Notes under the pieces: generated by a model | Databases searched by the model: none | Told to the model about the DNA's origin: nothing | What the model saw: only the letters and a program-made list of their open reading frames with translations | Position numbers and translations under genes: made by a program | Shown: positions 1-64,000 of the stretch, one piece after another | Numbering within the stretch: position 1 is the stretch's first letter | Layout of the letters: the number at the start of each line of letters is the position of its first letter | Assembly (NCBI RefSeq): GCF_014352875.1 | Contig: NZ_CP060695.1 | Location: 124,001 to 188,000 of the forward strand | Direction: 5' to 3' | Source of the DNA: Polaribacter pectinis | Lineage (GTDB): Bacteria > Bacteroidota > Bacteroidia > Flavobacteriales > Flavobacteriaceae | Length of the DNA: 64,000 bases

Positions 1-200
1 ATTATGTTGATGGGAAACCTGAAGGTAAATTCTACGAGTATTATGATACTGGAGAAATGAAAAGAATAGGTAAGTACGAAGCTGGATTAAGAGAAGGAAG
101 TTGGAAGGTGTACTACAAGAACGGAAAAATTCAGGAAAAAGGAAAATATAATAAAGGTGAAAAAGTAGGAATTTGGAAAACTTTTTACAAAAATATTTGA
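1..200 (+). CDS. MORN/YwqK-like repeat protein, C-terminal fragment (partial)
   Basis: The frame is open from the window edge (first full codon at base 3) to a TGA at 198-200 and gives about 65 residues. They consist of short repeats with the pattern G-K-x-E-G-x-W/F-x-x-Y-Y-x-x-G (for example GKFYEYYDTGEMK, then GSWKVYYKNGKIQ, then GIWKTFYKN). This is the pattern of MORN-like repeats in YwqK-type Bacteroidota proteins, often annotated as toxin-antitoxin YwqK family antitoxins although the role is unproven. The N-terminus lies outside the window. It precedes the GHMP kinase gene on the same strand by about 50 bp, but a separate promoter-like box lies between them. Confidence 0.7.
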   Translation, partial: YVDGKPEGKFYEYYDTGEMKRIGKYEAGLREGSWKVYYKNGKIQEKGKYNKGEKVGIWKTFYKNI

Positions 201-226
201 TAAGATTCTCTTAACATAAAAATTTG

Positions 227-234
227 TATTTTTG
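227..234 (+). promoter_or_regulatory. Bacteroidota-type -7 promoter box (TAnnTTTG)
   Basis: TATTTTTG matches the TAnnTTTG -7 consensus and lies 20 bp before the ATG of the GHMP kinase gene at 254. A TTTG at 196-199 is a possible -33 element, but its spacing of 27 bp is longer than usual. Confidence 0.5.
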
Positions 235-253
235 TACCACTATTTAAAGAAAA

Positions 254-1180
254 ATGAAAGGACCACTATTTTATGCTAAAATTCTTCTTTTTGGAGAATA
301 CGGAATTATTAAAGATTCTAAAGGTTTAGCAATTCCGTTTAACGCATACAGAGGTGCATTAAAAACATCTTCTAATCTTGTTGATAATGCTAAAAAATCT
401 AATGAAAACTTACAGCGTTTTTATGACTATTTAGCAAATTTAGAAACAGATTTAGTTACTTTTAATTTAAAAAAGTTACAGAAAGATATTGTTAACGGAA
501 TGTATTTCGATTCTTCAATACCACAAGGTTATGGAGTTGGAAGTTCTGGTGCACTTGTTGCGTCTATTTATGATGAATATGCTGCCGATAAAATTACTGT
601 TTTAGAAAATTTAACAAGAGAAAAATTACTAAAGCTAAAAGAAGTATTTTCTTTGATGGAATCTTTTTTTCATGGAAAAAGTTCTGGTTTAGATCCTTTA
701 AATAGTTACTTAAGTTTACCAATTTTAATCAATTCTAAAATAGATATAGAGCCAGCAGGAATTCCATCACAAAAAGAAGGAAAAGGTGCTGTTTTTTTAT
801 TAGATTCAGAACAAATTGGTGAAACTGAACCTATGGTAAACATCTTTATGAATAAGATGAAAAGCGAAGGTTTTAGAAAAATGATTAGTGAAGAATTTGC
901 TACGACTACAGATATTTGTATAGATAATTTTTTACAAGGTGATGTAAAATCTTTATTTGGTAATGTAAAAAATCTCTCTAAAATAGTTCTAAAAAACTTT
1001 AAACCAATGATTCCTGTTGCTTTTCATAAAGTTTGGGAAAAAGGAATTAAAACAAATGATTACTACTTAAAACTTTGCGGTTCTGGTGGCGGTGGTTACA
1101 TTTTAGGTTTTACAGAAGATTATCAAAAAGCGCAACAAAGCTTAAAAGATTATAAATTAGAATTGGTTTACAGATTCTAA
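254..1180 (+). CDS. GHMP family kinase, mevalonate-kinase-like
   Basis: Small-molecule kinase of the GHMP superfamily (308 aa), probably phosphorylating mevalonate in the mevalonate route to isoprenoids. The glycine-rich ATP loop PQGYGVGSSGAL is at residues 90-101. An acidic catalytic motif, HGKSSGLDPL, is near 140-149, and the C-terminal glycine-rich GHMP motif CGSGGGG is near 274-280. The N-terminal FGEYGI matches the sugar/alcohol-binding start of the family. Ten bases after its stop comes a UbiA prenyltransferase that would use prenyl-diphosphates, which fits an isoprenoid or lipid operon. The exact substrate is inferred from neighbours; another GHMP substrate cannot be excluded. Confidence 0.8.
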   Translation: MKGPLFYAKILLFGEYGIIKDSKGLAIPFNAYRGALKTSSNLVDNAKKSNENLQRFYDYLANLETDLVTFNLKKLQKDIVNGMYFDSSIPQGYGVGSSGALVASIYDEYAADKITVLENLTREKLLKLKEVFSLMESFFHGKSSGLDPLNSYLSLPILINSKIDIEPAGIPSQKEGKGAVFLLDSEQIGETEPMVNIFMNKMKSEGFRKMISEEFATTTDICIDNFLQGDVKSLFGNVKNLSKIVLKNFKPMIPVAFHKVWEKGIKTNDYYLKLCGSGGGGYILGFTEDYQKAQQSLKDYKLELVYRF

Positions 1181-1189
1181 AAAATCTTT

Positions 1190-2107
1190 ATGACTTCCTT
1201 TAAAGTAAAAAGAATTACCTACAAAATATTAAGTCTTTTATCAGTTATTAGAGGGTATAATATTCTTGTTTTAATTGCTGCACAATATTTAGCTTCTATA
1301 TTTATTTTCTCTCCAGAAAAGTCTATAAGACATGTTATTTTCGATTGGCATTTGCTTTATATTGTTTTAGCTTCAATTTGTGTTGTTGCTGCAGGTTATA
1401 TTATTAATAATTTTTATGACATTAAAGTTGATAGGATTAATAGACCTCTTAAAACAGGTTTAGATACCTATGTAAAACAGTCTACAAGATTAAAGCTTTA
1501 CTTTATTCTTAATTTTTTAGGTTTTATTTTTGGTACATTAATTTCATGGAGAGCGGCTTTGTTTTTTTCAGTATATATTTTTGCAATCTGGTTTTATTCT
1601 CATAAACTAAAAAAACATCCATTAACTGGGTTAATATCTGCTACTGTACTTACTATATTACCTTTTTTTGCAGTTTTTGTGTATTTTGGTAACTTCTCAA
1701 AAATAATTTTTGTCCATGCAGTTTTTCTGTTTTTAGTAATTATGGTGAGAGAATTAATAAAAGATTTAGAAAATATTAAAGGAGCGTTAGCAAATAATTA
1801 TACCACTTTTTCAGTAGCATATGGAGAATTAAAGACTAAAAAATTATCAATTTTTTTATTAATTTTAACTTTGTTTCCTGTTTCTGTATTATTTAGATAC
1901 CCGTCATTAAGTTATATGCGTTATTACTTCTATTTTGCGATGGTTATTTTGATATTTGTAGGTTCTTATCTATGGAATGCAAAAACTAAAAATCAATATA
2001 GAATTTTGCATAATATTTTAAAATTGTTACTCTTAATAGGTGTTTTTTGTCTTGTTTTTATTGATACTTCTCTAATCGTTGAAAAAGTAATAGATAGTTT
2101 GAATTAA
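1190..2107 (+). CDS. UbiA-family prenyltransferase (geranylgeranylglycerol-phosphate geranylgeranyltransferase-like)
   Basis: Integral membrane prenyltransferase (305 aa) with about eight hydrophobic segments. The first aspartate-rich, magnesium-diphosphate binding motif NNFYDIKVDRINRP is at residues 73-86. The second is a variant, RELIKDLENIKGALANNY at 187-204. Both are hallmarks of UbiA enzymes, which move a prenyl chain from a diphosphate donor to an acceptor. Bacteroidota members with this layout are usually annotated as geranylgeranylglycerol-phosphate geranylgeranyltransferases, the archaeal-lipid-type branch; the acceptor here is not provable from sequence. The start ATG at 1190 lies 9 bp after the kinase stop, so the two are probably co-transcribed. 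The promoter of the next gene begins inside its last codons. Confidence 0.8.
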   Translation: MTSFKVKRITYKILSLLSVIRGYNILVLIAAQYLASIFIFSPEKSIRHVIFDWHLLYIVLASICVVAAGYIINNFYDIKVDRINRPLKTGLDTYVKQSTRLKLYFILNFLGFIFGTLISWRAALFFSVYIFAIWFYSHKLKKHPLTGLISATVLTILPFFAVFVYFGNFSKIIFVHAVFLFLVIMVRELIKDLENIKGALANNYTTFSVAYGELKTKKLSIFLLILTLFPVSVLFRYPSLSYMRYYFYFAMVILIFVGSYLWNAKTKNQYRILHNILKLLLLIGVFCLVFIDTSLIVEKVIDSLN

Positions 2108-2130
2108 AATCTTCTATTTGAGTACCTTTG
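2098..2130 (+). promoter_or_regulatory. Promoter for the pseudouridine synthase gene
   Basis: TTTG at 2098-2101 and TACCTTTG at 2123-2130 match the Bacteroidota -33 and -7 elements with a 21-bp spacer. The -33 box overlaps the end of the upstream prenyltransferase gene. The start codon at 2148 follows by 17 bp. Confidence 0.65.
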
Positions 2131-2147
2131 CATAAAATTTTTTTAAA

Positions 2148-3002
2148 ATGAATTCAAATAAAAACTCGTCGCGAGGACGACAAGAAGGCAAAAAAAGCAC
2201 TCCTCTTAGTAGAAAAAGTACTCCTTTAAGCAGAAAAAGCCCAAAGAAAGAGTACAAGAAAATCAAAGAAACTCCAAAATCTGATGAATCATCAGGAATC
2301 CGTTTAAACAAATATATTGCCAATTCCGGTATCTGTTCTAGAAGAGAAGCAGATACGTACATTGAGCATGGTAGTGTAGAAGTAAATGGGAAGTTAATGA
2401 CAGAAATGGGCTACAAAGTTCAGCCAACAGATGTTGTGAAATTCGATGGAACATCTATTACACCAGAGCAAAAAAAGTATATTTTATTAAATAAACCAAA
2501 AAACTACATTACAACCATGGACGATGATCGTGGTAGAAAAACTGTAATGGAATTAGTTGCAAACGCTTCTAAAGAGCGTATTTATCCGGTTGGAAGATTA
2601 GATAGAAACACTACAGGTTTGTTGTTGTTTACAAATGATGGAGATTTAGCAAAAAAATTAACGCATCCAAAACACAATGTACGCAAGTTGTATCATGCTT
2701 CTTTAGATAGAAAATTAGATTTAAAAGATTTAGAGAAACTACGTGGAGATGTAATAATTGAGGGAAGAAAAGTATTTATTGATGCTGTTTCTTATGTAGA
2801 TGGACAACCGAAATCAGAAATTGGTATCGAAATTCATTCTGGTAGAAATAGAATAGTACGTAAGATTTTTGAACATGTTGGCTATAAAGTAAACAAATTA
2901 GATAGAGTTATTTTTGCAGAGCTTACAAAGAAAAACCTTCCAAGAGGAAGATGGAGAGAGCTTACAAATCAAGAATTAAATAACTTATCAATGATGAAAT
3001 AG
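2148..3002 (+). CDS. RluB/RsuA-family rRNA pseudouridine synthase
   Basis: Converts a specific uridine of ribosomal RNA to pseudouridine in the cytoplasm. The 284-aa protein starts with a very basic, low-complexity tail (residues 1-45) containing a tandem KSTPLSR repeat, common in Bacteroidota RluB proteins. An S4 RNA-binding domain follows at about 51-100 (IRLNKYIANSGICSRREAD). The catalytic domain carries the GRLDRNTTGLLLFTNDG motif at 149-165, with D152 as the expected catalytic aspartate. It has its own promoter and is followed by a strong hairpin terminator. Assignment to RluB rather than RluE/RluF or RsuA rests on overall length and motif, so the target site is inferred. Confidence 0.88.
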   Translation: MNSNKNSSRGRQEGKKSTPLSRKSTPLSRKSPKKEYKKIKETPKSDESSGIRLNKYIANSGICSRREADTYIEHGSVEVNGKLMTEMGYKVQPTDVVKFDGTSITPEQKKYILLNKPKNYITTMDDDRGRKTVMELVANASKERIYPVGRLDRNTTGLLLFTNDGDLAKKLTHPKHNVRKLYHASLDRKLDLKDLEKLRGDVIIEGRKVFIDAVSYVDGQPKSEIGIEIHSGRNRIVRKIFEHVGYKVNKLDRVIFAELTKKNLPRGRWRELTNQELNNLSMMK

Positions 3003-3019
3003 ATAAGTTTTATAAAACA

Positions 3020-3048
3020 AAAAATCCGAACAAATGTTCGGATTTTTT
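3020..3048. terminator. Intrinsic terminator, bidirectional
   Basis: A perfect stem (AAAATCCGAAC / GTTCGGATTTT) with an AAAT loop followed by a T run lies 18 bp after the pseudouridine synthase stop. The mirrored A run lets it also end the tRNA-Phe transcript coming from the other side. Confidence 0.8.
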
Positions 3049-3050
3049 TG

Positions 3051-3123
3051 TGGTACCTCCAGGAATCGAACCAGGGACACAAGGATTTTCAGTCCTTTGC
3101 TCTACCAACTGAGCTAAGGTACC
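3051..3123 (-). tRNA. tRNA-Phe (GAA anticodon)
   Basis: On the minus strand a 73-nt cloverleaf begins GGTACCT and ends AGGTACC plus discriminator A, giving a seven-pair acceptor stem. The anticodon arm GGACTGAAAATCC has anticodon GAA, and the T arm contains GGTTCGATTCC. The CCA end is not encoded (the DNA reads ACA). Confidence 0.96.
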
Positions 3124-3222
3124 ATCGCCTTAGCGGTTGCAAATATAAAATGTTTTTTTACATCTGCTAAACAAATTTAAAAAAAATGTCATTTATTTTT
3201 AACTTTTTTCTAATTTAGACAT

Positions 3223-3951
3223 ATGAATTTAATTATAGATATAGGTAATACTAGTGTTAAGGCTGCTGTTTTTAAGCAAGATACAATCGTTTTTTCTGTT
3301 TCTTTTGACAAGAAAATAATTTTATCAGAATTGAAGAAAATAATTAAAAAATATAATATTTCTTGTGGAATCATGTCTAGCGTGGCATCAATTTCAGAGA
3401 AAAAGGTAGAAAAGCTCCAGAAATTAATCAAATTAACGCTTGTTTCTTCTTCAACAGAAGTGCCATTTGTCAATTTGTATGAAACACCAAAAACTTTAGG
3501 TTTAGATAGAATTGCGTTGGTTACTGGTGCAGTAAAGAAATATCCAAACAAAAATGTATTGGTTATAGATGCAGGTACTTGTATCACTTTTGATTTTGTT
3601 AATGATAAATCAGAATATTTAGGAGGAGCTATTTCACCAGGAATAAACATGAGATATAAGGCATTAAATAATTTTACAGCTAAATTACCTTTTCTTGAAA
3701 AAAAAGAAGTTAAAAGTTTCATTGGAAAATCTACAAATGAAAGTATACATTCTGGAGTTGTAAATGGTGTTACAAAGGAGTTAGAAGGCGTAATTTTAGA
3801 TTATAAAGAGAAATTTGGAGATTTAACAATTGTTTTAACAGGAGGAGATACAAATTTCTTGTCAAAACAATTAAAAAGTAGCATATTTGCCAATCAAAAT
3901 TTTCTCCTTCAAGGATTAAATGAATTATTGATATTTAACGAAGAAAAATGA
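3223..3951 (+). CDS. coaX: Type III pantothenate kinase
   Basis: Catalyses the first step of coenzyme A synthesis, phosphorylation of pantothenate. The 242-aa protein has the acetate-kinase/hexokinase-like fold signatures of CoaX: DIGNTSVKAAVF at residues 6-17 (phosphate 1 loop) and DAGTCITFDFV in the middle of the protein. A third glycine-rich motif, LTGGDTNFL, is near the C-terminus. The stop overlaps the ATG of the next, outer-membrane protein gene by 4 bp (ATGA), so they are translationally coupled and begin an envelope-biogenesis run. This CoaX-outer membrane protein order is common in Flavobacteriaceae. Confidence 0.93.
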   Translation: MNLIIDIGNTSVKAAVFKQDTIVFSVSFDKKIILSELKKIIKKYNISCGIMSSVASISEKKVEKLQKLIKLTLVSSSTEVPFVNLYETPKTLGLDRIALVTGAVKKYPNKNVLVIDAGTCITFDFVNDKSEYLGGAISPGINMRYKALNNFTAKLPFLEKKEVKSFIGKSTNESIHSGVVNGVTKELEGVILDYKEKFGDLTIVLTGGDTNFLSKQLKSSIFANQNFLLQGLNELLIFNEEK

Positions 3952-5234
3952 TTAGAAAGATTCTAGTAGCTCTATTACTAATAACTTCTTTTGCAACAAC
4001 TGCACAAAGAACAAGTTCATCACCATATTCTTTTTTTGGTTTTGGAGACGAGTTTAGCCCAAGAACAGTAGAGCAAAGTAGTATGGGAGGCATTGGAGTT
4101 GCTTTTAACCATTATAAATATCTAAATTTTACAAATCCGGCTGCTTATGCAGATTTAAGATATACAACTTATGCCTTTGGATTGTTAAATAATGATTTAA
4201 CTATAAGAAATGGAGATGTAAAACAAAACGCAAACTCTACAAGTTTAAGTTACTTTGCAGTAGCTTTCCCTATTGGAAATAAAGCAGGTTTTTCAGTAGG
4301 TCTACAACCTGTTTCTTCAGTAGGTTATTCCTTGTCTAGTTCATTGTTAGATGACAAGGGAAACACGATTAATACCCTTTTTACAGGTGATGGAGGTGTT
4401 AATAGAGTTTATGGAAGTTTTGGAATTAAACTTACTAAAGAATTGTCTATAGGTTTAGAGGCTGATTATAAATTTGGAAACATAGATAATAGTGTAATAG
4501 AGGGAAATGTAGATGCAACTTTAGCTACAAAAAACAGCGAGACAACAAATGTAAGAGGAGGTTCTGTTACTTTGGGGGCTCAATATCAAAAAACATTAAA
4601 AAACAAACTTATTTTTAATTCTGGAGCAGCTTTTAAATTTGGAAATGATTTAACTGTAACTGGTACAGAATCTGAATATACCTTAAGCTATTCAGGAACT
4701 GGAGGTGAGATACCTAGAGATTACAGACCAAATATAGCTATTAAAGGAGAATACAAACTCCCGTTGAAAACTACTATTGGAGCTGGTTTAGGAAAGTTTG
4801 ATAAATGGTATTTAGGCTTGGAGTATGAAAATCAAGCGGCAATTGAGAATTCTGGATTCTTGAATAAGACAAATACCGCATTTGCTTATGAAAAATCAAA
4901 TAGGTTTTCTCTTGGAGGTTTTTATCTTCCAAAAATAAATTCAATATCAAGTTACTGGGAAAGAGTTACTTATAGAGCGGGTATTCGTTTTGAAAATACT
5001 GGTTTGTTAGTTAACGGATCAACAAATAATACAAATTTCAATCAAATAAACGACTTTGGCATATCTTTTGGATTAGGTTTACCACTGAAACAATTATCTA
5101 ATGTTAATATGGGATTTGAGTTTGGTAAAAGAGGGACCACTGCTAATAATTTAATTCAAGAAAATTATTTTAATTTTAGATTAAGTTTATCTTTGACAGA
5201 TACAAATTGGTTTCAAAAAAGGAAAATTGATTAA
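3948..5234 (+). CDS. Outer-membrane beta-barrel protein (FadL/OmpP1-like)
   Basis: A 428-aa exported protein with a Sec signal peptide (residues 1 to about 19, ending TTAQ). The body is made of alternating polar/aromatic strands with many G-x-G-x-Y/F patterns, as in a beta-barrel. The mature start SSPYSFFGFGD and the tail ending in an aromatic-containing strand resemble Bacteroidota outer-membrane transport or PorV-like proteins. No catalytic motif is visible. The gene overlaps coaX by 4 bp and is followed 15 bp later by a periplasmic TPR protein and then lptC, so it belongs to an envelope operon. Its cargo is unknown. Confidence 0.7.
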   Translation: MIRKILVALLLITSFATTAQRTSSSPYSFFGFGDEFSPRTVEQSSMGGIGVAFNHYKYLNFTNPAAYADLRYTTYAFGLLNNDLTIRNGDVKQNANSTSLSYFAVAFPIGNKAGFSVGLQPVSSVGYSLSSSLLDDKGNTINTLFTGDGGVNRVYGSFGIKLTKELSIGLEADYKFGNIDNSVIEGNVDATLATKNSETTNVRGGSVTLGAQYQKTLKNKLIFNSGAAFKFGNDLTVTGTESEYTLSYSGTGGEIPRDYRPNIAIKGEYKLPLKTTIGAGLGKFDKWYLGLEYENQAAIENSGFLNKTNTAFAYEKSNRFSLGGFYLPKINSISSYWERVTYRAGIRFENTGLLVNGSTNNTNFNQINDFGISFGLGLPLKQLSNVNMGFEFGKRGTTANNLIQENYFNFRLSLSLTDTNWFQKRKID

Positions 5235-5249
5235 TAAAAAACTAACAAA

Positions 5250-6569
5250 ATGAAGAAATTTACGTTTTTATTGGCTACAGTGTTATTATTAGCATCAGCA
5301 AAAACAAATGCTCAGGACGCAAACAGAGAATGTACTATTAAGTACAATTTATTTAAAGGAGATTTTCAATCGAAAAAGTATGATGATGCTTACACAAATT
5401 GGATATATCTTATGGATAATTGTAAAGATTTGTCTGTAAACATCTACAAATATGGTTCAACTCTTGCAGAAGATGTAAGAAAAGATCCAGTTTTAGCAAA
5501 AAGAGTTTATGAACAAAGGTTACAATATTATCCTACTAAAAATCCTGCAAAAGTACATAGTGATTATGCTACGTATTTAGCTGATAATAAATTAGCTTCG
5601 GATGATGTTATTTTTACAATATTAGAAAAAGGATATGCAATTGACCCAACAAAAATGGGTGTTAAGAATTTGTATTCTTATTTTCAAGGTGTAACTGATA
5701 GACAAAAAGACACAAATCCTCAAAAAGTTTTTGATACTTATGATGATGTATTAGAAAATGTAAACTTAAAGTTAGAAGGATATGCTGTTAAATTAAAAGA
5801 ATTAACAAAAGATACGATAGCTAATAAAAAATTAATACATGCTTATACTGTAAACTCTACAGCATTAGGTACTGTAGAAGGTGGTTTAGATGCTATCATT
5901 ACAGAAATTGCAACTTGTGAAAGATTAATTCCTTTGTACAAAGGTAGTTTTGAAGCAAATAAAGGAAATGCAGTTTGGTTAAAAAGAGCAGTATCTAGAA
6001 TGTTTAATAAAGGTTGTCAAGCAGATCCTTTATATGCAAAATTAGTTAGAGCTTATGCAGAAGCTTCACCATCACCAGAAGCATATGCCTTTTTAGCAAA
6101 TGTTTTAGAAGATAATGGAGACGCATCTGGCGCGACAGCAATGAGAGAGAAATCTTTTAATTTAGAAACTGATCCTTTAAAGAAAGCAAAAATAAAAATG
6201 AAGTTTGCACAAGCAGCCAAAGACAGAGGTCAATACAGTTCTGCTAGAAGCTTGGCAAGAGAAGCTTTAAGATTTAATCCTAATTATGGAAGAGCATATT
6301 TATTTATTGCAAATTTATATGCAGTGAGTGCAAACTCTTGTGGAAACAGTGAGTTTGAAAAGAGAATGGTTTATGTTGCAGCATTAAATCAGGCTAATAG
6401 AGCAGCTTCTGTAGATCCAAGTATTTCTGCAACTGCACGTAGCTATTCTGCAAGTTATAGAGCAAATGTGCCTAGCCAAAAAGTAATTTTTACAGCTGGT
6501 ATTAATCCAGGAAGTAGTTATACTATTAAATGTTGGATTGGAGAAACTGTTAGAGTGCCATCTAAATAA
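5250..6569 (+). CDS. Exported tetratricopeptide-repeat protein
   Basis: A 439-aa protein with a clear Sec signal peptide (residues 1-21, ending TNAQ) and otherwise helical sequence. TPR-like units are visible in the N-terminal part (DDAYTNWIYLMDNC, VYEQRLQYYP) and the C-terminal part (AYAFLANVLEDNGDASGA, SARSLAREALRFNPNYGRAYLFIANLY). Such proteins act as scaffolds in the periplasm. No enzyme motif is visible. It lies between the beta-barrel gene and lptC. Its last bases are 4 bp before the GTG start of lptC, and the first strong terminator-like hairpin after it is inside lptC. Confidence 0.75.
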   Translation: MKKFTFLLATVLLLASAKTNAQDANRECTIKYNLFKGDFQSKKYDDAYTNWIYLMDNCKDLSVNIYKYGSTLAEDVRKDPVLAKRVYEQRLQYYPTKNPAKVHSDYATYLADNKLASDDVIFTILEKGYAIDPTKMGVKNLYSYFQGVTDRQKDTNPQKVFDTYDDVLENVNLKLEGYAVKLKELTKDTIANKKLIHAYTVNSTALGTVEGGLDAIITEIATCERLIPLYKGSFEANKGNAVWLKRAVSRMFNKGCQADPLYAKLVRAYAEASPSPEAYAFLANVLEDNGDASGATAMREKSFNLETDPLKKAKIKMKFAQAAKDRGQYSSARSLAREALRFNPNYGRAYLFIANLYAVSANSCGNSEFEKRMVYVAALNQANRAASVDPSISATARSYSASYRANVPSQKVIFTAGINPGSSYTIKCWIGETVRVPSK

Positions 6570-6573
6570 TTTA

Positions 6574-7140
6574 GTGAAAAACAAGACACAAATATTTTTA
6601 AAAAGCATTACTGTTACATTGGTAACAGTAATGCTTTTTTCTTGCTCTAACAATACGCAACAAGTTAGAGATTTTTTAGCGTCAAAAAATTTGCCAATTG
6701 GTACGGCAAAAAATGCCTATCATGTTTATAAAGATTCAGGTAGAATAACCTCTAAATTAATTACACCTTTAAGATTAGATTTTAGTAACAGAGATCAACA
6801 TCCTTATAGTGAGTTTCCAAAAGGAATAAAAATTATTAATTTTGATAAAAACGGAATAGATTCTGTAACTATTTCTGGAGATTACTCTCTGTCTTATGAT
6901 AAGACTAAAGTGGCAGAAATAAGAGGTAATGTAGTAGTTACAAATCATACAGAGCAATCTAAACTGTTAACAGAGCAATTATTTTGGGATCAAAATACCA
7001 AGTATTTCTTTTCAGAAAAAGAGTTTACACTCACTACAAGAAAAGACACTATTTACGGAATTGGTTTTGAGTGTAAAGAAGACTTAAGCAAACATTTAGC
7101 CAGAAAAACAACAGGAAAATTAGAAACAACAGAAGATTAA
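6574..7140 (+). CDS. lptC: LPS-export periplasmic protein LptC, lipoprotein-type, GTG start
   Basis: Component of the lipopolysaccharide transport bridge between the inner-membrane ABC transporter and the LptA/LptD side. I chose the GTG at 6574 because it starts a complete lipoprotein signal: MKNKTQIF, hydrophobic residues 11-22, then LFSC with C24 as the lipidated cysteine. An in-frame ATG at 6538 would overlap the previous gene by 32 bp and put twelve non-signal-like residues in front. The body has the beta-jelly-roll type repeats of LptC/OstA proteins (KVAEIRGNVVVTN, KYFFSEKEFTL). Oddly, codons 10-22 are a perfect 17-bp inverted repeat followed by six T. The next gene starts 4 bp downstream. 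Confidence 0.82.
   Translation: MKNKTQIFLKSITVTLVTVMLFSCSNNTQQVRDFLASKNLPIGTAKNAYHVYKDSGRITSKLITPLRLDFSNRDQHPYSEFPKGIKIINFDKNGIDSVTISGDYSLSYDKTKVAEIRGNVVVTNHTEQSKLLTEQLFWDQNTKYFFSEKEFTLTTRKDTIYGIGFECKEDLSKHLARKTTGKLETTED
6601..6640 (+). terminator. Perfect terminator-like hairpin inside the lptC signal-peptide codons
   Basis: The arms at 6601-6617 and 6622-6638 are perfect reverse complements (17 bp) with a four-base loop ATTG, and the T run spans 6635-6640. It has the form of a strong intrinsic terminator, 31 bp after the stop of the upstream TPR gene. It also encodes residues 10-22 of LptC. Confidence 0.75.
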
Positions 7141-7144
7141 TATT

Positions 7145-7345
7145 ATGAATAAAATTTGGAAATTTTTTCAATACGGGTATTTAATGGTAGCATTTATTTG
7201 CTTAATAGAAGGAATAATTCGTTGGAATACAGATAGGTCTAGATCTTATTTGTTTCTTGGCTTTGCTATTTTTATTACTTTAGTGTTTTTCTTTAAAAGA
7301 CATTTTAGAAAAAAAGTAGAACAAAGAAACAATCAAAACAAATAG
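7145..7345 (+). CDS. Small membrane protein of unknown function
   Basis: A 66-aa protein with two hydrophobic segments (about residues 10-26 and 36-50) separated by a charged loop with WNTDRSR, and a very basic tail. I do not recognise a family name; small proteins at this position between lptC and a CNNM-type transporter are seen in other Flavobacteriaceae. It starts 4 bp after lptC and ends 15 bp before the transporter gene, so it is part of the same transcript. Its compact size and topology suggest an accessory inner-membrane subunit, which is only an inference. Confidence 0.65.
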   Translation: MNKIWKFFQYGYLMVAFICLIEGIIRWNTDRSRSYLFLGFAIFITLVFFFKRHFRKKVEQRNNQNK

Positions 7346-7360
7346 TATATAAATTTCTTA

Positions 7361-8626
7361 ATGGAAATTGAACTCATAATTATCATAATATCCATTTTGA
7401 TTTCCGCTTTTTTTTCGGGAATGGAAATTGCTTTTGTATCGGCAAATAAACTTCACATAGAATTAGAGAAAAAAAGAGAAGGTTTTATTCCAAGGATTCT
7501 TAACAAAATTACTCAAAAATCATCAAAATTTATTACCACAATGTTAGTTGGTAATAATATATCTTTGGTGGTTTATAGTTATTATATGGGTGGTTTTCTT
7601 ACAAGAATTCTGCCATTAGATAGTTATAATGACTTCTCTATCTTATTAATTCAAACAATTATTTCTACCATTGTTATTTTAATAACAGCAGAGTTTTTAC
7701 CAAAAGCAATTTTTAGAATTTACGCTAATGAAGTTTTAAAAATATTTGCATTACCTGCCTATTTCTTTTATGTTTTATTCCATTTTGTATCCGATTTTAT
7801 TACGCTTATATCAGATTTCTTTTTACGTGTATTTTTTAAAACAAATGCAGATGAGCAACAAACCGAATTTAGTAAAGAAGAATTAGGAAACTACATAACA
7901 GAACAATTAGAAACAGGTAATGATGATGATGAATTGGATTCCGAAATTCAGATTTTTCAGAATGCTTTGCAGTTCCATAACGTAAAAGCAAGAGAAGTTA
8001 TGGTACCAAGAACTGAAATTGTAGCAGTAGAAATTCATGAAAAAGTATCAAACTTAAAAAATATATTTATAGAAACTGGTTTGTCTAAAATTTTAGTCTA
8101 TAAATCTTCTTTAGACGATGTAATTGGTTATGTAAATGCTTTTGAACTCTTTAAAAAACCAAAAACCATAAAATCTATTTTATTACCTGTAGAAATTGTA
8201 CCTGAATCTATGATGGTTAATTACATTTTAAACGGTTTAATGAAAAAAAGAAAAAGTGTAGCTGTTGTTGTAGATGAATATGGAGGAACTTCTGGAATGA
8301 TAACTGTAGAAGATATTGTTGAAGAATTGTTTGGTGAAATAGAAGATGAACATGATTCTCAAGAGTTTTTAGAAGAAAAAGTTAGCGAAACTAAGTTCAA
8401 CTTTTCTGCAAGATTAGAAATCGATTATTTGAATGAAGAATACGATTTAAACATTCCTAAATCTGAAGCTTATGAAACTTTAGGAGGTTTTATAATAGAT
8501 CACACAGAAAACATACCAACACAAGAAGATGTTGTAGAGATTGAAGATTTTGAAATAAGAATCTTAAAAATGAGTAGCGCTAAAATAGATGAGGTTTCTT
8601 TTAAAATAACAGATAAAGAAGACTAA
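7361..8626 (+). CDS. CNNM/CorC-type transporter (hemolysin C family)
   Basis: Inner-membrane protein of 421 aa, probably a divalent-cation (Mg/Co) exporter or regulator. The DUF21 (CNNM) transmembrane domain covers about residues 1-160 and includes the small-residue-rich first helix (ISAFFSGMEIAFVSANK). A cytosolic CBS-domain pair follows at about 210-330 (VMVPRTEIVAVE, VVVDEYGGTSGMITVEDIVEELFGEI), then a CorC_HlyC domain at about 345-420. This matches the family's full length and order. GldE, a gliding-motility protein in Flavobacteria, has the same architecture, but nothing here links the gene to gliding. Last gene of the run beginning at coaX. Confidence 0.85.
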   Translation: MEIELIIIIISILISAFFSGMEIAFVSANKLHIELEKKREGFIPRILNKITQKSSKFITTMLVGNNISLVVYSYYMGGFLTRILPLDSYNDFSILLIQTIISTIVILITAEFLPKAIFRIYANEVLKIFALPAYFFYVLFHFVSDFITLISDFFLRVFFKTNADEQQTEFSKEELGNYITEQLETGNDDDELDSEIQIFQNALQFHNVKAREVMVPRTEIVAVEIHEKVSNLKNIFIETGLSKILVYKSSLDDVIGYVNAFELFKKPKTIKSILLPVEIVPESMMVNYILNGLMKKRKSVAVVVDEYGGTSGMITVEDIVEELFGEIEDEHDSQEFLEEKVSETKFNFSARLEIDYLNEEYDLNIPKSEAYETLGGFIIDHTENIPTQEDVVEIEDFEIRILKMSSAKIDEVSFKITDKED

Positions 8627-8747
8627 AATTAAGCGATTCATTTACTTCTATTAAAATACTAAAGAACTTACTACTAATAAGTAAAAAATGGGTTGCAGTA
8701 TTAAAACCCAAATCGTATATTCGCCAACTGAAATTAAATAAAAACTT

Positions 8748-10838
8748 ATGGCAATTTTATCGAAAATTAGAGAACGTTCAATGTTCTTAATCATCATAAT
8801 TGGTTTAGCACTTTTTGCTTTTGTATTAGATCCTTCTACTTTAGGAGACTTTTTTAACTCTAATAAAGTAAACGAAATAGGAGAAATTAATGGAGAAACA
8901 GTTTCTAGACAAGAATTTGCAACTGCTGTAGATGCTTACAAGCAACAAGCTGGTAGCAATGTTTCAGATATGCAAGCAACAAAAACTGTTTGGGATAATA
9001 TTGTAAGAAAAAAAATATATCAAAATCAGTTGTCTGAAGCTGGAATTACTGTTGGTGAAGCAGATGTTTGGAATGAAGTTATAAACGCTCCTTCAGTAAA
9101 AAGTAATCCACAGTTTTTAAATGAAGCTGGTTTATTTGATGAAACAAAATTCAAGCAATTTTTAGCAGATACTAAAGAAAACAATGAGCAAATGTGGTCT
9201 GCTTGGTCTAATTACATGAACCAAATTAGAGACAATGCAGAAAGAAATACATATAATAATTTAGTAACTGCAGGTTTAGGAGCTTCTTTAAAAGAAGGAG
9301 AAGCAGAATATTTTGTAGAGAACACAAAATTAAATTCTCAATTTGTATTTGTACCATATTCTACAATTGCAGATAGTTTAGTTACTATTTCTAAATCTGA
9401 AGTTGAAGCTTATGTAAAAGCAAACCCAACTACTTTTAAGGTTGATGAATCTAGAGATATCTCTTATGTAAAGTTTGATATTGTTGCAACTCCAGAAGAT
9501 GAAACAGCAATTAAAAATGATGTTGCTACTTTAATAGAAGATTTTAAATCAGCTACAAATGATAACGAATTCTTAAACGAAAATGATTCTGATATCAATT
9601 TAGATTTAGGTTTTAAATATAAGAATTCAGTAAATAACCAAGTTTCATCTGAAATCTTTGAAGGATCTAAAGGTGATGTTTTTGGGCCATATAAAGACCA
9701 AGGATATTTTAAAATTTCTAAAGTTGTAGAAGTTGCAAAAATGCCAGACTCTGTAAAAGCTAGTCATATTTTAATTCCTTTTGTTGGTTCTCAAAGAGCA
9801 ACACCAGACATTACAAGAACAGAAGACCAAGCTAAAAAATTAGCAGATAGTATTTTAAATGTTGTAAAAAGAAGCAATAGAAAATTTGCAGATTTAGCAA
9901 AAGAATTTTCATCAGATAAATCTAATTCAGATAAAGGTGGTGAGTTAGATTGGTTTAATTACAATAGAATGACACCTGCTTTTAGAGATTTTTCTTTTAC
10001 TAGTAAAAAAGGAGATATAGATGTTGTTAAAACACCTTTTGGATTCCATATTGTAAAAATTGATGACCAAAAAAATAACCAAACAGTAGTAAAGTTAGCA
10101 ACTTATGGTAGAAAAATAGTACCATCTGAAGCAACTGAAAACGCTGTTTTTCAAAAATCAGAACAATTTGCTTTAGCACTTTCTAAAAATAAGAATTTTA
10201 GTGATGTAGCTAAAGAAAATAATTATGCTACTAAACCTGCTATTGGTTTAAAGGTTTTAGATGAAAATGTTCCTGGTTTAGGAAACCAAAGAAACATTGT
10301 AACTTGGGCTTTTAATAATGATACAGAAATAGGAAGTTTTAAACGTTTCGATTTAGAAGGAAGCCATGTAGTTGCATTCTTAACAGGAAGTACAGAAAAA
10401 GGTTTAATGTCTGCTGAAAAAGCAACAAGTAGAGTAAGACCTGTTTTAGTAAATGAAAAGAAAGCTAAATTATTAGCAGATAAACTTAAAGGAAGTTCTT
10501 TAGAAGATATTGCAAAGGCAAACAATACAACGGTTAGAACTGCAAATGGAGTTACTTTAAAAAGCCCAACTTTGGCTGGTGCAGGATCTGAACCTAAAGT
10601 TGTTGGAGCAATGTACAATGCAGAACCTAATAAAGTTTACACGAATATAGAAGGCAGTAGAGGAGTTTATGCTTTTACTTTAACTAACAAAGTTTTGCCA
10701 ACAGCATTACCAAACTATGAAACTAAAAGAAAAACGATTTCTGAAGGTAGAAAGAGATTAACTTTTAAAATGTATGAAGCTATTAAGAAAGCTTCTGACA
10801 TTGAAGACAATAGAGCAAATATGTATGTAGGTAACTAG
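8748..10838 (+). CDS. PpiD-like membrane-anchored peptidyl-prolyl isomerase
   Basis: Periplasmic folding factor of 696 aa. An N-terminal membrane anchor (residues 10-32) is followed by a SurA_N-like helical chaperone domain (about 35-200). A parvulin-type PPIase domain spans about 336-440: VKASHILIPF with H340, then ADLAKEFSSDKSNSDKGGELDWF and TPFGFHIVKI. A long second chaperone arm completes the C-terminus, as in PpiD and Bacteroidota homologues. It helps outer-membrane and exported proteins fold after Sec translocation. It sits 120 bp after the CNNM gene, so an own promoter is likely, and ends at a strong terminator. Confidence 0.88.
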   Translation: MAILSKIRERSMFLIIIIGLALFAFVLDPSTLGDFFNSNKVNEIGEINGETVSRQEFATAVDAYKQQAGSNVSDMQATKTVWDNIVRKKIYQNQLSEAGITVGEADVWNEVINAPSVKSNPQFLNEAGLFDETKFKQFLADTKENNEQMWSAWSNYMNQIRDNAERNTYNNLVTAGLGASLKEGEAEYFVENTKLNSQFVFVPYSTIADSLVTISKSEVEAYVKANPTTFKVDESRDISYVKFDIVATPEDETAIKNDVATLIEDFKSATNDNEFLNENDSDINLDLGFKYKNSVNNQVSSEIFEGSKGDVFGPYKDQGYFKISKVVEVAKMPDSVKASHILIPFVGSQRATPDITRTEDQAKKLADSILNVVKRSNRKFADLAKEFSSDKSNSDKGGELDWFNYNRMTPAFRDFSFTSKKGDIDVVKTPFGFHIVKIDDQKNNQTVVKLATYGRKIVPSEATENAVFQKSEQFALALSKNKNFSDVAKENNYATKPAIGLKVLDENVPGLGNQRNIVTWAFNNDTEIGSFKRFDLEGSHVVAFLTGSTEKGLMSAEKATSRVRPVLVNEKKAKLLADKLKGSSLEDIAKANNTTVRTANGVTLKSPTLAGAGSEPKVVGAMYNAEPNKVYTNIEGSRGVYAFTLTNKVLPTALPNYETKRKTISEGRKRLTFKMYEAIKKASDIEDNRANMYVGN

Positions 10839-10860
10839 TATAACTTACATTATTTATATA

Positions 10861-10892
10861 AAAATCCGTTCAGAACTTTCTGAACGGATTTT
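10861..10892 (+). terminator. Intrinsic terminator of the PpiD-like gene
   Basis: Stem AAAATCCGTTCAGA / TCTGAACGGATTTT with an ACTT loop, followed by eight T, 22 bp after the stop codon. Confidence 0.85.
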
Positions 10893-10949
10893 TTTTGAAT
10901 TATTTTTTTTGATAATGATTGTCTTTTTTTTTTTGATTCACTAAAATTA

Positions 10950-11098
10950 CAAACAAGTATAGCCCTGATTGAAGTGGCATCCTTTTTATGCTAAACTTTA
11001 CATTGAATTAGTTACTAATAGGAAACAACTTTTTAATATTAGAATTGCTATTTTATATTCAGCATAAAAAGATATAGCGAAAAGCAGGAAATAGCTAC
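10950..11098 (+). repeat. Dispersed structured element, copy 1
   Basis: Most of the 322-bp gap between the PpiD-like gene and rho. Conserved 5' arm CAAACAAG, TAGCCCTGATTGAA (10950-10974) and 3' arm AAAGCAGGAAATAGCT (11081-11096). CCTG at 10964-10967 can pair with CAGG at 11085-11088. Between them a hairpin ATCCTTTTTATGCT / AGCATAAAAAGATAT encloses an unusually long AT-rich loop of about 70 bases. No open reading frame is present. The transcribed strand is unknown; 'strand' here only marks orientation relative to the other copies. Confidence 0.8.
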
Positions 11099-11104
11099 AA
11101 ATAA

Positions 11105-11133
11105 AAAACCTTCTTGATTTCTCAAAAAGGTTT
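11105..11133 (-). terminator. Intrinsic terminator of rho
   Basis: On the minus strand AAACCTT pairs with AAGGTTT around a loop of about 13 bases, followed by a T run, about 30 bp after the rho stop codon. Confidence 0.6.
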
Positions 11134-11160
11134 AATATATTGTATAAAGTGATAATTTAT

Positions 11161-12849
11161 TTATCCTTTCATGGAGATTAAAAACTCTTCATTATTTTTA
11201 GAGAATTTAATTCTATCATTAATGAACTCCATAGCTTCAATAGGGTTCATGTCTGCTAAATACTTACGTAGAATCCACATTCTTTGCACAGTTTTCTCGT
11301 CTAATAATAAATCATCACGTCTTGTAGAAGATTTAATTAAATCGATTGCAGGATAAATTCTTCTGTTAGAAATATTTCTATCTAATTGAAGTTCCATGTT
11401 ACCAGTTCCTTTAAATTCTTCGAAAATAACTTCGTCCATTTTAGAACCTGTTTCTGTAAGTGCAGTTGCGATAATGGTTAAAGAACCTCCATTTTCTATG
11501 TTTCTAGCTGCACCAAAGAAACGTTTTGGTTTGTGTAATGCATTTGCATCTATACCACCAGAAAGTATTTTACCAGATGCTGGTGCAACTGTATTATATG
11601 CTCTTGCCAAACGTGTAATTGAATCTAAAAGAATAACAACATCGTGTCCACATTCTACCAAACGTTTTGCTTTTTCTAAAACAATGTTGGCAACTCTTAC
11701 GTGTTTATCTGCTGGTTCATCAAAAGTAGATGCTACAACTTCTCCACGAACACTTCTTTGCATGTCTGTAACTTCTTCAGGACGTTCATCAATTAATAAT
11801 ACTATTTGATAAACTTCTGGATGATTGGTGGCAATTGCCTTTGCAACATCCTTTAATAACATGGTTTTACCAGTTTTAGGCTGTGCTACAATCATACCAC
11901 GTTGTCCTTTTCCAATAGGAGAAAATAAATCGATAATTCTTGTTGATAAAGAACTTCCTTTTTCTGCTAAATTGAATTTTTCTTGTGGAAATAAAGGTGT
12001 TAAATGTTCGAAAGAAACCCTATCTCTAACAATGTTAGGATTTAATCCGTTTATTTTTGATACTCTAATTAATGGAAAATATTTTTCACCTTCTTTTGGC
12101 GGACGAACATTTCCTCTAACTGTATCTCCAGTTTTTAAACCAAATAATTTTATTTGAGATTGAGAAACATAAATATCATCTGGCGAAGATAAATAGTTGT
12201 AATCTGATGATCTTAAGAACCCATAACCATCTGGCATCATTTCTAAAACTCCTTCGCTCTCTATAATTCCATCGAACTCAAAATCAGGATCTCTGTACCT
12301 ATTGTTAGATTTATTACCTCTGCTTACAGTAGGTTTTTTATCTCTGTTTTGATTATTGTTTTTCGATTTAGTATTTTGTTGATTAGGGTTTTTATGCTGT
12401 GGCTTGTTTTGTTGATTTGCAGGTTTTTGTTCTTGCTTATCATTCTTAATAGAAGGAGTAGCTTCAGTCTTTACATCATCTTTACTCTCTTTGTTTACCA
12501 CTTTTCTTGGAATAGGTTTTTTTTGAGTTGGTTTAGGATGATTTGGAGCAGTTTTTTTTGGTCTTTCTACTGTTTTTTCTTCTGGAGTTTCTTTTTCTTC
12601 ATTAGCAGTTACTGTAGCTTGTGGAGTTTTAGAAACACGTTTTCTTTTTGGTTTATCTACTGTTTTTGGTTTTTCTTCAGTAGTTGAAGTTGCAACAGCT
12701 GCTTTACTTGGGTTTGCAGCTTGTGTATCTAGTATTTGATAAACTAAATCTAATTTTTTAAGTTGGCTAGTTTTAGAAAGACCAATAGATTTTGCAATTA
12801 CCTGTAAATCAGCAAGGGTTTTTGCTTTTAGTTCAGAGATTTCGAACAT
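11161..12849 (-). CDS. rho: Transcription termination factor Rho with N-terminal disordered insert
   Basis: Hexameric RNA-dependent ATPase that ends transcription. The 562-aa protein is longer than the 419-aa E. coli enzyme because a Lys/Pro/Asn/Gln-rich disordered segment (residues about 45-185) is inserted between the Rho_N helical domain (1-43, [20 protein letters not shown]) and the cold-shock RNA-binding domain (about 195-265). Such inserts are typical of Bacteroidota Rho. The Walker A loop AQPKTGKT is at 322-329 and the Walker B stretch is [16 protein letters not shown]. The Q-loop/R-loop regions look complete. The gene converges on the PpiD-like gene, with a structured repeat in the shared intergenic region. 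Confidence 0.96.
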
Positions 12850-13018
12850 TATTTATATGTTAAGTTAAAATGTAAATCTTTTATATTAAGATTTTATAAT
12901 TTGTTTTGATTGATATAATTGTATATAGTGCTATACAATAACTTTTGTGCGGTTAATTATATAACAAATATATACTTTTTTTTTAAGTTTCAAGTTTTCT
13001 TTTTAAAAAAGAAAGTTT

Positions 13019-13026
13019 TACTTTTG
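13019..13026 (+). promoter_or_regulatory. -7 promoter box of the DUF4293 gene
   Basis: TACTTTTG matches TAnnTTTG and lies 19 bp before the ATG at 13046. No clear -33 TTTG is visible at the usual distance. Confidence 0.5.
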
Positions 13027-13045
13027 TAACCATATATTTTAATTG

Positions 13046-13477
13046 ATGATTCAAAGAATACAAACCATATACTTATTATTAGCTTCAGTTGTTTCTGGAG
13101 GTATGATTTTTGTTTTTGATCTTTGGGATAATCTTAAAGGAAATGTATTTGCTTTGGATTTATTTTTGAGAGAGTCTGCTCTTTTAAAATTAATTCCTAT
13201 ATTGTTCTTACTTTCTGCTATTATATCATTTGTAACCATTTTTTTATTTAACAATAGAAAGTTACAATTTGTAGTAGGGCGTATTGTTATTTTGATCAAT
13301 CTTTTTTTATTAGGATTATTGATTTATGTATCTCTAACTTTACCTGGAGAAGCTACTGTTTCGGAGAAAGGTATTGGGATGTTCTTACCAATTTTGGCTG
13401 TATTGCTTATTGTTTTGGCAAATAAAGCTATTAAAAAGGATGAAGATCTTGTAAAATCTGTAGATAGATTACGATAA
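13046..13477 (+). CDS. DUF4293 membrane protein
   Basis: A 143-aa inner-membrane protein with four hydrophobic segments (about residues 5-25, 49-70, 77-96, 105-125) and a short basic C-terminus. The start MIQRIQTIYLLLA and the whole topology match the Bacteroidota family DUF4293, whose function is unknown. I use the ATG at 13046 rather than the TTG one codon upstream. It is divergent from rho and has its own promoter and terminator, so it is a single-gene transcript. DUF4293 genes next to rho are common in the phylum, an association that is unexplained. Confidence 0.85.
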   Translation: MIQRIQTIYLLLASVVSGGMIFVFDLWDNLKGNVFALDLFLRESALLKLIPILFLLSAIISFVTIFLFNNRKLQFVVGRIVILINLFLLGLLIYVSLTLPGEATVSEKGIGMFLPILAVLLIVLANKAIKKDEDLVKSVDRLR

Positions 13478-13505
13478 AACTAACATCTTAGTTATATTAG
13501 TGCGA

Positions 13506-13537
13506 AGAAAACCGAGAATTTATTTCTCGGTTTTTTA
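13506..13537 (+). terminator. Intrinsic terminator of the DUF4293 gene
   Basis: Stem AAAACCGAGAA / TTCTCGGTTTT with a TTTAT loop, followed by T residues, about 30 bp after the stop. Confidence 0.85.
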
Positions 13538-13632
13538 TTTTTAGACATTATTAGAATAAAAAAAATAAAAAGAATTTTATTTGTAACTTTAACTGTTAAA
13601 ATACAATTTCAGTATTGTTTTTAATCAATTGT

Positions 13633-13715
13633 TTTTCAGTTGTTTATTTTTTTCTTCTCACGGTTTTCCGTGAGAGAACTCACGGAAAACCGTGAGAAGA
13701 AAATTTCACTGAAAA
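13633..13715. promoter_or_regulatory. Nested palindrome upstream of the response-regulator promoter (candidate operator)
   Basis: Perfect 25-bp arms at 13650-13674 and 13679-13703 flank an AGAA loop. Each arm is itself a smaller palindrome, CTCACGG-(4)-CCGTGAG, so the CTCACGG half-site occurs four times in alternating orientation. An outer inverted repeat TTTTCAGT (13633-13640) / ACTGAAAA (13708-13715) encloses everything. It ends 7 bp upstream of the predicted -33 element, so it would lie outside the transcript and could bind a regulator. A terminator role is less likely because DUF4293 already has one. Confidence 0.65.
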
Positions 13716-13721
13716 TGGGGG

Positions 13722-13752
13722 TTGTACATTCTTAATTTGTAACATAAATTTG
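13722..13752 (+). promoter_or_regulatory. Promoter of the LuxR-type response regulator
   Basis: TTG at 13722-13724 and TAAATTTG at 13745-13752 fit the Bacteroidota -33/-7 elements with a 20-bp spacer. The ATG at 13763 is only 10 bp further, giving a very short leader. Confidence 0.6.
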
Positions 13753-13762
13753 TAAGGTAAAA

Positions 13763-14428
13763 ATGAAAGATAAAATATACGTTCACGTAGCTGATGATCA
13801 CAAAATATTAATTGAAGGTATCATCGCTGTAATAAATACTGACAAAGAGATTGAAATTAAAGGATATTCTCTTACTGGCCAAGAAGTAATAGATTGGTTT
13901 AGCCTTAAAGAAAACAAAGCAGATGTTTTAATTTTAGACATTACTATGCCTGTTTTAGATGGTTTTCAAGTATTAAAACATTTTAAGAAAAAAAGAATAG
14001 ATCAAAAAGTTATTATTTTATCAAGTTATGATGATGTTAAAATTGTACAAGAGGTTTTAAATCTTGGTTGCAAAGGATATATTTCAAAAAATAGCGCAGG
14101 AGAACATATAGTAAATGCTATTAAAGCTGTTGCAAGAGGAGAACAATACTTTAGCACAGATATTCAAAGTAGCTTATTACAAACCTTATCAGGTCAAATG
14201 GTTCCTAAAGGAGATATGCCAGATAAATATTTATTAAACAGCTTAACAGAAAGAGAATTAGATGTTTTGAAGCTTGTTACTAAAGAATATAGTACTAGTG
14301 AAATGGCAGATTCTATGAATTTAAGTGTAAACACAGTAGAAACATATAGAAAAAATTTATTAAGAAAATTAAATGTAAAAAATGCAGTAGGATTGGCAAT
14401 GTATGCAGTAAAAAACAATATAGTATAA
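13763..14428 (+). CDS. NarL/FixJ-type response regulator
   Basis: DNA-binding regulator of 221 aa. The receiver domain (about 1-125) has the acidic pair D11/D12 (VADDHK), phospho-acceptor D59 (VLILDITMP) and the conserved lysine in YISKNSAG. The LuxR-type helix-turn-helix is at about 155-215 (LTERELDVLKLV, SVNTVETYRKNLLRKL). The likely partner is the HisKA_3 kinase encoded at 15276, separated by one lipoprotein gene. A large palindrome lies just upstream of the promoter and could be its own operator (inference). Confidence 0.92.
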   Translation: MKDKIYVHVADDHKILIEGIIAVINTDKEIEIKGYSLTGQEVIDWFSLKENKADVLILDITMPVLDGFQVLKHFKKKRIDQKVIILSSYDDVKIVQEVLNLGCKGYISKNSAGEHIVNAIKAVARGEQYFSTDIQSSLLQTLSGQMVPKGDMPDKYLLNSLTERELDVLKLVTKEYSTSEMADSMNLSVNTVETYRKNLLRKLNVKNAVGLAMYAVKNNIV

Positions 14429-14617
14429 TACTTATCCCCAACAAAACTATCCACAAGCTTTGATTTTTTTTTATAAAAATCGTCCCCTAAAAAGCTTTAT
14501 AGTTTACCCCAAGTACAATTGTTGCGTACATTCCTAACCTTACTTTTTTTTAGAAAATAAAAATAGTCCCACCCCCTATTATATTAATCTAAACAAACAT
14601 TATTAAACATTCCCATT

Positions 14618-15274
14618 ATGAAAACTTTCAACTTATTCGCATTAGTAGCTTCAATTACTTTAGTATTTTCTTCATGTTCAACCAATGAAAATCTTTTACC
14701 AGAAGAACAATCTGTAGACTTATTAAAATCTTATTCTATTAAAAGAGATGCAAATGGAGCCTACTCTTTAGATTATAACTTAAATGGAAATGCAAAAACA
14801 GAAAAGGTAGTAGATAATAATATAAATCAATTTTATTTATATTCGTCAGACAGTCAAACAAGTAGGAGAGCTACGCAAGATTTAGTAATAGATGGTACAG
14901 AATTAAAAGTAGGTTTTGTAGATACTAGTTCAGACAAATTACCACAAATAACAATTACTGATGATAATTTAGCATTAGCTAAAAATTCTAATAAGAAATT
15001 AAAAGAGTACAGTATAACAAGTAACCAAGATGGAACTTACAATTTAGATTTTTCTGTAAATAATAAAGTAAGAGTAGATTTTGTATATAATGAAGAGATC
15101 AATACTTACGAAATTCATTTAGAAGAAGGTAAATCTAACGAAACAAGTTTTTCTAGAGTTTTAGAAAAAGCAGATGGACAGCCTTTAAAGTTTGATTTTG
15201 TTAATCATTTAGATAACACAGAAGCTAAAGGTTTATTATCTTTAATAAGAAAGCCACAGGGAGTTATTTTATAA
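14618..15274 (+). CDS. Lipoprotein with two internal repeats, inside a two-component locus
   Basis: A 218-aa protein with a lipoprotein signal (residues 1-19, lipobox FSSC, lipidated C20). Two related segments follow: about 40-80 (SYSIKRDANGAYSLDYNLN) and about 125-165 (EYSITSNQDGTYNLDFSVN), each about 45 residues and probably a beta-rich module. I do not recognise a named family. The stop is one base before the TTG start of the histidine kinase, so the two are co-transcribed and probably coupled. That position makes an envelope sensor or input-modulator role for the kinase plausible, but nothing in the sequence proves it. Confidence 0.7.
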   Translation: MKTFNLFALVASITLVFSSCSTNENLLPEEQSVDLLKSYSIKRDANGAYSLDYNLNGNAKTEKVVDNNINQFYLYSSDSQTSRRATQDLVIDGTELKVGFVDTSSDKLPQITITDDNLALAKNSNKKLKEYSITSNQDGTYNLDFSVNNKVRVDFVYNEEINTYEIHLEEGKSNETSFSRVLEKADGQPLKFDFVNHLDNTEAKGLLSLIRKPQGVIL

Positions 15275-15275
15275 T

Positions 15276-17087
15276 TTGAAAAATATTTTGAGGATAAAAC
15301 TACTAGTTTCAATTATAGTTTTTTTTTGTAATAACACCTTTTACCCCAAAAGCAAAGAAGTTGTATTTAATACAACTTCTTCTTTTGTTTTACAAAATGA
15401 TTCACTTTCACAAAATTATAAATCAGCAAAAGTTTTTTTTGAAAAAGAAGATTATGCTAATGCCTTAAGAGAGGCTCAAAAAATTGTTGAAGTTGGTTCT
15501 TCCTATAGTTCAGAAGAATTAGTTTTAACAAACTATTTAATAGCTAATATCTTTTATTCAACTAAAAGCTATGATAATGCTATAAAATATTATAAAAAAA
15601 CTTTAGATTTAGTGCAGCAATTAAAAGATGTTGAGTTTAAATCTGAAGCAGAAATAAATTTTGATAAAGATTTTATTAAAGCTGAGGCTTATTTAAATTT
15701 TGGAAATAGTTATTATCAACTTTACAACAAAGATTATCTACAAAAGCATAAAGATAGTGCATTGTTTTTCTATGATAAAGTAGATGATTTTTTTAGTTCT
15801 AAGAATAATGTTTTGGAAGTTAAATCTAGAGCGTATTCAAACTCTTCTGTTATTTATCTTAATGATACTTTATTTGATAAGGCTAGAGATTATGCTATGA
15901 AAGCAATTCAAATTCATAGAAATCAAAATAACAAGGTAAATGAAGCAGGTGCTTTGGTTAATTTGTCAAATATTTATTTATCAGAGAATAATTTTAAAAA
16001 AGCAAAAGAAACTTATTATGAAGCTTTAGATTTAATTAGAAACGAAAAATCCAGTAAAGCATTAATTGTGCGAGAAAAAATATATTTTAATCTTGCTTAC
16101 AATTTATATAAACTTAAAGATTATCAAGCCTATTTTTACCAAGAATTATCTTACAATATTAAAGATAGTTTAAGAGAGCAAGAGGTTAGGGGCATTATAG
16201 AAGAGCTAGATGCTCAATATGATTTTAAATCTGCAAAAAAATTACTACTTAAAGAAGAAGAAAACAAAAGATTAAAAGCTCAAAGAACATTTTGGGTTAT
16301 TGGTATTGGTGGTTTTATCATTATTTTGTCTTTATTATACTGGCTAAACTTATATAAGCTTCGTCAAAAGAATTTAGGTTTACAGCTTTCTCAAAATCAG
16401 TTAATTCTTAATCAAAATATAGAGAAAATAAAATCAGAATCTCAAGTAAGAATATTAAACGCTACAATTGATGGTAAAGAGTCCGAAAGAAAAGATATTG
16501 CGGAAACTTTGCATGACAGTGTAAGTGCATTACTATCTTCAGCAAACCTTCATTTACAAGCTACCAGAAGCCAGTTTAAAGGAGATCATCCAATAGAAAT
16601 AGATAAAACTCAAGAAATTATTACAGAAGCTTCTCAAAAAATTAGAGATCTATCACATACATTAGTTTCATCGGTTTTATTAAAATTCGGATTAAAATAT
16701 GCCGTTAAAGATATGGCAGATAAGTATTCTAATTCCCAATTAAAATTTGAAACAGAAGTAGGTAAAGTTAGAAGATATCACCAAAGTTTTGAGATAAAAG
16801 TTTACAATATTATTCAAGAATTCTTAAATAATATATTAAAACACAGTAAAGCAGAAAATGCTACTATTAAGTTAAATGAAGAAAATAGTAAGTTAATTTT
16901 TGTAATTTCTGATGATGGAGTAGGTTTTGATAAAAGTAAAATATCAGATAAAGATGGTCTTGGACTTAACCAAATTGATGCTAGAATACAAGTGATGAAT
17001 GGAAGATTTCATATAAATTCTTCCGTAAATAATGGAACAACCATAGAAGTTGAATTGCCAATTTTAGAAAAACCTAACCACGTTTAG
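15276..17087 (+). CDS. TPR-domain sensor histidine kinase (HisKA_3)
   Basis: Membrane sensor kinase of 603 aa. A signal/anchor segment (about 6-20) leads to an extracytoplasmic TPR-like helical sensor domain (about 45-300). One transmembrane helix (339-357) follows, then a coiled linker, the HisKA_3 dimer domain with phospho-acceptor H413 (DIAETLHDSVSALL), and a HATPase_c domain with N-box QEFLNNILKHSKA (514-526) and G-box DDGVGF (546-551). It starts with TTG at 15276 directly after the lipoprotein stop; no ATG is available at the signal peptide. Partner: the response regulator at 13763. Its last 14 bp overlap the convergent phosphoesterase gene. Confidence 0.9.
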   Translation: MKNILRIKLLVSIIVFFCNNTFYPKSKEVVFNTTSSFVLQNDSLSQNYKSAKVFFEKEDYANALREAQKIVEVGSSYSSEELVLTNYLIANIFYSTKSYDNAIKYYKKTLDLVQQLKDVEFKSEAEINFDKDFIKAEAYLNFGNSYYQLYNKDYLQKHKDSALFFYDKVDDFFSSKNNVLEVKSRAYSNSSVIYLNDTLFDKARDYAMKAIQIHRNQNNKVNEAGALVNLSNIYLSENNFKKAKETYYEALDLIRNEKSSKALIVREKIYFNLAYNLYKLKDYQAYFYQELSYNIKDSLREQEVRGIIEELDAQYDFKSAKKLLLKEEENKRLKAQRTFWVIGIGGFIIILSLLYWLNLYKLRQKNLGLQLSQNQLILNQNIEKIKSESQVRILNATIDGKESERKDIAETLHDSVSALLSSANLHLQATRSQFKGDHPIEIDKTQEIITEASQKIRDLSHTLVSSVLLKFGLKYAVKDMADKYSNSQLKFETEVGKVRRYHQSFEIKVYNIIQEFLNNILKHSKAENATIKLNEENSKLIFVISDDGVGFDKSKISDKDGLGLNQIDARIQVMNGRFHINSSVNNGTTIEVELPILEKPNHV

Positions 17088-17571
17088 CTAGTTCAATAAT
17101 TTCCATGTCTTTTATTTCACCGCTTTCTAATGAAAAGCGCAACATTGTTCTAACTTTATGAAACCCATGGTTTCCTGCTGCTCCAGGATTTAAATGTAAT
17201 AAGTTTAATTTTTTATCATATTGAACCTTTAATATATGAGAATGTCCTGAAATAAATATTTTAGGAGGATTTTTCCTTATATCATCTTTAATTCTTCTGT
17301 AATAATTATTGGGATAACCACCAATATGTGTCATCCAAACAGAAACATTTTCTACAATAAATTTGGCATCTAAAGGAAACTCGGCTCTAGCATCAGTCCC
17401 ATCAATATTTCCCAAAACAGCACGTAAAGGTTTTAGTTTTTTAATGCTATCAGTAACATTTAAATCACCAATATCACCTACATGCCAAACTTCATCTGCT
17501 TGTTTTACAAACTTTAAAATTTGGTTATCAATAAAACTATGTGTATCAGAAAGTAATAGTATTTTCTTCAT
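17074..17571 (-). CDS. YfcE-type metallophosphoesterase
   Basis: Two-metal phosphodiesterase of 165 aa, the usual length of the MJ0936/YfcE family. Metal-ligand motifs appear in order: SDTH (residues 8-11), GDIGD (about 37-41), GNID (about 59-62), a histidine in MTHIGG and the final GHSH motif near residue 110. It hydrolyses small phosphodiesters in vitro in characterised relatives; the physiological substrate is unknown. It converges on the histidine kinase gene and overlaps its 3' end by 14 bp, so antisense interference is possible. It is divergent from truA. Confidence 0.87.
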   Translation of the reverse strand: MKKILLLSDTHSFIDNQILKFVKQADEVWHVGDIGDLNVTDSIKKLKPLRAVLGNIDGTDARAEFPLDAKFIVENVSVWMTHIGGYPNNYYRRIKDDIRKNPPKIFISGHSHILKVQYDKKLNLLHLNPGAAGNHGFHKVRTMLRFSLESGEIKDMEIIELAKRG

Positions 17572-17639
17572 TAAAAATTTGTAAGAAAAGTTTAACGTCT
17601 CTTAAAGACTCAAAAGTAATGATAACAAAATAAATTCCG

Positions 17640-17647
17640 TAATTTTG
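17640..17647 (+). promoter_or_regulatory. -7 promoter box of truA
   Basis: TAATTTTG matches TAnnTTTG. The TTG start of truA at 17670 is 22 bp downstream, which supports that start. Confidence 0.5.
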
Positions 17648-17669
17648 GTGACTTCAAAAATAGACTTTC

Positions 17670-18395
17670 TTGAGATATTTTATAGAACTTTCTTACAATG
17701 GAAAAAAGTATCATGGTTGGCAAATTCAACCGGATGCAATTTCTGTACAAGAAAAATTAAATAAAGCATTAAGTATAATTTTTCAAAATGAAATAGCTGT
17801 AGTTGGGGCAGGAAGAACAGATACTGGTGTTCATGCTTCACAAATGTTTGCACATTTCGATATTGAAAAAGAATTAAAAGGCGATGTTGTTTTTAAACTA
17901 AACTCAATTTTACCTCATGATATTACAATTTATAACGTTTCATTAGTAGAAAATGATAAACACGCAAGATTCGATGCTTTAAGTAGAAGTTATGAATACA
18001 GAATTTGGTTGGGTAGAAACCCTTTTTTATTAGACTTTTCATGGCAAATTCATTCACAAGATTTAGATATAAAAAAGATGAATGAAGCAGCAAAACTATT
18101 ATTAGAATTTGAAAATTTCCAAGCTTTTTCTAAAGTGAAAACAGAAGTTTATACTTTTAATTGCGATGTAACTGAAGCGGTTTGGATACAACAAGGAAAT
18201 TTATTGACTTTCCATATTTCAGCAAATCGTTTTTTAAGAAATATGGTAAGAGCTATTGTTGGAACTTTGGTAGATGTTGGTTTAGGAAAAATTTCTGTAA
18301 AAGGTTTTAGAGAGATTATAGAAAGTAAAAACAGAGGTAAAGCAGGATTGTCAGTTCCTGCAAAAGGATTATTTTTAACAAAAATTAAATATTAA
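17670..18395 (+). CDS. truA: tRNA pseudouridine(38-40) synthase TruA, TTG start
   Basis: Modifies uridines 38-40 in the tRNA anticodon arm. The 241-aa protein begins with the family start RYFIELSYNGKKYHGWQIQP. The catalytic motif GAGRTDTGVHA has the catalytic aspartate at D51. The C-terminal motif FLRNMVRAIVGTLVDVG is complete. The TTG at 17670 is the only start that keeps the first beta-strand, and a promoter box lies just upstream. The ABC exporter gene begins 3 bp after the stop, so the two form an operon. Confidence 0.95.
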   Translation: MRYFIELSYNGKKYHGWQIQPDAISVQEKLNKALSIIFQNEIAVVGAGRTDTGVHASQMFAHFDIEKELKGDVVFKLNSILPHDITIYNVSLVENDKHARFDALSRSYEYRIWLGRNPFLLDFSWQIHSQDLDIKKMNEAAKLLLEFENFQAFSKVKTEVYTFNCDVTEAVWIQQGNLLTFHISANRFLRNMVRAIVGTLVDVGLGKISVKGFREIIESKNRGKAGLSVPAKGLFLTKIKY

Positions 18396-18398
18396 ATT

Positions 18399-20165
18399 TT
18401 GGCAGATAAAACAGGAAAAGCTTTCGATATGCAAATTTTTTCAAGACTTATGAGTTTTGCAAAACGCTATAAGCTTAAATTTTTTATAGCATCTGCTTCT
18501 ACCATTTTGTTGGCATTTTCATCTATGTTAACACCTTATATTTTATCTACAACAGTAGATTCTTACATTGTAGAAAAAGATACAGATGGTTTAATTAATT
18601 GTATACTGCTTATGCTAGCAGTATTAATGTTAGAAGTTATCTTACGTTTTACATTCATTTTTTATGCAAATTGGGTTGGTCAGCATATTATTAGAGATAT
18701 TAGAGCCAAAATTTTCAGACACATTCTTCAATTTAAAATGTCTTATTTTGATACTAATTCTGTTGGTAAATTGGTAACAAGAGTAGTGTCTGATATAGAA
18801 ACCATTGCTGCTTTTTTTAGTAATGGTGTCTTTACAATTGTTAGTGATATCTTACAAATGTTTGCTGTAATTGTGTTAATGTTTTTCCTAAATTGGAAAT
18901 TAGCATTTATTGCATTAGCAGTGTTACCAATTCTAATTTACGCTACAGCAGTCTTTAAAAAAGCTATTAAAGCTACGTTTCAAGAAGTTAGAAATCAAGT
19001 AGCTAATTTAAACGGTTTTGTACAGGAAAGAGTAACTGGAATGAAAATTGTGCAACTTTTTAATAGAGAAAAAATCGAGTATGTTAATTTTATGGAAATT
19101 AATAACAAACATAAAAAAGCATACATAAAAACAATTTGGTATTTCTCCATTTTCTTTCCAATTGCAGAAATATTATCATCTATAGGAATTGGTTTAATAG
19201 TTTGGTTTGGTAGCAAACAAATTATTTCTGGCGAAGTTCCAGGTCCAGGAACCGTAATTGCTTTTGTACAAATGGCGCAAATGTTATTTAGACCTTTACG
19301 TCAAATTGCAGATAAATTCAATCAATTACAAATGGGAATTGTATCTGGAGAAAGAGTCTTTAAAGTGATAGACACACAAAGTTCTATTGCCAAAAACGGT
19401 ACAATAAAAGCAGAAAATTTAAAAGGAGACATTAATTTTAAAAATGTAAAGTTTAGCTACGTTAAAGATGAAGAGGTTTTAAAAGGAGTTTCTTTAGAAG
19501 TAAAAAGCGGTCAAACTATTGCTATTGTTGGTGCAACAGGAGCAGGGAAATCTACTATTATCAATTTAATAAACCGTTTTTACGAAATTGATAGTGGGGA
19601 AATTTGTGTAGACAATATTTCTATAAATGATTATACATTAGAAAGTTTAAGAGATCAAATAGCAATTGTTTTGCAAGATGTATTTTTGTTTTCAGATTCT
19701 ATTTTAAATAATATTACTTTAAAATCTACAGATATTTCACAAAAAGAAGTAGAGGAAGCTGCAAAACAAATCGGTATTCACGATTTTATAATGACACTTC
19801 CAGGCGGTTATCAATACAATGTTAAAGAACGTGGAGCCATGTTGTCTTCAGGCCAAAGACAGCTTATAGCCTTTTTAAGAGCATATGTTAGCAAACCAAG
19901 TATTTTAATTTTAGATGAAGCCACATCATCTGTAGATGCAAATGCAGAACAAATGATTCAGTTTGCAACAGAAACAATTACAAAAGGTAGAACTTCTATA
20001 GTAATTGCTCATAGATTGGCAACTATTAAAAATGCTGATAAAATAATTGTAATGGATAAAGGTTTAATTGTTGAAGAAGGAACGCATCAAGAATTATTAG
20101 AAAAAGAAGATGGGTATTATAAGAATTTATACGACAAACAATTTAGTTTAGACAAAGCTTCATAG
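18399..20165 (+). CDS. ABC exporter, fused permease-ATPase (MsbA/MDR type)
   Basis: Half-transporter of 588 aa that would act as a homodimer exporting lipids or drugs. Six transmembrane helices cover about residues 25-320. The ATPase domain has Walker A GATGAGKST (378-386), signature LSSGQRQ (about 482), Walker B ILILDEATSSVD (about 503) and the switch histidine (IAHRL). The TTG at 18399 follows truA by 3 bp; an ATG eleven codons later is an alternative start. The substrate is unknown. MsbA-like lipid flipping is possible but cannot be told apart from multidrug export by motif. Confidence 0.88.
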   Translation: MADKTGKAFDMQIFSRLMSFAKRYKLKFFIASASTILLAFSSMLTPYILSTTVDSYIVEKDTDGLINCILLMLAVLMLEVILRFTFIFYANWVGQHIIRDIRAKIFRHILQFKMSYFDTNSVGKLVTRVVSDIETIAAFFSNGVFTIVSDILQMFAVIVLMFFLNWKLAFIALAVLPILIYATAVFKKAIKATFQEVRNQVANLNGFVQERVTGMKIVQLFNREKIEYVNFMEINNKHKKAYIKTIWYFSIFFPIAEILSSIGIGLIVWFGSKQIISGEVPGPGTVIAFVQMAQMLFRPLRQIADKFNQLQMGIVSGERVFKVIDTQSSIAKNGTIKAENLKGDINFKNVKFSYVKDEEVLKGVSLEVKSGQTIAIVGATGAGKSTIINLINRFYEIDSGEICVDNISINDYTLESLRDQIAIVLQDVFLFSDSILNNITLKSTDISQKEVEEAAKQIGIHDFIMTLPGGYQYNVKERGAMLSSGQRQLIAFLRAYVSKPSILILDEATSSVDANAEQMIQFATETITKGRTSIVIAHRLATIKNADKIIVMDKGLIVEEGTHQELLEKEDGYYKNLYDKQFSLDKAS

Positions 20166-20204
20166 AAAATTCAGTGAATTTTTAGGTTAATCTATTTATT
20201 AGAT

Positions 20205-20212
20205 TAAATTTG
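20205..20212 (+). promoter_or_regulatory. -7 promoter box upstream of the helical lipoprotein
   Basis: TAAATTTG matches TAnnTTTG and lies 25 bp before the ATG at 20238. Confidence 0.5.
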
Positions 20213-20237
20213 TATCTCAATCTAAAAACAAAACAAA

Positions 20238-20663
20238 ATGAAAAAAATTTTATTATCAATGTTAGTTGTAGGTGCTTTAGTTTCAACATCATGTAAAAAT
20301 GATAAAAAAGAAATGAAAGACACTTTAAATGAAACTACAACAGAAATGAAAAAAGATGTAGAAACTAAAATGGAAGAAACTAAAGAAGAAGTTTCTAATA
20401 TGGTAGATTCTGCTATTGAAGGAGTAAAAATACCTAAATTCGAAGACGAAAAAGTTACAGAATTTTTAACTGAATATGCAGATTATGCTAAAACGTATAT
20501 TGACAATAAAGGAGATGTTATAAAAAACTCTAAATTGGCAAAAGAAGGTGTAGCATTTGCTAATAAAAGTAAAGAAATTGTATCTAATTTAGACGAAAAA
20601 GCTGCTGCACAATTTAAAAGTGTTATGAATGCTATTCAGTCTAAAATGGCTCCAGCAAAATAA
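20238..20663 (+). CDS. Small helical lipoprotein of unknown function
   Basis: A 141-aa protein with a lipoprotein signal (lipobox STSC, cysteine at residue 19). Residues 22-60 are an amphipathic, Lys/Glu/Met/Thr-rich repeat with heptad-like spacing (EMKDTLNETTTEMKKDVE), suggesting a coiled coil. A more globular helical part with FLTEYADYAKTYIDNKGD follows. No family name is recognised with confidence. Single-gene transcript with its own promoter and a terminator shared with the convergent diadenylate cyclase gene. Confidence 0.65.
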   Translation: MKKILLSMLVVGALVSTSCKNDKKEMKDTLNETTTEMKKDVETKMEETKEEVSNMVDSAIEGVKIPKFEDEKVTEFLTEYADYAKTYIDNKGDVIKNSKLAKEGVAFANKSKEIVSNLDEKAAAQFKSVMNAIQSKMAPAK

Positions 20664-20681
20664 TTATTGCTGTTTTATAAT

Positions 20682-20713
20682 AAAAAAAGGTTCTCAATAA
20701 GAGAACCTTTTTT
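20682..20713. terminator. Bidirectional intrinsic terminator
   Basis: Stem AAAAAAGGTTCTC / GAGAACCTTTTTT with an AATAA loop between two convergent genes. Its edge touches the stop codon of the minus-strand cyclase. Confidence 0.85.
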
Positions 20714-21492
20714 TATTGCATTAAATCTTGTTTTATTTTTTCATTGAGCTCTTTATAATCTGAATATAGCTCAAAACCACCATCTTTAATATAAGATATT
20801 TCGCCAGTTTCTTCAGAAACTAATATGCAAACTGCATCAGTTTTTTCTGAAACACCAATAGCTGCTCTGTGTCTTAAGCCAAACCTGGCAGGTATTCTTG
20901 TACTATCAGAAATAGGCAAAACAACTCTAGTTGCTACAATATTATTATCTCTAATAATTAAAGCGCCATCATGTAAAGGGCTATTTTTATAAAAAATACT
21001 TTGTAAAATGGCCTCATTAAGTTGAGCATTCATTTTATCGCCAGTATTTATTAAAAAATCTAAACTGTTTGTTCTCTCAATAACAATTAAAGCTCCTGTT
21101 TTAGTTTTAGACATTTTTTTACATGCTTCTAAAACTATTTCTGTATCCATGTCAGAACCAATTTCTGATTGCAAAAATTTAAGCTGTTTTAAAAAACTTC
21201 GTTTGTTAGTAAAGTTTGTAGTACCGATCATCAATAAGAATTTTCGTATTTCTTGCTGAAAAACAATGATTAACGCAATAACTCCACCAGAAAGTAAATA
21301 GCCTAAAATGCCACTTAACATTTCCATTTTAAGGGCTTGTGTAATTTTCCAGATTAGAAAAATAAATGCAATTCCAATAACAATGTTAATGGCAACAGTT
21401 CCTTTTAAAAGTTTGTAAATATAATAAAGTAGTGTTGCAACCAACAGAATATCTAAAATATCTAACAAAGAAAATTCAATAAAATCGAACAT
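20713..21492 (-). CDS. cdaA: Diadenylate cyclase CdaA-type (c-di-AMP synthesis)
   Basis: Makes the second messenger c-di-AMP from two ATP. The 259-aa membrane protein has three N-terminal hydrophobic segments (about 10-27, 32-50, 58-80) and then the DAC domain. The nucleotide-binding motifs are DGA at 175-177 (LHDGALII) and RHR at 207-209 (GLRHRAAIG). Length and order match CdaA/DacA (TIGR00159). In many Flavobacteriaceae this gene lies directly next to folP; here a broken exbD gene lies between them. It ends at a bidirectional terminator. Confidence 0.94.
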   Translation of the reverse strand: MFDFIEFSLLDILDILLVATLLYYIYKLLKGTVAINIVIGIAFIFLIWKITQALKMEMLSGILGYLLSGGVIALIIVFQQEIRKFLLMIGTTNFTNKRSFLKQLKFLQSEIGSDMDTEIVLEACKKMSKTKTGALIVIERTNSLDFLINTGDKMNAQLNEAILQSIFYKNSPLHDGALIIRDNNIVATRVVLPISDSTRIPARFGLRHRAAIGVSEKTDAVCILVSEETGEISYIKDGGFELYSDYKELNEKIKQDLMQ

Positions 21493-21544
21493 AAAAACAG
21501 ACTGATTTTAGGCTAAAATACTAATAAATTTATTGATAAGAGAA

Positions 21545-22150
21545 TCAATTATTTATTTCTGCATCAGATAATAATAAAGGATATTTTTCACGAATAATTT
21601 TAATTTTATCTTGAAGATTTTTATCGTTGTTATTTGATTTCTTAAAATCTTCTATTAAACTATCATAATTTCGATTATAGAGTTTTACCGATAATTTATT
21701 TCTTAAATGCGAATACGCAGAATTCAAAATATCTAAAGTAGAAATATAAGTTTCATAATTTGTTGTTCTGTCTGTTTTTATTGAAATAATTGCTTTTGTT
21801 GGATGATCTGAAGATGTTTTTATTTTAAAACCTTCACACCAATCACAACTTTTTTTGTTGATGTCTAAACCACCACCATTGTCTATAAAATCGATGGCAA
21901 TTTGTTATAGTTCCTTGAGTTGAATTGTTCTTCCATCTGCAAAAATTTTGTTGTTTTTGTTGATGTTTACTTCTAAAATGTTTCGTTCGTTTACAAGAAT
22001 ATCTGAAGGAATTTCTTCTTTTGGAGGAATTTTTCTTGAAATTCCTGCATCTACATTCATAGTTGTGGTAACCAAGAAAAAGATTAGTAAAAAAAATGCG
22101 ATGTCTGCCATTGAACCAGCGTTAATTTCTGGAGATTGTTTTCTACTCAT
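21545..22150 (-). pseudogene. exbD: ExbD/TolR-family biopolymer transport protein interrupted by an in-frame stop
   Basis: Reading from the ATG at 22150, residues 1-81 form the N-terminal half of ExbD: SRKQSPEINAGSMADIAFFLLIFFL with the conserved membrane aspartate. Codon 82 is TAA (21905-21907). The same frame then continues without interruption to a stop at 21545-21547, giving the expected C-terminal half (DFIDNGGG, CDWC, SDHPTKAIISIK, KYPLLLSDAE). The full product would be 201 aa. A single base change or sequencing error explains this; there is no frameshift. If the stop is real, only a truncated anchor without periplasmic domain is made. No exbB lies nearby. Confidence 0.85.
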
Positions 22151-22292
22151 AATGTTCGTTTTAAAAGTTAATAATTAGATTTCTTTTCGAACTATTTCGA
22201 AAAGGATTATTAAAGCTTAATTAGGTAGATTTTTGGCGTTAACATTTATTTAACAAAATTGATGCCATAAAATTTAGATTGCAGAAAGCTGG

Positions 22293-22386
22293 CAAACAAG
22301 TTTAGCCCAGATTGAACGGATTGTTTGAGCTCTTTTTTATTCTTTTTTGAATAAAAAAAGCGAGTAGTGAAAGCTGGAAATAGCTC
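22293..22386 (+). repeat. Dispersed structured element, copy 2
   Basis: 5' arm CAAACAAGTTTAGCCCAGAT starting at 22293 and 3' arm AAAGCTGGAAATAGCT ending near 22385. CCAG (22307-22310) can pair with CTGG (22374-22377). The internal hairpin is CTCTTTTTTATTC / GAATAAAAAAAG. The 3' arm touches the folP stop codon (22387), so on the minus strand the element starts directly at the end of folP. The rest of the gap to the exbD start shows nothing clear. Confidence 0.8.
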
Positions 22387-23211
22387 CTAAAAAGAAATCT
22401 GATTTACAATTTTTACAGCTTCAACAGCTTCTTTAACATCATGAACACGTAAAATATTTGCGCCATTTAAAAGTGCAATTGTATTTGCAGAAGTGGTGGC
22501 ATTTAGAGCTTCTTGTGCAGAAATATCTAATGTTTTATACAACATAGATTTACGTGAAATTCCGGCTAAAATTGGTGCATCTAAACTTTTAAAAAGGTCT
22601 AAATTCTTCAAAATTTCAAAATTATGAGCAACAGTTTTCCCAAAACCAAAACCAACATCTATAATAATATCGTTCAGTTTTAGTTGGTGTAATTTATGAA
22701 TTTGTTCTGCAAAAAAAGAAATAATTTCTTGGGTTACATCTTTATAAACTGGGTTTTGTTGCATGTTTTGAGGAGTACCCAACATGTGCATTAAAATATA
22801 TGGAACCTGAAGTTTTGCTACAGTTTCAAACATTTTATCATCCATTTTTCCACCAGAAATATCGTTTACAATTGCAACACCATTTTCTACAGCTTCTTTG
22901 GCAATTTTACTTCTAAAAGTATCTACAGAAATAACAATTTCAGGAAAATTCTTAACCAATAAATTAATTACAGGAACAATTCTTTGCAATTCTTGTTCTT
23001 CGGAAATATGAGTGGCTCCAGGCCTGGAAGAGTAGGCACCAACATCAATAAAAGTTGCACCTTCCAAAAGCATTTTTTCTGTTTGATTTAGAATTTCGAC
23101 TTCATTTTTATATTTACCTCCATCAAAAAAAGAATCTGGTGTAATATTTAAAATTCCCATCACTTTTGGTGATGATAAATGGACTAAAGTTCCCTTGCAA
23201 TTTATGGTCAT
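22387..23211 (-). CDS. folP: Dihydropteroate synthase
   Basis: Condenses p-aminobenzoate with the pterin diphosphate in folate synthesis; the sulfonamide target. The 274-aa TIM-barrel protein has the family motifs in order: MGILNITPDSFFDGGKY (residues about 18-34), the loop with GAYSSRPGA, VSVDTFRS, NDISGG, DVGFGFGK and the C-terminal RVHDV. Its ATG overlaps the stop of the upstream LOG-family gene by one base (TAATG type), so the two are translationally coupled. A copy of the dispersed structured element begins immediately at its stop codon. Confidence 0.95.
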   Translation of the reverse strand: MTINCKGTLVHLSSPKVMGILNITPDSFFDGGKYKNEVEILNQTEKMLLEGATFIDVGAYSSRPGATHISEEQELQRIVPVINLLVKNFPEIVISVDTFRSKIAKEAVENGVAIVNDISGGKMDDKMFETVAKLQVPYILMHMLGTPQNMQQNPVYKDVTQEIISFFAEQIHKLHQLKLNDIIIDVGFGFGKTVAHNFEILKNLDLFKSLDAPILAGISRKSMLYKTLDISAQEALNATTSANTIALLNGANILRVHDVKEAVEAVKIVNQISF

Positions 23212-23792
23212 TAATTTACTACTTTATTAATAATATGTACTATTTCTGGTGCTTTGTAATTAGACATTTTCTGCATTAATTCAGTTACAGAAGTGCCAAC
23301 TAACAACATATTTCTGTTTGCGGGTTTAAGATATCCTTCTTCAACCATTTTATCTAATTGTAGTAAAATAGCGTCAAAAAAACCGTTTACATTTAGCAAA
23401 CCAACAGGTTTTTGCTCAATTTGTAATTGACTTAAAGTTAGTGCTTCGAAAAGTTCATCTAACGTTCCAAAACCTCCAGGAAGTGTAATGTAGCCATCGA
23501 CTATTTTACTCATAATTACTTTGCGTTCGCTCATGGTTTTGCAAACAATCATTTCTTCTACGCCTGCATGAACTACTTCTTCTTTTTCTAATAACTTGGG
23601 AATTACACCAATAACTTCTCCATTTTTAGCGAGAATTGTATCAGAAATAGTTCCCATCATTCCTATTTTTCCTCCACCATAAACCAACCCAATATTATTA
23701 TCGGCAAAATAATTTCCTAATTCGATAGCTGCTTCTTTATAAATAGGATTGAAACCTAAACTTGAGCCACAAAAAACAACAACTTTATTCAA
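23211..23792 (-). CDS. LOG-family protein (TIGR00730, putative cytokinin-nucleotide phosphoribohydrolase)
   Basis: A 193-aa Rossmann-like protein with the two family signatures: GGGKIGMMG (residues 39-47) and the catalytic PGGFGTLDE (105-113), preceded by R90-K91. Plant LOG enzymes release cytokinin bases from their monophosphates; bacterial members hydrolyse AMP or related nucleotides, and the role in this organism is unknown. It is cotranscribed with folP by one-base overlap. The divergent DUF1599 gene starts 88 bp away. Confidence 0.88.
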   Translation of the reverse strand: MNKVVVFCGSSLGFNPIYKEAAIELGNYFADNNIGLVYGGGKIGMMGTISDTILAKNGEVIGVIPKLLEKEEVVHAGVEEMIVCKTMSERKVIMSKIVDGYITLPGGFGTLDELFEALTLSQLQIEQKPVGLLNVNGFFDAILLQLDKMVEEGYLKPANRNMLLVGTSVTELMQKMSNYKAPEIVHIINKVVN

Positions 23793-23847
23793 TTTTATGT
23801 TTTTAAAATTCTTTTGTAAAAATAAATGAAAAGCATATAGGATTTAG

Positions 23848-23855
23848 TATTTTTG
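23848..23855 (+). promoter_or_regulatory. -7 promoter box of the DUF1599 gene
   Basis: TATTTTTG matches TAnnTTTG, 25 bp before the ATG at 23881. Confidence 0.5.
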
Positions 23856-23880
23856 AGCAAATACTTTTTAACAAGAGAAA

Positions 23881-24417
23881 ATGCAAGATACTTCAAAACA
23901 ATACGATGCTGTAATAGATGAATGTAGAAGTTTGTTCATCAAAAAAATGAGCGATTACGGTTCTGCTTGGCGAATTTTACGTTTACCTTCTTTAACGGAC
24001 CAAATTTTTATAAAAGCACAAAGAATTCGTCAATTACAAGAAAATGAGGTACGTAAAGTTGATGAAGGAGAGAAATCTGAATTTATAGGAATTATAAATT
24101 ATTCTATAATGGCGTTGATTCAGTTAGAAAATGGCGTTGTTGAAAATCCGGATTTGAATACTGAACAAGCAACTGTTTTATATGATAAACACAGTAAAAT
24201 TACCAAAGATTTAATGTTGAATAAAAATCATGATTATGGTGAAGCTTGGCGTGAAATGCGTGTTTCGAGTTTAACCGATTTAATTTTACAAAAATTATTA
24301 CGCGTCAAACAAATTGAAGATAATAAAGGAAAAACGTTGGTTTCTGAAGGAATTGATGCTAATTATCAAGATATGATAAATTACGCCGTTTTTGCGATGA
24401 TTCATTTGGGTGCTTAA
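23881..24417 (+). CDS. DUF1599 protein with internal duplication
   Basis: A 178-aa protein made of two similar halves. The first contains KMSDYGSAWRILRLPSLTDQ (about residues 22-41) and the second NHDYGEAWREMRVSSLTDL (about 117-135), each followed by a run of the type QRIRQLQE / LRVKQIED. This duplicated pattern is DUF1599, a Bacteroidota family of unknown function. The tandem YG-AW motif could build a pseudo-symmetric active site, but no reaction is established. It starts a + strand unit with the DoxX-like gene 29 bp downstream, an arrangement seen in related genomes. Confidence 0.87.
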   Translation: MQDTSKQYDAVIDECRSLFIKKMSDYGSAWRILRLPSLTDQIFIKAQRIRQLQENEVRKVDEGEKSEFIGIINYSIMALIQLENGVVENPDLNTEQATVLYDKHSKITKDLMLNKNHDYGEAWREMRVSSLTDLILQKLLRVKQIEDNKGKTLVSEGIDANYQDMINYAVFAMIHLGA

Positions 24418-24446
24418 GTTTAGTTTAAAATAATATAATTTTGATT

Positions 24447-25409
24447 ATGAAAATATTAGTCCAAATTTCTAGAATATTAGTAGGAGCCTTATTTATATTT
24501 TCAGGCTTTGTAAAATTGGTAGATCCAATTGGTTCTCAATACAAGTTTCAAGAATATTTTTCTGAAAGCGTTTTAAATATGGAATTTTTAATTCCTTATG
24601 CATTACCTTTTGCAGTGTTGCTAATTGTAGCAGAAATTCTTTTAGGAGTCATGATTTTAATTGGCTACAAACCAAAATTAACAGTTTGGAGTTTGTTAAT
24701 TATTACTTTAATATTTTTGTTTTTAACTTGGTATTCAGCTTTTTACAATAAAGTGACAGATTGTGGTTGCTTTGGAGATGCCATAAAATTAACACCTTGG
24801 GAAACCTTTTATAAGAACGTAATTCTAATTGTTCTAATCCTTTTATTATTGATAAAAGTTGAGTTTATAAAGCCAATTTTTAAAGGTAAAATACCCAAAA
24901 TAATCACGTTTTTATCATTAGGTGTTTTCTTATTTATTGTACAACATGTTTTAACACATTTGCCAATTATCGATTTCAGAGCGTATGCAATTGGTAAAGA
25001 TTTAAAAGAAGGAATGAAATATCCAGAAGATGGTAGTATTCCTCCAGTTCATGATTTTATGTTGGAAGATTCTCAAGCAGATTTAGCACCAGTCTTGTTA
25101 GAAAAAGAAAAAGTAATGTTGGTAATTGTTTACAATTTATCCAAAGCAGATAAAAACGGGTTTCCAGCAATTAAACAAATTGCAGATAAAGCAATTAAAA
25201 AAGGATATACAGTGTATGGAGCATCTGCTTCGTTTACCGACGATTTATTATTAGCACAAAAAGAATATAATTTGCCTTTCGAATTTTTGTTTTGTGATGA
25301 GACTACATTAAAAACAATGATTAGAGCAAATCCTGGAGTCATGATTTTAGATAAAGGAACAGTTACGCAAAAGAAAAATTGGGTTGATGTAGATGATTTA
25401 GAGTTGTAA
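24447..25409 (+). CDS. DoxX/MauE-like membrane protein with C-terminal thioredoxin-like domain (BT_3928 family)
   Basis: A 320-aa inner-membrane protein. Residues 1-150 contain four to five transmembrane segments in the DoxX/MauE style, including RILVGALFIFSGFVKLVDP and the periplasmic DCGCFGDA motif, whose cysteines suggest quinone or disulfide redox chemistry. A further helix near 155-175 precedes a soluble domain (about 200-320) that looks like a thioredoxin fold lacking an obvious CxxC. I use the ATG at 24447 rather than the TTG two codons upstream. It probably works with DUF1599 in one transcript; the exact role is unknown. Confidence 0.8.
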   Translation: MKILVQISRILVGALFIFSGFVKLVDPIGSQYKFQEYFSESVLNMEFLIPYALPFAVLLIVAEILLGVMILIGYKPKLTVWSLLIITLIFLFLTWYSAFYNKVTDCGCFGDAIKLTPWETFYKNVILIVLILLLLIKVEFIKPIFKGKIPKIITFLSLGVFLFIVQHVLTHLPIIDFRAYAIGKDLKEGMKYPEDGSIPPVHDFMLEDSQADLAPVLLEKEKVMLVIVYNLSKADKNGFPAIKQIADKAIKKGYTVYGASASFTDDLLLAQKEYNLPFEFLFCDETTLKTMIRANPGVMILDKGTVTQKKNWVDVDDLEL

Positions 25410-25437
25410 AATATTCCTATTATCAACTTATAAAGGA

Positions 25438-26739
25438 CTAATTTTTATTACGTAGTTTATCTATTTCAGTAAGTGTTAGTCCTTTTTCTTTTTTAAAGAA
25501 TATGTGTTTAGAGCTTCCAATAATTTGAGCAGAATAAATTCCAGAATGCCCAGAAAATAAATATGAAGTTATACAAGCCAACGCAATAAAAACGCCAGAT
25601 TCAATTCCGAATAATTCTATTCCCATTATTGTACACGCAATTGGAGTATTTGTAGCTCCTGCAAAAACAGCAACAAAGCCCATTCCTGCTAATAATGGCA
25701 TTGGTAAAGGAATAAACCAAATTAATACGTTTCCTAAAGTTGCTCCAATAAAGAATAAAGGTGTTACTTCTCCACCTTTAAAACCTGCTCCTAAAGTGAA
25801 CGAAGTAAATAATAATTTCAGTAAAAAATCATAAGAATTTAAATCGATATTAAAAGCATCTACAATTGTTGGCACACCTAAACCAATATATTTTGTAGTT
25901 CCTATTAAATACCAAGTAATGGCTAGTATTGTTCCACCAATTACAGGACGAAGTGGAGGATATTTAATCGTTCTTTTGAATAAATTACCCCAAAAATGAG
26001 TTGATTTAGAAAATAGCATACTTACCAAACCAAAAATAATTCCTGCTAATAAAGACCATAAAACAGTTGCAGGTGTTAAATCTGCAACTCTTGAAATTGT
26101 ATAGTGAGTATGATGAGAAATTTCCCAAAAATCACAAAAATAGTTGGCAAAAATTGCGGCTAAAAAACTCGGAATAATCGCATCAAATTTTATGCGTCCA
26201 ATAATCATTACTTCTAAAGCAAAAATGGCACCAGCCAAAGGTGTTCCAAAAACAGATGCAAAACCAGCACTTATACCAGCAATTAATATAATTTTTCGAT
26301 CTAAATTAGATAGTTTGAATATTTTTGTAAACTGATCTGCAATTGCACCACCAATTTGTACAGCAGTTCCTTCACGACCTGCAGAACCTCCAAATAAATG
26401 TGTAAGAATGGTGCCTAAAAAAACTAAAGGAGCCATTTTAAAAGGAATTATTTTTTTAGGAGAATGAAATTCTTCCAACAATAAATTGTTTCCTTTTACA
26501 ACACTTTCTCCATAATAATGATAAGACAAACCAATTACTAAACCTGCAATTGGCAACAATGCAATAATCCAAAGATTTGCTTCTCTATAGTTTGTTGCCC
26601 ATTCTAAAGTCCATAAAAATACTGCAGATGCACTTCCTGTAAAAGCACCAATAAGCAAACAGATAAAAGTCCATTTTAATAGAAAAAGCAAAGAAAAGCT
26701 TTGCTCAAAGGAAAGAAAGAATCTTTTAATTTTATCCAT
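25438..26739 (-). CDS. ClC-family chloride channel or H+/Cl- antiporter
   Basis: A membrane protein of 433 aa with about ten hydrophobic stretches. The ClC filter and gate sequence GSAGREGTAVQIGG is present (GREGT at 121-125), with E123 in the position of the external gating glutamate; the usual GREGP proline is a threonine. A GFKGGEVTPLFFIGA motif corresponds to the third anion-binding loop. I use ATG 26739, because the longer alternative begins at TTG 26760 and a promoter box lies between. No cytosolic CBS domain is present. Channel versus antiporter cannot be decided here. Confidence 0.88.
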   Translation of the reverse strand: MDKIKRFFLSFEQSFSLLFLLKWTFICLLIGAFTGSASAVFLWTLEWATNYREANLWIIALLPIAGLVIGLSYHYYGESVVKGNNLLLEEFHSPKKIIPFKMAPLVFLGTILTHLFGGSAGREGTAVQIGGAIADQFTKIFKLSNLDRKIILIAGISAGFASVFGTPLAGAIFALEVMIIGRIKFDAIIPSFLAAIFANYFCDFWEISHHTHYTISRVADLTPATVLWSLLAGIIFGLVSMLFSKSTHFWGNLFKRTIKYPPLRPVIGGTILAITWYLIGTTKYIGLGVPTIVDAFNIDLNSYDFLLKLLFTSFTLGAGFKGGEVTPLFFIGATLGNVLIWFIPLPMPLLAGMGFVAVFAGATNTPIACTIMGIELFGIESGVFIALACITSYLFSGHSGIYSAQIIGSSKHIFFKKEKGLTLTEIDKLRNKN

Positions 26740-26747
26740 ATATGCAG

Positions 26748-26755
26748 CAAAAATA
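26748..26755 (-). promoter_or_regulatory. -7 promoter box of the ClC gene; near-leaderless transcript
   Basis: TATTTTTG on the minus strand ends 8 bp before the ATG at 26739. A transcript starting 5-7 bases after the box would carry almost no leader. Confidence 0.45.
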
Positions 26756-26844
26756 AACAATTAAAAGGAAAGAGATTAAGTAGCTAAATATTCCTTTTTT
26801 TAAGATTTTGTTGTAACTTGTTTTCAAGTTATAAAATTAAAAAA

Positions 26845-27546
26845 ATGAACGAATTTGTTACCTATACATCAGAAGAAAATTACGTAATAATAACCATCAA
26901 AAACGGAAAAGCAAATGCAATTTCGCACGAAGTTGTAGATGGTTTAAACGAAAGTTTAAATAAAGCTGAAAAAGAAAATAAAGTAGTGATTCTTACTGGA
27001 CAAAATGGAATATTTTCTGCTGGTTTCGATTTAAAAGTGATGACAAAATCACCTGAATCTGCCAAAGAATTGGTAACAAAAGGTTCTAAATTATCATTAA
27101 AAATGTTGTCTTTTCCTCAACCTATAATTGTAGCTTGTTCTGGTCATGCAATTGCTAAAGGTGCATTTTTATTACTTTCTTCAGATTATAGAATTGGAGT
27201 AGAAGGCGATTTTAAAATTGGTTTAAACGAAGTAATGATTGGCATGACAATGCACAATGCAGGAATTGCAATCGCAAATGCTCGCTTGTCTGAAGTTTAT
27301 TTAAATAGAAGCGTAAATAACGCAGAAATTTACAATCCTAAACAAGCAGTTGATGCTGGTTTTTTTGATTTAGTGGTTCCTGAAAGCCATTTATTACCAA
27401 CTGCAATTAAAGTTGCTGGAATGTTTGGGAAACTAAATAAGAAAGCACATTCTGAAACAAAACTAAAAGTTAGAAAACAACATTTAGAGAATTTAGAAAA
27501 AGCGATTGAGTTGGATTTAGCAGGTGATATTTCTATAAACTCGTAA
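26845..27546 (+). CDS. Crotonase (enoyl-CoA hydratase/isomerase) family protein
   Basis: A 233-aa member of the crotonase superfamily. The oxyanion-hole strands are seen in ILTGQNGIFSAGFDLKVMT (about residues 50-68) and in AIAKGAFLLLSSDYRIG (about 104-120). The family's usual catalytic glutamates are not obvious in the second motif (LNEVMIGM is present), so hydratase, isomerase or thioesterase activity cannot be told apart. I use the ATG at 26845; the longer TTG start adds nine non-family residues. It is a single gene between the divergent ClC gene and a repeat-rich intergenic region. Confidence 0.85.
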   Translation: MNEFVTYTSEENYVIITIKNGKANAISHEVVDGLNESLNKAEKENKVVILTGQNGIFSAGFDLKVMTKSPESAKELVTKGSKLSLKMLSFPQPIIVACSGHAIAKGAFLLLSSDYRIGVEGDFKIGLNEVMIGMTMHNAGIAIANARLSEVYLNRSVNNAEIYNPKQAVDAGFFDLVVPESHLLPTAIKVAGMFGKLNKKAHSETKLKVRKQHLENLEKAIELDLAGDISINS

Positions 27547-27605
27547 TATATAGAGTTTGAAAACAAAACAAAATATATAAAATTAAGTTGTGTCTTTTAA
27601 TTGTT

Positions 27606-27689
27606 TGTCATTTCGAATGCAATGCAATGAAGTTGAGAAATCTTTTTACTTAATTTTATTTGAGATTTCTCCATTAAGTCGAAATGACA
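27606..27689. repeat. Inverted-repeat element, TGTCATTTCGA family (copy A)
   Basis: Ends TGTCATTTCGA (27606-27616) and TCGAAATGACA (27679-27689) are perfect 11-bp reverse complements. Inside, GAGAAATCT pairs with AGATTTCTC. The middle of the left arm contains an ATGCA-ATGCA direct repeat. Similar hairpins are scattered in Bacteroidota genomes; a relative lies at 41523-41589. Confidence 0.75.
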
Positions 27690-27724
27690 TTTAGTATTTA
27701 ATTTAACTTTGGGGAAAATAAAAA

Positions 27725-27814
27725 AGCTACCAAACAAGATTAGCCCTGATTGAAACGACATCCTTTTTTTGTTTTTCTCAAAAAAAGATATAGTGGAAAG
27801 CAGGAAATAGCTAC
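27725..27814 (+). repeat. Dispersed structured element, copy 3
   Basis: 5' arm CAAACAAGATTAGCCCTGAT (from 27731) and 3' arm GGAAAGCAGGAAATAGCTAC. CCTG/CAGG are complementary and the apical hairpin is ATCCTTTTTTTG / CAAAAAAAGAT. Flanking GCTAC repeats mark both ends. The 3' arm ends 5 bp from the stop codon of the minus-strand DUF1684 gene. Confidence 0.8.
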
Positions 27815-27819
27815 AAAAA

Positions 27820-28434
27820 CTAATGCTTCTCAAAAACTTTAATTCCGGCTTTTATTTCTACATCCAAATGATTTTTTCTTGGCGTAAGTGGACAGGAATA
27901 CTTGTCATTATAAGCACAGTAAGGATTGTAGGTGTTGTTGAAATTTAATTCAAACGTATTTTCTTCGGAAATATCTGTTATCATTACATCCATATAACGT
28001 CCTCCACCATAAGAATCTTCGCCAGAAGTATTGTCTGTAAAAGGTAAAAATAAGTAATCTTTATACTTTTCGTCTCGCAAATCATCTTGACTCTGGTAAA
28101 TAGTTAATTCTAAATCTTGACCTTTTAAAGTGAAGTTTAGTTTGCCATATTCTTTATACAAAGGTTTTCTGTCTGTGGTTGTTGCCATTTCAAAAGTTGG
28201 CGCATTTTCTGTTCGAGTCAATTTTGCAGTGACAATAAAAGTTGAATCTATAGGAAAGAAATCTAACCCTTTAAAATTCTTTAAATCTTTCTTTTTTAGT
28301 GGAGATTTAGATGCGTCTTTATAACTAGCATTCAATACTTGTTGATATTCAGTTTCACCAACCAAAGCTCTTTTACCTTGAGAATTACAAGAAATAATTA
28401 ATAATAAAGTAAATAATAGAACGAGTTTTTTCAT
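27820..28434 (-). CDS. DUF1684 lipoprotein
   Basis: A 204-aa protein with lipoprotein signal (lipobox LIISC, cysteine at 16). The body matches DUF1684, recognised by the C-terminal motif NNTYNPYCAYNDKYSCPLTP and the preceding GGGRYMDV segment. The family is widespread in Bacteroidota and of unknown function; the conserved Cys/Pro-rich end suggests a ligand-binding beta-barrel. It follows the DUF4252 gene by 3 bp, so the two lipoproteins are made together. Confidence 0.85.
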   Translation of the reverse strand: MKKLVLLFTLLLIISCNSQGKRALVGETEYQQVLNASYKDASKSPLKKKDLKNFKGLDFFPIDSTFIVTAKLTRTENAPTFEMATTTDRKPLYKEYGKLNFTLKGQDLELTIYQSQDDLRDEKYKDYLFLPFTDNTSGEDSYGGGRYMDVMITDISEENTFELNFNNTYNPYCAYNDKYSCPLTPRKNHLDVEIKAGIKVFEKH

Positions 28435-28437
28435 CTT

Positions 28438-28971
28438 TTAATTTGGATTGAACCCTGGTGTTTTAGGAGTTGTTTGGTAATTATGAATTAGTTTAGTAGA
28501 TAAATCTTCAAATTGATTTGTTTCTGAAAGTTGTTTTAATTGATTCGGATCAAACCTTCCTTTTAGATAAATAACAGATGTTTTTGCTAATGTTGAATTA
28601 AAAATAATCGCTTGTGAAACGATATCTCCATTTTCTTTTACTGAAATAATTTTAGTTTTTTCTTCTGTATTTGTTCTTAATATATCTGTGAAATTTGAAT
28701 TTGTTACCAAATTCATTTCACCAATTAACTGCGATTGTTTTTCTTTAGAAATATCATTAAAAGTGATGACTTTAAAATCTCTAACATTCCCAAATAAATC
28801 ATTAATTTCTGGAGAAATATTGGTTAATAAGGCTCTCATAAAATTAGGGACTTGAAATGCAGTTACACCTAAATCGCTTTTATGGTCATTAAAAAAACTT
28901 TGAAAAGATTTTCCACTGCCACAAGAAAAAAGAAAAAGTGAAATACAAATTATGATGATATGTTTTTTCAT
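28438..28971 (-). CDS. DUF4252 lipoprotein
   Basis: A 177-aa protein with lipoprotein signal (lipobox LFSC, cysteine at 17). The segment VTAFQVPNFMRALL followed by a mixed alpha/beta region (GNVRDFKVITFNDIS, ISVKENGDIVSQAIIF, SVIYLKGRFDPNQL) matches the Bacteroidota family DUF4252, function unknown. First gene of a two-lipoprotein transcript with the DUF1684 gene. No promoter consensus is evident in the short upstream stretch. Confidence 0.82.
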   Translation of the reverse strand: MKKHIIIICISLFLFSCGSGKSFQSFFNDHKSDLGVTAFQVPNFMRALLTNISPEINDLFGNVRDFKVITFNDISKEKQSQLIGEMNLVTNSNFTDILRTNTEEKTKIISVKENGDIVSQAIIFNSTLAKTSVIYLKGRFDPNQLKQLSETNQFEDLSTKLIHNYQTTPKTPGFNPN

Positions 28972-29019
28972 AAATAATGATTATTGAAAACCAAAAATAC
29001 AACTTTCAATTATTTTATG

Positions 29020-29180
29020 TAGATTTGATGCATCAATAAACCAGAAATGAAAAATGTCATTACATATATTACCAAGCAATCGTGTGTTTCACGAAAAAGT
29101 CGGTATGTTTATATGTTTTGATGATATCTATATAAAATCAAACAGTTATAAAAAGTCCGACTTAACAGTCGGACTTTTTA
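29020..29180 (+). ncRNA. Candidate short transcript with promoter box, 24-codon ORF and terminator
   Basis: TAGATTTG (29020-29027) fits the -7 consensus, although no -33 element is clear. About 120 bp further a perfect terminator hairpin (29149-29180) has no annotated gene before it. Between them only a 24-codon reading frame is present (29047-29121, MKNVITYITKQ...). This could be a small regulatory RNA or a tiny peptide mRNA. Sequence shows promoter, ORF and terminator only; expression is unproven. Confidence 0.4.
29149..29180 (+). terminator. Orphan intrinsic terminator
   Basis: Stem AAAAAGTCCGACT / AGTCGGACTTTTT around TAAC with T-rich 3' side. The only upstream + strand unit is the candidate short transcript at 29020. 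Confidence 0.8.
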
Positions 29181-29230
29181 TTTTTACATAAATTCTGAAT
29201 TTCGATTCAGCATTAATAAACCAACCAACC

Positions 29231-30448
29231 ATGAACACTTTATTTAAAAACTACATTAATACTTTTAGAGGACTCTCTAAAGAAGTTTGGTGGCTTTCGT
29301 TAATAACTTTAATTAACAGAGCAGGAACAATGGTAATTCCGTTCTTGTCTTTATATCTAACAAAAAGTCTTAATTTTTCACTTTCTGATGTGGGTTGGAT
29401 TATGTCTTTTTTTGGAATTGGTTCTTTGGTCGGAACTTGGTTAGGAGGCAAATTGACAGATAAAATAGGGTATTATAAAGTGATGTTATTTAGTTTATTT
29501 CTTACCGGAATTTTCTTTGTTTTATTGCAGTTTGCAACTACTTTTAATGAATTTTGTCTAGGTATTTTTATAGTAATGTTGGTGGCAGATGCTTTTAGGC
29601 CAGCTATGTTTGTGGCTTTAAATGCGTACAGTAAACCAGAGAATAAAACACGTTCTGTAACTTTAATTCGTTTGGCAATTAATTTAGGTTTTTCTGCTGG
29701 ACCTGCAATTGGTGGAATTATAATTGTAAGTATTGGTTACCAAGGTTTGTTTTGGGTAGATGGAATTACATGTGCTTTAGCAGGAATTTTATTATTGAAT
29801 GTTTTGCATCCTAAAAAAGCAAGAATTTTAGATAAGGTTAAAGTAGAGAACCCAGTTTCTGCTTACAAAGACAAAGCTTTTTGGGTGTTTTTTATAGCGA
29901 TGTTTATTTTCGGATTTACCTTTTTACAATATTTCTCTACAATGCCTTTATACTATAAAGACGTTAGAATGTTGTCTGAATTAGAGATAGGTTTACTTAT
30001 GGGATTCAATGGGTTTTTCATTTTTGTTTTTGAAATGCCATTAATTAAATGGTTAGAAAATCCAAAAAATTCGAAAATTAAATTAGTTGCAATTGGATTA
30101 TTTTTGGTCGCAATTAGCTTTACAATTTTAAATGCAACTTCTTGGTTCGGAATTTTATTAATAGGAATGTTGTTAATGACTGTAGGAGAAATGATTGCTT
30201 TTCCGTTTTCTAACGCTTTTGCAGTAGAAAGAGCAAAGAAAGGAAACCAAGGAGAATATATGGCTTTGTATGCGATTGCGTTTTCATTATCGCATATTTT
30301 TAGTCATAATTCTGGAATGCAAATGGTAGATAAATTTGGTTTTGAATTTACTTTGAATGTATTAACAGTTTTAGCACTTATTGGTGTTTTTATTCTGTTA
30401 TTTCTAGTTACGATTTTAAAGAAGGAAAAAGAAAATCAATCGAAATAA
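29231..30448 (+). CDS. MFS transporter
   Basis: A 405-aa integral membrane protein with about twelve hydrophobic segments, the length of a 12-helix major facilitator. Motif A lies in the loop between helices 2 and 3 (GTWLGGKLTDKIGYYKVM, about residues 66-83). The second half carries a weaker repeat near LEIGLLMGFNGF. Such transporters often export small molecules or drugs, and the substrate is unknown. Its last 13 bp overlap the convergent DMP19-family gene. Confidence 0.87.
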   Translation: MNTLFKNYINTFRGLSKEVWWLSLITLINRAGTMVIPFLSLYLTKSLNFSLSDVGWIMSFFGIGSLVGTWLGGKLTDKIGYYKVMLFSLFLTGIFFVLLQFATTFNEFCLGIFIVMLVADAFRPAMFVALNAYSKPENKTRSVTLIRLAINLGFSAGPAIGGIIIVSIGYQGLFWVDGITCALAGILLLNVLHPKKARILDKVKVENPVSAYKDKAFWVFFIAMFIFGFTFLQYFSTMPLYYKDVRMLSELEIGLLMGFNGFFIFVFEMPLIKWLENPKNSKIKLVAIGLFLVAISFTILNATSWFGILLIGMLLMTVGEMIAFPFSNAFAVERAKKGNQGEYMALYAIAFSLSHIFSHNSGMQMVDKFGFEFTLNVLTVLALIGVFILLFLVTILKKEKENQSK

Positions 30449-30897
30449 GAAATATTTTCTCGAACATAATCGATTGTTAGTTGAACAATATCATCTTCAT
30501 ATTTTTCAAATTGAAGATCTAAATCGTCCCATAAATCGATATTAGATTCCTTTTGCATGAGAATTCCTTGTCGGATTTTTATGTTTTTTGGAACAGGAAT
30601 TTCTGGGAATAAGAAAATGGCTTTCGTTAAAATATCTACGGTTTTTTCTGCTTTTATAGCTAAATACGCTTGAAAAATTTCGTGTGTAAATTGCCCTGAA
30701 GAACTAAAAAAGAACTGTATAAAACCACCTTCAGTTACATTTTGCTCTAAAATATCGATATAGATAAAGGTTTTTTCAAACTCGTTTAGATTTTCGAAAT
30801 TATCTCTTTCAGGAATTTTCTTCCCAATGATTTCTCCAATTCGAGTAATTTTTTCTGAATCGTCATTTAAAAGTAAAGCAATTTCTGTTGAAGTCAT
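30436..30897 (-). CDS. DMP19/DUF4375-family protein
   Basis: A 153-aa soluble acidic protein. The central EQNVTEGGFIQFFFSSSGQF with NGGF-type motif is the signature of the DMP19-like family (DUF4375). In Neisseria DMP19 is a DNA-mimic protein that blocks a repressor; most bacterial relatives are uncharacterised, so that role is only a possibility here. The 3' end overlaps the MFS gene by 13 bp. It starts 1 bp after the VOC gene's stop on the same strand, so it is co-transcribed with it. Confidence 0.75.
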   Translation of the reverse strand: MTSTEIALLLNDDSEKITRIGEIIGKKIPERDNFENLNEFEKTFIYIDILEQNVTEGGFIQFFFSSSGQFTHEIFQAYLAIKAEKTVDILTKAIFLFPEIPVPKNIKIRQGILMQKESNIDLWDDLDLQFEKYEDDIVQLTIDYVRENISYFD

Positions 30898-30898
30898 T

Positions 30899-31966
30899 TT
30901 AGTTGAATTTCTTTACACGTTTTAAATTCATTCCTTTAATCATCCAATTTGGCAATGGTTTTTTAGGATTTCTATTTTTTAGGTTGATATTTATTCCCAA
31001 CTTTTTAATCAACGGTACTTTATGAGTTTCTATAAATTCGATTAAAGTTCCATCAAAATCTTCAATATAACCCCAATGTCCATTTGCTTCTCCCATATCA
31101 AAAGATTCGGAACTAATTACTTGAAAAGGAACTCCTTTTTGTTCACATTCGTTTTTTAGCGTTTCCATTTTTCTAATATCAAAACATAAGTGAATGTAGC
31201 CTAAATCTCCCCAATATCTATCTTCAAAAATTTTATTTGGAGTATTTTCTAAAGATTGAATCAATTCAATTTGGCTATCTCCAAACAATTTTGCAAAACC
31301 ACCAACTCTTTTTTCTGAATGAGAAAGCAGGATTCTTCTAAACTTCCTATCACCATTATTAAGGGTTTTTAAATCTTCAAAAACCCCAGTTTTATCAAAC
31401 TCAATTTTGTCATAACCTAAAATATCTTTGTATAATTTTAGGGAAGTATCAATATTAGAAACTCCAATGGATGTTCCATAAATGCCTCCAACATCAAGTT
31501 TTTTATTATCGTAAAAAGAATTAAATTCTTTAATTTTTAGAATATTATCAAACGGGTCTTTTAAATAAAAACTCTTACCATTATCTGGTTCTGTAGAAAT
31601 TTTAGAAATAATATTTTCATTTAATTGCTTCAGCCTATCAAACGTTTTAGAAATGTTTTTTGTTTTAATTATCGGAAACTGAATTCCTAAATCGCCCAAT
31701 TTAAAATTGTTTTTAGGTTTAGAAGGTTTTCTATTGGTGTATTGCCAAATTTCATAACCACCACCACCTTGCATGTTTAAAGCCAACAAAGCTCTTTTTT
31801 TTCGAGATTTTCCACCCATATATTTTGCCATATACGTAGCTTCGTTGTTATCATCAAAAATTAAAGCATCTGCACCTAAAGTTTTTGCATACCATTTAAA
31901 AGCTTTGTCTGCATTTTCAACACCAATTCCTATTTGTTGAATTCCGTAAATTAGTTTTTCTGTCAT
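30899..31966 (-). CDS. VOC (glyoxalase/bleomycin-resistance) family protein, two domains
   Basis: A 355-aa protein with two vicinal-oxygen-chelate modules. The first covers about residues 5-130 (IQQIGIGVENADKAFKWYAKTLGAD). The second covers about 155-315 (YGTSIGVSNIDTSLKLYKDILGYDKIEFD) and ends in IEDFDGTLIEFIETHKVP. Candidate metal ligands are histidines and glutamates at the domain edges, such as YIHLCFD and LIEFIE. These enzymes include glyoxalases and dioxygenases; the substrate is unknown. It follows the DUF4174 gene and precedes the DMP19-like gene closely, suggesting one minus-strand transcript. Confidence 0.82.
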   Translation of the reverse strand: MTEKLIYGIQQIGIGVENADKAFKWYAKTLGADALIFDDNNEATYMAKYMGGKSRKKRALLALNMQGGGGYEIWQYTNRKPSKPKNNFKLGDLGIQFPIIKTKNISKTFDRLKQLNENIISKISTEPDNGKSFYLKDPFDNILKIKEFNSFYDNKKLDVGGIYGTSIGVSNIDTSLKLYKDILGYDKIEFDKTGVFEDLKTLNNGDRKFRRILLSHSEKRVGGFAKLFGDSQIELIQSLENTPNKIFEDRYWGDLGYIHLCFDIRKMETLKNECEQKGVPFQVISSESFDMGEANGHWGYIEDFDGTLIEFIETHKVPLIKKLGININLKNRNPKKPLPNWMIKGMNLKRVKKFN

Positions 31967-31977
31967 TTATAAATACC

Positions 31978-32397
31978 CTAATTTTTATTTTTCAGCTCTT
32001 TTTTTCTCATGGGCATTCCATCAATTATTGCAAATAATTTTTCTGATGTTAAAACTGAATCTTGCTCCAATTTTACATCTCCGTCTAAACCAATTAAAAG
32101 TACTTTAAAAGGCTTTAAATTATGTACGTATTTTTTATACAAAGAGTTTGATTTGTGCCAATTTTCTTTAAAATTGAAGTTATAAACGTCTTTAGTAAAT
32201 CGATATACAAGTAGTTTTCTGTCTAAAAGTTCTTTTTTGTGTTCTTGAATAATTAAGGTTTGGTTTTTAAATTCAGAACTATTTACATTATCAGTATAAA
32301 CCAATAGAACTCTATTTTTCCATTGATGGATTTTAATGTTTTGTCCAAATACAATCATACCAAAAAACAAGAAAAATGAAAATAATTTGAACTTCAT
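31978..32397 (-). CDS. DUF4174 exported protein
   Basis: A 139-aa protein with a Sec signal peptide (residues 1-18, ending VFGQ) and a small alpha/beta domain: KNRVLLVYTDNVNSSEF at the start, FKVLLIGLDGDVKLEQDSVL in the middle and the closing FAIIDGMPMRKKEL. This is the DUF4174 pattern, a thioredoxin-like fold family without a known activity and here without CxxC. It follows the S15 hydrolase gene by 21 bp and precedes the VOC gene by 11 bp. Confidence 0.82.
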   Translation of the reverse strand: MKFKLFSFFLFFGMIVFGQNIKIHQWKNRVLLVYTDNVNSSEFKNQTLIIQEHKKELLDRKLLVYRFTKDVYNFNFKENWHKSNSLYKKYVHNLKPFKVLLIGLDGDVKLEQDSVLTSEKLFAIIDGMPMRKKELKNKN

Positions 32398-32418
32398 ATT
32401 ATAATAATTCTAGACAAT

Positions 32419-34344
32419 TTATTTTAATACAGAAAATTCAATTGTAGAATCTGTAAAAACTGTATGTGTCTGTGTTTTAAAATCTTTTTCGTCTGCTTTG
32501 TAAATATTATCTACATACGTTTGCGGATTTAAATCGATTAAAGGAAACCAAGTACTTTGTACTTGAATTTGTAGTTTATGACCTTTTTTAAACGTATGAA
32601 AAACATCTTGTAACTTTATATTTACATCCGTTTTTTTATTTGGAATAAAAGGTTCAGGATTCTCAAAACTATTTCTAAAACGTCCACGTAAAACTTCACT
32701 TCTAACCATTAAATGATAGTTACTCATTTTTAAATGATCTTGTAATTTATCATTTTCTTTATCAGTTACAATTTCTGAAGGATGCACATCAATCACCTTC
32801 ACAATCCAATCTGCTGCAGTTCCTGTAGTTGCTACTTTTAGTTTTGCCAAAATATCTCCAGCCAATGTGTAATCTTCCGTTAAAATATCCGTTTCAAAAA
32901 CCAAAACATCTGGTCTTCTTGCCGCAAAACGTTGGTCATCTGTCATGTATTTTCTTGGTGTAAAAACCGTTTTAATATCTTCAGAATAAGGAACAGGACG
33001 TTTTACATCACTAATAAAATCGATTTTTTTAGTGAATTTTCCATTATGAGTCTTTTTTAATTCTTGGTCAGAATTTAAGAAAAATGATTCTTTCTCAACA
33101 TTTTCTGGAGGCCAAGCATCGTAACTTTTCCATTCTTTCTTACCAGAATCAAAAACATACGCTTCAGGCAAACCAGAATTTTTATCTCCATTTCCTTTTA
33201 AGAAATGATTAAAGAATTTGGTTTCAATATTTTTTTGAAAATTTAAAGAAATTGAATCTCCAAAATAATAATTACCAACATAATTTTTCACAGTATTTCT
33301 TGCCCATTTTCCATGATCCCAAGGCCCAAAAACAAGTGTATTATAATTGTCTTTTCCGTTTTTTTCAATTCCTTTATAGGTTTCTAAAGGTCCATATAAA
33401 TCTTCTGCATCAAACCAACCACCAACAATCATAGTTGCTACTGTAGATGGAACTTTGTCCATATGTTGTATAATTCCTTTACTTTTCCAAACCGAATCGT
33501 AATTTGGGTGTTCTGTAATTTCTTTCCAGAAAAAATCGTCGATTCTATCTTTATTTTCAGCAGTTTTTACATCCAATTTATCATATTGAAAATATTCATT
33601 CAAGTTTTTTAAAGGGCCTTTATCCAAGAAAAACTGATATTGATCTTGCGAATTCATCTTCGGAAAAGAGTACCAAGCAGAATCTGTTGGTGTGTCTTTA
33701 TACGTTCCAAAAAGCGAAATCGCTCTAAAATAACTTAATAAAAATGCTCCATTATGATGAAAATCATCAAAGAAAAAATCGCCAATACAAGCTTGTGGAG
33801 AAGCCGCTTTTAATGCAGGATGTGCATCTATTGTAGAAACGGTTGCATAATGTCCAGGATAAGAAATTCCCCAAGTTCCAACATTTCCGTTGTTGTTTTC
33901 TACGTTTTTTACCAACCAATCAATCGTGTCATATGTATCAGAAACTTCATCAGATTCGTTTTCTTTTTTATTCGGAATATTAGCACGCATGTTATCATAC
34001 ACACCTTCACTCATCCAACGTCCACGCACATCTTGGTACACAACAATATTTCCTTCTTTCATTAAATGAACATTTGGGCCAATTTTGGTTTTCATTTTTC
34101 CTTCTCCATAAGGCGCAGAACTATAAGGCGTTCTCTGCATTAAAATCGGGTATTTTTTAGAAGTATCTTTAGGAGAATAAATGGTTGTGTAGAGCTTTGT
34201 ACCATCTCTCATTGTAATATTTACCTCTTTTTTAGTGTAATTATCGGTAACATACGTATCTTTTTTATCTTCTTTTTCCTTTGTAGGATTACAAGAACTG
34301 AAAAGAAATAGACTAAAAATGGTTAAAAGGAGAACTTTTTTCAT
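32419..34344 (-). CDS. CocE/NonD-family S15 hydrolase, lipoprotein
   Basis: Exported serine hydrolase of 641 aa with lipoprotein signal (lipobox FSSC, cysteine at 18). The alpha/beta-hydrolase domain begins near residue 40 and has the nucleophile elbow GISYPG with S161. The acid is probably in the GGWFDAEDLYG region, and the histidine in FGPWDHGKW. The C-terminal jelly-roll domain (about 420-641) has VFETDILTEDYTLAGDI and the closing QVQSTWFPLIDLNPQ typical of X-Pro dipeptidyl-peptidase C domains. Substrate class is esters, amides or peptides, not resolvable here. First gene of a minus-strand run. Confidence 0.9.
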   Translation of the reverse strand: MKKVLLLTIFSLFLFSSCNPTKEKEDKKDTYVTDNYTKKEVNITMRDGTKLYTTIYSPKDTSKKYPILMQRTPYSSAPYGEGKMKTKIGPNVHLMKEGNIVVYQDVRGRWMSEGVYDNMRANIPNKKENESDEVSDTYDTIDWLVKNVENNNGNVGTWGISYPGHYATVSTIDAHPALKAASPQACIGDFFFDDFHHNGAFLLSYFRAISLFGTYKDTPTDSAWYSFPKMNSQDQYQFFLDKGPLKNLNEYFQYDKLDVKTAENKDRIDDFFWKEITEHPNYDSVWKSKGIIQHMDKVPSTVATMIVGGWFDAEDLYGPLETYKGIEKNGKDNYNTLVFGPWDHGKWARNTVKNYVGNYYFGDSISLNFQKNIETKFFNHFLKGNGDKNSGLPEAYVFDSGKKEWKSYDAWPPENVEKESFFLNSDQELKKTHNGKFTKKIDFISDVKRPVPYSEDIKTVFTPRKYMTDDQRFAARRPDVLVFETDILTEDYTLAGDILAKLKVATTGTAADWIVKVIDVHPSEIVTDKENDKLQDHLKMSNYHLMVRSEVLRGRFRNSFENPEPFIPNKKTDVNIKLQDVFHTFKKGHKLQIQVQSTWFPLIDLNPQTYVDNIYKADEKDFKTQTHTVFTDSTIEFSVLK

Positions 34345-34431
34345 GTTAAGTTAAATTAGTTTGGCATAAATCTACGAAACTAAAAAGAGTTGTGTAAAAT
34401 TCTTTTGTTAAAATGATTTCTATTTTTATTA

Positions 34432-34520
34432 GAAGCTATTTCCAGCTTTACGTTATATCTTTTTGTGAAAAACAAAAAGGATGCCACTTCAATCTGGGCT
34501 AAACCTGTTTGCAAACTTTA
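34432..34520 (-). repeat. Dispersed structured element, copy 4 (inverted)
   Basis: Reverse orientation relative to copies 1-3 and 5. On the minus strand the 5' arm reads GCAAACAGGTTTAGCCCAG and the 3' arm AAAGCTGGAAATAGCTT. CCAG pairs with CTGG as in copies 2 and 5, while the apical hairpin (GGCATCCTTTTTG / CAAAAAGATAT) is of the copy 1/3 type. It lies between divergent genes (S15 hydrolase and DJ-1 family). This hybrid combination shows that the two variable parts evolve independently. Confidence 0.8.
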
Positions 34521-34611
34521 AAGAATTAGAATAATTACGGTATTTTAAAAGAATTTATAAGCTAAAAATATCTAAAACTCAATGATTTTAGATATTTAAA
34601 AAAGGAAACAC

Positions 34612-34619
34612 TAATTTTG
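34612..34619 (+). promoter_or_regulatory. -7 promoter box of the DJ-1-family gene
   Basis: TAATTTTG matches TAnnTTTG, 18 bp before the ATG at 34638. Confidence 0.5.
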
Positions 34620-34637
34620 TGAAAAACATTTTAGAAG

Positions 34638-35369
34638 ATGAATAAATTCCTTTACATAATAGGTTTAATGCTGTTTATTGGTTGTGTTTCCAAAGTTGAA
34701 GACACAAAAAGCACAACAGTAGAAAAAACGTTTCCGAAATTAGAAAAAGACAGATACAATGTTGCTTTCCTAATTATGGATGGGACTTTTAATACAGAAC
34801 TAACTGCACCATTTGATATTTTTCAGCATACTATTTTTAGAAAGAATATTAAAGCGATGAATGTTTTTACTGTAGCAAATACAGACAAACCAATTACTAC
34901 TTTCGAAGGAATGCGAATTCTACCTGACTTTAATTATTTAAAAGATTCGTTACCAAAAATCGATATTTTAGTAGTTCCATCTGCAGAGCATCATTTAGAT
35001 TCCGATTTAGAAGACAAAGCTATGATTGACTTTGTACAAAAAGTAGATAAAGAAGCAATTTACGTTACTTCTCATTGCGATGGCGCATTTGTTTTGGCAA
35101 AAGCAGGGTTATTAGAAGACAAAGTTTCCACAACTTTTCCTTCTGACATCGATAAAATGAGAGAAATGTTCCCAACTTTAGATGTTAGAAAAGACGTTTT
35201 ATTTGTCCACGATGGAAAATATATAACGTCAGCTGGTGGTGCAAAATCGTTTGAAGCGGCATTGTATTTATGTGAGTTTTTATACGGTAAAGAAGTAACA
35301 AAATCGTTGGCTGGTGGTTTGGTTATAGATTGGGAATTAGAGAATGTTCCTCATTTGATTGTTGAGTAA
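34638..35369 (+). CDS. DJ-1/PfpI-family lipoprotein
   Basis: A 243-aa protein with lipoprotein signal (lipobox FIGC, C16) and a DJ-1/PfpI domain (about 40-230). The nucleophile-elbow cysteine is C147 in TSHCDGAFVLAKAG, with an acidic partner region around AELTAPFD-like sequence (residues 54-61). The closing ITSAGGAKSFEAALYLCEFLYG matches AraC-like sensor domains of the superfamily. Activity (glyoxalase, amidase or sensor) is not predictable. Export as a lipoprotein is unusual for the family, since most members are cytoplasmic. Confidence 0.82.
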   Translation: MNKFLYIIGLMLFIGCVSKVEDTKSTTVEKTFPKLEKDRYNVAFLIMDGTFNTELTAPFDIFQHTIFRKNIKAMNVFTVANTDKPITTFEGMRILPDFNYLKDSLPKIDILVVPSAEHHLDSDLEDKAMIDFVQKVDKEAIYVTSHCDGAFVLAKAGLLEDKVSTTFPSDIDKMREMFPTLDVRKDVLFVHDGKYITSAGGAKSFEAALYLCEFLYGKEVTKSLAGGLVIDWELENVPHLIVE

Positions 35370-35388
35370 TTACTGATTTGGGAATATT

Positions 35389-35493
35389 GCTATAAGTTAG
35401 CAAACAAGTTTAGCCCAGATTGAACGGTTTGTTTGAGCTCTTTTTATTCTTTTTTGAATAAAAAAAGCGAGTAGTGAAAGCTGGAAATAGCTT
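35389..35493 (+). repeat. Dispersed structured element, copy 5
   Basis: Near-identical to copy 2. 5' arm AGCAAACAAGTTTAGCCCAG (from 35399), 3' arm AAAGCTGGAAATAGCTT, apical hairpin around TTTTTATTC / GAATAAAAAAAG. CCAG/CTGG are complementary, and outer GCTAT / ATAGC can also pair. Lies between the DJ-1-family gene and ygiQ, both + strand. Confidence 0.8.
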
Positions 35494-35570
35494 CAAAAAA
35501 ATATAAAACTTAATTTAATATTTCTGATTCACTTTTCTGAATTAAACGTTTTTTTCAAATAAAATTCTCG

Positions 35571-35578
35571 TATTTTTG
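35571..35578 (+). promoter_or_regulatory. -7 promoter box of ygiQ; near-leaderless transcript
   Basis: TATTTTTG ends 6 bp before the ATG at 35585. With the usual distance from box to start site, translation would begin at or within a few bases of the mRNA 5' end. Confidence 0.5.
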
Positions 35579-35584
35579 CAAACT

Positions 35585-37549
35585 ATGCAAGAAACAAATA
35601 AACATCAATTAACAGACTGGTTGCCAACAACAAACAAGGAAGTAAAAATTCGTGGTTGGGAGGAATTGGACGTGATTTTATTTAGTGGAGATGCGTATGT
35701 GGATCATCCGTCATTTGGGCCAGCTGTAATTGGAAGAATTTTAGAAAGTTACGGTTTAAGAGTGGCAATTGTGCCACAACCAAGTGTGAATGATAACTTG
35801 CAAGATTTCGAAAAATTAGGAAAACCAAGATTGTTTTTTGGAGTAACTGGTGGTTGTATGGATCCAATGGTTTCTAATTATACAGCAAGTAAAAAACGTA
35901 GAGATAAAGATGCATACACACCTAATGGTGATAAGGGTTTTAGACCTGATTATGCAACTTCGGTTTACTCAAAAATATTAAAAGAAAAATTCCCAGAAGT
36001 GCCAGTTTTAATTGGTGGAATTGAAGCTTCTTTAAGACGTGTAACGCATTACGATTACTGGTCTGATAAGTTGTTGCCAACGATTTTAGAAACGTCGAAA
36101 GCTGACATGTTAGTCTATGGAATGGGCGAACAACCTTTGCGTGAAATTGTAGAATTATTGCAAAAAGGTGTTCCGTTTTCGAGCTTAAAAAACATAAAAC
36201 AAACCGCTGTTTTTATTGATACAAAAACAGAAAAAATGCCGGTTGTAAATGATTGGGATGATGTTACAATCAACTCTCATGAGGCATGTTTGAAAGATAA
36301 AAAAACATTTGCTTCGAACTTTAAAACGATTGAACAAGAATCGAATAAGTTAAAAGCAAGAAGAATTTTGCAGGAAGTTGCTGGAAAAACGTTAATGATA
36401 AATCCGCCTTTTCCAACAATGACAGAAAAGGAAATTGATGGTTCTTTCGATTTGCCTTTTACACGTTTACCACATCCAAAATATAACAAACGTGGACCAA
36501 TACCTGCGTTTGAAATGATAAAATTCTCGATAAATATTCACAGAGGATGTTTTGGTGGTTGTAGTTTTTGTACAATATCTGCGCATCAAGGAAAATTTAT
36601 TGCGAGTAGAAGTCAAGAATCGGTTTTAAAAGAAATTGATAAAGTGGCAAATATGCCAGACTTTAAAGGGTATTTATCTGATATTGGTGGACCTTCTGCA
36701 AATATGTATCAGATGAAAGGAAAAGTACAATCTATTTGTGACAAATGTGTTGCACCAAGTTGTATTTCGCCAGTGATTTGTTCTAATTTAGATACCTCTC
36801 ACAAACCTTTAACGGAGTTGTATCAAGCAGTTGATAAACATCCGAAAATTAAAAAATCTTTTATTGGAAGTGGAATTCGACATGATATGTTGGTGCCAGA
36901 ATTCAATAAAAATGCAGACCCAAAAGAGTTGGATGCATACACAGAAGAAGTAATGACAAAACACGTTTCTGGTCGTTTAAAAGTAGCACCAGAACATACT
37001 TCTGACCCAGTTTTAAAGTTGATGCGTAAACCTTCTTTTAAATATTTTCACATGTTTAAAGAGCGTTTTGATAAGATAAATATCAAGAAGAAATTGAATC
37101 TTCAATTGATTCCTTATTTTATCTCAAGTCATCCTGCTAGTGAAGTAGAAGATATGGCAAATTTGGCAGCTGAAACGAAAGATATGGGTTTTCAATTGGA
37201 ACAAGTTCAGGGTTTTACGCCAACTCCAATGACAGTTGCAACAGTTATTTATTATTCAGGATATCATCCTTATACTTTAAAACCAACTAAAACTCCAAAA
37301 ACAAAAAAGGAGCGTGAAGACCAACATAAATTTTTCTTTTGGTATAAAAAAGAAAACAAAGATTGGATTCGTAACACCTTAAATAAGGTTGGTAGACAAG
37401 ATTTATTGAAAAAATTATTACCAGAGACTAATTCTTGGAAAAAGAACAAACAAGCAAAAGAAACTAAAAATACTTTTGATGATGCTGTGCCTTTTAATAG
37501 AAGAAAAAAGAAGGTGAGTAGAGCGCCTAAAAGTAAGAAGAGGAGGTAA
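35585..37549 (+). CDS. ygiQ: YgiQ-family radical SAM protein
   Basis: A 654-aa radical S-adenosylmethionine enzyme of the YgiQ family, function not established. The iron-sulfur motif CFGGCSFC has cysteines 322, 326 and 329. An N-terminal UPF0313/DUF3362-type domain (about 20-310) begins WLPTT and includes DYWSDKLLPTILETSKADML. The C-terminal end is very basic (many KKK runs). I start at ATG 35585 because the TTG nine bases upstream lies inside the -7 promoter box. Another cysteine cluster, CDKCVAPSC, follows at about residues 385-393, as in YgiQ relatives. Confidence 0.92.
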   Translation: MQETNKHQLTDWLPTTNKEVKIRGWEELDVILFSGDAYVDHPSFGPAVIGRILESYGLRVAIVPQPSVNDNLQDFEKLGKPRLFFGVTGGCMDPMVSNYTASKKRRDKDAYTPNGDKGFRPDYATSVYSKILKEKFPEVPVLIGGIEASLRRVTHYDYWSDKLLPTILETSKADMLVYGMGEQPLREIVELLQKGVPFSSLKNIKQTAVFIDTKTEKMPVVNDWDDVTINSHEACLKDKKTFASNFKTIEQESNKLKARRILQEVAGKTLMINPPFPTMTEKEIDGSFDLPFTRLPHPKYNKRGPIPAFEMIKFSINIHRGCFGGCSFCTISAHQGKFIASRSQESVLKEIDKVANMPDFKGYLSDIGGPSANMYQMKGKVQSICDKCVAPSCISPVICSNLDTSHKPLTELYQAVDKHPKIKKSFIGSGIRHDMLVPEFNKNADPKELDAYTEEVMTKHVSGRLKVAPEHTSDPVLKLMRKPSFKYFHMFKERFDKINIKKKLNLQLIPYFISSHPASEVEDMANLAAETKDMGFQLEQVQGFTPTPMTVATVIYYSGYHPYTLKPTKTPKTKKEREDQHKFFFWYKKENKDWIRNTLNKVGRQDLLKKLLPETNSWKKNKQAKETKNTFDDAVPFNRRKKKVSRAPKSKKRR

Positions 37550-37619
37550 GTTAAATTTTTAGGAAAGAAAATTATAAATTTATTTACCAAACTTGTAATT
37601 AAACATGCAAAACAAATAA

Positions 37620-39077
37620 TTAAAGGTCTTTTGTTTCTCTATGTTTTCCTCTTGGGCCATCACCTTTATAAAGTACAATTTCAGAATGTAATAATTGTGC
37701 AGCTTCAGCAGAACTTTTTACTTTAGAAGAACTACGTTTTATCATTTCTTCTTCAAAAGTGGCTAATACAGTTTTTCTAATTCCAATTTCTTTCCATTTA
37801 GATGATGCTTTGCATTTTTTTGCAATTATTCTTGCTAATGATAATGCATCTAACAATGCTTGGTTTGCACCTTGTCCTTTAAACGGACTCATTGGGTGAG
37901 CAGCATCACCAATTAGTGTAACTTTTTCAGCTTTTTCTAATAACTCTGGCTTCAACAATTCTCTGTCATATACAGGATAACCAGAAATTTCATTCTCTTG
38001 AGTAGCTGCAATAATTTGAGGAATTGGTTTGTGCCATTGTGTTCTTTTACAAGCTTCTTCTTTAAGTGCTTTTGTTCCTCTAAGATTTAATTCTTTTGCT
38101 TCTTTTTCTGACAAAGGGAAACTTAACTGCCACATAATTGCTTCCGAAGAATAAGGCATCATATAAATTCTTTCATTTCCATTTGCTGTTTGAAAAACGG
38201 TAGCAGAATCTAATAAAGGACTTTCAATATTTTTTAGAGAATTTAATGGACAAATACCTAAAATAACAATACAGCCAAGATAACGCAAAGGTGTTTTTTC
38301 TTCACCAATTAATAGTTTTCTTACTGTACTTCTAATTCCATCTGCTCCAACAACAAGATCTACTTTTGTGCTTTTTATGTCGTTATTTACTCTGAAATTT
38401 AAAGTTATATTTTCTTCAGACTCTTTAAAATCTACTAATTGATGTCCCCATTTTACAACATTTTTTTCACCTAATTGTTCTAACAAAGCCAAACGTAAAG
38501 CTTGTCTTGCAATATGAATATTAGTTCTTTTAGGAGATGATTTAGCGTCAGATCTTCCCCATTTTCTAATTCCCCATTCGCCAATGACTTCTCCTTCTGT
38601 TGTATGCACTATATGTTTGGTAGAGGTTACACCATTTTCTAAAGAAACAATCCCTAATCTTGCCATAGCTTTACTGGCTTGCTGTAAAGTAAGTCCATAA
38701 CCTTGAGAACGTTCTTGAAAATTACTGTCTCTTTCATAAAGTGTAAAAGGTATTTTACGATGTAAACAAGCTACAGCTAATGCAACGCCACCAATTCCAC
38801 CACCAATAATAGCAATATGTGGGAGGTTTTCTTTGTCAGCTTTAGGTAGAGTAGAAGAGGAAACTAAACCAGATCCATTACAATTTGGACAAGTAGATAT
38901 TTGTGCTTTTGGAAGTTTTGGCACTTTACCTTCAGAATTTGTTTTCTCAAATTGAGTTAAAGCTTCTTGGTATTTTAATTTCGCTTTTTTACGAACGCTT
39001 TTAATTTTTTGACCAAACCCTTTACAATCTGAACAAATAACCCAATTTTGTTTTTTATTTTTCTCTTTTTCCAGCTT
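37620..39077 (-). CDS. FAD-dependent monooxygenase with N-terminal CxxCxGxG zinc motif pair
   Basis: Flavoprotein hydroxylase. The FAD-binding loop AIIGGGIGGVALAVA and the later GDAAHPMSPFKGQGANQALLDA motif mark the PHBH-type family (434 residues when counted from the GTG at 38924). The frame stays open upstream of that GTG to 39083 and encodes a second CxxCxGxG motif (CSDCKGFG) that pairs with the CPNCNGSG after the GTG, as in DnaJ zinc domains. I therefore extend the gene. No ATG, GTG, TTG or CTG exists there; the first possible codon is ATA at 39077, so the true start or a start mutation is uncertain. Stop at 37620 is secure. Confidence 0.75.
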   Translation of the reverse strand, partial: KLEKEKNKKQNWVICSDCKGFGQKIKSVRKKAKLKYQEALTQFEKTNSEGKVPKLPKAQISTCPNCNGSGLVSSSTLPKADKENLPHIAIIGGGIGGVALAVACLHRKIPFTLYERDSNFQERSQGYGLTLQQASKAMARLGIVSLENGVTSTKHIVHTTEGEVIGEWGIRKWGRSDAKSSPKRTNIHIARQALRLALLEQLGEKNVVKWGHQLVDFKESEENITLNFRVNNDIKSTKVDLVVGADGIRSTVRKLLIGEEKTPLRYLGCIVILGICPLNSLKNIESPLLDSATVFQTANGNERIYMMPYSSEAIMWQLSFPLSEKEAKELNLRGTKALKEEACKRTQWHKPIPQIIAATQENEISGYPVYDRELLKPELLEKAEKVTLIGDAAHPMSPFKGQGANQALLDALSLARIIAKKCKASSKWKEIGIRKTVLATFEEEMIKRSSSKVKSSAEAAQLLHSEIVLYKGDGPRGKHRETKDL

Positions 39078-39109
39078 ATTTTCTTTTATCCAGTTTAGAA
39101 TTTATACGA

Positions 39110-39931
39110 TTATTTCTTTACTGCAATCATCATATGAGGACTAAAAGGTAATAAATACTCATCATTTTGAGTGATTTTTTGCAACTCTTTTAAAGTCTTC
39201 GATTTCTTTTTATCTAGCATATTTACAAAATATTCGCTGTCTAACCAAATTAAACTTTCCACAGCAAATAAGTTGATAAAATCTAAATCTTGTTCTAAAA
39301 ACTCTTCCTTTAAATCTTGTGGTTTGTGATAATATGCATCAGCCAACAAAAAAGGGAAATCTTTTGGAGCATTATGAATTCCTGTAGTTAATTCTTCTTT
39401 ACACATATCAAAAAAAGAGTTGGCATGAATCATTCCATTCATTAAACCAACCAAAGTAGAAGCAGTGTAATTAATTGCAAAACCCAAAATAATTCCGCCT
39501 TTTTTTAAAACTCTTTTTGCTTCTAAAATAGCGTGAATTCTATCTTCTCTTTTTTGCAAATGATATAAAGGTCCATGAAGAATTACTAAATCCGCAGAAT
39601 TATCTTTGTAAGGCAATTTTGTAGCTTCACCAATTGTTACTGAAAACGGATTCTGAAGTTTTTTTGCTCTTTTTTCAGCTAATTTAATGTGTTTTAAAAC
39701 GGGCTCAATTAATTGAACTTTATGACCTTTGTTTGAAAGCCATTCAGCGTATTTTCCTGTTCCTCCACCAACATCAATGATGGTAGATTTTTTGTTTTTA
39801 ATATGAAGTTCTATAAGTTCTTTTATACGTTCAAATTCAAAAATTCCCATTCCTTTTTCAAGACGAGTTTCTTCTGAAGCTTTGTTGTAAAAGTTTTCTA
39901 ATTCTCTGCTGATTAATTGTTTATTCTTCAC
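39110..39931 (-). CDS. Class I SAM-dependent methyltransferase
   Basis: A 273-aa methyltransferase with motif I IDVGGGTGKYAEWLSNKGHKV (about residues 45-65, glycine-rich SAM loop), a later acidic D in DLVILHGPLYHL and KRVLKKGGIILGFAI as motif III-like strand. The substrate is unknown. It starts with GTG at 39931. It ends 33 bp before the open frame of the FAD monooxygenase begins and is probably co-transcribed with it, suggesting tailoring of a small molecule (inference). Confidence 0.85.
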   Translation of the reverse strand: MKNKQLISRELENFYNKASEETRLEKGMGIFEFERIKELIELHIKNKKSTIIDVGGGTGKYAEWLSNKGHKVQLIEPVLKHIKLAEKRAKKLQNPFSVTIGEATKLPYKDNSADLVILHGPLYHLQKREDRIHAILEAKRVLKKGGIILGFAINYTASTLVGLMNGMIHANSFFDMCKEELTTGIHNAPKDFPFLLADAYYHKPQDLKEEFLEQDLDFINLFAVESLIWLDSEYFVNMLDKKKSKTLKELQKITQNDEYLLPFSPHMMIAVKK

Positions 39932-39966
39932 CTTACCTATTTAAAGGATAAAAGTACTTAAATTAT

Positions 39967-40014
39967 CGTGAAAAAACGGATTGCTTCGTCATTCTTACTC
40001 GCAAAGTCGAAATA
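39967..40014. repeat. Possible remnant of a dispersed GATTGCTTCGTC-type repeat
   Basis: The stretch CGGATTGCTTCGTCATTCTT followed by ACTCGCAAAGTCG resembles a common intergenic repeat of Bacteroidota in which GATTGCTTCGTC and CGCAATGAC alternate. Only one partial copy is seen here, so this is weak. Confidence 0.3.
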
Positions 40015-40902
40015 TTATTTTACATGTTTCTTAAAGAATGCGATGGTTCTTTCCCATGATAAATCTGCAGCTTCTTCATCATATCTTGGGGTTGTATTGT
40101 TATGAAAACCATGATTTACGTCTGGGTAAAAATGCGCTTCATGTACAATATTATTTGCTTTTAAAATTTTCTCAAAAGCTGGCCAACCTTCATTCACTCT
40201 TTTATCTAAACCAGCATATTGTAATAATAAAGGCGCTTTAATTTTTACAGCATCTTCCTTTTCTGGTTGTCTACCATAGTAAGGAACTGCAGCTGCTAAA
40301 TCAGGAATTTTTACAGCCATCATATTAGAAATCCAACCACCAAAACAGAAACCAACTACACCAATTTTTCCATTACAATTTTCGTGATTTTTAAGATAAT
40401 TATAACCAGCAATAAAATCTTCTAACATTTCATTTCTATCTCTCTTTTTCTGCATTGCTCTTCCTTCATCATCATTTCCTGGATAACCACCCAAAGGCGC
40501 CAAAGCATCTGGAGCAAGTGTTATAAAACCTTCTAAAGCAGCTCTTCTACCAACGTCTTTAATATAAGGATTCAATCCACGGTTTTCGTGAACAACAATA
40601 ATTCCAGGTAATTTTCCTTTGGTATCTTTAGGAATAGAAAGTAAACCTTTCATCTTTTTTCCGCCTTTTGGCGATTCATAATGAATAGTTTCCGATTTTA
40701 ATCTTGGGTCATTTGGTTGTACCAAAATAGAATCCATATAATTAGGCGAAATAAAACTCAATAAAGCAGGTAATGTAATTGCGCCAACTGCAAATAAAGA
40801 TAGTTTTTGTAGAAACTGTTTTCTATCTATTTTGTTGTGTGCATAATCGTCATATAAATCAAATACTTCTTGACTAATATCTTCTTTCTTAAGTTCTTTC
40901 AT
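40015..40902 (-). CDS. Dienelactone hydrolase family protein with N-terminal anchor
   Basis: Alpha/beta hydrolase of 295 aa. The nucleophile motif [10 protein letters not shown] carries C186. E106 (HENRGLNP), D233 (GLDKRVN) and H264 (DVNHGF) complete the dienelactone-hydrolase-type site. The first 55 residues carry a basic segment ([10 protein letters not shown], resembling a twin-arginine-like motif with RK instead of RR) before a hydrophobic stretch, so it may be membrane anchored or exported. It probably cleaves lactones or esters; the substrate is unknown. Its neighbour across a short gap is sigZ. Confidence 0.87.
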
Positions 40903-40960
40903 CTTTTAGGTAATTTAATGTTACCAAGATAAATAAAAAATGAAGAAATACTTTGTTAAA

Positions 40961-41506
40961 TTAATTACAAACTTTACAATCTGCTTTATCTTGAATTTCC
41001 CCAACTAAATTCCCTTCTTCATTCATTACAAAACCACAACAATCCATAAAACCTTGTGCGATTAATTTTCGTGCTCTTTGAATTTGAGATTTTGTAGTAG
41101 GTAAGGTTTGTTTTAATTGATCTGCAACTTCTTGTTGTTTCAAACCTTTTATGTCAGATAAAAATAAAGGAGTTCTATATTTCTTTGGAAGTGTGTTTAA
41201 AATACCACGTAAACAATCTTGTTCTGTGTGTTTGTTTTTATTGATTTCAGATTCAGTCTCTGTTTCTAAATCTGCTATTTCAAAAGTTTTGTTTGTTGAT
41301 TTCCAGTAATCTAATATTGAGTTTCGAGCAATAGTAAAACACCAAGATTTTAATTTACTATCATCTTTTAAGGTGTGCAATTTTGTGTGAATTTTCAAAA
41401 AAGTGTCTTGTAAAAGATCATCAGCAATGGTGATATTTTTCACTTTGCTGATGATGAATTTTTGTAAATCTAAATGATGTTTTGTCCAAACTTGGTTTGT
41501 GGTCAT
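40961..41506 (-). CDS. sigZ: RNA polymerase sigma factor SigZ (ECF)
   Basis: ECF-type sigma factor of 181 aa. Region 2 contains DLLQDTFLKIHTKLHTL and LKSWCFTIARNSILDYW (about 30-70). Region 4 is LPKKYRTPLFLSDIKGLKQQEVADQL (about 110-135). The C-terminus carries a cysteine-containing tail, DCCGFVMNEEG and DCKVCN, typical of SigZ and possibly metal- or redox-sensing. No anti-sigma gene is visible. The 35-aa cysteine-rich peptide gene lies about 90 bp upstream on the same strand, separated by a hairpin repeat. Confidence 0.9.
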   Translation of the reverse strand: MTTNQVWTKHHLDLQKFIISKVKNITIADDLLQDTFLKIHTKLHTLKDDSKLKSWCFTIARNSILDYWKSTNKTFEIADLETETESEINKNKHTEQDCLRGILNTLPKKYRTPLFLSDIKGLKQQEVADQLKQTLPTTKSQIQRARKLIAQGFMDCCGFVMNEEGNLVGEIQDKADCKVCN

Positions 41507-41522
41507 TCCTTATTTTTGTTTT

Positions 41523-41589
41523 TGTCACCTTGAGCGCAGTCGAAAGGTCTTTTTATTGTAAAGATTTTTCTACTCCGCTCGAAATGACA
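41523..41589. repeat. Inverted-repeat element between the cysteine-rich gene and sigZ (copy B)
   Basis: TGTCACCTTGAGCGCAGTCGA at the left and the CGCTCGAAATGACA end at the right form an imperfect hairpin with a GAAAGGTCT / AGATTTTTC middle. It is related to the element at 27606-27689. It could act as a terminator or attenuator between the two minus-strand genes. Confidence 0.6.
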
Positions 41590-41595
41590 GAAATA

Positions 41596-41703
41596 TTAAC
41601 AATTACAATTACTACAAGTACAGTTTGTGCACGTACAATTTTTACATTCTCCAGTTTTGCAACCTTCACAGTTACAAGTACATTCATTTTTATAATTTTT
41701 CAT
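41596..41703 (-). CDS. 35-residue cysteine-rich peptide (metallothionein-like)
   Basis: An open reading frame starting with ATG at 41703 and stopping at 41596 encodes 35 residues, 11 of them cysteine (positions 8, 10, 12, 15, 20, 23, 25, 28, 30, 33, 35) in CxC and CxxC spacing: NECTCNCEGCKTG then CKNCTCTNCTCSNCNC. Metal-thiolate binding, as in metallothioneins, is the obvious reading, but no named bacterial metallothionein family is recognised. There is no signal peptide. It lies upstream of sigZ on the same strand with a hairpin repeat in between. SigZ itself ends in cysteines, so a metal or redox response shared by both is an inference. Confidence 0.6.
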   Translation of the reverse strand: MKNYKNECTCNCEGCKTGECKNCTCTNCTCSNCNC

Positions 41704-41768
41704 CTTATTTAATTTTAATGTTCATATAGTAGACAAACAAATTTTGAAAAAGATGCAAAAAAATATAT

Positions 41769-42296
41769 TTATTTTGATTTTACTCCCGTAAAATGATCTG
41801 ATTTCATCTTAAACAAGACATTAAAAGTGGTTAAACTTCCATAAATTCTGGTGATATATTGTTGCAAATCAATTTTATCTTGGTCATCTAAAGTTTTGCT
41901 TGAATTTATTTTTTGTTCCATTACACGAATTCGATCTCTAACCATAACAATTTTATGAAAAAATGTGTCAATAGGGATTTCTTTGTTTGACAAGCTCGAA
42001 TCTGCAGGTTGCATAATTAGTGTCCCTTTTTTCCATTTGTCTGCAATTGGTGCAATTTCAGTAACATCAGACCATTGTCTTAAAATCTTTTTAAGACTAC
42101 TTTCTACATCCATAAAAGAAACTGAATCTACTTCATTTTCAACAGCTTCGATTGTTTCGAATTCGTCATTTAAAGGAATTGTTTCCAATCCGTTTTCCTG
42201 AAAAGTTACCCAATATTGTTTGCTATCTACGTTTGTAACGACTCCAAAACCATAATCGTTATGATTAATTCTTGAGCCTATTCCTAATAATTTCAT
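41769..42296 (-). CDS. Conserved hypothetical protein with SH3/CarD-like N-terminus
   Basis: A 175-aa soluble protein. Residues 1-45 (IGSRINHNDYGFGVVTNVDSKQYWVTF) have the G-x-x-V/I-x-H-x-x-x-G-x-G-x-V pattern of small SH3-like barrels seen in CarD-type or UvrD C-terminal domains. The rest is helical and acidic (residues 60-170). I do not recognise a family and can offer no function. It lies alone between the cysteine-rich gene and a divergent pyridoxamine-oxidase-like gene. Confidence 0.6.
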   Translation of the reverse strand: MKLLGIGSRINHNDYGFGVVTNVDSKQYWVTFQENGLETIPLNDEFETIEAVENEVDSVSFMDVESSLKKILRQWSDVTEIAPIADKWKKGTLIMQPADSSLSNKEIPIDTFFHKIVMVRDRIRVMEQKINSSKTLDDQDKIDLQQYITRIYGSLTTFNVLFKMKSDHFTGVKSK

Positions 42297-42460
42297 TGAT
42301 TTTTAATTTTAAATGAAGATACAAAATCTATCAATAAGAATTAAATTATTTATATTTCAATAATTATTGAAAGTTTGAAATTACAGCATAAATAAAATTA
42401 TTTCTCACTTTTTCTTCAATAATATATTTTTAACGATTTACTTCCAATAAAATAAATAAC

Positions 42461-42952
42461 ATGGAAATCAACATAAAAGAAAACTGGCAAAAAATTAGAA
42501 CTCATTTTAGCAAATCTTTTGGAACAAATATGCACGTTTCTATTGCGTCTGTAAATGAAAAGAATCAGCCAACAGTAACACCAATTGGTTCTTTGTTTTT
42601 AAATGATAATCAGACTGGTTTTTATTTTGAAAAGTTTGTGACAAAACTAAAATCAAACGAAAAAACGAATAAAAACATTTGTGTATTGGCTGTAAATAGT
42701 AGCAAATGGTTTTGGTTAAAATCATTATTTAAAATGAAGTTTGATGAGTATGCAGGAGTAAAACTCTATGGAGAATTAGGCATAAAAAGGGAGGCAACAG
42801 AAAAAGAAGCACGAGCTTTTCAAAGAAGAGTAAGACAAACAAAAAGATTAAAAGGAAGTAAATATTTATGGCAAGATATGTGTGAGATAAGAGAAATAAA
42901 GTTTACGAAAGCAGAGAAAATAAATTTAGGAAAAATGACTAAAGAAAATTAA
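42461..42952 (+). CDS. Pyridoxamine 5'-phosphate oxidase-family protein
   Basis: A 163-aa split-barrel flavin-type protein. The N-terminal VSIASVNEKNQPTVTPIGSLFL strand pair is the family signature. The C-terminal part is basic with QRRVRQTKRLKGSKYLW. It may bind FMN or a heme-like ligand; the usual cofactor residues cannot be confirmed by eye. It is followed 6 bp later by a DUF2071 gene, so they are co-transcribed. Confidence 0.75.
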   Translation: MEINIKENWQKIRTHFSKSFGTNMHVSIASVNEKNQPTVTPIGSLFLNDNQTGFYFEKFVTKLKSNEKTNKNICVLAVNSSKWFWLKSLFKMKFDEYAGVKLYGELGIKREATEKEARAFQRRVRQTKRLKGSKYLWQDMCEIREIKFTKAEKINLGKMTKEN

Positions 42953-42958
42953 AAGAAT

Positions 42959-43672
42959 ATGAGTTTTTTAAAAGCAGAATGGAGAAAGTTAATCATGGCG
43001 AATTATGATGTACAGCCAGAAATATTACAAAAATATGTGCCAAAAGGAACAGAAATAGACACTTTTGAAGGAAAATGCTATGTAAGTTTAGTCGGTTTTA
43101 TGTTTTTGAATACACGATTGTTAGGCATAAAAGTCCCATTTCATATAAATTTTGAAGAGGTTAACCTTCGTTTTTATGTAAAAAGAAAAGTAGAAGGTGA
43201 AGTAAAAAGAGGTGTGGTTTTCATTAAAGAAATTGTGCCAAAACGAATGCTTACTTTTGTGGCGAATGTATTTTATAACGAGCATTATCAAACTTTACCC
43301 ATGAAACATTCTTGGAATATAGATACTAATAAAATGGATATTTCTTATGAATGGAAAGTGAATAACAAATGGGAAAAAGTTTCAGTAGAAGCAGAAACAA
43401 AATCTCAAAAAATAGAAGAAAATTCACAAATAGAATTTATAGCAGAACATTATTGGGGATATTCCAAAATGAACGATAATAAAACTACAGAATACGAAGT
43501 AAAACACCCAACTTGGGAATATTACCCAGTTACAAAACACGAAATTCAAGTAGATTTTGAAGCCAATTATGGAACAGATTTTGGGTTTTTGAATAATCAA
43601 AAACCAAGTTCAGTACTATTGTTAGAAGGTTCTGAAGTTTCTGTAGAAAACAAAGTTGTTTTTAAAAGTTAG
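42959..43672 (+). CDS. DUF2071 (YqjF-like) protein
   Basis: A 237-aa protein with the DUF2071 pattern: an N-terminal EWRKLIMANYDVQPEILQKYVPKG (about 6-29), then a beta-rich region (CYVSLVGFMFLNTRLLGIKVP, HINFEEVNLRFYVKRKVEG). A conserved C-terminal GYSKMNDNKTTEYEVKHPTW follows. The family is uncharacterised; a lipocalin-like ligand-binding barrel has been suggested for relatives, which I treat as unproven. Coupled to the preceding gene by a 6-bp gap. Confidence 0.82.
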   Translation: MSFLKAEWRKLIMANYDVQPEILQKYVPKGTEIDTFEGKCYVSLVGFMFLNTRLLGIKVPFHINFEEVNLRFYVKRKVEGEVKRGVVFIKEIVPKRMLTFVANVFYNEHYQTLPMKHSWNIDTNKMDISYEWKVNNKWEKVSVEAETKSQKIEENSQIEFIAEHYWGYSKMNDNKTTEYEVKHPTWEYYPVTKHEIQVDFEANYGTDFGFLNNQKPSSVLLLEGSEVSVENKVVFKS

Positions 43673-43716
43673 TAAACCTTTCAAAATTGTGTAGTTTCGC
43701 CACTTAAATAATAAAA

Positions 43717-44352
43717 ATGAAAAGTAAATTAGTTATAATCATCGCCCTTTTAATAGCAGTAGTTAGTTTATCTTCTTGTAAAGTAAACAAACAATATGTG
43801 CAATATATTTCTAAAAAAGAAGATATTAAAACACCAGAAACCAAGAAAGTTATTGTTTTTGCAACAGATAATGTAAGAGTAAATGAGTTTAAACAAACAT
43901 TCGAGAAAAATTTCCCAGAAAAAGGTGATTTCACATTAGACTTTATGGAAGAGTTTTCCAATAAAGGACTTACAAATAATCTTTTTTCTAATATTTTAAT
44001 AGACAATAACAGTTTTAAATACGAAAATGTAAATACAGAAAATTCCGACTATGTTATTTATTTTTCAAATTTCGAAATTGCGAACAGAGTAGAGTGGAAT
44101 AATGTTGGAGGAATGGGAATGAATGGAGTAGGAATGAATAATACAACTTCTGTTGAGTATTGTGTTATAAATGTAAAAGTAGAAATTTATGATGCAAAAA
44201 ACGACAAAGAAATTATAGATTTTGTAGTTATTGGTGAAGAATCCGTTTTTATGTTTGATTTTACTAAAACATTAAATAAAGCAAAAGAAAGAGCTGTAGA
44301 GCATATTATTAATTACTTGAAATCTGGTAAAACTGAATATAAGAAGTATTAA
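43717..44352 (+). CDS. Hypothetical lipoprotein
   Basis: A 211-aa protein with lipoprotein signal (lipobox LSSC, cysteine at 21). It has a Gly/Met/Asn-rich loop (GGMGMNGVGMNNTTS, about 129-143) followed by beta-rich segments ending EIIDFVVIGEESVFMFDFTKTL. No family is recognised; a related DUF4136-like lipoprotein with a similar Gly/Asn loop is encoded at 51385. A TAGTTTCG promoter-like box lies about 20 bp upstream of its ATG. Its transcript ends at a strong hairpin. Confidence 0.65.
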   Translation: MKSKLVIIIALLIAVVSLSSCKVNKQYVQYISKKEDIKTPETKKVIVFATDNVRVNEFKQTFEKNFPEKGDFTLDFMEEFSNKGLTNNLFSNILIDNNSFKYENVNTENSDYVIYFSNFEIANRVEWNNVGGMGMNGVGMNNTTSVEYCVINVKVEIYDAKNDKEIIDFVVIGEESVFMFDFTKTLNKAKERAVEHIINYLKSGKTEYKKY

Positions 44353-44367
44353 AATTTGAAACTAAAT

Positions 44368-44406
44368 AAAACCAAAATCCGCACAATTTGTGCGGATTTT
44401 GGTTTT
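44368..44406. terminator. Intrinsic terminator (AAAACCAAAATCCGCAC stem)
   Basis: Long, near-perfect stem at 44368-44385 and 44389-44406, with A and T runs on either side. It can work on either strand but mainly ends the lipoprotein transcript. Confidence 0.8.
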
Positions 44407-44463
44407 ATTTTAAAAAGTCTAAGCTTTAGTTTTATCGAAATAAGTGAATTTTACAACTATAAG

Positions 44464-44484
44464 ATCCCGCTGAAATAGCGGGAT
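44464..44484. repeat. Short hairpin ATCCCGCT / AGCGGGAT
   Basis: Eight-bp perfect stem with a five-base loop between two convergent transcripts, without a T run. Common small intergenic palindrome in Bacteroidota. Confidence 0.5.
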
Positions 44485-44495
44485 AAGCGATTCAC

Positions 44496-44520
44496 ACAAA
44501 ATTCTTATTAGAATTTTGGT
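44496..44520 (-). terminator. Intrinsic terminator of the mutase gene
   Basis: On the minus strand CCAAAATTCT / AGAATTTTG around AATA, 8 bp after the stop. The 3' side is only moderately T rich. Confidence 0.55.
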
Positions 44521-44527
44521 TCTCTGC

Positions 44528-47500
44528 TTACATGTTTCTCCTATATTGCCCACCAACTTTAAACAAAGCTTCAGTAATTTGCCCTAAAGAACAAACTTTG
44601 GTTGCTTCCATTAATTTGTCAAATAAGTTTTCATTTTGAATGGCCGCTTCTTGTAAAATTGCAATTTGTTCCACAACTTTATTCGGATTCGCTTTGTTCA
44701 ATAATTCTTTAGTCTGAATTTGAAACTGCTTTTCTTCTTCAGTAGCACGTATAACTTCTGCTGGCTGAACTGTTGGCGAACCTTTTGAGCTCAAAAATGT
44801 GTTTACTCCAATAATTGGAAATTTCCCATTATGTTTCAATGTTTCATAATACAAACTTTCTTCCTGAATTTTAGAACGTTGATACATCGTTTCCATCGCT
44901 CCTAAAACACCACCACGTTCTGTAATTCTATCAAACTCTAACAAGACAGCTTCTTCCACTAAATCCGTTAATTCTTCAATAATAAATGCACCTTGAATCG
45001 GGTTTTCGTTTTTCGTTAAACCTAATTCTTTATTGATGATTAATTGAATAGCCATCGCTCTTCTTACAGATTCTTCAGTTGGTGTTGTAATTGCTTCATC
45101 ATACGCATTTGTGTGTAAGGAATTACAATTATCGTTAATTGCATACAAAGCTTGAAGCGTTGTTCTAATATCATTAAAATCAATTTCTTGCGCGTGTAAA
45201 GAACGTCCAGAAGTTTGAATATGATACTTTAACATTTGTGCTCTTGAATTGGCTCCGTATTTATTTTTCATCGCTTTTGCCCAAATTTTACGAGCAACTC
45301 TACCAATTACAGAATATTCTGGGTCAATTCCGTTTGAAAAGAAAAAAGATAAGTTAGGTCCGAATTTATTAATATCCATTCCACGACTTAAATAATATTC
45401 TACGTAAGTAAATCCGTTTGATAATGTTAATGCCAATTGTGTAATTGGATTTGCGCCAGCTTCAGCAATATGATACCCAGAAATAGAAACCGAATAAAAG
45501 TTTCTAACTTGTTTTTCAATGAAATACTCTTGCACATCACCCATCAATCTTAATGCAAATTCTGTTGAGAAAATACACGTATTTTGTGCTTGGTCTTCCT
45601 TTAAAATATCTGCTTGTACTGTTCCTCTAACTTGCGCTAAAGTGTCTTTTTTTATTTTTTGATAAACTTCTGAAGGTAAAACCAAATCTCCAGTTAAACC
45701 TAAAAGCCTTAAACCTAAACCATTATTTCCTTCAGGTAATTTTCCTTGATAAACTGGTCTGTCTAAACCTTTAGATTCGTAAATTTCTTTAAATTTCGCT
45801 TCAACCTGTTTTTCTAATTTATTTTCGATGATGTATTTCTCACAATTCTGATCAATGGCAGCATTCATAAAGAAACCTAACAACATGGGTGCTGGGCCAT
45901 TTATGGTCATAGAAACAGAAGTCATATGATGACTTAAATCAAAACCAGAATACAATTTTTTAGCATCATCTAAACAACAAATTGAAACACCTGCGTTTCC
46001 AATTTTACCATAAATATCGGGTCTGTGTCCAGGATCGTTTCCATATAAAGTTACAGAGTCGAAAGCTGTGGAAAGACGTTTTGCGTCCATTCCTAAACTC
46101 ACATAATGGAACCTTCTATTGGTTCTTTCTGGGCCTCCTTCACCAGCAAACATTCTTGTTGGATCTTCTCCTGTTCTTTTAAATGGATACAATCCTGCAG
46201 TGAATGGGAATTCTCCAGGAACATTTTCTTGTAAATTCCAACGTAATAAATCTCCCCAAGCTTGGTATTTTGGTAGGGCAACTTTCGGAATTTGAGAATG
46301 AGAAAGTGACTCACTATGTGTTTCAATTTTTATCTCTTTATCACGAACTTTAAACGTATAAATAGGATCTTTATATTTCTGAACTTTTTCAGCCCAGTTT
46401 AAAATGATTTCCCAATTTAGTGGATCGAAATTCAGTTTTACTTTCTCAAATTGAGCCAATAATAATTTGATAAATTCTTTTTCTTCAGTAGCTGTTTTCT
46501 CTAAAATAGCATCTTCATTTAAACCTGTTTTAGTGATTTCAATAGAAGAATTTAGAATAGATTCTATCGTTTGATAAATTCCATATAATTTTTGAGCAAC
46601 TACAACTTGGTCGTTTACCTTCTTGTCATATGCTCTGTTGTTCTCTGCAATTTCAGACAAATAACGAACTCTGCTTGGTGGAATTACAAATATCTTTTCA
46701 GACATTTCTTTGGTAATTTCCATCGAAGATTTTAAATCGACATTTGTTTTTTCGACCAATTTATCCATAATACGTTTGTACAACGTATTCATTCCTGGAT
46801 CGTTAAATTGAGAAGCAATTGTGCCATAAACTGGCATATCGTCCATATGAACATCCCACAAATTATTGTTGCGCATGTATTGCTTTTTTACATCTCTAAC
46901 TGCATCTAAAGCACCACGCTTGTCGAACTTATTAATTGCCACTAAATCTGCAAAATCCAACATATCAATTTTTTCTAATTGTGTTGCAGCACCAAATTCT
47001 GGTGTCATTACATATAAAGAAGTATCTGAATGTTCTATGATTTCTGTGTCTGATTGTCCAATTCCAGAAGTTTCTAAAATTATTAAATCGAATTCTGCAG
47101 CTTTTAAAACCTGAATTGCTTCGTTTACATATTTAGACAAGGCAAGATTAGACTGACGAGTTGCCAAAGAACGCATATAAACACGCTTATTATTAATTGC
47201 ATTCATACGAATTCTGTCTCCTAAAAGTGCACCACCTGTTTTTCTTTTAGAAGGGTCTACAGAAATTAAACCGATTGTTTTTTCTGGGAAATCAATTAAA
47301 AAACGCCTAACCAATTCATCCACTAAAGAAGATTTTCCTGCTCCACCAGTTCCTGTGATTCCAAGAACGGGACAAGAAGAAGCCCCATCTAACTTCCCCA
47401 AAGGGGAAGAACTCCAATCTTTTTGAAAAATCTTTTCGAAATCTGTATGATTATTTTCGGCTAAAGAAATTAGACGAGCTATTGTATTTACATTTTTATT

Positions 47501-48034
47501 TTTTAAATTTTCTAAAACCTTTTCATTTCCCAGTTCTAACAACCAATCTCCATCTTCATTACAAACTTTGCCAGCAGAGTGTTTCCCTCCTTTGGAGGGA
47601 TTAAGGGAGGCTTTCACCAAATCATTTATCATTCCTTGTAAACCTAACTCACGTCCATCATCTGGAGAATAAATTCTGGTAATTCCATAATCCATTAATT
47701 CCTTAATTTCTTCAGGAAGAATTACGCCTCCTCCACCACCAAAAATTTTGATATGAGTTGCACCTCTTTCTTGCAATAAATCGAACATGTATTTAAAATA
47801 CTCATTATGTCCTCCTTGATAAGAAGTAATCGCAATCGCATTTGCATCTTCTTGAATGGCGCAATTCACCACTTCTTCAACGCTTCTGTCATGACCTAAA
47901 TGAATCACTTCAACTCCAGTAGATTGTATAATTCTACGCATAATATTAATTGCGGCATCATGTCCGTCAAATAATGCTGCTGCAGTTACAATTCTTACTT
48001 TATGTGTAGGTTTATATGGTTTTATTTGCTCCAT
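44528..48034 (-). CDS. Fused acyl-CoA mutase IcmF (B12 domain, G-protein chaperone and mutase)
   Basis: Adenosylcobalamin-dependent carbon-skeleton mutase of 1168 aa. The B12-binding domain is at about 1-140 (FDGHDAA with H25, later GGGGGV at 99-104). A MeaB-like GTPase has Walker A GTGGAGKS at 228-235 and [13 protein letters not shown]. The mutase domain spans about 570-1165 and contains [20 protein letters not shown], the IcmF-type substrate region (isobutyryl/isovaleryl-CoA rather than classic methylmalonyl-CoA, inferred from YPF instead of the MCM arginine-tyrosine motif). Two palindromic segments are inserted in the linker between domain 1 and the GTPase (residues 141-151 and 208-220). 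The protein is longer than usual IcmF. Confidence 0.9.
47375..47416. repeat. Palindromic insertion in the IcmF coding region, site 2
   Basis: The bases around CTTCCCC AAA GGGGAAG form a 7-bp stem that encodes [13 protein letters not shown] in the mutase linker. Such Pro/Gly/Ser-rich stretches are not expected in the family and match nothing in the flanking GTPase. Confidence 0.6.
47582..47614. repeat. Palindromic insertion in the IcmF coding region, site 1
   Basis: TCCCTCC TTT GGAGGGA plus the neighbouring TTAAGGGAGG form a nested palindrome that encodes [11 protein letters not shown]. Like site 2 it keeps the reading frame and lies in the interdomain linker. Confidence 0.65.
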
Positions 48035-48107
48035 TCGTAATAAATGTTTGATTCTAGGCTTGCAATTTACGGAATTTTCAAAAAATAACGATTGTTTTGT
48101 GAAATTC

Positions 48108-48878
48108 TTAAGGTTTTAAAATTTCTAAATTAACACCATTTACATAATTTTTGATGATGTTTAGTTCTTTTGCATATTCAGAACCCTCAAAATCACCAAT
48201 ATCATTTAATGTAATATGTGTATTGTAATAGTTTAAATAGGTTGATGAAAGTGGTAAAAACGTCCAATGCCATTTTTCTTCATAATAACCTGTTCTTCCA
48301 TTTTCTTTTGAAGTGTAAACTTGATAAAAACCAAATTTTGAAGCATTTTTTAACAACCAATTATATTCCTTTAAACCTGTTCCTTTTGTAAAATAAGAAT
48401 TATTTAAACTGTTGATGTCCAAATCTGTTCCCCAATGATGTCTAGAGGTTGATGGCATAGAACTGAATTCTAAAATCTTTTTTGCTCTTTTTAAAGGAGG
48501 AAGGGTTTTATATTTTGTATTCCATTTATAATTCCAAATTCTTTTTTGATGACTAAAATTTCGAGTACCAGAAATAATTTTAAATGTGATTTTTTCTTTT
48601 TCTGCAGTTTTTTTCATTTCTAAAAATGCTTCTAATACTTCTTTACGTAAATATATTTTTTTGTTGGAAAGTTCTTTAGGAACCAAAACGAAATCAGCAT
48701 TTTTAGTGTAATCGAACTTTCCTAAAACATAATTTTTAGTGAGATATTTTGGTGTTTTAGGAATTGTATCAACTTTAATAGATACAATCTCTGCAGTTTT
48801 TTGTTTCTTAGGTTTGTTACAATTTCCGAAAAGTAGCAAACAAAGAGAAAGGTTTATAAATAATTTAAAAATGCCCAA
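48108..48878 (-). CDS. M15-family D-alanyl-D-alanine carboxypeptidase-like lipoprotein
   Basis: A 256-aa exported peptidase of the VanY/DdpX type acting on cell-wall peptides. Starts at TTG 48878, the only start giving a full lipoprotein signal ([20 protein letters not shown], cysteine C20). The zinc-site motifs are [11 protein letters not shown] (zinc His and Asp) and EKWHWTFLP (second His). Length and spacing fit M15B. It overlaps the 3' end of the next gene upstream (48854-49177) by 25 bp, so the two form one unit. Confidence 0.85.
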
Positions 48879-49177
48879 AATTTTCTGTTTTTAGTGTAGT
48901 TAAAATCTTTTTCATTTAGATAAGCTTCACGTTCGAAACTGATGTTTTTATAAGCAATATAAATATTTTTATATTTAATAAGTTTGATAAACCATTCAAA
49001 TAGATAAAAAATATAGAAGAAGATTATTAATAATTCTAACTGTTGTTTTAAATGAATTTTTTCGTGATTTACCAAGATTTTATCATCTTTAAAATCAGTT
49101 TCCTTCAAAAATATAAATGGAAAAAGTGTAATTCCTGTAAAACCTTTGGGAACGATAAATTTTGAAATTAAAATCAT
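48854..49177 (-). CDS. Small membrane-associated metalloprotease-like protein (HEKIH)
   Basis: A 107-aa protein from the ATG at 49177 (a TTG six bases earlier is the alternative start). After a short N-terminal segment it carries HEKIHLKQQLE (residues about 39-49), a candidate HExxH zinc site like that of M56/BlaR1-type peptidases. A hydrophobic stretch (about 52-66) and a basic tail follow. Only one membrane segment and no second zinc-binding residue are obvious, so this may be a degenerate or regulatory member. It overlaps the M15 gene, suggesting a joint role in cell-wall processing. Confidence 0.55.
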   Translation of the reverse strand: MILISKFIVPKGFTGITLFPFIFLKETDFKDDKILVNHEKIHLKQQLELLIIFFYIFYLFEWFIKLIKYKNIYIAYKNISFEREAYLNEKDFNYTKNRKFWAFLNYL

Positions 49178-49211
49178 AATCAAATCTAAACAAATATCAG
49201 TCCAAATTAAA

Positions 49212-49219
49212 TATATTTG
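49212..49219 (+). promoter_or_regulatory. -7 promoter box upstream of the 24-codon ORF and hutU
   Basis: TATATTTG matches TAnnTTTG, 14 bp before the small ORF at 49234. It could also serve hutU if the small ORF is a leader. Confidence 0.45.
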
Positions 49220-49233
49220 TAGAAACCAACAAA

Positions 49234-49308
49234 ATGGATTTTATCAACTTAAAATATAAAAAACGAATTGAAGCTCAATATCACAGAGCAGACATTCGTT
49301 ATCCATAG
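49234..49308 (+). CDS. Possible 24-residue leader or small peptide
   Basis: An ATG at 49234 and TAG at 49306-49308 enclose MDFINLKYKKRIEAQYHRAD plus four residues. A -7 box lies just upstream and hutU starts 68 bp later. Whether it is translated is unknown; it contains only one histidine, so a His-attenuator reading is not supported. Confidence 0.3.
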   Translation: MDFINLKYKKRIEAQYHRADIRYP

Positions 49309-49376
49309 TTTTCGTTATTTTTTACACAGAATTAAATCTATTTCAATTCAATTTTTCCTTTTTAAGGAAATAAACA

Positions 49377-51374
49377 ATGTATAAAATGACATTCAAAGAA
49401 CAAATTAAACAAGGAATTCCTAATAATTTACCTTCAAAAAAAGCATTTGATTCAGAAATAAATCATGCCCCAAAAAGAAAAGATATTTTATCTGCAGATG
49501 AGAAAAAATTAGCATTAAGAAACGCACTACGTTATTTTGATAAAAAACATCATGCAGAATTACTACCAGAATTTGCAGAAGAATTAGAAAAATACGGACG
49601 AATTTACATGTATCGTTTTCGCCCAGATTATGAAATGAAAGCAAGAGATATTGCTGAATATCCAGGAAAATCTGAACAAGCAAAAGCAATAATGTTAATG
49701 ATTCAGAATAATTTGGATTATGCAGTTGCGCAACATCCACATGAGCTAATCACTTATGGTGGAAATGGAGCCGTTTTTCAAAATTGGGCACAATATCTTT
49801 TAACAATGCAATATTTATCTGAAATGACAGATAAACAAACGCTAACAATGTATTCTGGACATCCAATGGGATTATTTCCATCGAATAAAAATGCGCCAAG
49901 AGTTGTAGTTACAAACGGAATGGTAATCCCTAATTATTCGCAACCAGATGATTGGGAAAAAATGAATGCTTTGGGAGTTTCACAATATGGACAAATGACG
50001 GCTGGAAGTTATATGTACATTGGTCCACAAGGAATTGTACACGGAACAACAATTACTGTTTTAAACGGATTCAGAAAAATAAAAAAAGAACCAAAAGGAA
50101 ACTTATTTGTAACATCTGGTTTAGGTGGAATGTCTGGCGCGCAACCAAAAGCAGGAAATATTGCAGGATGTGTAACTGTTTGTGCGGAGGTAAATCCTAA
50201 AATTACGCAAGTTCGTTTAGACCAAGGTTGGATTGATGAAAAAATTACAGATTTAGATAAATTAGTTGCCAGAGTAAAAGAAGCAAAAGCAAATAAAGAA
50301 GTTGTTTCAATCGCTTATTTAGGAAATATCGTTGATGTTTGGGAAAAGTTTGATGCAGAAAATATTCATATAGATTTAGGTTCAGATCAAACATCTTTAC
50401 ACAATCCTTGGGCTGGAGGGTATTATCCTGCAGATATTTCTTTTGAAGATGCCAATAAAATGATGGCAGAAAACCCGAAATTATTTAAAGAAAAAGTACA
50501 AGAAACTTTACGAAGACATGCAAAAGCAATTAATAAACATACAGCAAAAGGAACTTATTTCTTTGATTATGGAAACGCTTTTTTATTAGAAGCAAGTAGA
50601 GCAGGAGCAGATATTATGGCTGATAATAATATCGATTTTAAATATCCAAGTTACGTTCAAGATATTATGGGACCTATGTGTTTCGATTATGGTTTTGGAC
50701 CTTTTAGATGGGTTTGTGCATCAGGGGAACCAGAAGATTTAGCAATAACTGATAAAATTGCTTGTAAAGTTTTAGAGAAGATTAAGAAGAATTCTCCAAA
50801 AGAAATTCAGCAACAAATGGCGGATAATATCCAGTGGATTAAAGGCGCACAAGAAAATAAATTGGTTGTAGGTAGCCAAGCAAGAATTTTATATGCAGAT
50901 GCAGAAGGAAGAATTAAAATTGCGAAAGCATTTAATAAAGCTATAAAAAAAGGAAAAATTGGAGCAGTAGTTTTAGGAAGAGATCATCATGATGTTTCTG
51001 GGACAGATTCACCTTACAGAGAAACATCTAATATTTATGATGGTTCTAAATTTACTGCAGATATGGCTATACAAAATGTAATTGGAGACAGTTTTAGAGG
51101 TGCAACTTGGGTTTCTATTCATAATGGTGGTGGAGTTGGTTGGGGAGAAGTTATAAATGGAGGTTTTGGCATGCTTCTTGATGGTTCTAAAGCAGCATCT
51201 AAACGTTTAGAATCGATGTTGTTTTGGGATGTAAACAACGGAATTTCGAGAAGAAGTTGGGCAAGAAATAAAGAAGCGGTTTTTGCTATTAAAAGAGCAA
51301 TGAAAACTGAAAAAAACTTGCAGGTTACACTTCCTAATTTGGTAGATGATGCTTTAATAGATTCAATAACTTAA
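49377..51374 (+). CDS. hutU: Urocanate hydratase
   Basis: Second enzyme of histidine breakdown, converting urocanate to imidazolonepropionate with tightly bound NAD. The 665-aa protein carries the family signatures ITYGGNGAVFQNWAQY (about 122-137), LGGMSGAQPKAG (about 249-260) and the C-terminal ISIHNGGGVGWGE motif. The long form with GRDHHDVSGTDSPYRETSNIYDGSKF matches Bacteroidota hutU. No hutH, hutI or hutG is present in the window, so the pathway is completed elsewhere. An ATG at 49386 is an alternative start. The DUF4136 gene follows by 10 bp. Confidence 0.95.
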   Translation: MYKMTFKEQIKQGIPNNLPSKKAFDSEINHAPKRKDILSADEKKLALRNALRYFDKKHHAELLPEFAEELEKYGRIYMYRFRPDYEMKARDIAEYPGKSEQAKAIMLMIQNNLDYAVAQHPHELITYGGNGAVFQNWAQYLLTMQYLSEMTDKQTLTMYSGHPMGLFPSNKNAPRVVVTNGMVIPNYSQPDDWEKMNALGVSQYGQMTAGSYMYIGPQGIVHGTTITVLNGFRKIKKEPKGNLFVTSGLGGMSGAQPKAGNIAGCVTVCAEVNPKITQVRLDQGWIDEKITDLDKLVARVKEAKANKEVVSIAYLGNIVDVWEKFDAENIHIDLGSDQTSLHNPWAGGYYPADISFEDANKMMAENPKLFKEKVQETLRRHAKAINKHTAKGTYFFDYGNAFLLEASRAGADIMADNNIDFKYPSYVQDIMGPMCFDYGFGPFRWVCASGEPEDLAITDKIACKVLEKIKKNSPKEIQQQMADNIQWIKGAQENKLVVGSQARILYADAEGRIKIAKAFNKAIKKGKIGAVVLGRDHHDVSGTDSPYRETSNIYDGSKFTADMAIQNVIGDSFRGATWVSIHNGGGVGWGEVINGGFGMLLDGSKAASKRLESMLFWDVNNGISRRSWARNKEAVFAIKRAMKTEKNLQVTLPNLVDDALIDSIT

Positions 51375-51384
51375 ATTATTAAAT

Positions 51385-51921
51385 ATGAAAAAAATATTTT
51401 TTTTATTAGTTAGTGCAGTAATACTTACTTCTTGTAGCTCTATAAAAGTTACATCAGATTACGACACAAAAGTAGATTTTAATCAATACAAAACTTTTGC
51501 TTTTTATAAACCTGGAATAGACAAAGCAGAAATTTCTGATTTGGATAAAAAACGAATTTTAAGAGCAATAGAAGCAGAATTATTAGCAAAAGGTTTCTCT
51601 AAATCTGATAATCCAGATATGTTAGTGAGCATTTTTACTAAATCTAGAGAGAAAGTAAATGTGCATCAAAACAATTTTGGTTATGGATTTGGTTGGGGAT
51701 GGAATCCTTGGATGGGAAATGGAATGAACAATGTTAATGTTTCTCAATATACAGAGGGGACTTTATTTATAGATTTTATAGATAAAGAAAAGAAAGAGTT
51801 AGTTTGGCAAGGTGTTGGAACTGGAGCATTAAAAATGCAAAACAGAGAGAAAAAAGAAATTAGAATTAAAGAATTTGTAAAAGAAATAATTTCTAGATTT
51901 CCACCAGAATCAGAAAAATAA
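51385..51921 (+). CDS. DUF4136 lipoprotein
   Basis: A 178-aa protein with lipoprotein signal (lipobox TSC, cysteine at 17). The segment SSIKVTSDYDTKVDFNQYKT at the start of the mature protein is the DUF4136 signature, and the middle has a Gly/Asn/Met-rich loop (GYGFGWGWNPWMGNGMNN). The family is common in Bacteroidota outer membranes, function unknown. Starts 10 bp after hutU and ends at a terminator hairpin. Confidence 0.88.
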   Translation: MKKIFFLLVSAVILTSCSSIKVTSDYDTKVDFNQYKTFAFYKPGIDKAEISDLDKKRILRAIEAELLAKGFSKSDNPDMLVSIFTKSREKVNVHQNNFGYGFGWGWNPWMGNGMNNVNVSQYTEGTLFIDFIDKEKKELVWQGVGTGALKMQNREKKEIRIKEFVKEIISRFPPESEK

Positions 51922-51928
51922 TAAATAC

Positions 51929-51955
51929 AAAAGCGTTCTTATGAACGCTTTTTTT
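51929..51955 (+). terminator. Intrinsic terminator of the hutU-DUF4136 unit
   Basis: Stem AAAAGCGTTC / GAACGCTTTT with a TTAT loop and a T run, 7 bp after the DUF4136 stop. Confidence 0.85.
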
Positions 51956-51969
51956 ATGGATTAAAGTTT

Positions 51970-51977
51970 TACTTTTG
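51970..51977 (+). promoter_or_regulatory. -7 promoter box of the DUF5522 gene
   Basis: TACTTTTG matches TAnnTTTG, 19 bp before the ATG at 51997. Confidence 0.5.
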
Positions 51978-51996
51978 CAATAACAACATAATTAGA

Positions 51997-52161
51997 ATGT
52001 ATAATAAAATAGTGCCTTTAGAAGAAGGGGATTTTTATTTTAATGAACAAGGTTACAAAGTTTTTACAGAGAAATTTCATTTAAAAAGAGGTCATTGCTG
52101 TAAAAGTGGGTGTAAACATTGTCCTTATGGATACGATAAAAAAACCGATAGTTTTAAATAA
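51997..52161 (+). CDS. DUF5522 small cysteine-rich protein
   Basis: A 54-aa protein from ATG 51997 to TAA at 52159-52161. It carries LEEGDFYFNEQGYKVFTEKFHLKRG followed by CCKSGCKHCPYGY, the cysteine/histidine tail of DUF5522, a small Bacteroidota family that may bind a metal. Own promoter box, no close partner. Function unknown. Confidence 0.8.
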   Translation: MYNKIVPLEEGDFYFNEQGYKVFTEKFHLKRGHCCKSGCKHCPYGYDKKTDSFK

Positions 52162-52212
52162 AAGTGACTTTTAAAGAATAAAAGTTTCCAATAAATAGAT
52201 AATTTATAAAAA

Positions 52213-52926
52213 ATGATAAAGAGAATTTTAGTTTTAGTAATTGCAATTCAGTTTGCAGGATGTTCAGAATTACAAAAGATAGTTAATAATTTACCAGATG
52301 GAGGAGGAGTTTTATCTCAAGAACAAATAGGTAATGGATTAAGACAAGCTTTAGATAACGGAATTAAAAACCAGGTTTCTAAATTGACATCGCAAAATGG
52401 ATTTTATAAAAATGAATTGGTTAAAATTTTATTACCACAAGAATTACAAGCTGTAGATAAAGGTTTGCGAAGCATTGGTTTGAGTAATTTAGCAGATGAA
52501 GGAATTAAAGTTTTAAATAGAGCTGCTGAAGATGCAGTTAAAACAGCTACTCCAATTTTTGTAAATGCAGTAAAAGAAATTTCTTTTAATGATGCTAAAA
52601 ATATTTTATTAGGAGATCAAAACGCGGCAACTTCTTATTTAAAAAGTAAAACTTCAGATAATTTATTTGCAAGCTTTAGTCCTGTTATTGATAAGTCTTT
52701 TTCTAAAGTTGGTGCAGATAAAGTTTGGAGTAATTTAATTTCTAGATATAATTCGATTCCTTTTGTAAGTAAAGTGAATCCAGATTTAACACAGTATGTT
52801 ACAGAAGAAGCTCTAAAAGGAGTTTTTACAATGATTGAAGTTGAAGAAAAAGGAATTAGAGAAAAAGTTGGTTTAAGAAATACTGCACTTTTAAAGCAAG
52901 TTTTTGCATTACAAGATAATAAGTAA
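52213..52926 (+). CDS. DUF4197 lipoprotein
   Basis: A 237-aa protein with lipoprotein signal (lipobox FAGC, cysteine at 17). The mature part is the DUF4197 fold: QIGNGLRQALDNGIKNQVSKL, GLSNLADEGIKVLNRAAEDAV, FSPVIDKSFSKVGADKVWSN, then VTEEALKGVF. It is a helical family with no known activity. It stands alone, without a clear promoter or terminator. Confidence 0.88.
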   Translation: MIKRILVLVIAIQFAGCSELQKIVNNLPDGGGVLSQEQIGNGLRQALDNGIKNQVSKLTSQNGFYKNELVKILLPQELQAVDKGLRSIGLSNLADEGIKVLNRAAEDAVKTATPIFVNAVKEISFNDAKNILLGDQNAATSYLKSKTSDNLFASFSPVIDKSFSKVGADKVWSNLISRYNSIPFVSKVNPDLTQYVTEEALKGVFTMIEVEEKGIREKVGLRNTALLKQVFALQDNK

Positions 52927-52987
52927 TTCAATATAGATATTTTTCAATAGAATTTTTGCTTATATTTAATGACTAATTTTAACTAAT

Positions 52988-53185
52988 ATGTCAAGAATTA
53001 AGCAATTAATCATTTATAGAAAACATCTAGAAGATAGATATTTAAGGCTTTTAGAAAAATCTAATGAATATCGCTTTATAGATGAATCTAAAAGTGATAC
53101 TGCAGCTTTTAAGGCAATGAAAATTTTAGATAAAATTAATAGAGTAAGTTATTTAGATAGAGAAATTTTAAATACTGTTTCTTAA
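52988..53185 (+). CDS. Conserved small helical protein
   Basis: A 65-aa basic/acidic helical protein (SRIKQLIIYRKHLEDRYLRLLEKSNEYR, then KAMKILDKINRVSYLDREIL). No family is recognised and no function can be given; its helical nature and repeat of L/I every three or four residues suggest a coiled-coil or small structural protein. Its last 18 bp overlap the convergent metal-receptor gene. Confidence 0.55.
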   Translation: MSRIKQLIIYRKHLEDRYLRLLEKSNEYRFIDESKSDTAAFKAMKILDKINRVSYLDREILNTVS

Positions 53186-53950
53186 AGTTTTAAAGTAACT
53201 AAAAGCTTTTGTTAGTCTGCTTCCATACCAAGAAAAATATTCGCCATCAACTAAAATTATTTTAGAAGATTTAGTGTATTCTTTAAGTTCTATAACATGT
53301 TTTTCTGAAAAAGGATAAGGTTCAGAAGAAAGTAGAATTAAATCTGCATTAGATAAATCTTTTAATTCAATTTCTGGATATCTATTTAAGTTACCAAAGA
53401 TATTATCATGCTTATTTAATTTTAGTAAGTGGTTAATAAATGTATGGTTTGCTGCAACCATCCATGGGTTTTTCCATATAAAATAAGCAACTTTTAATGA
53501 AGGTTTGTCTTTTATAAAATTCTGAAAATCCTCTAATTCTGTTTTTAATATTGAAGTTAATGTTCTTGCTTCTTTTTCTTTTGAAAAAACGCTACCATAT
53601 TGATTTATTAATTCAATTGTATCATCAATAGTAAAGATATCAGAAACATGAGTTGGTGCAATTTTCTGACAGATTTCAACAATTTCTTTGGTGTTTTCTT
53701 CTTTATTACATAGAATAATATCTGGTTTTAAAGCTTTAATTTTATCAATGTTGATAGTTTTTGTTCCGCCAACAATAGTTTTATTTTGCTTCAAATGAGT
53801 TGGATGAACACAAAATTTAGTAACACCAACTATTGAATCTTCCAAGCCTAAATCAACAAGTAATTCAGTTTGACTTGGTACTAAAGAAATAATTCGTTTG
53901 GGAGTATTTTTCAATTCAAAAACATTATTTATTAGGTCTTTGAATATCAT
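53168..53950 (-). CDS. Helical-backbone metal receptor (BtuF/FecB-type), no signal peptide
   Basis: A 260-aa periplasmic-binding-protein-like domain of the cobalamin or iron-siderophore type: RIISLVPSQTELLVDLGLEDSIVGVTKFCVHP at the start, IKALKPDIILCNKEENTK in the middle, ending SWYGSRLTKAFSYF. It has neither Sec signal nor lipobox, so it is probably cytoplasmic, as in some Bacteroidota members, and no permease or ATPase gene is adjacent. Ligand unknown. Runs 4 bp after pyrF on the minus strand and converges on a small gene. Confidence 0.8.
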   Translation of the reverse strand: MIFKDLINNVFELKNTPKRIISLVPSQTELLVDLGLEDSIVGVTKFCVHPTHLKQNKTIVGGTKTINIDKIKALKPDIILCNKEENTKEIVEICQKIAPTHVSDIFTIDDTIELINQYGSVFSKEKEARTLTSILKTELEDFQNFIKDKPSLKVAYFIWKNPWMVAANHTFINHLLKLNKHDNIFGNLNRYPEIELKDLSNADLILLSSEPYPFSEKHVIELKEYTKSSKIILVDGEYFSWYGSRLTKAFSYFKTLRNSI

Positions 53951-53954
53951 TGGG

Positions 53955-54767
53955 TTAATTTAAAATTTCAGCCATTTGTACTTGTAATTCTAAAGCTTTT
54001 TTAGCTGCTTCTTCAGCAAAATTAGCCTCTTTAGAAGCATAAATAATTCCACGAGAAGAATTAATTAATAATCCAACATTTTTTGATAATCCATATTTAC
54101 AAACATCTTGTAAATTTCCACCTTGGGCACCAACACCAGGAACTAATAAAAAAGAATTCGGAACAATTTTTCTAATTTCAGTAAAGTATTCTGCCTTTGT
54201 TGCTCCAACAACGTACATTAAGTTTTTAGAGTTTTTCCAAGATTTAGAAGTTTCTAAAACTTGTTTATACAATTCTTTTCCTTCCACAGTTTTAGTTTGA
54301 AAGTCGAAAGCACCTTCATTAGAAGTTAAAGCCAACATAATGGTATGCTTATTGTCAAACGCTAAAAATGGCTCTACAGAATCTTTACCCATGTATGGAG
54401 CAACAGTAACAGAATCAAATGCTAAATCTTCAAAAAAAGCTTTTGCATACATTGTAGAGGTGTTACCAATATCACCACGTTTTGCATCAGCAATTGTGTA
54501 AATTTCTGGATAATTTTTATTCAAGTAATTAATGGTTTTTTCAAGAGACTGCCAACCTTTAATTCCATAAGCTTCATAAAAAGCAGTGTTAGGTTTATAG
54601 GAGACACAAAGATGATGAGTTGCATCTATAATAGCTTTATTAAAGGCAAAAATAGGATCTTCCTCTTTTAAAAGGTGCGTTGGAATTTTATTCAAATCCA
54701 CATCCAATCCAATACATAAAAAGGATTTCTTTTTCTTAATTTGCGCTACTAATTCTTGTGTTGTCAT
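53955..54767 (-). CDS. pyrF: Orotidine 5'-phosphate decarboxylase (type 2)
   Basis: Final step of UMP synthesis. The 270-aa TIM-barrel protein has the catalytic loop [15 protein letters not shown] (about residues 97-111), [12 protein letters not shown] near the start and [11 protein letters not shown] as the phosphate site. The length and the DxKRxDIG motif mark the longer (type 2) bacterial form. Start taken at ATG 54767; a TTG one codon earlier is the alternative start. It is followed 4 bp later by the metal-receptor gene. A -7 box lies 19 bp upstream. Confidence 0.95.
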
Positions 54768-54786
54768 CAATTAAATATAAGTTTTA

Positions 54787-54804
54787 CAAAAGTACTTAAA
54801 TTTG
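54787..54804. promoter_or_regulatory. Overlapping divergent promoter boxes (pyrF on minus, TlpA-like on plus)
   Basis: TACTTTTG on the minus strand (54787-54794) and TAAATTTG on the plus strand (54797-54804) both match TAnnTTTG. The minus box gives a 19-bp leader to pyrF. The plus box lies 81 bp from the TlpA-like ATG. Confidence 0.5.
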
Positions 54805-54885
54805 TGGTTAATTTATAATTGAAATTGTAAGTTTTCACTTTAATAAAAGACATGAATATGGTATATTCTAGTCAAAATAAATATT

Positions 54886-55383
54886 ATGATAAAAAAAATA
54901 GTACTCTTACTTTCTCTCGTTTTTGTTAGTTGTAATTTAGAGAAACCAACTGCTTTTTCTAAAGAAGCATTAAATGAAAAAGTTATAGCATTAGACAATA
55001 ATTCTAGTACTATAGAAGATGTTCTAAATAAACATAAAGGAAAAAAGATTTTAATAGATGTTTGGGCTTCTTGGTGTAGAGATTGTCTTAAAGGAATACC
55101 AGCAGTAAAGAATTTACAGAAAGAATTTCCTGAAGTTGTTTTTTTATTTTTATCTGTAGATACTAAACAAACTTCTTGGAAATATGCTGTTAATAAATAC
55201 AATTTAAAAGGCGAACATTACAATCTACCTAAAGGAATGAAGAAAGGAGAATTTGTCGATTTTTTAAATTTAGGTTGGATTCCTAGATATTTGGTTGTTG
55301 ATGAAAACGGACGAATTACCCTTTTTAAAGCAACAAGTGCTTCAGATAATGATATTTATGAAGCATTAAATAAAGCTATATAA
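54886..55383 (+). CDS. TlpA-like thioredoxin-fold lipoprotein
   Basis: A 165-aa protein with lipoprotein signal (lipobox FVSC, cysteine at 16) and a thioredoxin domain. The active-site motif ASWCRDC has C64 and C67, followed by KGIPAVKNLQKEF and the cis-Pro region GWIPRYLVV. It would reduce or shuffle disulfides in the periplasm; the redox partner is unknown. Anchoring by lipid is common in Bacteroidota TlpA/ResA-like proteins. It stands alone before tpiA. Confidence 0.85.
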   Translation: MIKKIVLLLSLVFVSCNLEKPTAFSKEALNEKVIALDNNSSTIEDVLNKHKGKKILIDVWASWCRDCLKGIPAVKNLQKEFPEVVFLFLSVDTKQTSWKYAVNKYNLKGEHYNLPKGMKKGEFVDFLNLGWIPRYLVVDENGRITLFKATSASDNDIYEALNKAI

Positions 55384-55495
55384 ATCGTTTTAGTAACTAT
55401 TTATCAGAATAAAAGTTTTTTATTTTTCATTTCTTAAATTTACTGCTTAATAATAAGTCTATAAACAGCCTTAAAAAGGTTTTAAAATAATAAAT

Positions 55496-56254
55496 ATGAG
55501 AACAAAAATAGTAGCAGGAAACTGGAAAATGAATAATGATAAGGATGCAACTAAAAAATTAATTAAAAGTTTAGATAAATCTATTAAAGATTTATCTTTA
55601 AAAAATACACGTGTTATTGTTGCACCAACGTTTGTAAACTTATCTTCTGCTGTAAAAAAAGCAAAAAAATCGAAGATAGAAGTTGTTGCACAAAACATGC
55701 ATCAAGCCAAAAATGGAGCTTATACAGGTGAGATTTCTGCAGATATGTTAAAAGCAATTGGTATTAAAACAGTTATTTTAGGACATTCTGAAAGAAGAAC
55801 TTATTTTAATGAAACAGATGCAGCTTTAGCTGAAAAAGTAGATGCAGTTTTAGAAAATAAATTAGAAACTATTTTTTGTTTTGGAGAATTGTTAGAAGAT
55901 AGAAAATCTGATAATCATTTTGCAGTGGTAGAAAGTCAATTATCTAATGCTTTGTTTCATTTAGAAGCTAAAGATTGGAAAAGTATTATTTTAGCATACG
56001 AACCAGTTTGGGCAATTGGTACAGGAGAAACTGCAAGCCCAGAACAAGCTCAAGAAATGCACGCTTTTATTAGAAGTATTATCGAAAAAAAATACAATAA
56101 AGAAGTTGCAGATGGAGTTTCTATCTTATATGGTGGAAGTGTAAAACCAGCAAATGCAGAAGAAATTTTTTCTAAACCAGATGTAGATGGAGGTTTAATA
56201 GGAGGTGCTGCCTTACACGTAGATGATTTTAAAGCAATTATTGTAGCAATATAA
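55496..56254 (+). CDS. tpiA: Triosephosphate isomerase
   Basis: Interconverts dihydroxyacetone phosphate and glyceraldehyde 3-phosphate in glycolysis. The 252-aa TIM barrel has the substrate lysine in GNWKMN (K11), the electrophilic histidine in LGHSERR (about 96), the catalytic glutamate in AYEPVWAIGTG and the closing YGGSVKPAN. Complete. A terminator-like hairpin lies between it and prmA. Confidence 0.97.
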   Translation: MRTKIVAGNWKMNNDKDATKKLIKSLDKSIKDLSLKNTRVIVAPTFVNLSSAVKKAKKSKIEVVAQNMHQAKNGAYTGEISADMLKAIGIKTVILGHSERRTYFNETDAALAEKVDAVLENKLETIFCFGELLEDRKSDNHFAVVESQLSNALFHLEAKDWKSIILAYEPVWAIGTGETASPEQAQEMHAFIRSIIEKKYNKEVADGVSILYGGSVKPANAEEIFSKPDVDGGLIGGAALHVDDFKAIIVAI

Positions 56255-56298
56255 ATAGAAGTTATTTTGTAATACTTCAAAAGAAAACCAATAAATTT

Positions 56299-56331
56299 GC
56301 ATCAAGATTTTTAAATCTTGATGCTTTTTTG
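56299..56331 (+). terminator. Intrinsic terminator between tpiA and prmA
   Basis: Stem GCATCAAGAT / ATCTTGATGC with a T run after it. It ends 31 bp before the prmA ATG at 56363, which argues for that start and against the longer ORF from 56318. Confidence 0.75.
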
Positions 56332-56362
56332 TTTAAGAGCATCATCTTCAGAAAAAATAATT

Positions 56363-57199
56363 ATGGATAATATTTATATTGAATACAATTTTACAGTTTC
56401 ACCCAAAGAACCTGCAACAGAAATTTTAATTGCAGAATTAGGAAATGTTGGTTTTGAAAGCTTTGTTGAAAATGAAAATGGAGTAACAGCTTTTATTCAG
56501 AAAAACGAATGGAATTCAGAAATTTTAGAGAATATTTTTGTTTTAAATTCTGATGAGTTTACTATTGAATACAATCAAAAAGAAGTAGCGCAAACTAATT
56601 GGAATGCAGAATGGGAAAAGAATTTTTCTCCAATTCAAGTTGATGATTTGGTTAGTATTCGCGCACCTTTTCATGAGAATCCTAATTTAAAATATGATAT
56701 TGTTATTGAACCAAAAATGAGTTTTGGAACAGGTCATCATGAAACTACGCATATGATGGTACAACATTTATTGCAGTTAGATTTAGAAAATAAGAAAACT
56801 TTAGATATGGGTTGTGGAACTGGAATTTTAGCGATTTTTGCTGAAATGAAAGGAGCAAAACCTTTAGACGCAATAGATATTGACAATTGGTGTTATGAAA
56901 ACTCTATAGAAAATGTTGCTCGCAATAACTGTACTAATATTTCCGTTTTTGAAGGAGATTCATCATTATTAATCAATAAAAAATATGATGTAATAATAGC
57001 TAATATTAACAGAAATATTCTGTTGATGGACATGAAAGTGTATGCCAATTGTTTAAATGAAAACGGAGTTTTGTTATTAAGTGGTTTTTATCAAGAAGAC
57101 ATCCCTATTATAGACGCAGAAGTTTCTAAATACGATTTAAAATTAGAGACTTTTATTGAAAGAAATAATTGGGTTGCATTAAAATACAATAAGTTGTAA
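56363..57199 (+). CDS. prmA: Ribosomal protein L11 methyltransferase
   Basis: Trimethylates ribosomal protein L11 at several sites. The 278-aa protein has an N-terminal domain of about 95 residues and then the SAM-binding motif LDMGCGTGILAIFAEMKGA, a glycine-rich motif I of the PrmA type, and VIIANINRNILLMD as motif IV-like loop. The start at ATG 56363 is supported by the terminator upstream. The clpS gene begins 10 bp after the stop, an order often found in Bacteroidota. Confidence 0.93.
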   Translation: MDNIYIEYNFTVSPKEPATEILIAELGNVGFESFVENENGVTAFIQKNEWNSEILENIFVLNSDEFTIEYNQKEVAQTNWNAEWEKNFSPIQVDDLVSIRAPFHENPNLKYDIVIEPKMSFGTGHHETTHMMVQHLLQLDLENKKTLDMGCGTGILAIFAEMKGAKPLDAIDIDNWCYENSIENVARNNCTNISVFEGDSSLLINKKYDVIIANINRNILLMDMKVYANCLNENGVLLLSGFYQEDIPIIDAEVSKYDLKLETFIERNNWVALKYNKL

Positions 57200-57209
57200 T
57201 TTTGTGATT

Positions 57210-57485
57210 ATGAGTACAAAAGAAAAAATCCAAGAAGAAGTAGATGTTTTAGAGCAAGAAACATTTCAACATGAAATAGTTTTACATAATGATGATGTAA
57301 ATACTTTTGACCACGTTATAGACTCTTTAGTTGATGTTTGCGAGCATACTTTTGAGCAAGCAGAACAATGTGCAACTTTGGTTCATTATAAGGGTAAATG
57401 CACTGTAAAATCTGGTGAATATAAAGATTTAGAACCAAGATGTTCTAAATTATTACAACTAGGTTTATCTGCAGAATTGGTTTAA
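57210..57485 (+). CDS. clpS: Clp protease adaptor ClpS
   Basis: Binds N-degron substrates and delivers them to ClpAP/ClpCP. The 91-aa protein has the ClpS core HNDDVNTFDHVIDSL (residues 24-38), typical of the substrate pocket, and the later HYKGKCTVKSGEYKDLEP. I take the ATG at 57210; GTG 57204 is an alternative. The last base of clpS is 2 bp before the next ORF, so the two are coupled. Confidence 0.93.
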   Translation: MSTKEKIQEEVDVLEQETFQHEIVLHNDDVNTFDHVIDSLVDVCEHTFEQAEQCATLVHYKGKCTVKSGEYKDLEPRCSKLLQLGLSAELV

Positions 57486-57487
57486 TT

Positions 57488-57760
57488 ATGGAAAACGTTT
57501 TAAAATATTACGAATTTTCTTCATTTTTTAAAGATGAATCTGGTGCTTTTTCTGGAAATGAAATTAGCTATACTGAATTAAATGATACACATTTTTTAAT
57601 TTTTGAAGAAAATAATACTAACTATAATTTATATGTTTCCAAATTTAAGAATAAAAATGAAATAGGGCATCAGGTTCCAGAAATACTCGAATTATTGATA
57701 GTTAATTACGATAAAAGTATACCAGAACATCGTATTGCAATCAAACAATATTTAGATTAA
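57488..57760 (+). CDS. Small uncharacterised protein after clpS
   Basis: A 90-aa acidic protein with aromatic-rich start ENVLKYYEFSSFFKDESG and two strand-like segments, HFLIFEENNTNYNLYVSKF, followed by a helical end ILELLIVNYDKSIPEHR. No family is recognised. It starts 2 bp after clpS and is followed by a terminator, so it is the last gene of the prmA-clpS unit. Confidence 0.6.
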   Translation: MENVLKYYEFSSFFKDESGAFSGNEISYTELNDTHFLIFEENNTNYNLYVSKFKNKNEIGHQVPEILELLIVNYDKSIPEHRIAIKQYLD

Positions 57761-57768
57761 ACTCAAGA

Positions 57769-57788
57769 ATTTTCTTGAGTTTTTTTTA
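57769..57788 (+). terminator. Intrinsic terminator after the clpS unit
   Basis: Stem AAACTCAAGAA / TTCTTGAGTTT with a two-base loop and a long T run. Confidence 0.8.
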
Positions 57789-57853
57789 TTTTTTATAAAA
57801 CCATGTGACTTATTAAATACGTATGTGTCATATAAACAGAAGCAAGAATAAAA

Positions 57854-58042
57854 ATGAATAACAGAAACATATTATTAATAGTAATTATATTGTTTCCCCC
57901 GATAATTTCTGCACAAGTGGTACCACCACCAATGCCACCACCACCACCACCTGGTTTACCAATTGATGGTTATACACTCGTCTTGTTTTTAATAGCAATT
58001 GTATATGGATCTATAAAGATCATTAAAGATAGTAGTAGTTAG
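57854..58042 (+). CDS. Short proline-rich PID-CTERM-type membrane peptide
   Basis: A 62-aa protein with a Sec signal (residues 1-21, ending SAQ), a proline run (PPPMPPPPPPG) and then GLPIDGYTLVLFLIAIVYGSIK, that is a PID motif followed by a hydrophobic segment and a charged tail (IKDSSS). This is the architecture of the proposed PID-CTERM protein-sorting signal, in which the tail directs anchoring or processing by a dedicated peptidase. Almost the whole mature protein is the sorting tail. Its target enzyme is not encoded here. It precedes an HTH protein gene. Confidence 0.7.
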   Translation: MNNRNILLIVIILFPPIISAQVVPPPMPPPPPPGLPIDGYTLVLFLIAIVYGSIKIIKDSSS

Positions 58043-58065
58043 TTTTATACTAAGTTTGGTTAGAC

Positions 58066-58100
58066 AAAAAGGTCTTAAACATGTGTTTAAGGCCTTTTTA
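58066..58100 (+). terminator. Intrinsic terminator of the PID-CTERM gene
   Basis: Stem AAAAAGGTCTTAAAC / GTTTAAGGCCTTTTT (one wobble pair) 23 bp after the stop, with a T run. Confidence 0.8.
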
Positions 58101-58116
58101 TATTTTACAAAATAAA

Positions 58117-58141
58117 AAAAAACTCACCTCAAAGAGGTGAG
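58117..58141 (-). terminator. Minus-strand terminator without an obvious gene
   Basis: CTCACCTC / GAGGTGAG around AAA, with the T run on the minus strand. No minus-strand gene ends here; the nearest minus gene is the tRNA-Arg at 59188. A possible antisense transcript through the HTH gene would end here. Confidence 0.55.
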
Positions 58142-58275
58142 CATAATTTAGGGAATGAAGGGGGATTTTAATATAGAATACTATAGTGCAAAATTAAGAT
58201 ATATATTCGCTTTAGTTTACGGCATTATATGTCTTTATATTAAAATTTTTATATATTAGTTTATCAAAATAAAAC

Positions 58276-59154
58276 ATGAAAAAATACACTTCAATTGGAG
58301 AGTTAATTTTAGATTATAGAGAATATAATAACTTATCTCAATCTAATCTAGCAACTCAATTAAATGTCGATTTAAGAACCATACAACGTTGGGAGAAAAA
58401 TTTAACTTTAATAAAATCTGAAAAAGAAGAAGATATCGTTCTGGCAACTTTAATGCCTTATCAGTTAATTCATAATTTAAATGCAGCAGTTCCAATACCT
58501 ACCTATTATAATTTTAAAACAAGAAAGTACTCGTTGTTTTATCAAAATAATGAATTGCCAAAATTAAGTTGGTATAAAGATCAGATAGACATAGTATCAA
58601 AAAATATTAGAACAATAGATTTTGAATATGATATAAAGCATATTCGTAATTTTATAGATACCCAAAAAAGAGATGATTTTTATGTAAATGACGATTTAAT
58701 AAAAGAAAGTATTAAGTTATTGCCAGAGTTAAATTATTTATATACTGGTTCAGCAGGATTTTATGCAGGACACTGTATAGTGCTTCCGTTGAAAAAAAGT
58801 ACATATCTTAAACTTAAAAGTAGAGAAATTTCTAACAAAGATTTGAGACCTGTAGATTTAATAGATTATAAAACCGAAGAAATACCTATTTTTTACAGAT
58901 ATGATATTACTGGAGATTGTAACGAGACAATTTTCTACATTATGGGGAAATTCTTTAGATTCTTTAGAGATTTAAATAAGAAGTATTTAATGTGTGGTTA
59001 TACAGATCGTGATGATAATTATAACCTTAATAAAGAGATTGGATTAGAGGTTGTATGGGAAGATAAAGAGTTACAGAAAAAGTTAAATCTAGATTTTCCT
59101 CCACGTTTTTTTGAAGGAAATTTTAATAATTTTCTACTAAATCTTAAAAAATAA
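58276..59154 (+). CDS. HTH protein with uncharacterised C-terminal domain
   Basis: A 292-aa protein. Residues about 8-52 are a Cro/C1-type helix-turn-helix (LILDYREYNNLSQSNLATQL, with VDLRTIQRWEK). The rest (about 60-292) is a mixed alpha/beta domain with TGSAGFYAGHCIVLPLKKSTYL and FYIMGKFFRFFRDLNKKYLMCGY that I cannot place; an acyltransferase-like fold is conceivable but not supported by a clear motif. It follows the PID-CTERM gene and a strong terminator, and is followed by another terminator. A link to the sorting system is only neighbourhood-based. Confidence 0.65.
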   Translation: MKKYTSIGELILDYREYNNLSQSNLATQLNVDLRTIQRWEKNLTLIKSEKEEDIVLATLMPYQLIHNLNAAVPIPTYYNFKTRKYSLFYQNNELPKLSWYKDQIDIVSKNIRTIDFEYDIKHIRNFIDTQKRDDFYVNDDLIKESIKLLPELNYLYTGSAGFYAGHCIVLPLKKSTYLKLKSREISNKDLRPVDLIDYKTEEIPIFYRYDITGDCNETIFYIMGKFFRFFRDLNKKYLMCGYTDRDDNYNLNKEIGLEVVWEDKELQKKLNLDFPPRFFEGNFNNFLLNLKK

Positions 59155-59187
59155 AAAAGCTTCCAAATTATTGGAAGCTTTTTTTTG
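59151..59187. terminator. Intrinsic terminator between the HTH gene and tRNA-Arg
   Basis: Stem AAAAAAGCTTCCAA / TTGGAAGCTTTTTT around ATTA, usable from both sides: it ends the HTH transcript and the minus-strand tRNA transcript. Confidence 0.85.
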
Positions 59188-59261
59188 TGACCATGGCAGG
59201 ATTCAAACCTGCAACCTCTTGAGCCGTAATCAAGTGCGCTATTCAGTTGCGCCACATGGCC
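59188..59261 (-). tRNA. tRNA-Arg (ACG anticodon)
   Basis: On the minus strand a 74-nt cloverleaf begins GGCCATG and ends CATGGTC plus discriminator A. The anticodon loop TTACGGC gives anticodon ACG, which after inosine formation reads CGN arginine codons. The T arm contains GCAGGTTTGAATCC. CCA is not encoded. Confidence 0.95.
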
Positions 59262-59321
59262 GTTAAGCGGGTGCAAATATAATAGCAATTTTCTTAATTA
59301 GAAAGCCTATTTATGGTTTTT

Positions 59322-59552
59322 TTACGAATTTATTTCTTTTTGATATGCATCTACAATAAGATTTGCTTTTTCTAAATCTACATTCAGCACAAATAGCTCT
59401 ACAGAATTCATTTGTTCTCCAAAACCTGCTAACCTTGCAGATTCAAATTTATCCTTAACTAAACAATGAATTTTCTCATCATCTAAAAGGTTTTGTAAGC
59501 CTTTTACAATAATTGAAGATCCCGAAAATATTTTTACGTGTTCTGTTGTCAT
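59322..59552 (-). CDS. DUF2007 family small protein
   Basis: A 76-aa protein with the DUF2007 pattern: HVKIFSGSSIIVKGLQNLLDDEKIHCLVKDKFESARLAGFG, then VELFVLNVDLEKANLIVDAYQ. It is a compact ferredoxin-like fold used in some signalling and nucleotide-binding proteins, with no established activity. It starts 16 bp after the neighbouring 49-aa gene's stop, so the two form one unit. Confidence 0.78.
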   Translation of the reverse strand: MTTEHVKIFSGSSIIVKGLQNLLDDEKIHCLVKDKFESARLAGFGEQMNSVELFVLNVDLEKANLIVDAYQKEINS

Positions 59553-59568
59553 AATTTTTAAAATTTAA

Positions 59569-59718
59569 TTAAAGTGAATTTATTGTTACATAAGCTCTCC
59601 AGCCAATTATTGCCAATTGAAATTTAGAAGCTTTAGAAATATCTAACTCTTTTTTTGTAAAAGAGGGCAAAATCAATTTATTAATTTTTGCGAGAATTTT
59701 AAAAAACTGTTTTTTCAT
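59569..59718 (-). CDS. 49-residue conserved small protein
   Basis: From ATG 59718 to a stop at 59569-59571 the frame encodes KKQFFKILAKINKLILPSF then KELDISKASKFQLAIIGWRAYVTINSL. Small proteins with this IIGWRAYV ending are found in Flavobacteria, sometimes labelled SsrA-binding protein for uncertain reasons. No activity is known. It is upstream of the DUF2007 gene on the same strand. Confidence 0.6.
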   Translation of the reverse strand: MKKQFFKILAKINKLILPSFTKKELDISKASKFQLAIIGWRAYVTINSL

Positions 59719-59754
59719 TGTTGGTTAGATTGTTTACCAAATTTAATGAAAAAT

Positions 59755-59782
59755 AAACAACTTACTCGAAAGCAAGTTGTTT
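59755..59782 (-). terminator. Intrinsic terminator of the SPFH gene
   Basis: On the minus strand AACAACTTGCTTTCGAGTAAGTTGTT forms a hairpin with T-rich 3' side, 15 bp after the SPFH stop. Confidence 0.7.
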
Positions 59783-59797
59783 TTTGGTTAGTTGATG

Positions 59798-61138
59798 CTA
59801 TTTCTCCTTTTCCATCATATTTTTAGCTAAATCGGCACCAATTAAAGATTGTAACAAATTTCCGTTATCATTACTTCCTTTAGAGCCTTCTATATAAGTA
59901 GATGGCAACTGCAAGTCTTTAATTTGTTGTGCCACACCAACAGCTGTTTTGTATTCCCATTCAGCTTTTTCTTGTGGAGTTAAACCAGCACTTACAAGTT
60001 TTGCGTTTTCATAATATTGAGCATCTGCCGCAACTTTTTTACTTTTAGCTTTAAACTGTTCAACTTCATATTGTTTTTTCTCTTTAATTAAGTTAAAACC
60101 TGCAACTTTAGCTTCAGTTTCTGCTTCAATTGTTTGTTGAATTTGAATTTTCTCTAAACGAGCTCTTTCTTTTGCTTTTTCAGATTCTCCTTTTGCAACT
60201 TCTTTTTTTGCTCTATAATATTCTCTTTCTGCTTGTTGTTTTTCTAGTTGAGTTTGTGCAACTTCATTTTTTTGAAGATCTAAACGCTCATCAAAAGAAG
60301 TCTCCCAATCGATTCCAGTAACTTGTGCCTGATATATTTTTAAGCCATATTGTTTTAATGAATTTGTATTGTCTCTAATAATGTTTCCATTTGAATCTTT
60401 TTTAATTCTGAATTTTTTCTGTTTACTAGATTTTCCCACATTAATTTTTCTAATAGTAGTAGTGTCTCCAACAATTTCGTTAGAATTTTCAGCTTCATAA
60501 TATTGTTCAACTTGATACATTCCATTTTCTAATTGATCTCTAAAATATCTATCGAAATCAGATGCTTGTCCAGAAATATAATCTTGTGCATCCATTAATT
60601 TACAGGTGTTTTTTATAGCCGCATCTATATTTGGTAAAACTCTACCAAAAATTAATTTAGACTCACTTTTATTTCTGTCTGCCATGTTTAAGAATACGTC
60701 TTCATCATTGATATTTACACCAACAATAACAGAAGTGCTTATTTCAGCTTTAATTGCATCACTAAATTCCCATTTTTGTGCTTTTCTATTGTAAGTTCCC
60801 TGACTGTTTTTAGGAAGCTCATTATTTGCATTTACAATAATGTCTTTTATAGATGTTTCATAAGAAAGCGGAATGATTCTTCCCCACCATTTAAGTTTTA
60901 AACCTTGTGTAGTTATCATTTTGTCTCCACCAGTTACATATTGTACTGCATAAGCAGTACCTGCATCTGCATAAAAAAACATGCCGTTTAAAATGGTCAT
61001 TAGAATACCAAGACTTATAATTTGAATACTCCTCTTCTTATCAAACCAATTAAGAGTATTATTATCTTTAAAAAAGATTTTTAAAATGAAAGCTGCAATA
61101 CCTGCAACTATTAATATAATTCCGATAAATATTAGCAT
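59798..61138 (-). CDS. SPFH/Band-7 (prohibitin-like) membrane protein
   Basis: A 446-aa membrane-associated scaffold protein. An N-terminal hydrophobic segment (residues 1-22) and a second one (about 38-58) are followed by the SPFH domain (about 80-280, with MITTQGLKLKWWGRIIPLSY and GVNINDEDVFLNMADR). A long Glu/Lys/Ala/Arg-rich coiled coil (about 285-380) and a C-terminal segment KEKQYEVEQFKAK-like complete it. Such proteins organise membrane microdomains and hold protease complexes; no NfeD partner is adjacent. A 24-residue ORF lies just upstream. Confidence 0.8.
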   Translation of the reverse strand: MLIFIGIILIVAGIAAFILKIFFKDNNTLNWFDKKRSIQIISLGILMTILNGMFFYADAGTAYAVQYVTGGDKMITTQGLKLKWWGRIIPLSYETSIKDIIVNANNELPKNSQGTYNRKAQKWEFSDAIKAEISTSVIVGVNINDEDVFLNMADRNKSESKLIFGRVLPNIDAAIKNTCKLMDAQDYISGQASDFDRYFRDQLENGMYQVEQYYEAENSNEIVGDTTTIRKINVGKSSKQKKFRIKKDSNGNIIRDNTNSLKQYGLKIYQAQVTGIDWETSFDERLDLQKNEVAQTQLEKQQAEREYYRAKKEVAKGESEKAKERARLEKIQIQQTIEAETEAKVAGFNLIKEKKQYEVEQFKAKSKKVAADAQYYENAKLVSAGLTPQEKAEWEYKTAVGVAQQIKDLQLPSTYIEGSKGSNDNGNLLQSLIGADLAKNMMEKEK

Positions 61139-61150
61139 AGCGTTAGTTTT

Positions 61151-61225
61151 TAAGGTTGATTAAAATAAAATGTAAAAAATAAAATCGATAATAGTTTTAA
61201 TAAATTTTAAGGCAATAGTAATCAT
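61151..61225 (-). CDS. Possible 24-residue hydrophobic peptide upstream of the SPFH gene
   Basis: From ATG 61225 to TAA the frame gives MITIALKFIKLLSILFFTFY plus four residues, almost entirely hydrophobic. It ends 12 bp before the SPFH start. It may be a small membrane peptide or a chance frame; no promoter is clearly identified. Confidence 0.3.
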
Positions 61226-61374
61226 AGTAGTTAGTGTTTTTTGAGTTAGTAATTTAGGTCAATTCCGGGATTGTTTTTTCAATATATGAGGATTCAAACA
61301 ACTCTACCAAATGATTTAAAACATATTATTCAATTTGATTTGTTATTTAAAACTAAAAAAATAGTTTTTATTTT

Positions 61375-61411
61375 AAATTATAACTTTTATGCTTCACTAA
61401 AGTTATAATTT
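61375..61411. promoter_or_regulatory. Perfect 13-bp inverted repeat in a 443-bp intergenic region (candidate operator)
   Basis: AAATTATAACTTT (61375-61387) and AAAGTTATAATTT (61399-61411) with an 11-base spacer; a third TATAATT half-site follows near 61423. It lies between the divergent SPFH and antiporter genes. The rest of this intergenic region is AT-rich without other features. Confidence 0.4.
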
Positions 61412-61580
61412 GTATACTTAAGCTATAATTAAGTTCATTACTGTAAGTAAATAAAGGCTTTTTATTTTCTAAAATTGAAAAGCAAAGGAAATCTGATTCT
61501 CAAAAATGGATATTTACACGTTTTCATTATTTCTTTTTTCGAAAGTCGATAAAAATGTATCTTCGTAAAAAATAAAATTT

Positions 61581-62531
61581 ATGAGTATTTTTTATGTTGT
61601 TATAGGACTTGTTTTGTTAGTTCTTGGTGGTGAGTTTTTGGTGAGATCTTCAATAGGTTTGTCATTTAAGCTAAATATTTCTAAAATGGTTATTGGTATG
61701 ACTGTGGTTTCTTTTGCTACTTCTGCTCCAGAATTATTGGTGAGTTTACAAGCTGCTTTAGATGGTTCTCCTGCAATTTCTATAAATAATGTTATAGGTT
61801 CAAATATTGCCAATATTGGATTGGTTTTAGGAATTACTGCGATTATTGGTCCCATTGCAGTTAATAAAGACTTTTATAAGTTTAATTGGCCTGTAATGAT
61901 GTTGTTTTCATTAATGCTCTATTACTTTTTATATAATGATAATGTTTTAACTTTTATGGAAGGCCTTATTCTTTTGGCGGCTTTATCTGTTTTTTTGATT
62001 GTTTTAATTCGAAGAGCAAGAAAAGAAGAGGTATCTTTAGATGAAGTAGATGATGCTCTAGCTGAAATAGGTTATGGGAAAATATTTATTTGGTTATTAA
62101 TTGGTGGTGCTGCATTGTATTTTGGTTCGGATTTGTTAGTGGTTGGCGCAAAAGATATTGCGCAAAATATGGGAGTTAGTGAAGGTGTAATTTCAATTAC
62201 TATGATTGCCATTGGTACAAGTGTACCAGAATTAGCTGCATCTGTAATTGCAGCTATAAAAGGTGAAAAGGCAATTTCTTTAGGGAATTTAATAGGATCT
62301 AATATTTTTAATATTGCATCTGTTTTAGGGGTAACAGCTTTAATAAAAGAAATTCCAGTAACAGAAGCACAGATATTATCTAGAGATATCTTTTGGATGT
62401 TAGGTTTTGCAGGAATATTACTTCCTTTGGTTTTTATGCCAAAGAAATTCATTTTAAGTAGATTTAAAGGAGTTTTTCTGTTTTTAGGATATGGATTATT
62501 TATTTATCTAATTTTTAAAACTACAGTTTAA
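61581..62531 (+). CDS. Calcium/sodium antiporter (CaCA family, YrbG-like)
   Basis: A 316-aa membrane antiporter with about ten helices. The two inverted ion-binding repeats are visible: SFATSAPELLVSLQAAL with GSNIANIGLVLG (first half) and IAIGTSVPELAASVIAAI with GSNIFNIASVLG (second half), each having the conserved glutamate of the alpha-repeat. It exchanges calcium or a similar cation for sodium or protons. It is a single gene with a shared terminator downstream. Confidence 0.93.
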   Translation: MSIFYVVIGLVLLVLGGEFLVRSSIGLSFKLNISKMVIGMTVVSFATSAPELLVSLQAALDGSPAISINNVIGSNIANIGLVLGITAIIGPIAVNKDFYKFNWPVMMLFSLMLYYFLYNDNVLTFMEGLILLAALSVFLIVLIRRARKEEVSLDEVDDALAEIGYGKIFIWLLIGGAALYFGSDLLVVGAKDIAQNMGVSEGVISITMIAIGTSVPELAASVIAAIKGEKAISLGNLIGSNIFNIASVLGVTALIKEIPVTEAQILSRDIFWMLGFAGILLPLVFMPKKFILSRFKGVFLFLGYGLFIYLIFKTTV

Positions 62532-62563
62532 AAACTTCGTTTTCTATTTAAAAAAAAGAATAA

Positions 62564-62596
62564 AAAAAGCTCGCAAATTTAATTTGCGAGCTTTAT
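62564..62596. terminator. Bidirectional intrinsic terminator
   Basis: Stem AAAGCTCGCAAATT / AATTTGCGAGCTTT between the convergent antiporter and GSII genes; A and T runs on both flanks. Confidence 0.8.
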
Positions 62597-62613
62597 AATT
62601 TTTATAATATATT

Positions 62614-63639
62614 TTAGCTAATATTAGCAGACTTTACAGTCTTAATAATTCTACCAGCAATTTTATATGGATCTCCATTTGAAGCAGGTCTTCTGTCTTC
62701 TAACCAACCTTTCCAACCTTTCTCTACAGTAATAATAGGAATTCTAATAGAAGCTCCTCTATCTGAAACTCCATAAGAGAAATCGTGGATAGATGCAGTT
62801 TCGTGATCTCCAGTTAAACGTTGGTCATTAAATTCACCATAAACAGCAATATGTTCTTTTACAACAGGTCTAAAAGCTTCACAAATTTTCTCATAAGTTT
62901 CTTTAGAACCACAAGTTCTTAAAACAGTGTTAGAGAAGTTTGCATGCATACCAGAACCATTCCAGTCCATATCTTTTCCTAATGGTTTAGGGTGATAATC
63001 TATATAGTAACCATGTTGTTCAGTTAATCTATCTAATAAATAACGTGCAATCCAAATTTCATCACCAGCTTTTTTAGCGCCTTTTGCAAATAATTGAAAT
63101 TCCCATTGTCCTGAAGCAACTTCTTGGTTAATTCCTTCAAAATTTAATCCAGCATCAATACATAAATCAGCATGTTTTTCAACAATTAATCTACCATGAG
63201 TGTTTTTACCACCAACAGAACAGTAATACATTCCTTGTGGTGCAGGATAACCACCAATAGGGAAACCTAAAGGTAATTGTGTTTTGTTATCCATAATAAA
63301 ATACTCTTGCTCAAAACCAAACCAGAAATCATCATCTTCATCTTCAATTGTTGCTCTACCGTTAGAAACGTGTGGAGTTCCATCTGCATTTAAAACTTCT
63401 GTCATTACTAAATAACCATTAATTCTTGCAGGATCTGGATAGATTGCAACAGGTTTTAGTAAACAGTCAGAAGCGCCTCCTGAAGCTTGTCTTGTAGACG
63501 ATCCATCAAAAGACCACATACCTAATTCTTCGATAGTTCCTTGAAAATTTTCATGTTCTTCAACTTTGGTTTTACTTCTCATGTTTTGAGTTGGAAAATA
63601 TCCATCTAACCAAATGTATTCTAATTTAATTTTTGCCAT
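62614..63639 (-). CDS. Glutamine synthetase, GSII-type
   Basis: Makes glutamine from glutamate and ammonia. From ATG 63639 the product is 341 aa (an upstream start at 63666 adds nine non-family residues). Motifs are EYIWLDG at the start, LGMWSFDGSST (beta-grasp), FWFGFEQEYFIMDN (metal/glutamate site), ASGQWEFQLF and NGSGMHANFS, and RRPASNGDPY near the end. This is the eukaryotic-like GSII form also found in Bacteroidota. It lies divergently from a GSIII gene; having both forms side by side suggests joint nitrogen control. Confidence 0.93.
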   Translation of the reverse strand: MAKIKLEYIWLDGYFPTQNMRSKTKVEEHENFQGTIEELGMWSFDGSSTRQASGGASDCLLKPVAIYPDPARINGYLVMTEVLNADGTPHVSNGRATIEDEDDDFWFGFEQEYFIMDNKTQLPLGFPIGGYPAPQGMYYCSVGGKNTHGRLIVEKHADLCIDAGLNFEGINQEVASGQWEFQLFAKGAKKAGDEIWIARYLLDRLTEQHGYYIDYHPKPLGKDMDWNGSGMHANFSNTVLRTCGSKETYEKICEAFRPVVKEHIAVYGEFNDQRLTGDHETASIHDFSYGVSDRGASIRIPIITVEKGWKGWLEDRRPASNGDPYKIAGRIIKTVKSANIS

Positions 63640-63718
63640 AATAATTTTATAAGTGATAATATACATGCAAAAATGAAATAATTTATAAACATATCAAAAA
63701 AATAAGGGCTTAAATGTT

Positions 63719-63726
63719 TATTTTTG
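63719..63726 (+). promoter_or_regulatory. -7 promoter box of the GSIII gene
   Basis: TATTTTTG matches TAnnTTTG and gives a leader of about 70 bases before the ATG at 63804, containing a small CCCTA / TAGGG hairpin (63744-63760). Confidence 0.5.
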
Positions 63727-63803
63727 CACGAGAATAATTTTATCCCTAATTTTTGTAGGGGGTATTTATATAAAAACAAAAAAAAGCTTAAAAAATTAAT
63801 AAT

Positions 63804-64000
63804 ATGTCAAGGATAAGATTCAATGCTTTACAAGAAACTTTGAATAGAAACCCTTTAAAGGTTGTTCAAAATGAAAAAAGATCATCTTTATTTGGTAAAA
63901 ACGTATTTAATAAATATGCTATGCAGCAGTATCTTACAAGAGCTGCATACGAAAGTGTTATGAATGCAATTGAGCTTGGTACAAAAATAGATCGTAAAAT
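63804..64000 (+). CDS. glnN: Glutamine synthetase III, N-terminal fragment (partial)
   Basis: Frame open from ATG 63804 to the window edge (65 residues). SRIRFNALQETLNRNPLKVV and SSLFGKNVFNKYAMQQYL, then AYESVMNAIELGTKIDRK, match the start of GSIII (GlnN), a large glutamine synthetase of Bacteroidota and cyanobacteria. The rest lies outside the window. Confidence 0.9.
   Translation, partial: MSRIRFNALQETLNRNPLKVVQNEKRSSLFGKNVFNKYAMQQYLTRAAYESVMNAIELGTKIDRK

Follow-up and report, generated by a model that had tools for sequence, protein, structure and literature searches.

A stretch of 64,000 nucleotides of the Polaribacter pectinis genome (hereafter designated the window) carries five copies of the Flavo-1 motif, which is probably a dispersed, non-coding intergenic DNA repeat of the REP/ERIC class in which recombination between copies replaces the cores. 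Each unit forms a long, imperfect hairpin composed of nested modules, that is, outer ends of type I, II, or III, a core of type A or B, and a variable tip. The five copies with shared arms described in an earlier note, the fourth on the minus strand, were all recovered, and each has ends of type I. Copy 1 (10941..11098, plus strand), with the arm CCTG/CAGG and core A, lies between convergent genes and has an apical part longer by about 60 nt. Copy 2 (22284..22387, plus) combines the arm CCAG/CTGG with core B, and its right end adjoins a stop codon, that of the minus-strand Pterin_bind ORF at 22387-23211. Copy 3 (27722..27814, plus; arm CCTG/CAGG, core A) is flanked by convergent genes, ECH_1 on the left and DUF1684 on the right, and copy 4 (34432..34520, minus; CCAG/CTGG, core A) by the divergent genes of Peptidase_S15 and DJ-1/PfpI. 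Copy 5 (35393..35494, plus; CCAG/CTGG, core B) has the DJ-1/PfpI gene on one side and a radical-SAM gene on the other. Core A, common to copies 1, 3, and 4, is characterized by GGCATCC or GACATCC...GATATA, and core B, common to copies 2 and 5, by CGGnTTGTTTGAGCTC...GCGAGTAGTG. The assignment of CCTG/CAGG to copies 1 and 3 and of CCAG/CTGG to copies 2, 4, and 5 was reproduced from the sequence, as were the mixture of arm and hairpin types in copy 4 and the intergenic position of all five copies, with copy 2 touching a stop codon. A sixth, weak hit at 62523-62587 on the minus strand (model R2, E 0.015) resembled, by eye, an unrelated AT-rich hairpin.

Flavo-1 had been named in the earlier note as a candidate to be checked with cmscan against Rfam, and this identification proved correct; all five copies match RF01705 with E-values of 3e-14 to 6e-4, three of them over the family cut-off of 42 bits. 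Copy 1 scored 63.0 bits (match at 10957-11095), copy 3 73.3 bits, and copy 4 73.0 bits, with 51.9, 75.8, and 70.5 bits, respectively, for R1, one of two models built here. Copies 2 (39.5 bits, E 6e-5) and 5 (36.0 bits, E 6e-4) fall under the cut-off because their core B fits the RF01705 model poorly; they scored 97.8 and 93.0 bits, respectively, with the second model, R2, and were assigned to Flavo-1 by their shared ends and by the presence of core A at the same sites in relatives. Across the genome, 30 occurrences of the 5' arm TAGCCCNGATTGAA (16/14 on the two strands) were counted versus 0 for the reversed pattern, which, together with the cmscan E-values, shows that the likeness of the five copies is not due to chance. 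Arms, core A, and fold in the window copies are those of the published Flavo-1 RNA motif (RF01705; Weinberg et al. 2010, PMC2864571), the motif table of which gives Flavo-1 as a probable RNA that is not cis-regulatory. In contrast to that motif, core B scores low, ends II/III with core B lay outside the RF01705 matches at 5/5 sites found, and the copies behave like exchanging DNA repeats.

The three end types combine with the two core types. Among the end-I copies of this genome (G000) and its sister G020, two copies with other arms being left out, arm type and core type were not associated (CCT/CCA 16/8 in core A and 22/19 in core B; Fisher p 0.43), so the apparently mixed make-up of copy 4 is an ordinary state. 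Typing left out five copies for lack of an end type and one for lack of a core type. Other repeats are nested at fixed spots, namely, an insert of about 27 nt in the 3' arm and a REP-like hairpin in the tip. One-armed end-I copies were not found; 40 arm matches were paired, and the nine unpaired ones consisted of six diverged whole copies and three chance matches. In a search for an autonomous parent, which covered end I in partly overlapping stretches totalling about 1.7 Mb, no unpaired arm fitted as a distant end.

Comparison between relatives indicated that the cores appear to be copied between sites within fixed ends. Cores differ at 8 of the 43 sites paired between G000 and G020, a biased rate because the pairing began with RF01705 hits, among which core A is favoured, and the end type was equal wherever it was assigned; for 22/66 G000 copies and 20/59 G020 copies, a two-flank partner was not found in the stretches compared. 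In the cleanest switch, between 3106717 (core A) and 2206244 (core B), the near flanks are about 99% identical up to the arms. By eye, each of the five window sites has core A in some relatives and core B in others, and the ends, where legible, are of type I. Flanks are also exchanged. The left flank of G020_3203760 corresponds to that of G000_21489 and its right flank to that of G000_2073309, the latter two being inverted copies; at G000_613989, the nearest ~100 nt of which on the left do not align, flanks meet that in G020 belong to two direct copies separated by 22.7 kb. Moreover, the ortholog is not the single best match in 12 of 36 anchored pairs, another copy being equally or more similar. 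In types II/III, the swapped core is bordered by no more than about 15–27 nt of matching end, which is short for ordinary homologous recombination and counts against the conversion reading.

The one-site differences in core could alternatively stem from separate insertions of new copies, either at a hotspot or within an older copy, rather than from gene conversion, an explanation that we regard as rather unlikely. Such insertions would accord with the nested repeats in fixed places, the two copies at site c3 in G003 and G050, and the somewhat differing near flanks around four of the eight core switches, but not with the continuity of ends and flanks at 3106717/2206244, where the core alone differs, nor with the agreement of end type and orientation in pairs with both assigned. 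Precise empty sites, proposed in the earlier note as the mark of a MITE, did not emerge; a site was either shared or diverged or, if vacant, lacked clean borders (as at the 4 of 11 additional two-flank sites that were vacant by eye), none was empty with exact ends, and vacant c3 sites occurred only in more distant genomes. Enrichment at rearrangement breakpoints was not clear, broken or one-sided synteny being compared between copies (4/9, 3/7, 0/9, and 0/10 in G037, G039, G036, and G033, respectively) and intergenic controls (17/96, 22/92, 4/94, and 5/93).

The best 150 of 986 candidates in this genome include at least 63 RF01705 matches, at least 42 of them over the cut-off, and R1 (40 matches) and R2 (50), with 150 candidates scored per model and at least two matches in common, gave about 88 copies. 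Flavo-1 was found in 13 of 62 genera of the order, and RF01705 matches per genome ranged from 0 to at least 67 among 58 Polaribacter genomes. None of 66 copies in this genome lay inside an ORF as delimited by a simple ORF caller; one of 35 copies from four other Polaribacter genomes was flagged inside an ORF. The gene to the right is directed toward the element in 53/66 copies of this genome (p 7e-7) and in 25/35 copies of the four other Polaribacter genomes, many of which are orthologous pairs; this bias was absent in two other genera (8/19, leaving out stretch L451, which is cut at the element). A right end was recognised in 115 of 125 copies; in these, the 10 bottom-strand bases immediately preceding the element contain on average 7.5 T versus 3.8–4.3 in controls, and the flanks of 22% of those copies fold at −8 kcal/mol or below versus 10–13% of controls. 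Insertion into terminator T-tracts was nevertheless rejected, and the T-tract may belong to the element, because the vacant c3 sites show none by eye. A phage- or plasmid-borne element was also not found in the searches made; 41 viral contigs with the exact 5' arm gave no matches with R1 or R2, one core-A copy had no match in plasmids, and one core-B copy had none in phages.

The compensatory changes described in the earlier note hold at genome scale, with a covariation score of 0.408 versus 0.135 for shuffled alignments; further pair types were not above shuffles (16 versus 16.2, and 6 versus 5.1 in the other alignment). In this analysis, five copies not fitting the core patterns were left out, set A1 contained 62 of 67 distinct A cores (five with long tips being left out), and set A2 was without B cores of 95 nt or longer. 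The Rfam label 'Gene; sRNA' and this covariation, with 10 G.U versus 3 A.C cells in the A cores, would suit an RNA, either small trans-acting RNAs or 3' UTR RNA elements, as would the greater stability of this strand in 92/125 copies and the gene orientation bias, which could result from a 3' UTR role. Energy folding of four copies, taken singly, was weak (z of −0.40 to −2.51 for this strand and −1.14 to −4.22 for the other), and was more significant on the strand that the bias would put into mRNA, in line with that role, whereas the G.U count and the mean energies indicate the opposite strand. The lack of the bias in the two other genera and the wide range in copy number within one genus also argue against an RNA, and Flavo-1 hits in F. 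psychrophilum are reported in PMC9723704 to be indistinctly sense or antisense to transcribed regions, many being outside. An RNA is thus rather unlikely, and, with respect to the RNA and the MITE proposed earlier, a DNA repeat is better supported than an RNA gene, while the precise empty sites expected of a MITE were not seen.

If Flavo-1 is such an exchanging DNA repeat, its cores would be exchanged by ectopic gene conversion between copies, for which the conserved arms would provide the homology. New or overwritten copies may pass through a single-stranded hairpin handled by some cellular activity, by which the fold would be kept. A position immediately beyond the right-hand gene's stop codon would be tolerated and, for this genus, favoured, and an independent RNA function would not be needed. 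It is conceivable, albeit doubtful, that the core of the hairpin is a cassette and that a dedicated recombination activity acting on single-strand hairpins, independent of a Y1 transposase, replaces it between permanent ends, so that Flavo-1 would spread mainly by overwriting its own kind and not by entering new sites.

The selection on a folded form that the earlier note had deduced was only partly borne out. It is the likeliest reading of the covariation and of the purine-rich internal loops (for example, GAA opposite GGA), which are kept and not corrected to perfect pairs; the weak single-copy folding and the seeming copying of cores between sites speak against it, since paired changes can spread by such copying without new selection. 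Quasipalindrome template-switch events, in which one arm is copied from the other, create paired changes without selection, and the arms and tips are near-palindromic. As a source of the compensatory changes, they appear improbable in view of the uncorrected loops and of a 2-bp stem that takes four Watson-Crick forms.

Flavo-1 resembles REP/REPIN elements moved by a Y1 (RAYT/TnpA-REP) transposase in being a high-copy extragenic hairpin, and REPs are mainly downstream of coding regions (PMC3733652). PF01797 occurs in 31/58 Polaribacter genomes, and GTAG forms the opposite-strand terminus of some copies (right end AGCTAC). However, other copies have GAAG, GGAG, or GGGCGTT in that place, neither GTAG nor CGTC is a shared tag by eye, and the unit is longer and modular. 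PF01797 has no match in this genome and is missing from 5 of the 13 Polaribacter genomes with at least 40 RF01705 matches (4 of 12 when this genome is excluded), whereas 5 of 9 zero-copy genomes, some of which are incomplete, possess it. RAYT mobilisation, rejected as the present mechanism on the absence of PF01797 from this and several copy-rich genomes, is therefore very unlikely. A SINE-like retroelement was rejected, because 5'-truncated end-I copies were not found in spite of an A-rich right flank at the 3' end, and the likeness of the GCGTTAG ends to integron attC was dropped, because attC core sites face the opposite way.

As a dispersed DNA repeat, Flavo-1 is closest in description to ERIC/IRU, an intergenic repeat of about 100 nt with a long hairpin, many copies, and no demonstrated mover, which the table in PMC2229807 lists with target duplication and TA ends, neither being established for Flavo-1 here. 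This likeness is one of description, and the modular ends and cores are additional in Flavo-1. Pneumococcal BOX elements, from another phylum, are likewise modular repeats with exchangeable inner parts. As Flavo-1 ranks among the most abundant bacterial small-RNA families in the review PMC9029176, many genome annotations may label a DNA repeat as a small RNA, and strong covariation alone, it must be cautioned, does not prove an RNA gene. Collectively, fixed ends with exchanging, covarying cores would preserve a natural record of the evolution of small hairpin repeats, and Flavo-1 may be useful for testing gene conversion across very short homologies.

The five-copy repeat is a known Rfam family, Flavo-1 (RF01705), which the earlier note had named as a candidate. 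An Rfam scan matched RF01705 to all five copies: copy 3 (27738–27811, plus strand; 73.3 bits), copy 4 (34435–34504, minus strand; 73.0 bits), and copy 1 (10957–11095, plus strand; 63.0 bits) lay over the cut-off of 42 bits, and copies 2 (22300–22384, plus strand; 39.5 bits) and 5 (35408–35491, plus strand; 36.0 bits) under it. The latter two have a common core (hereafter core B), different from that of the other copies, and the covariance model built from core B (R2), whose training set included copies from those sites, gave them 97.8 and 93.0 bits, respectively. The gene adjoining copy 1 (11161–12849, minus strand) encodes, by its Pfam domains, the transcription terminator Rho.

Cataloguing of 66 copies in the source genome (G000) and 59 in its sister species (G020) revealed a modular anatomy, which is new for Flavo-1. 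End I reads CTAAAAGYTnGCAAACAAGTTTAGCCC ... GGAAATAGCTTC, and ends II and III both start with GCGTTA and finish with AACGCCC, end II having, by eye, an additional small hairpin (CCTTTTAGG, CCTGAAAGG and similar). Within the ends lies either core A (GATTGAA-NN-GGCATCC ... GATATA-NN-GGAAAGC) or core B (GATTGAACGGTTTGTTTGAGCTC ... GCGAGTAGTGAAAGC), enclosing a variable tip; some tips are, by eye, common to both cores. The arms CCTG/CAGG and CCAG/CTGG were each found with core A and with core B, showing no association.

Among the named relatives of one of its genes, Polaribacter sp. Hel1_85 ranks first, so the source genome probably belongs to Polaribacter. In this genome, a single contig of 3.47 Mb in which the window occupies 124001–188000, RF01705 had 63 matches at an E value of 0.001 (best 150 of 986 candidates scored), 42 of them over the cut-off. 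With the best 150 candidates scored per model, the core A model (R1) gave at least 40 matches and R2 at least 50; two or more matches were shared, which puts the genome total at about 88 copies. Among 58 genomes of the genus, RF01705 matches ranged from 0 to at least 67 per genome, with at least one in 49; across the order, the family was present in 13 genera out of 62 (40 of 148 genomes). Named flavobacterial loci surrounding the DJ-1/PfpI gene (80 scanned) contained 6 matches to R1 and 5 to R2, the strong ones being in Polaribacter (L068, L069, L072, L086), Lacinutrix (L128), and Ulvibacter (L107).

Comparison of the source genome with the sister species indicated that cores are exchanged between fixed ends, again new for Flavo-1. 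Thirty-six copies were paired by best left and right flank matches at a single partner, and predicted places yielded 11 further two-flank sites, with the element on both sides in 7 and not in 4 (by eye). Core type differed in 8 of 43 pairs (3/36 and 5/7), a rate that is biased because the pairs were drawn from RF01705 matches, which lean toward core A; one additional pair was left untyped. End type was concordant in all pairs with an assignment (by eye for the 7). In the clearest switch (3106717 versus 2206244), the flanks are near-identical up to the arms and the core alone is replaced; of the other switches, the near flanks of 2640783/2783599 align poorly, and the partner of 1103344 is only B-like. 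In same-core pairs, the element was more similar (0.94) than the flanks close to it (0.85); in 24 of the 36 anchored pairs the top match was the ortholog. Moreover, by eye, both cores occur among relatives at all five window sites, with end I wherever legible: c1 (G028), c2 (G020, G033, G036), c3 (G008, G043), c4 (G012), and c5 (G012 and the named loci L069, L072, and L086).

Flanks of different copies are also joined. The sister-species locus G020_3203760 is a junction of flanks from two inverted copies of the source genome, and G000_613989 is one of flanks from two direct G020 copies 22.7 kb apart, located only to within ~100 nt because the ~100 nt immediately to its left fail to align. Several copies (L380, L381, L383, L384, L393) carry a ~27-nt insert like CTTTCGACTTCGCTCAAGATAAACTCC at one fixed 3'-arm position, and a REP-like hairpin was found in the Flavo-1 tip in other genomes. 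This ~27-nt segment, a second repeat nested in Flavo-1 at a constant position, takes the place of part of the 3' arm. Further palindromes of REP-like form (GTCATTTCGA...; CTGTCAGTTCGAGTG...) occur in Flavo-1 intergenic regions (window 27600–27700, L150/L151, L086) and sometimes fill the tip. At site c2 of G028, an IS110-family transposase gene (L191, 11155–12168, minus strand; PF01548, PF02371) lies, by eye, inside a REP-like palindrome adjoining the Flavo-1 copy.

Flavo-1 was entered as a probable RNA, not cis-regulatory, by Weinberg et al. (2010; PMC2864571), and one review ranks Flavo-1 with the most abundant families of sRNA (PMC9029176). The compensatory base changes described in the earlier note indeed held genome-wide, with covariation scores above those of shuffles in the 62 distinct A cores (0.408 versus 0.135, sd 0.010; 0/500; slid versions at most 0.112) and in the 35 B cores (0.166 versus 0.041; 0/500), although kinship among rows raises counts and the structure was taken from the same sequences. 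In the A cores, standard pairs filled 99.1% of cells versus 85.2 when shuffled, two-sided change occurred in 8 of 14 pairs versus 5.5 (1/500 shuffles), and G.U outnumbered A.C (10 versus 3). The 2-bp stem of core A, counted over two species with orthologs included, was AC/GT in 30, AT/AT in 22, GT/AC in 11, GT/GC in 9, GC/GC in 3, and AT/TT in 2. Further pair types were not in excess in either A cores (16 versus 16.2 shuffled) or B cores (6 versus 5.1; 176/500). The element strand as written was the better-folding one in 92 (RNA parameters) or 91 (DNA parameters) of the 125 copies; counter to this preference, four single copies were weakly stable on the written strand (z −0.84, −0.93, −0.40, −2.51) and folded more strongly on the opposite one (−2.14, −1.45, −1.14, −4.22). 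An alternative fold with three hairpins, preferred by energy folding for copies 2 and 5, is possible where core B occurs with end I (e.g., window 35393–35494), through pairing of CAAACAAG in end I with TTTGTTTG in core B; ends II and III lack CAAACAAG.

None of the 66 source-genome copies lies inside an ORF (simple ORF caller). The right-hand gene is directed toward the element in 53 of them (p = 7e-7), with no bias for the left-hand gene (30 versus 36); the right-hand orientation was the same in 25 of 35 copies from four other genus genomes, one of the 35 being flagged within an ORF, and in only 8 of 19 from two other genera. At site c3 in G003 (L171) and G050 (L174), two copies share a single convergent intergenic region, the right (3') end of each abutting the stop codon of its own adjacent gene. 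In a flavobacterial transcriptome, Flavo-1 matches are described as indistinctly sense or antisense to transcribed regions, with many outside them, although for several the position matches a 5' transcribed region (PMC9723704).

As to a mover, the Y1 (RAYT/TnpA-REP) transposase domain PF01797 had no match in the source genome, is missing from 5 of the 13 genomes of the genus that have 40 or more RF01705 matches (source genome counted), and is present in 5 of the 9 with zero. The searches made found no Flavo-1 on phages, plasmids, or viral contigs, ~1.7 Mb of partly overlapping stretches held no one-armed end-I copies, and genome comparisons showed no clean insertion. The titles and abstracts of the open-access papers listed by literature searches did not present Flavo-1 as an exchanging DNA repeat. 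Collectively, the weight of evidence favours a new reading of Flavo-1, as a DNA repeat rather than an RNA gene.
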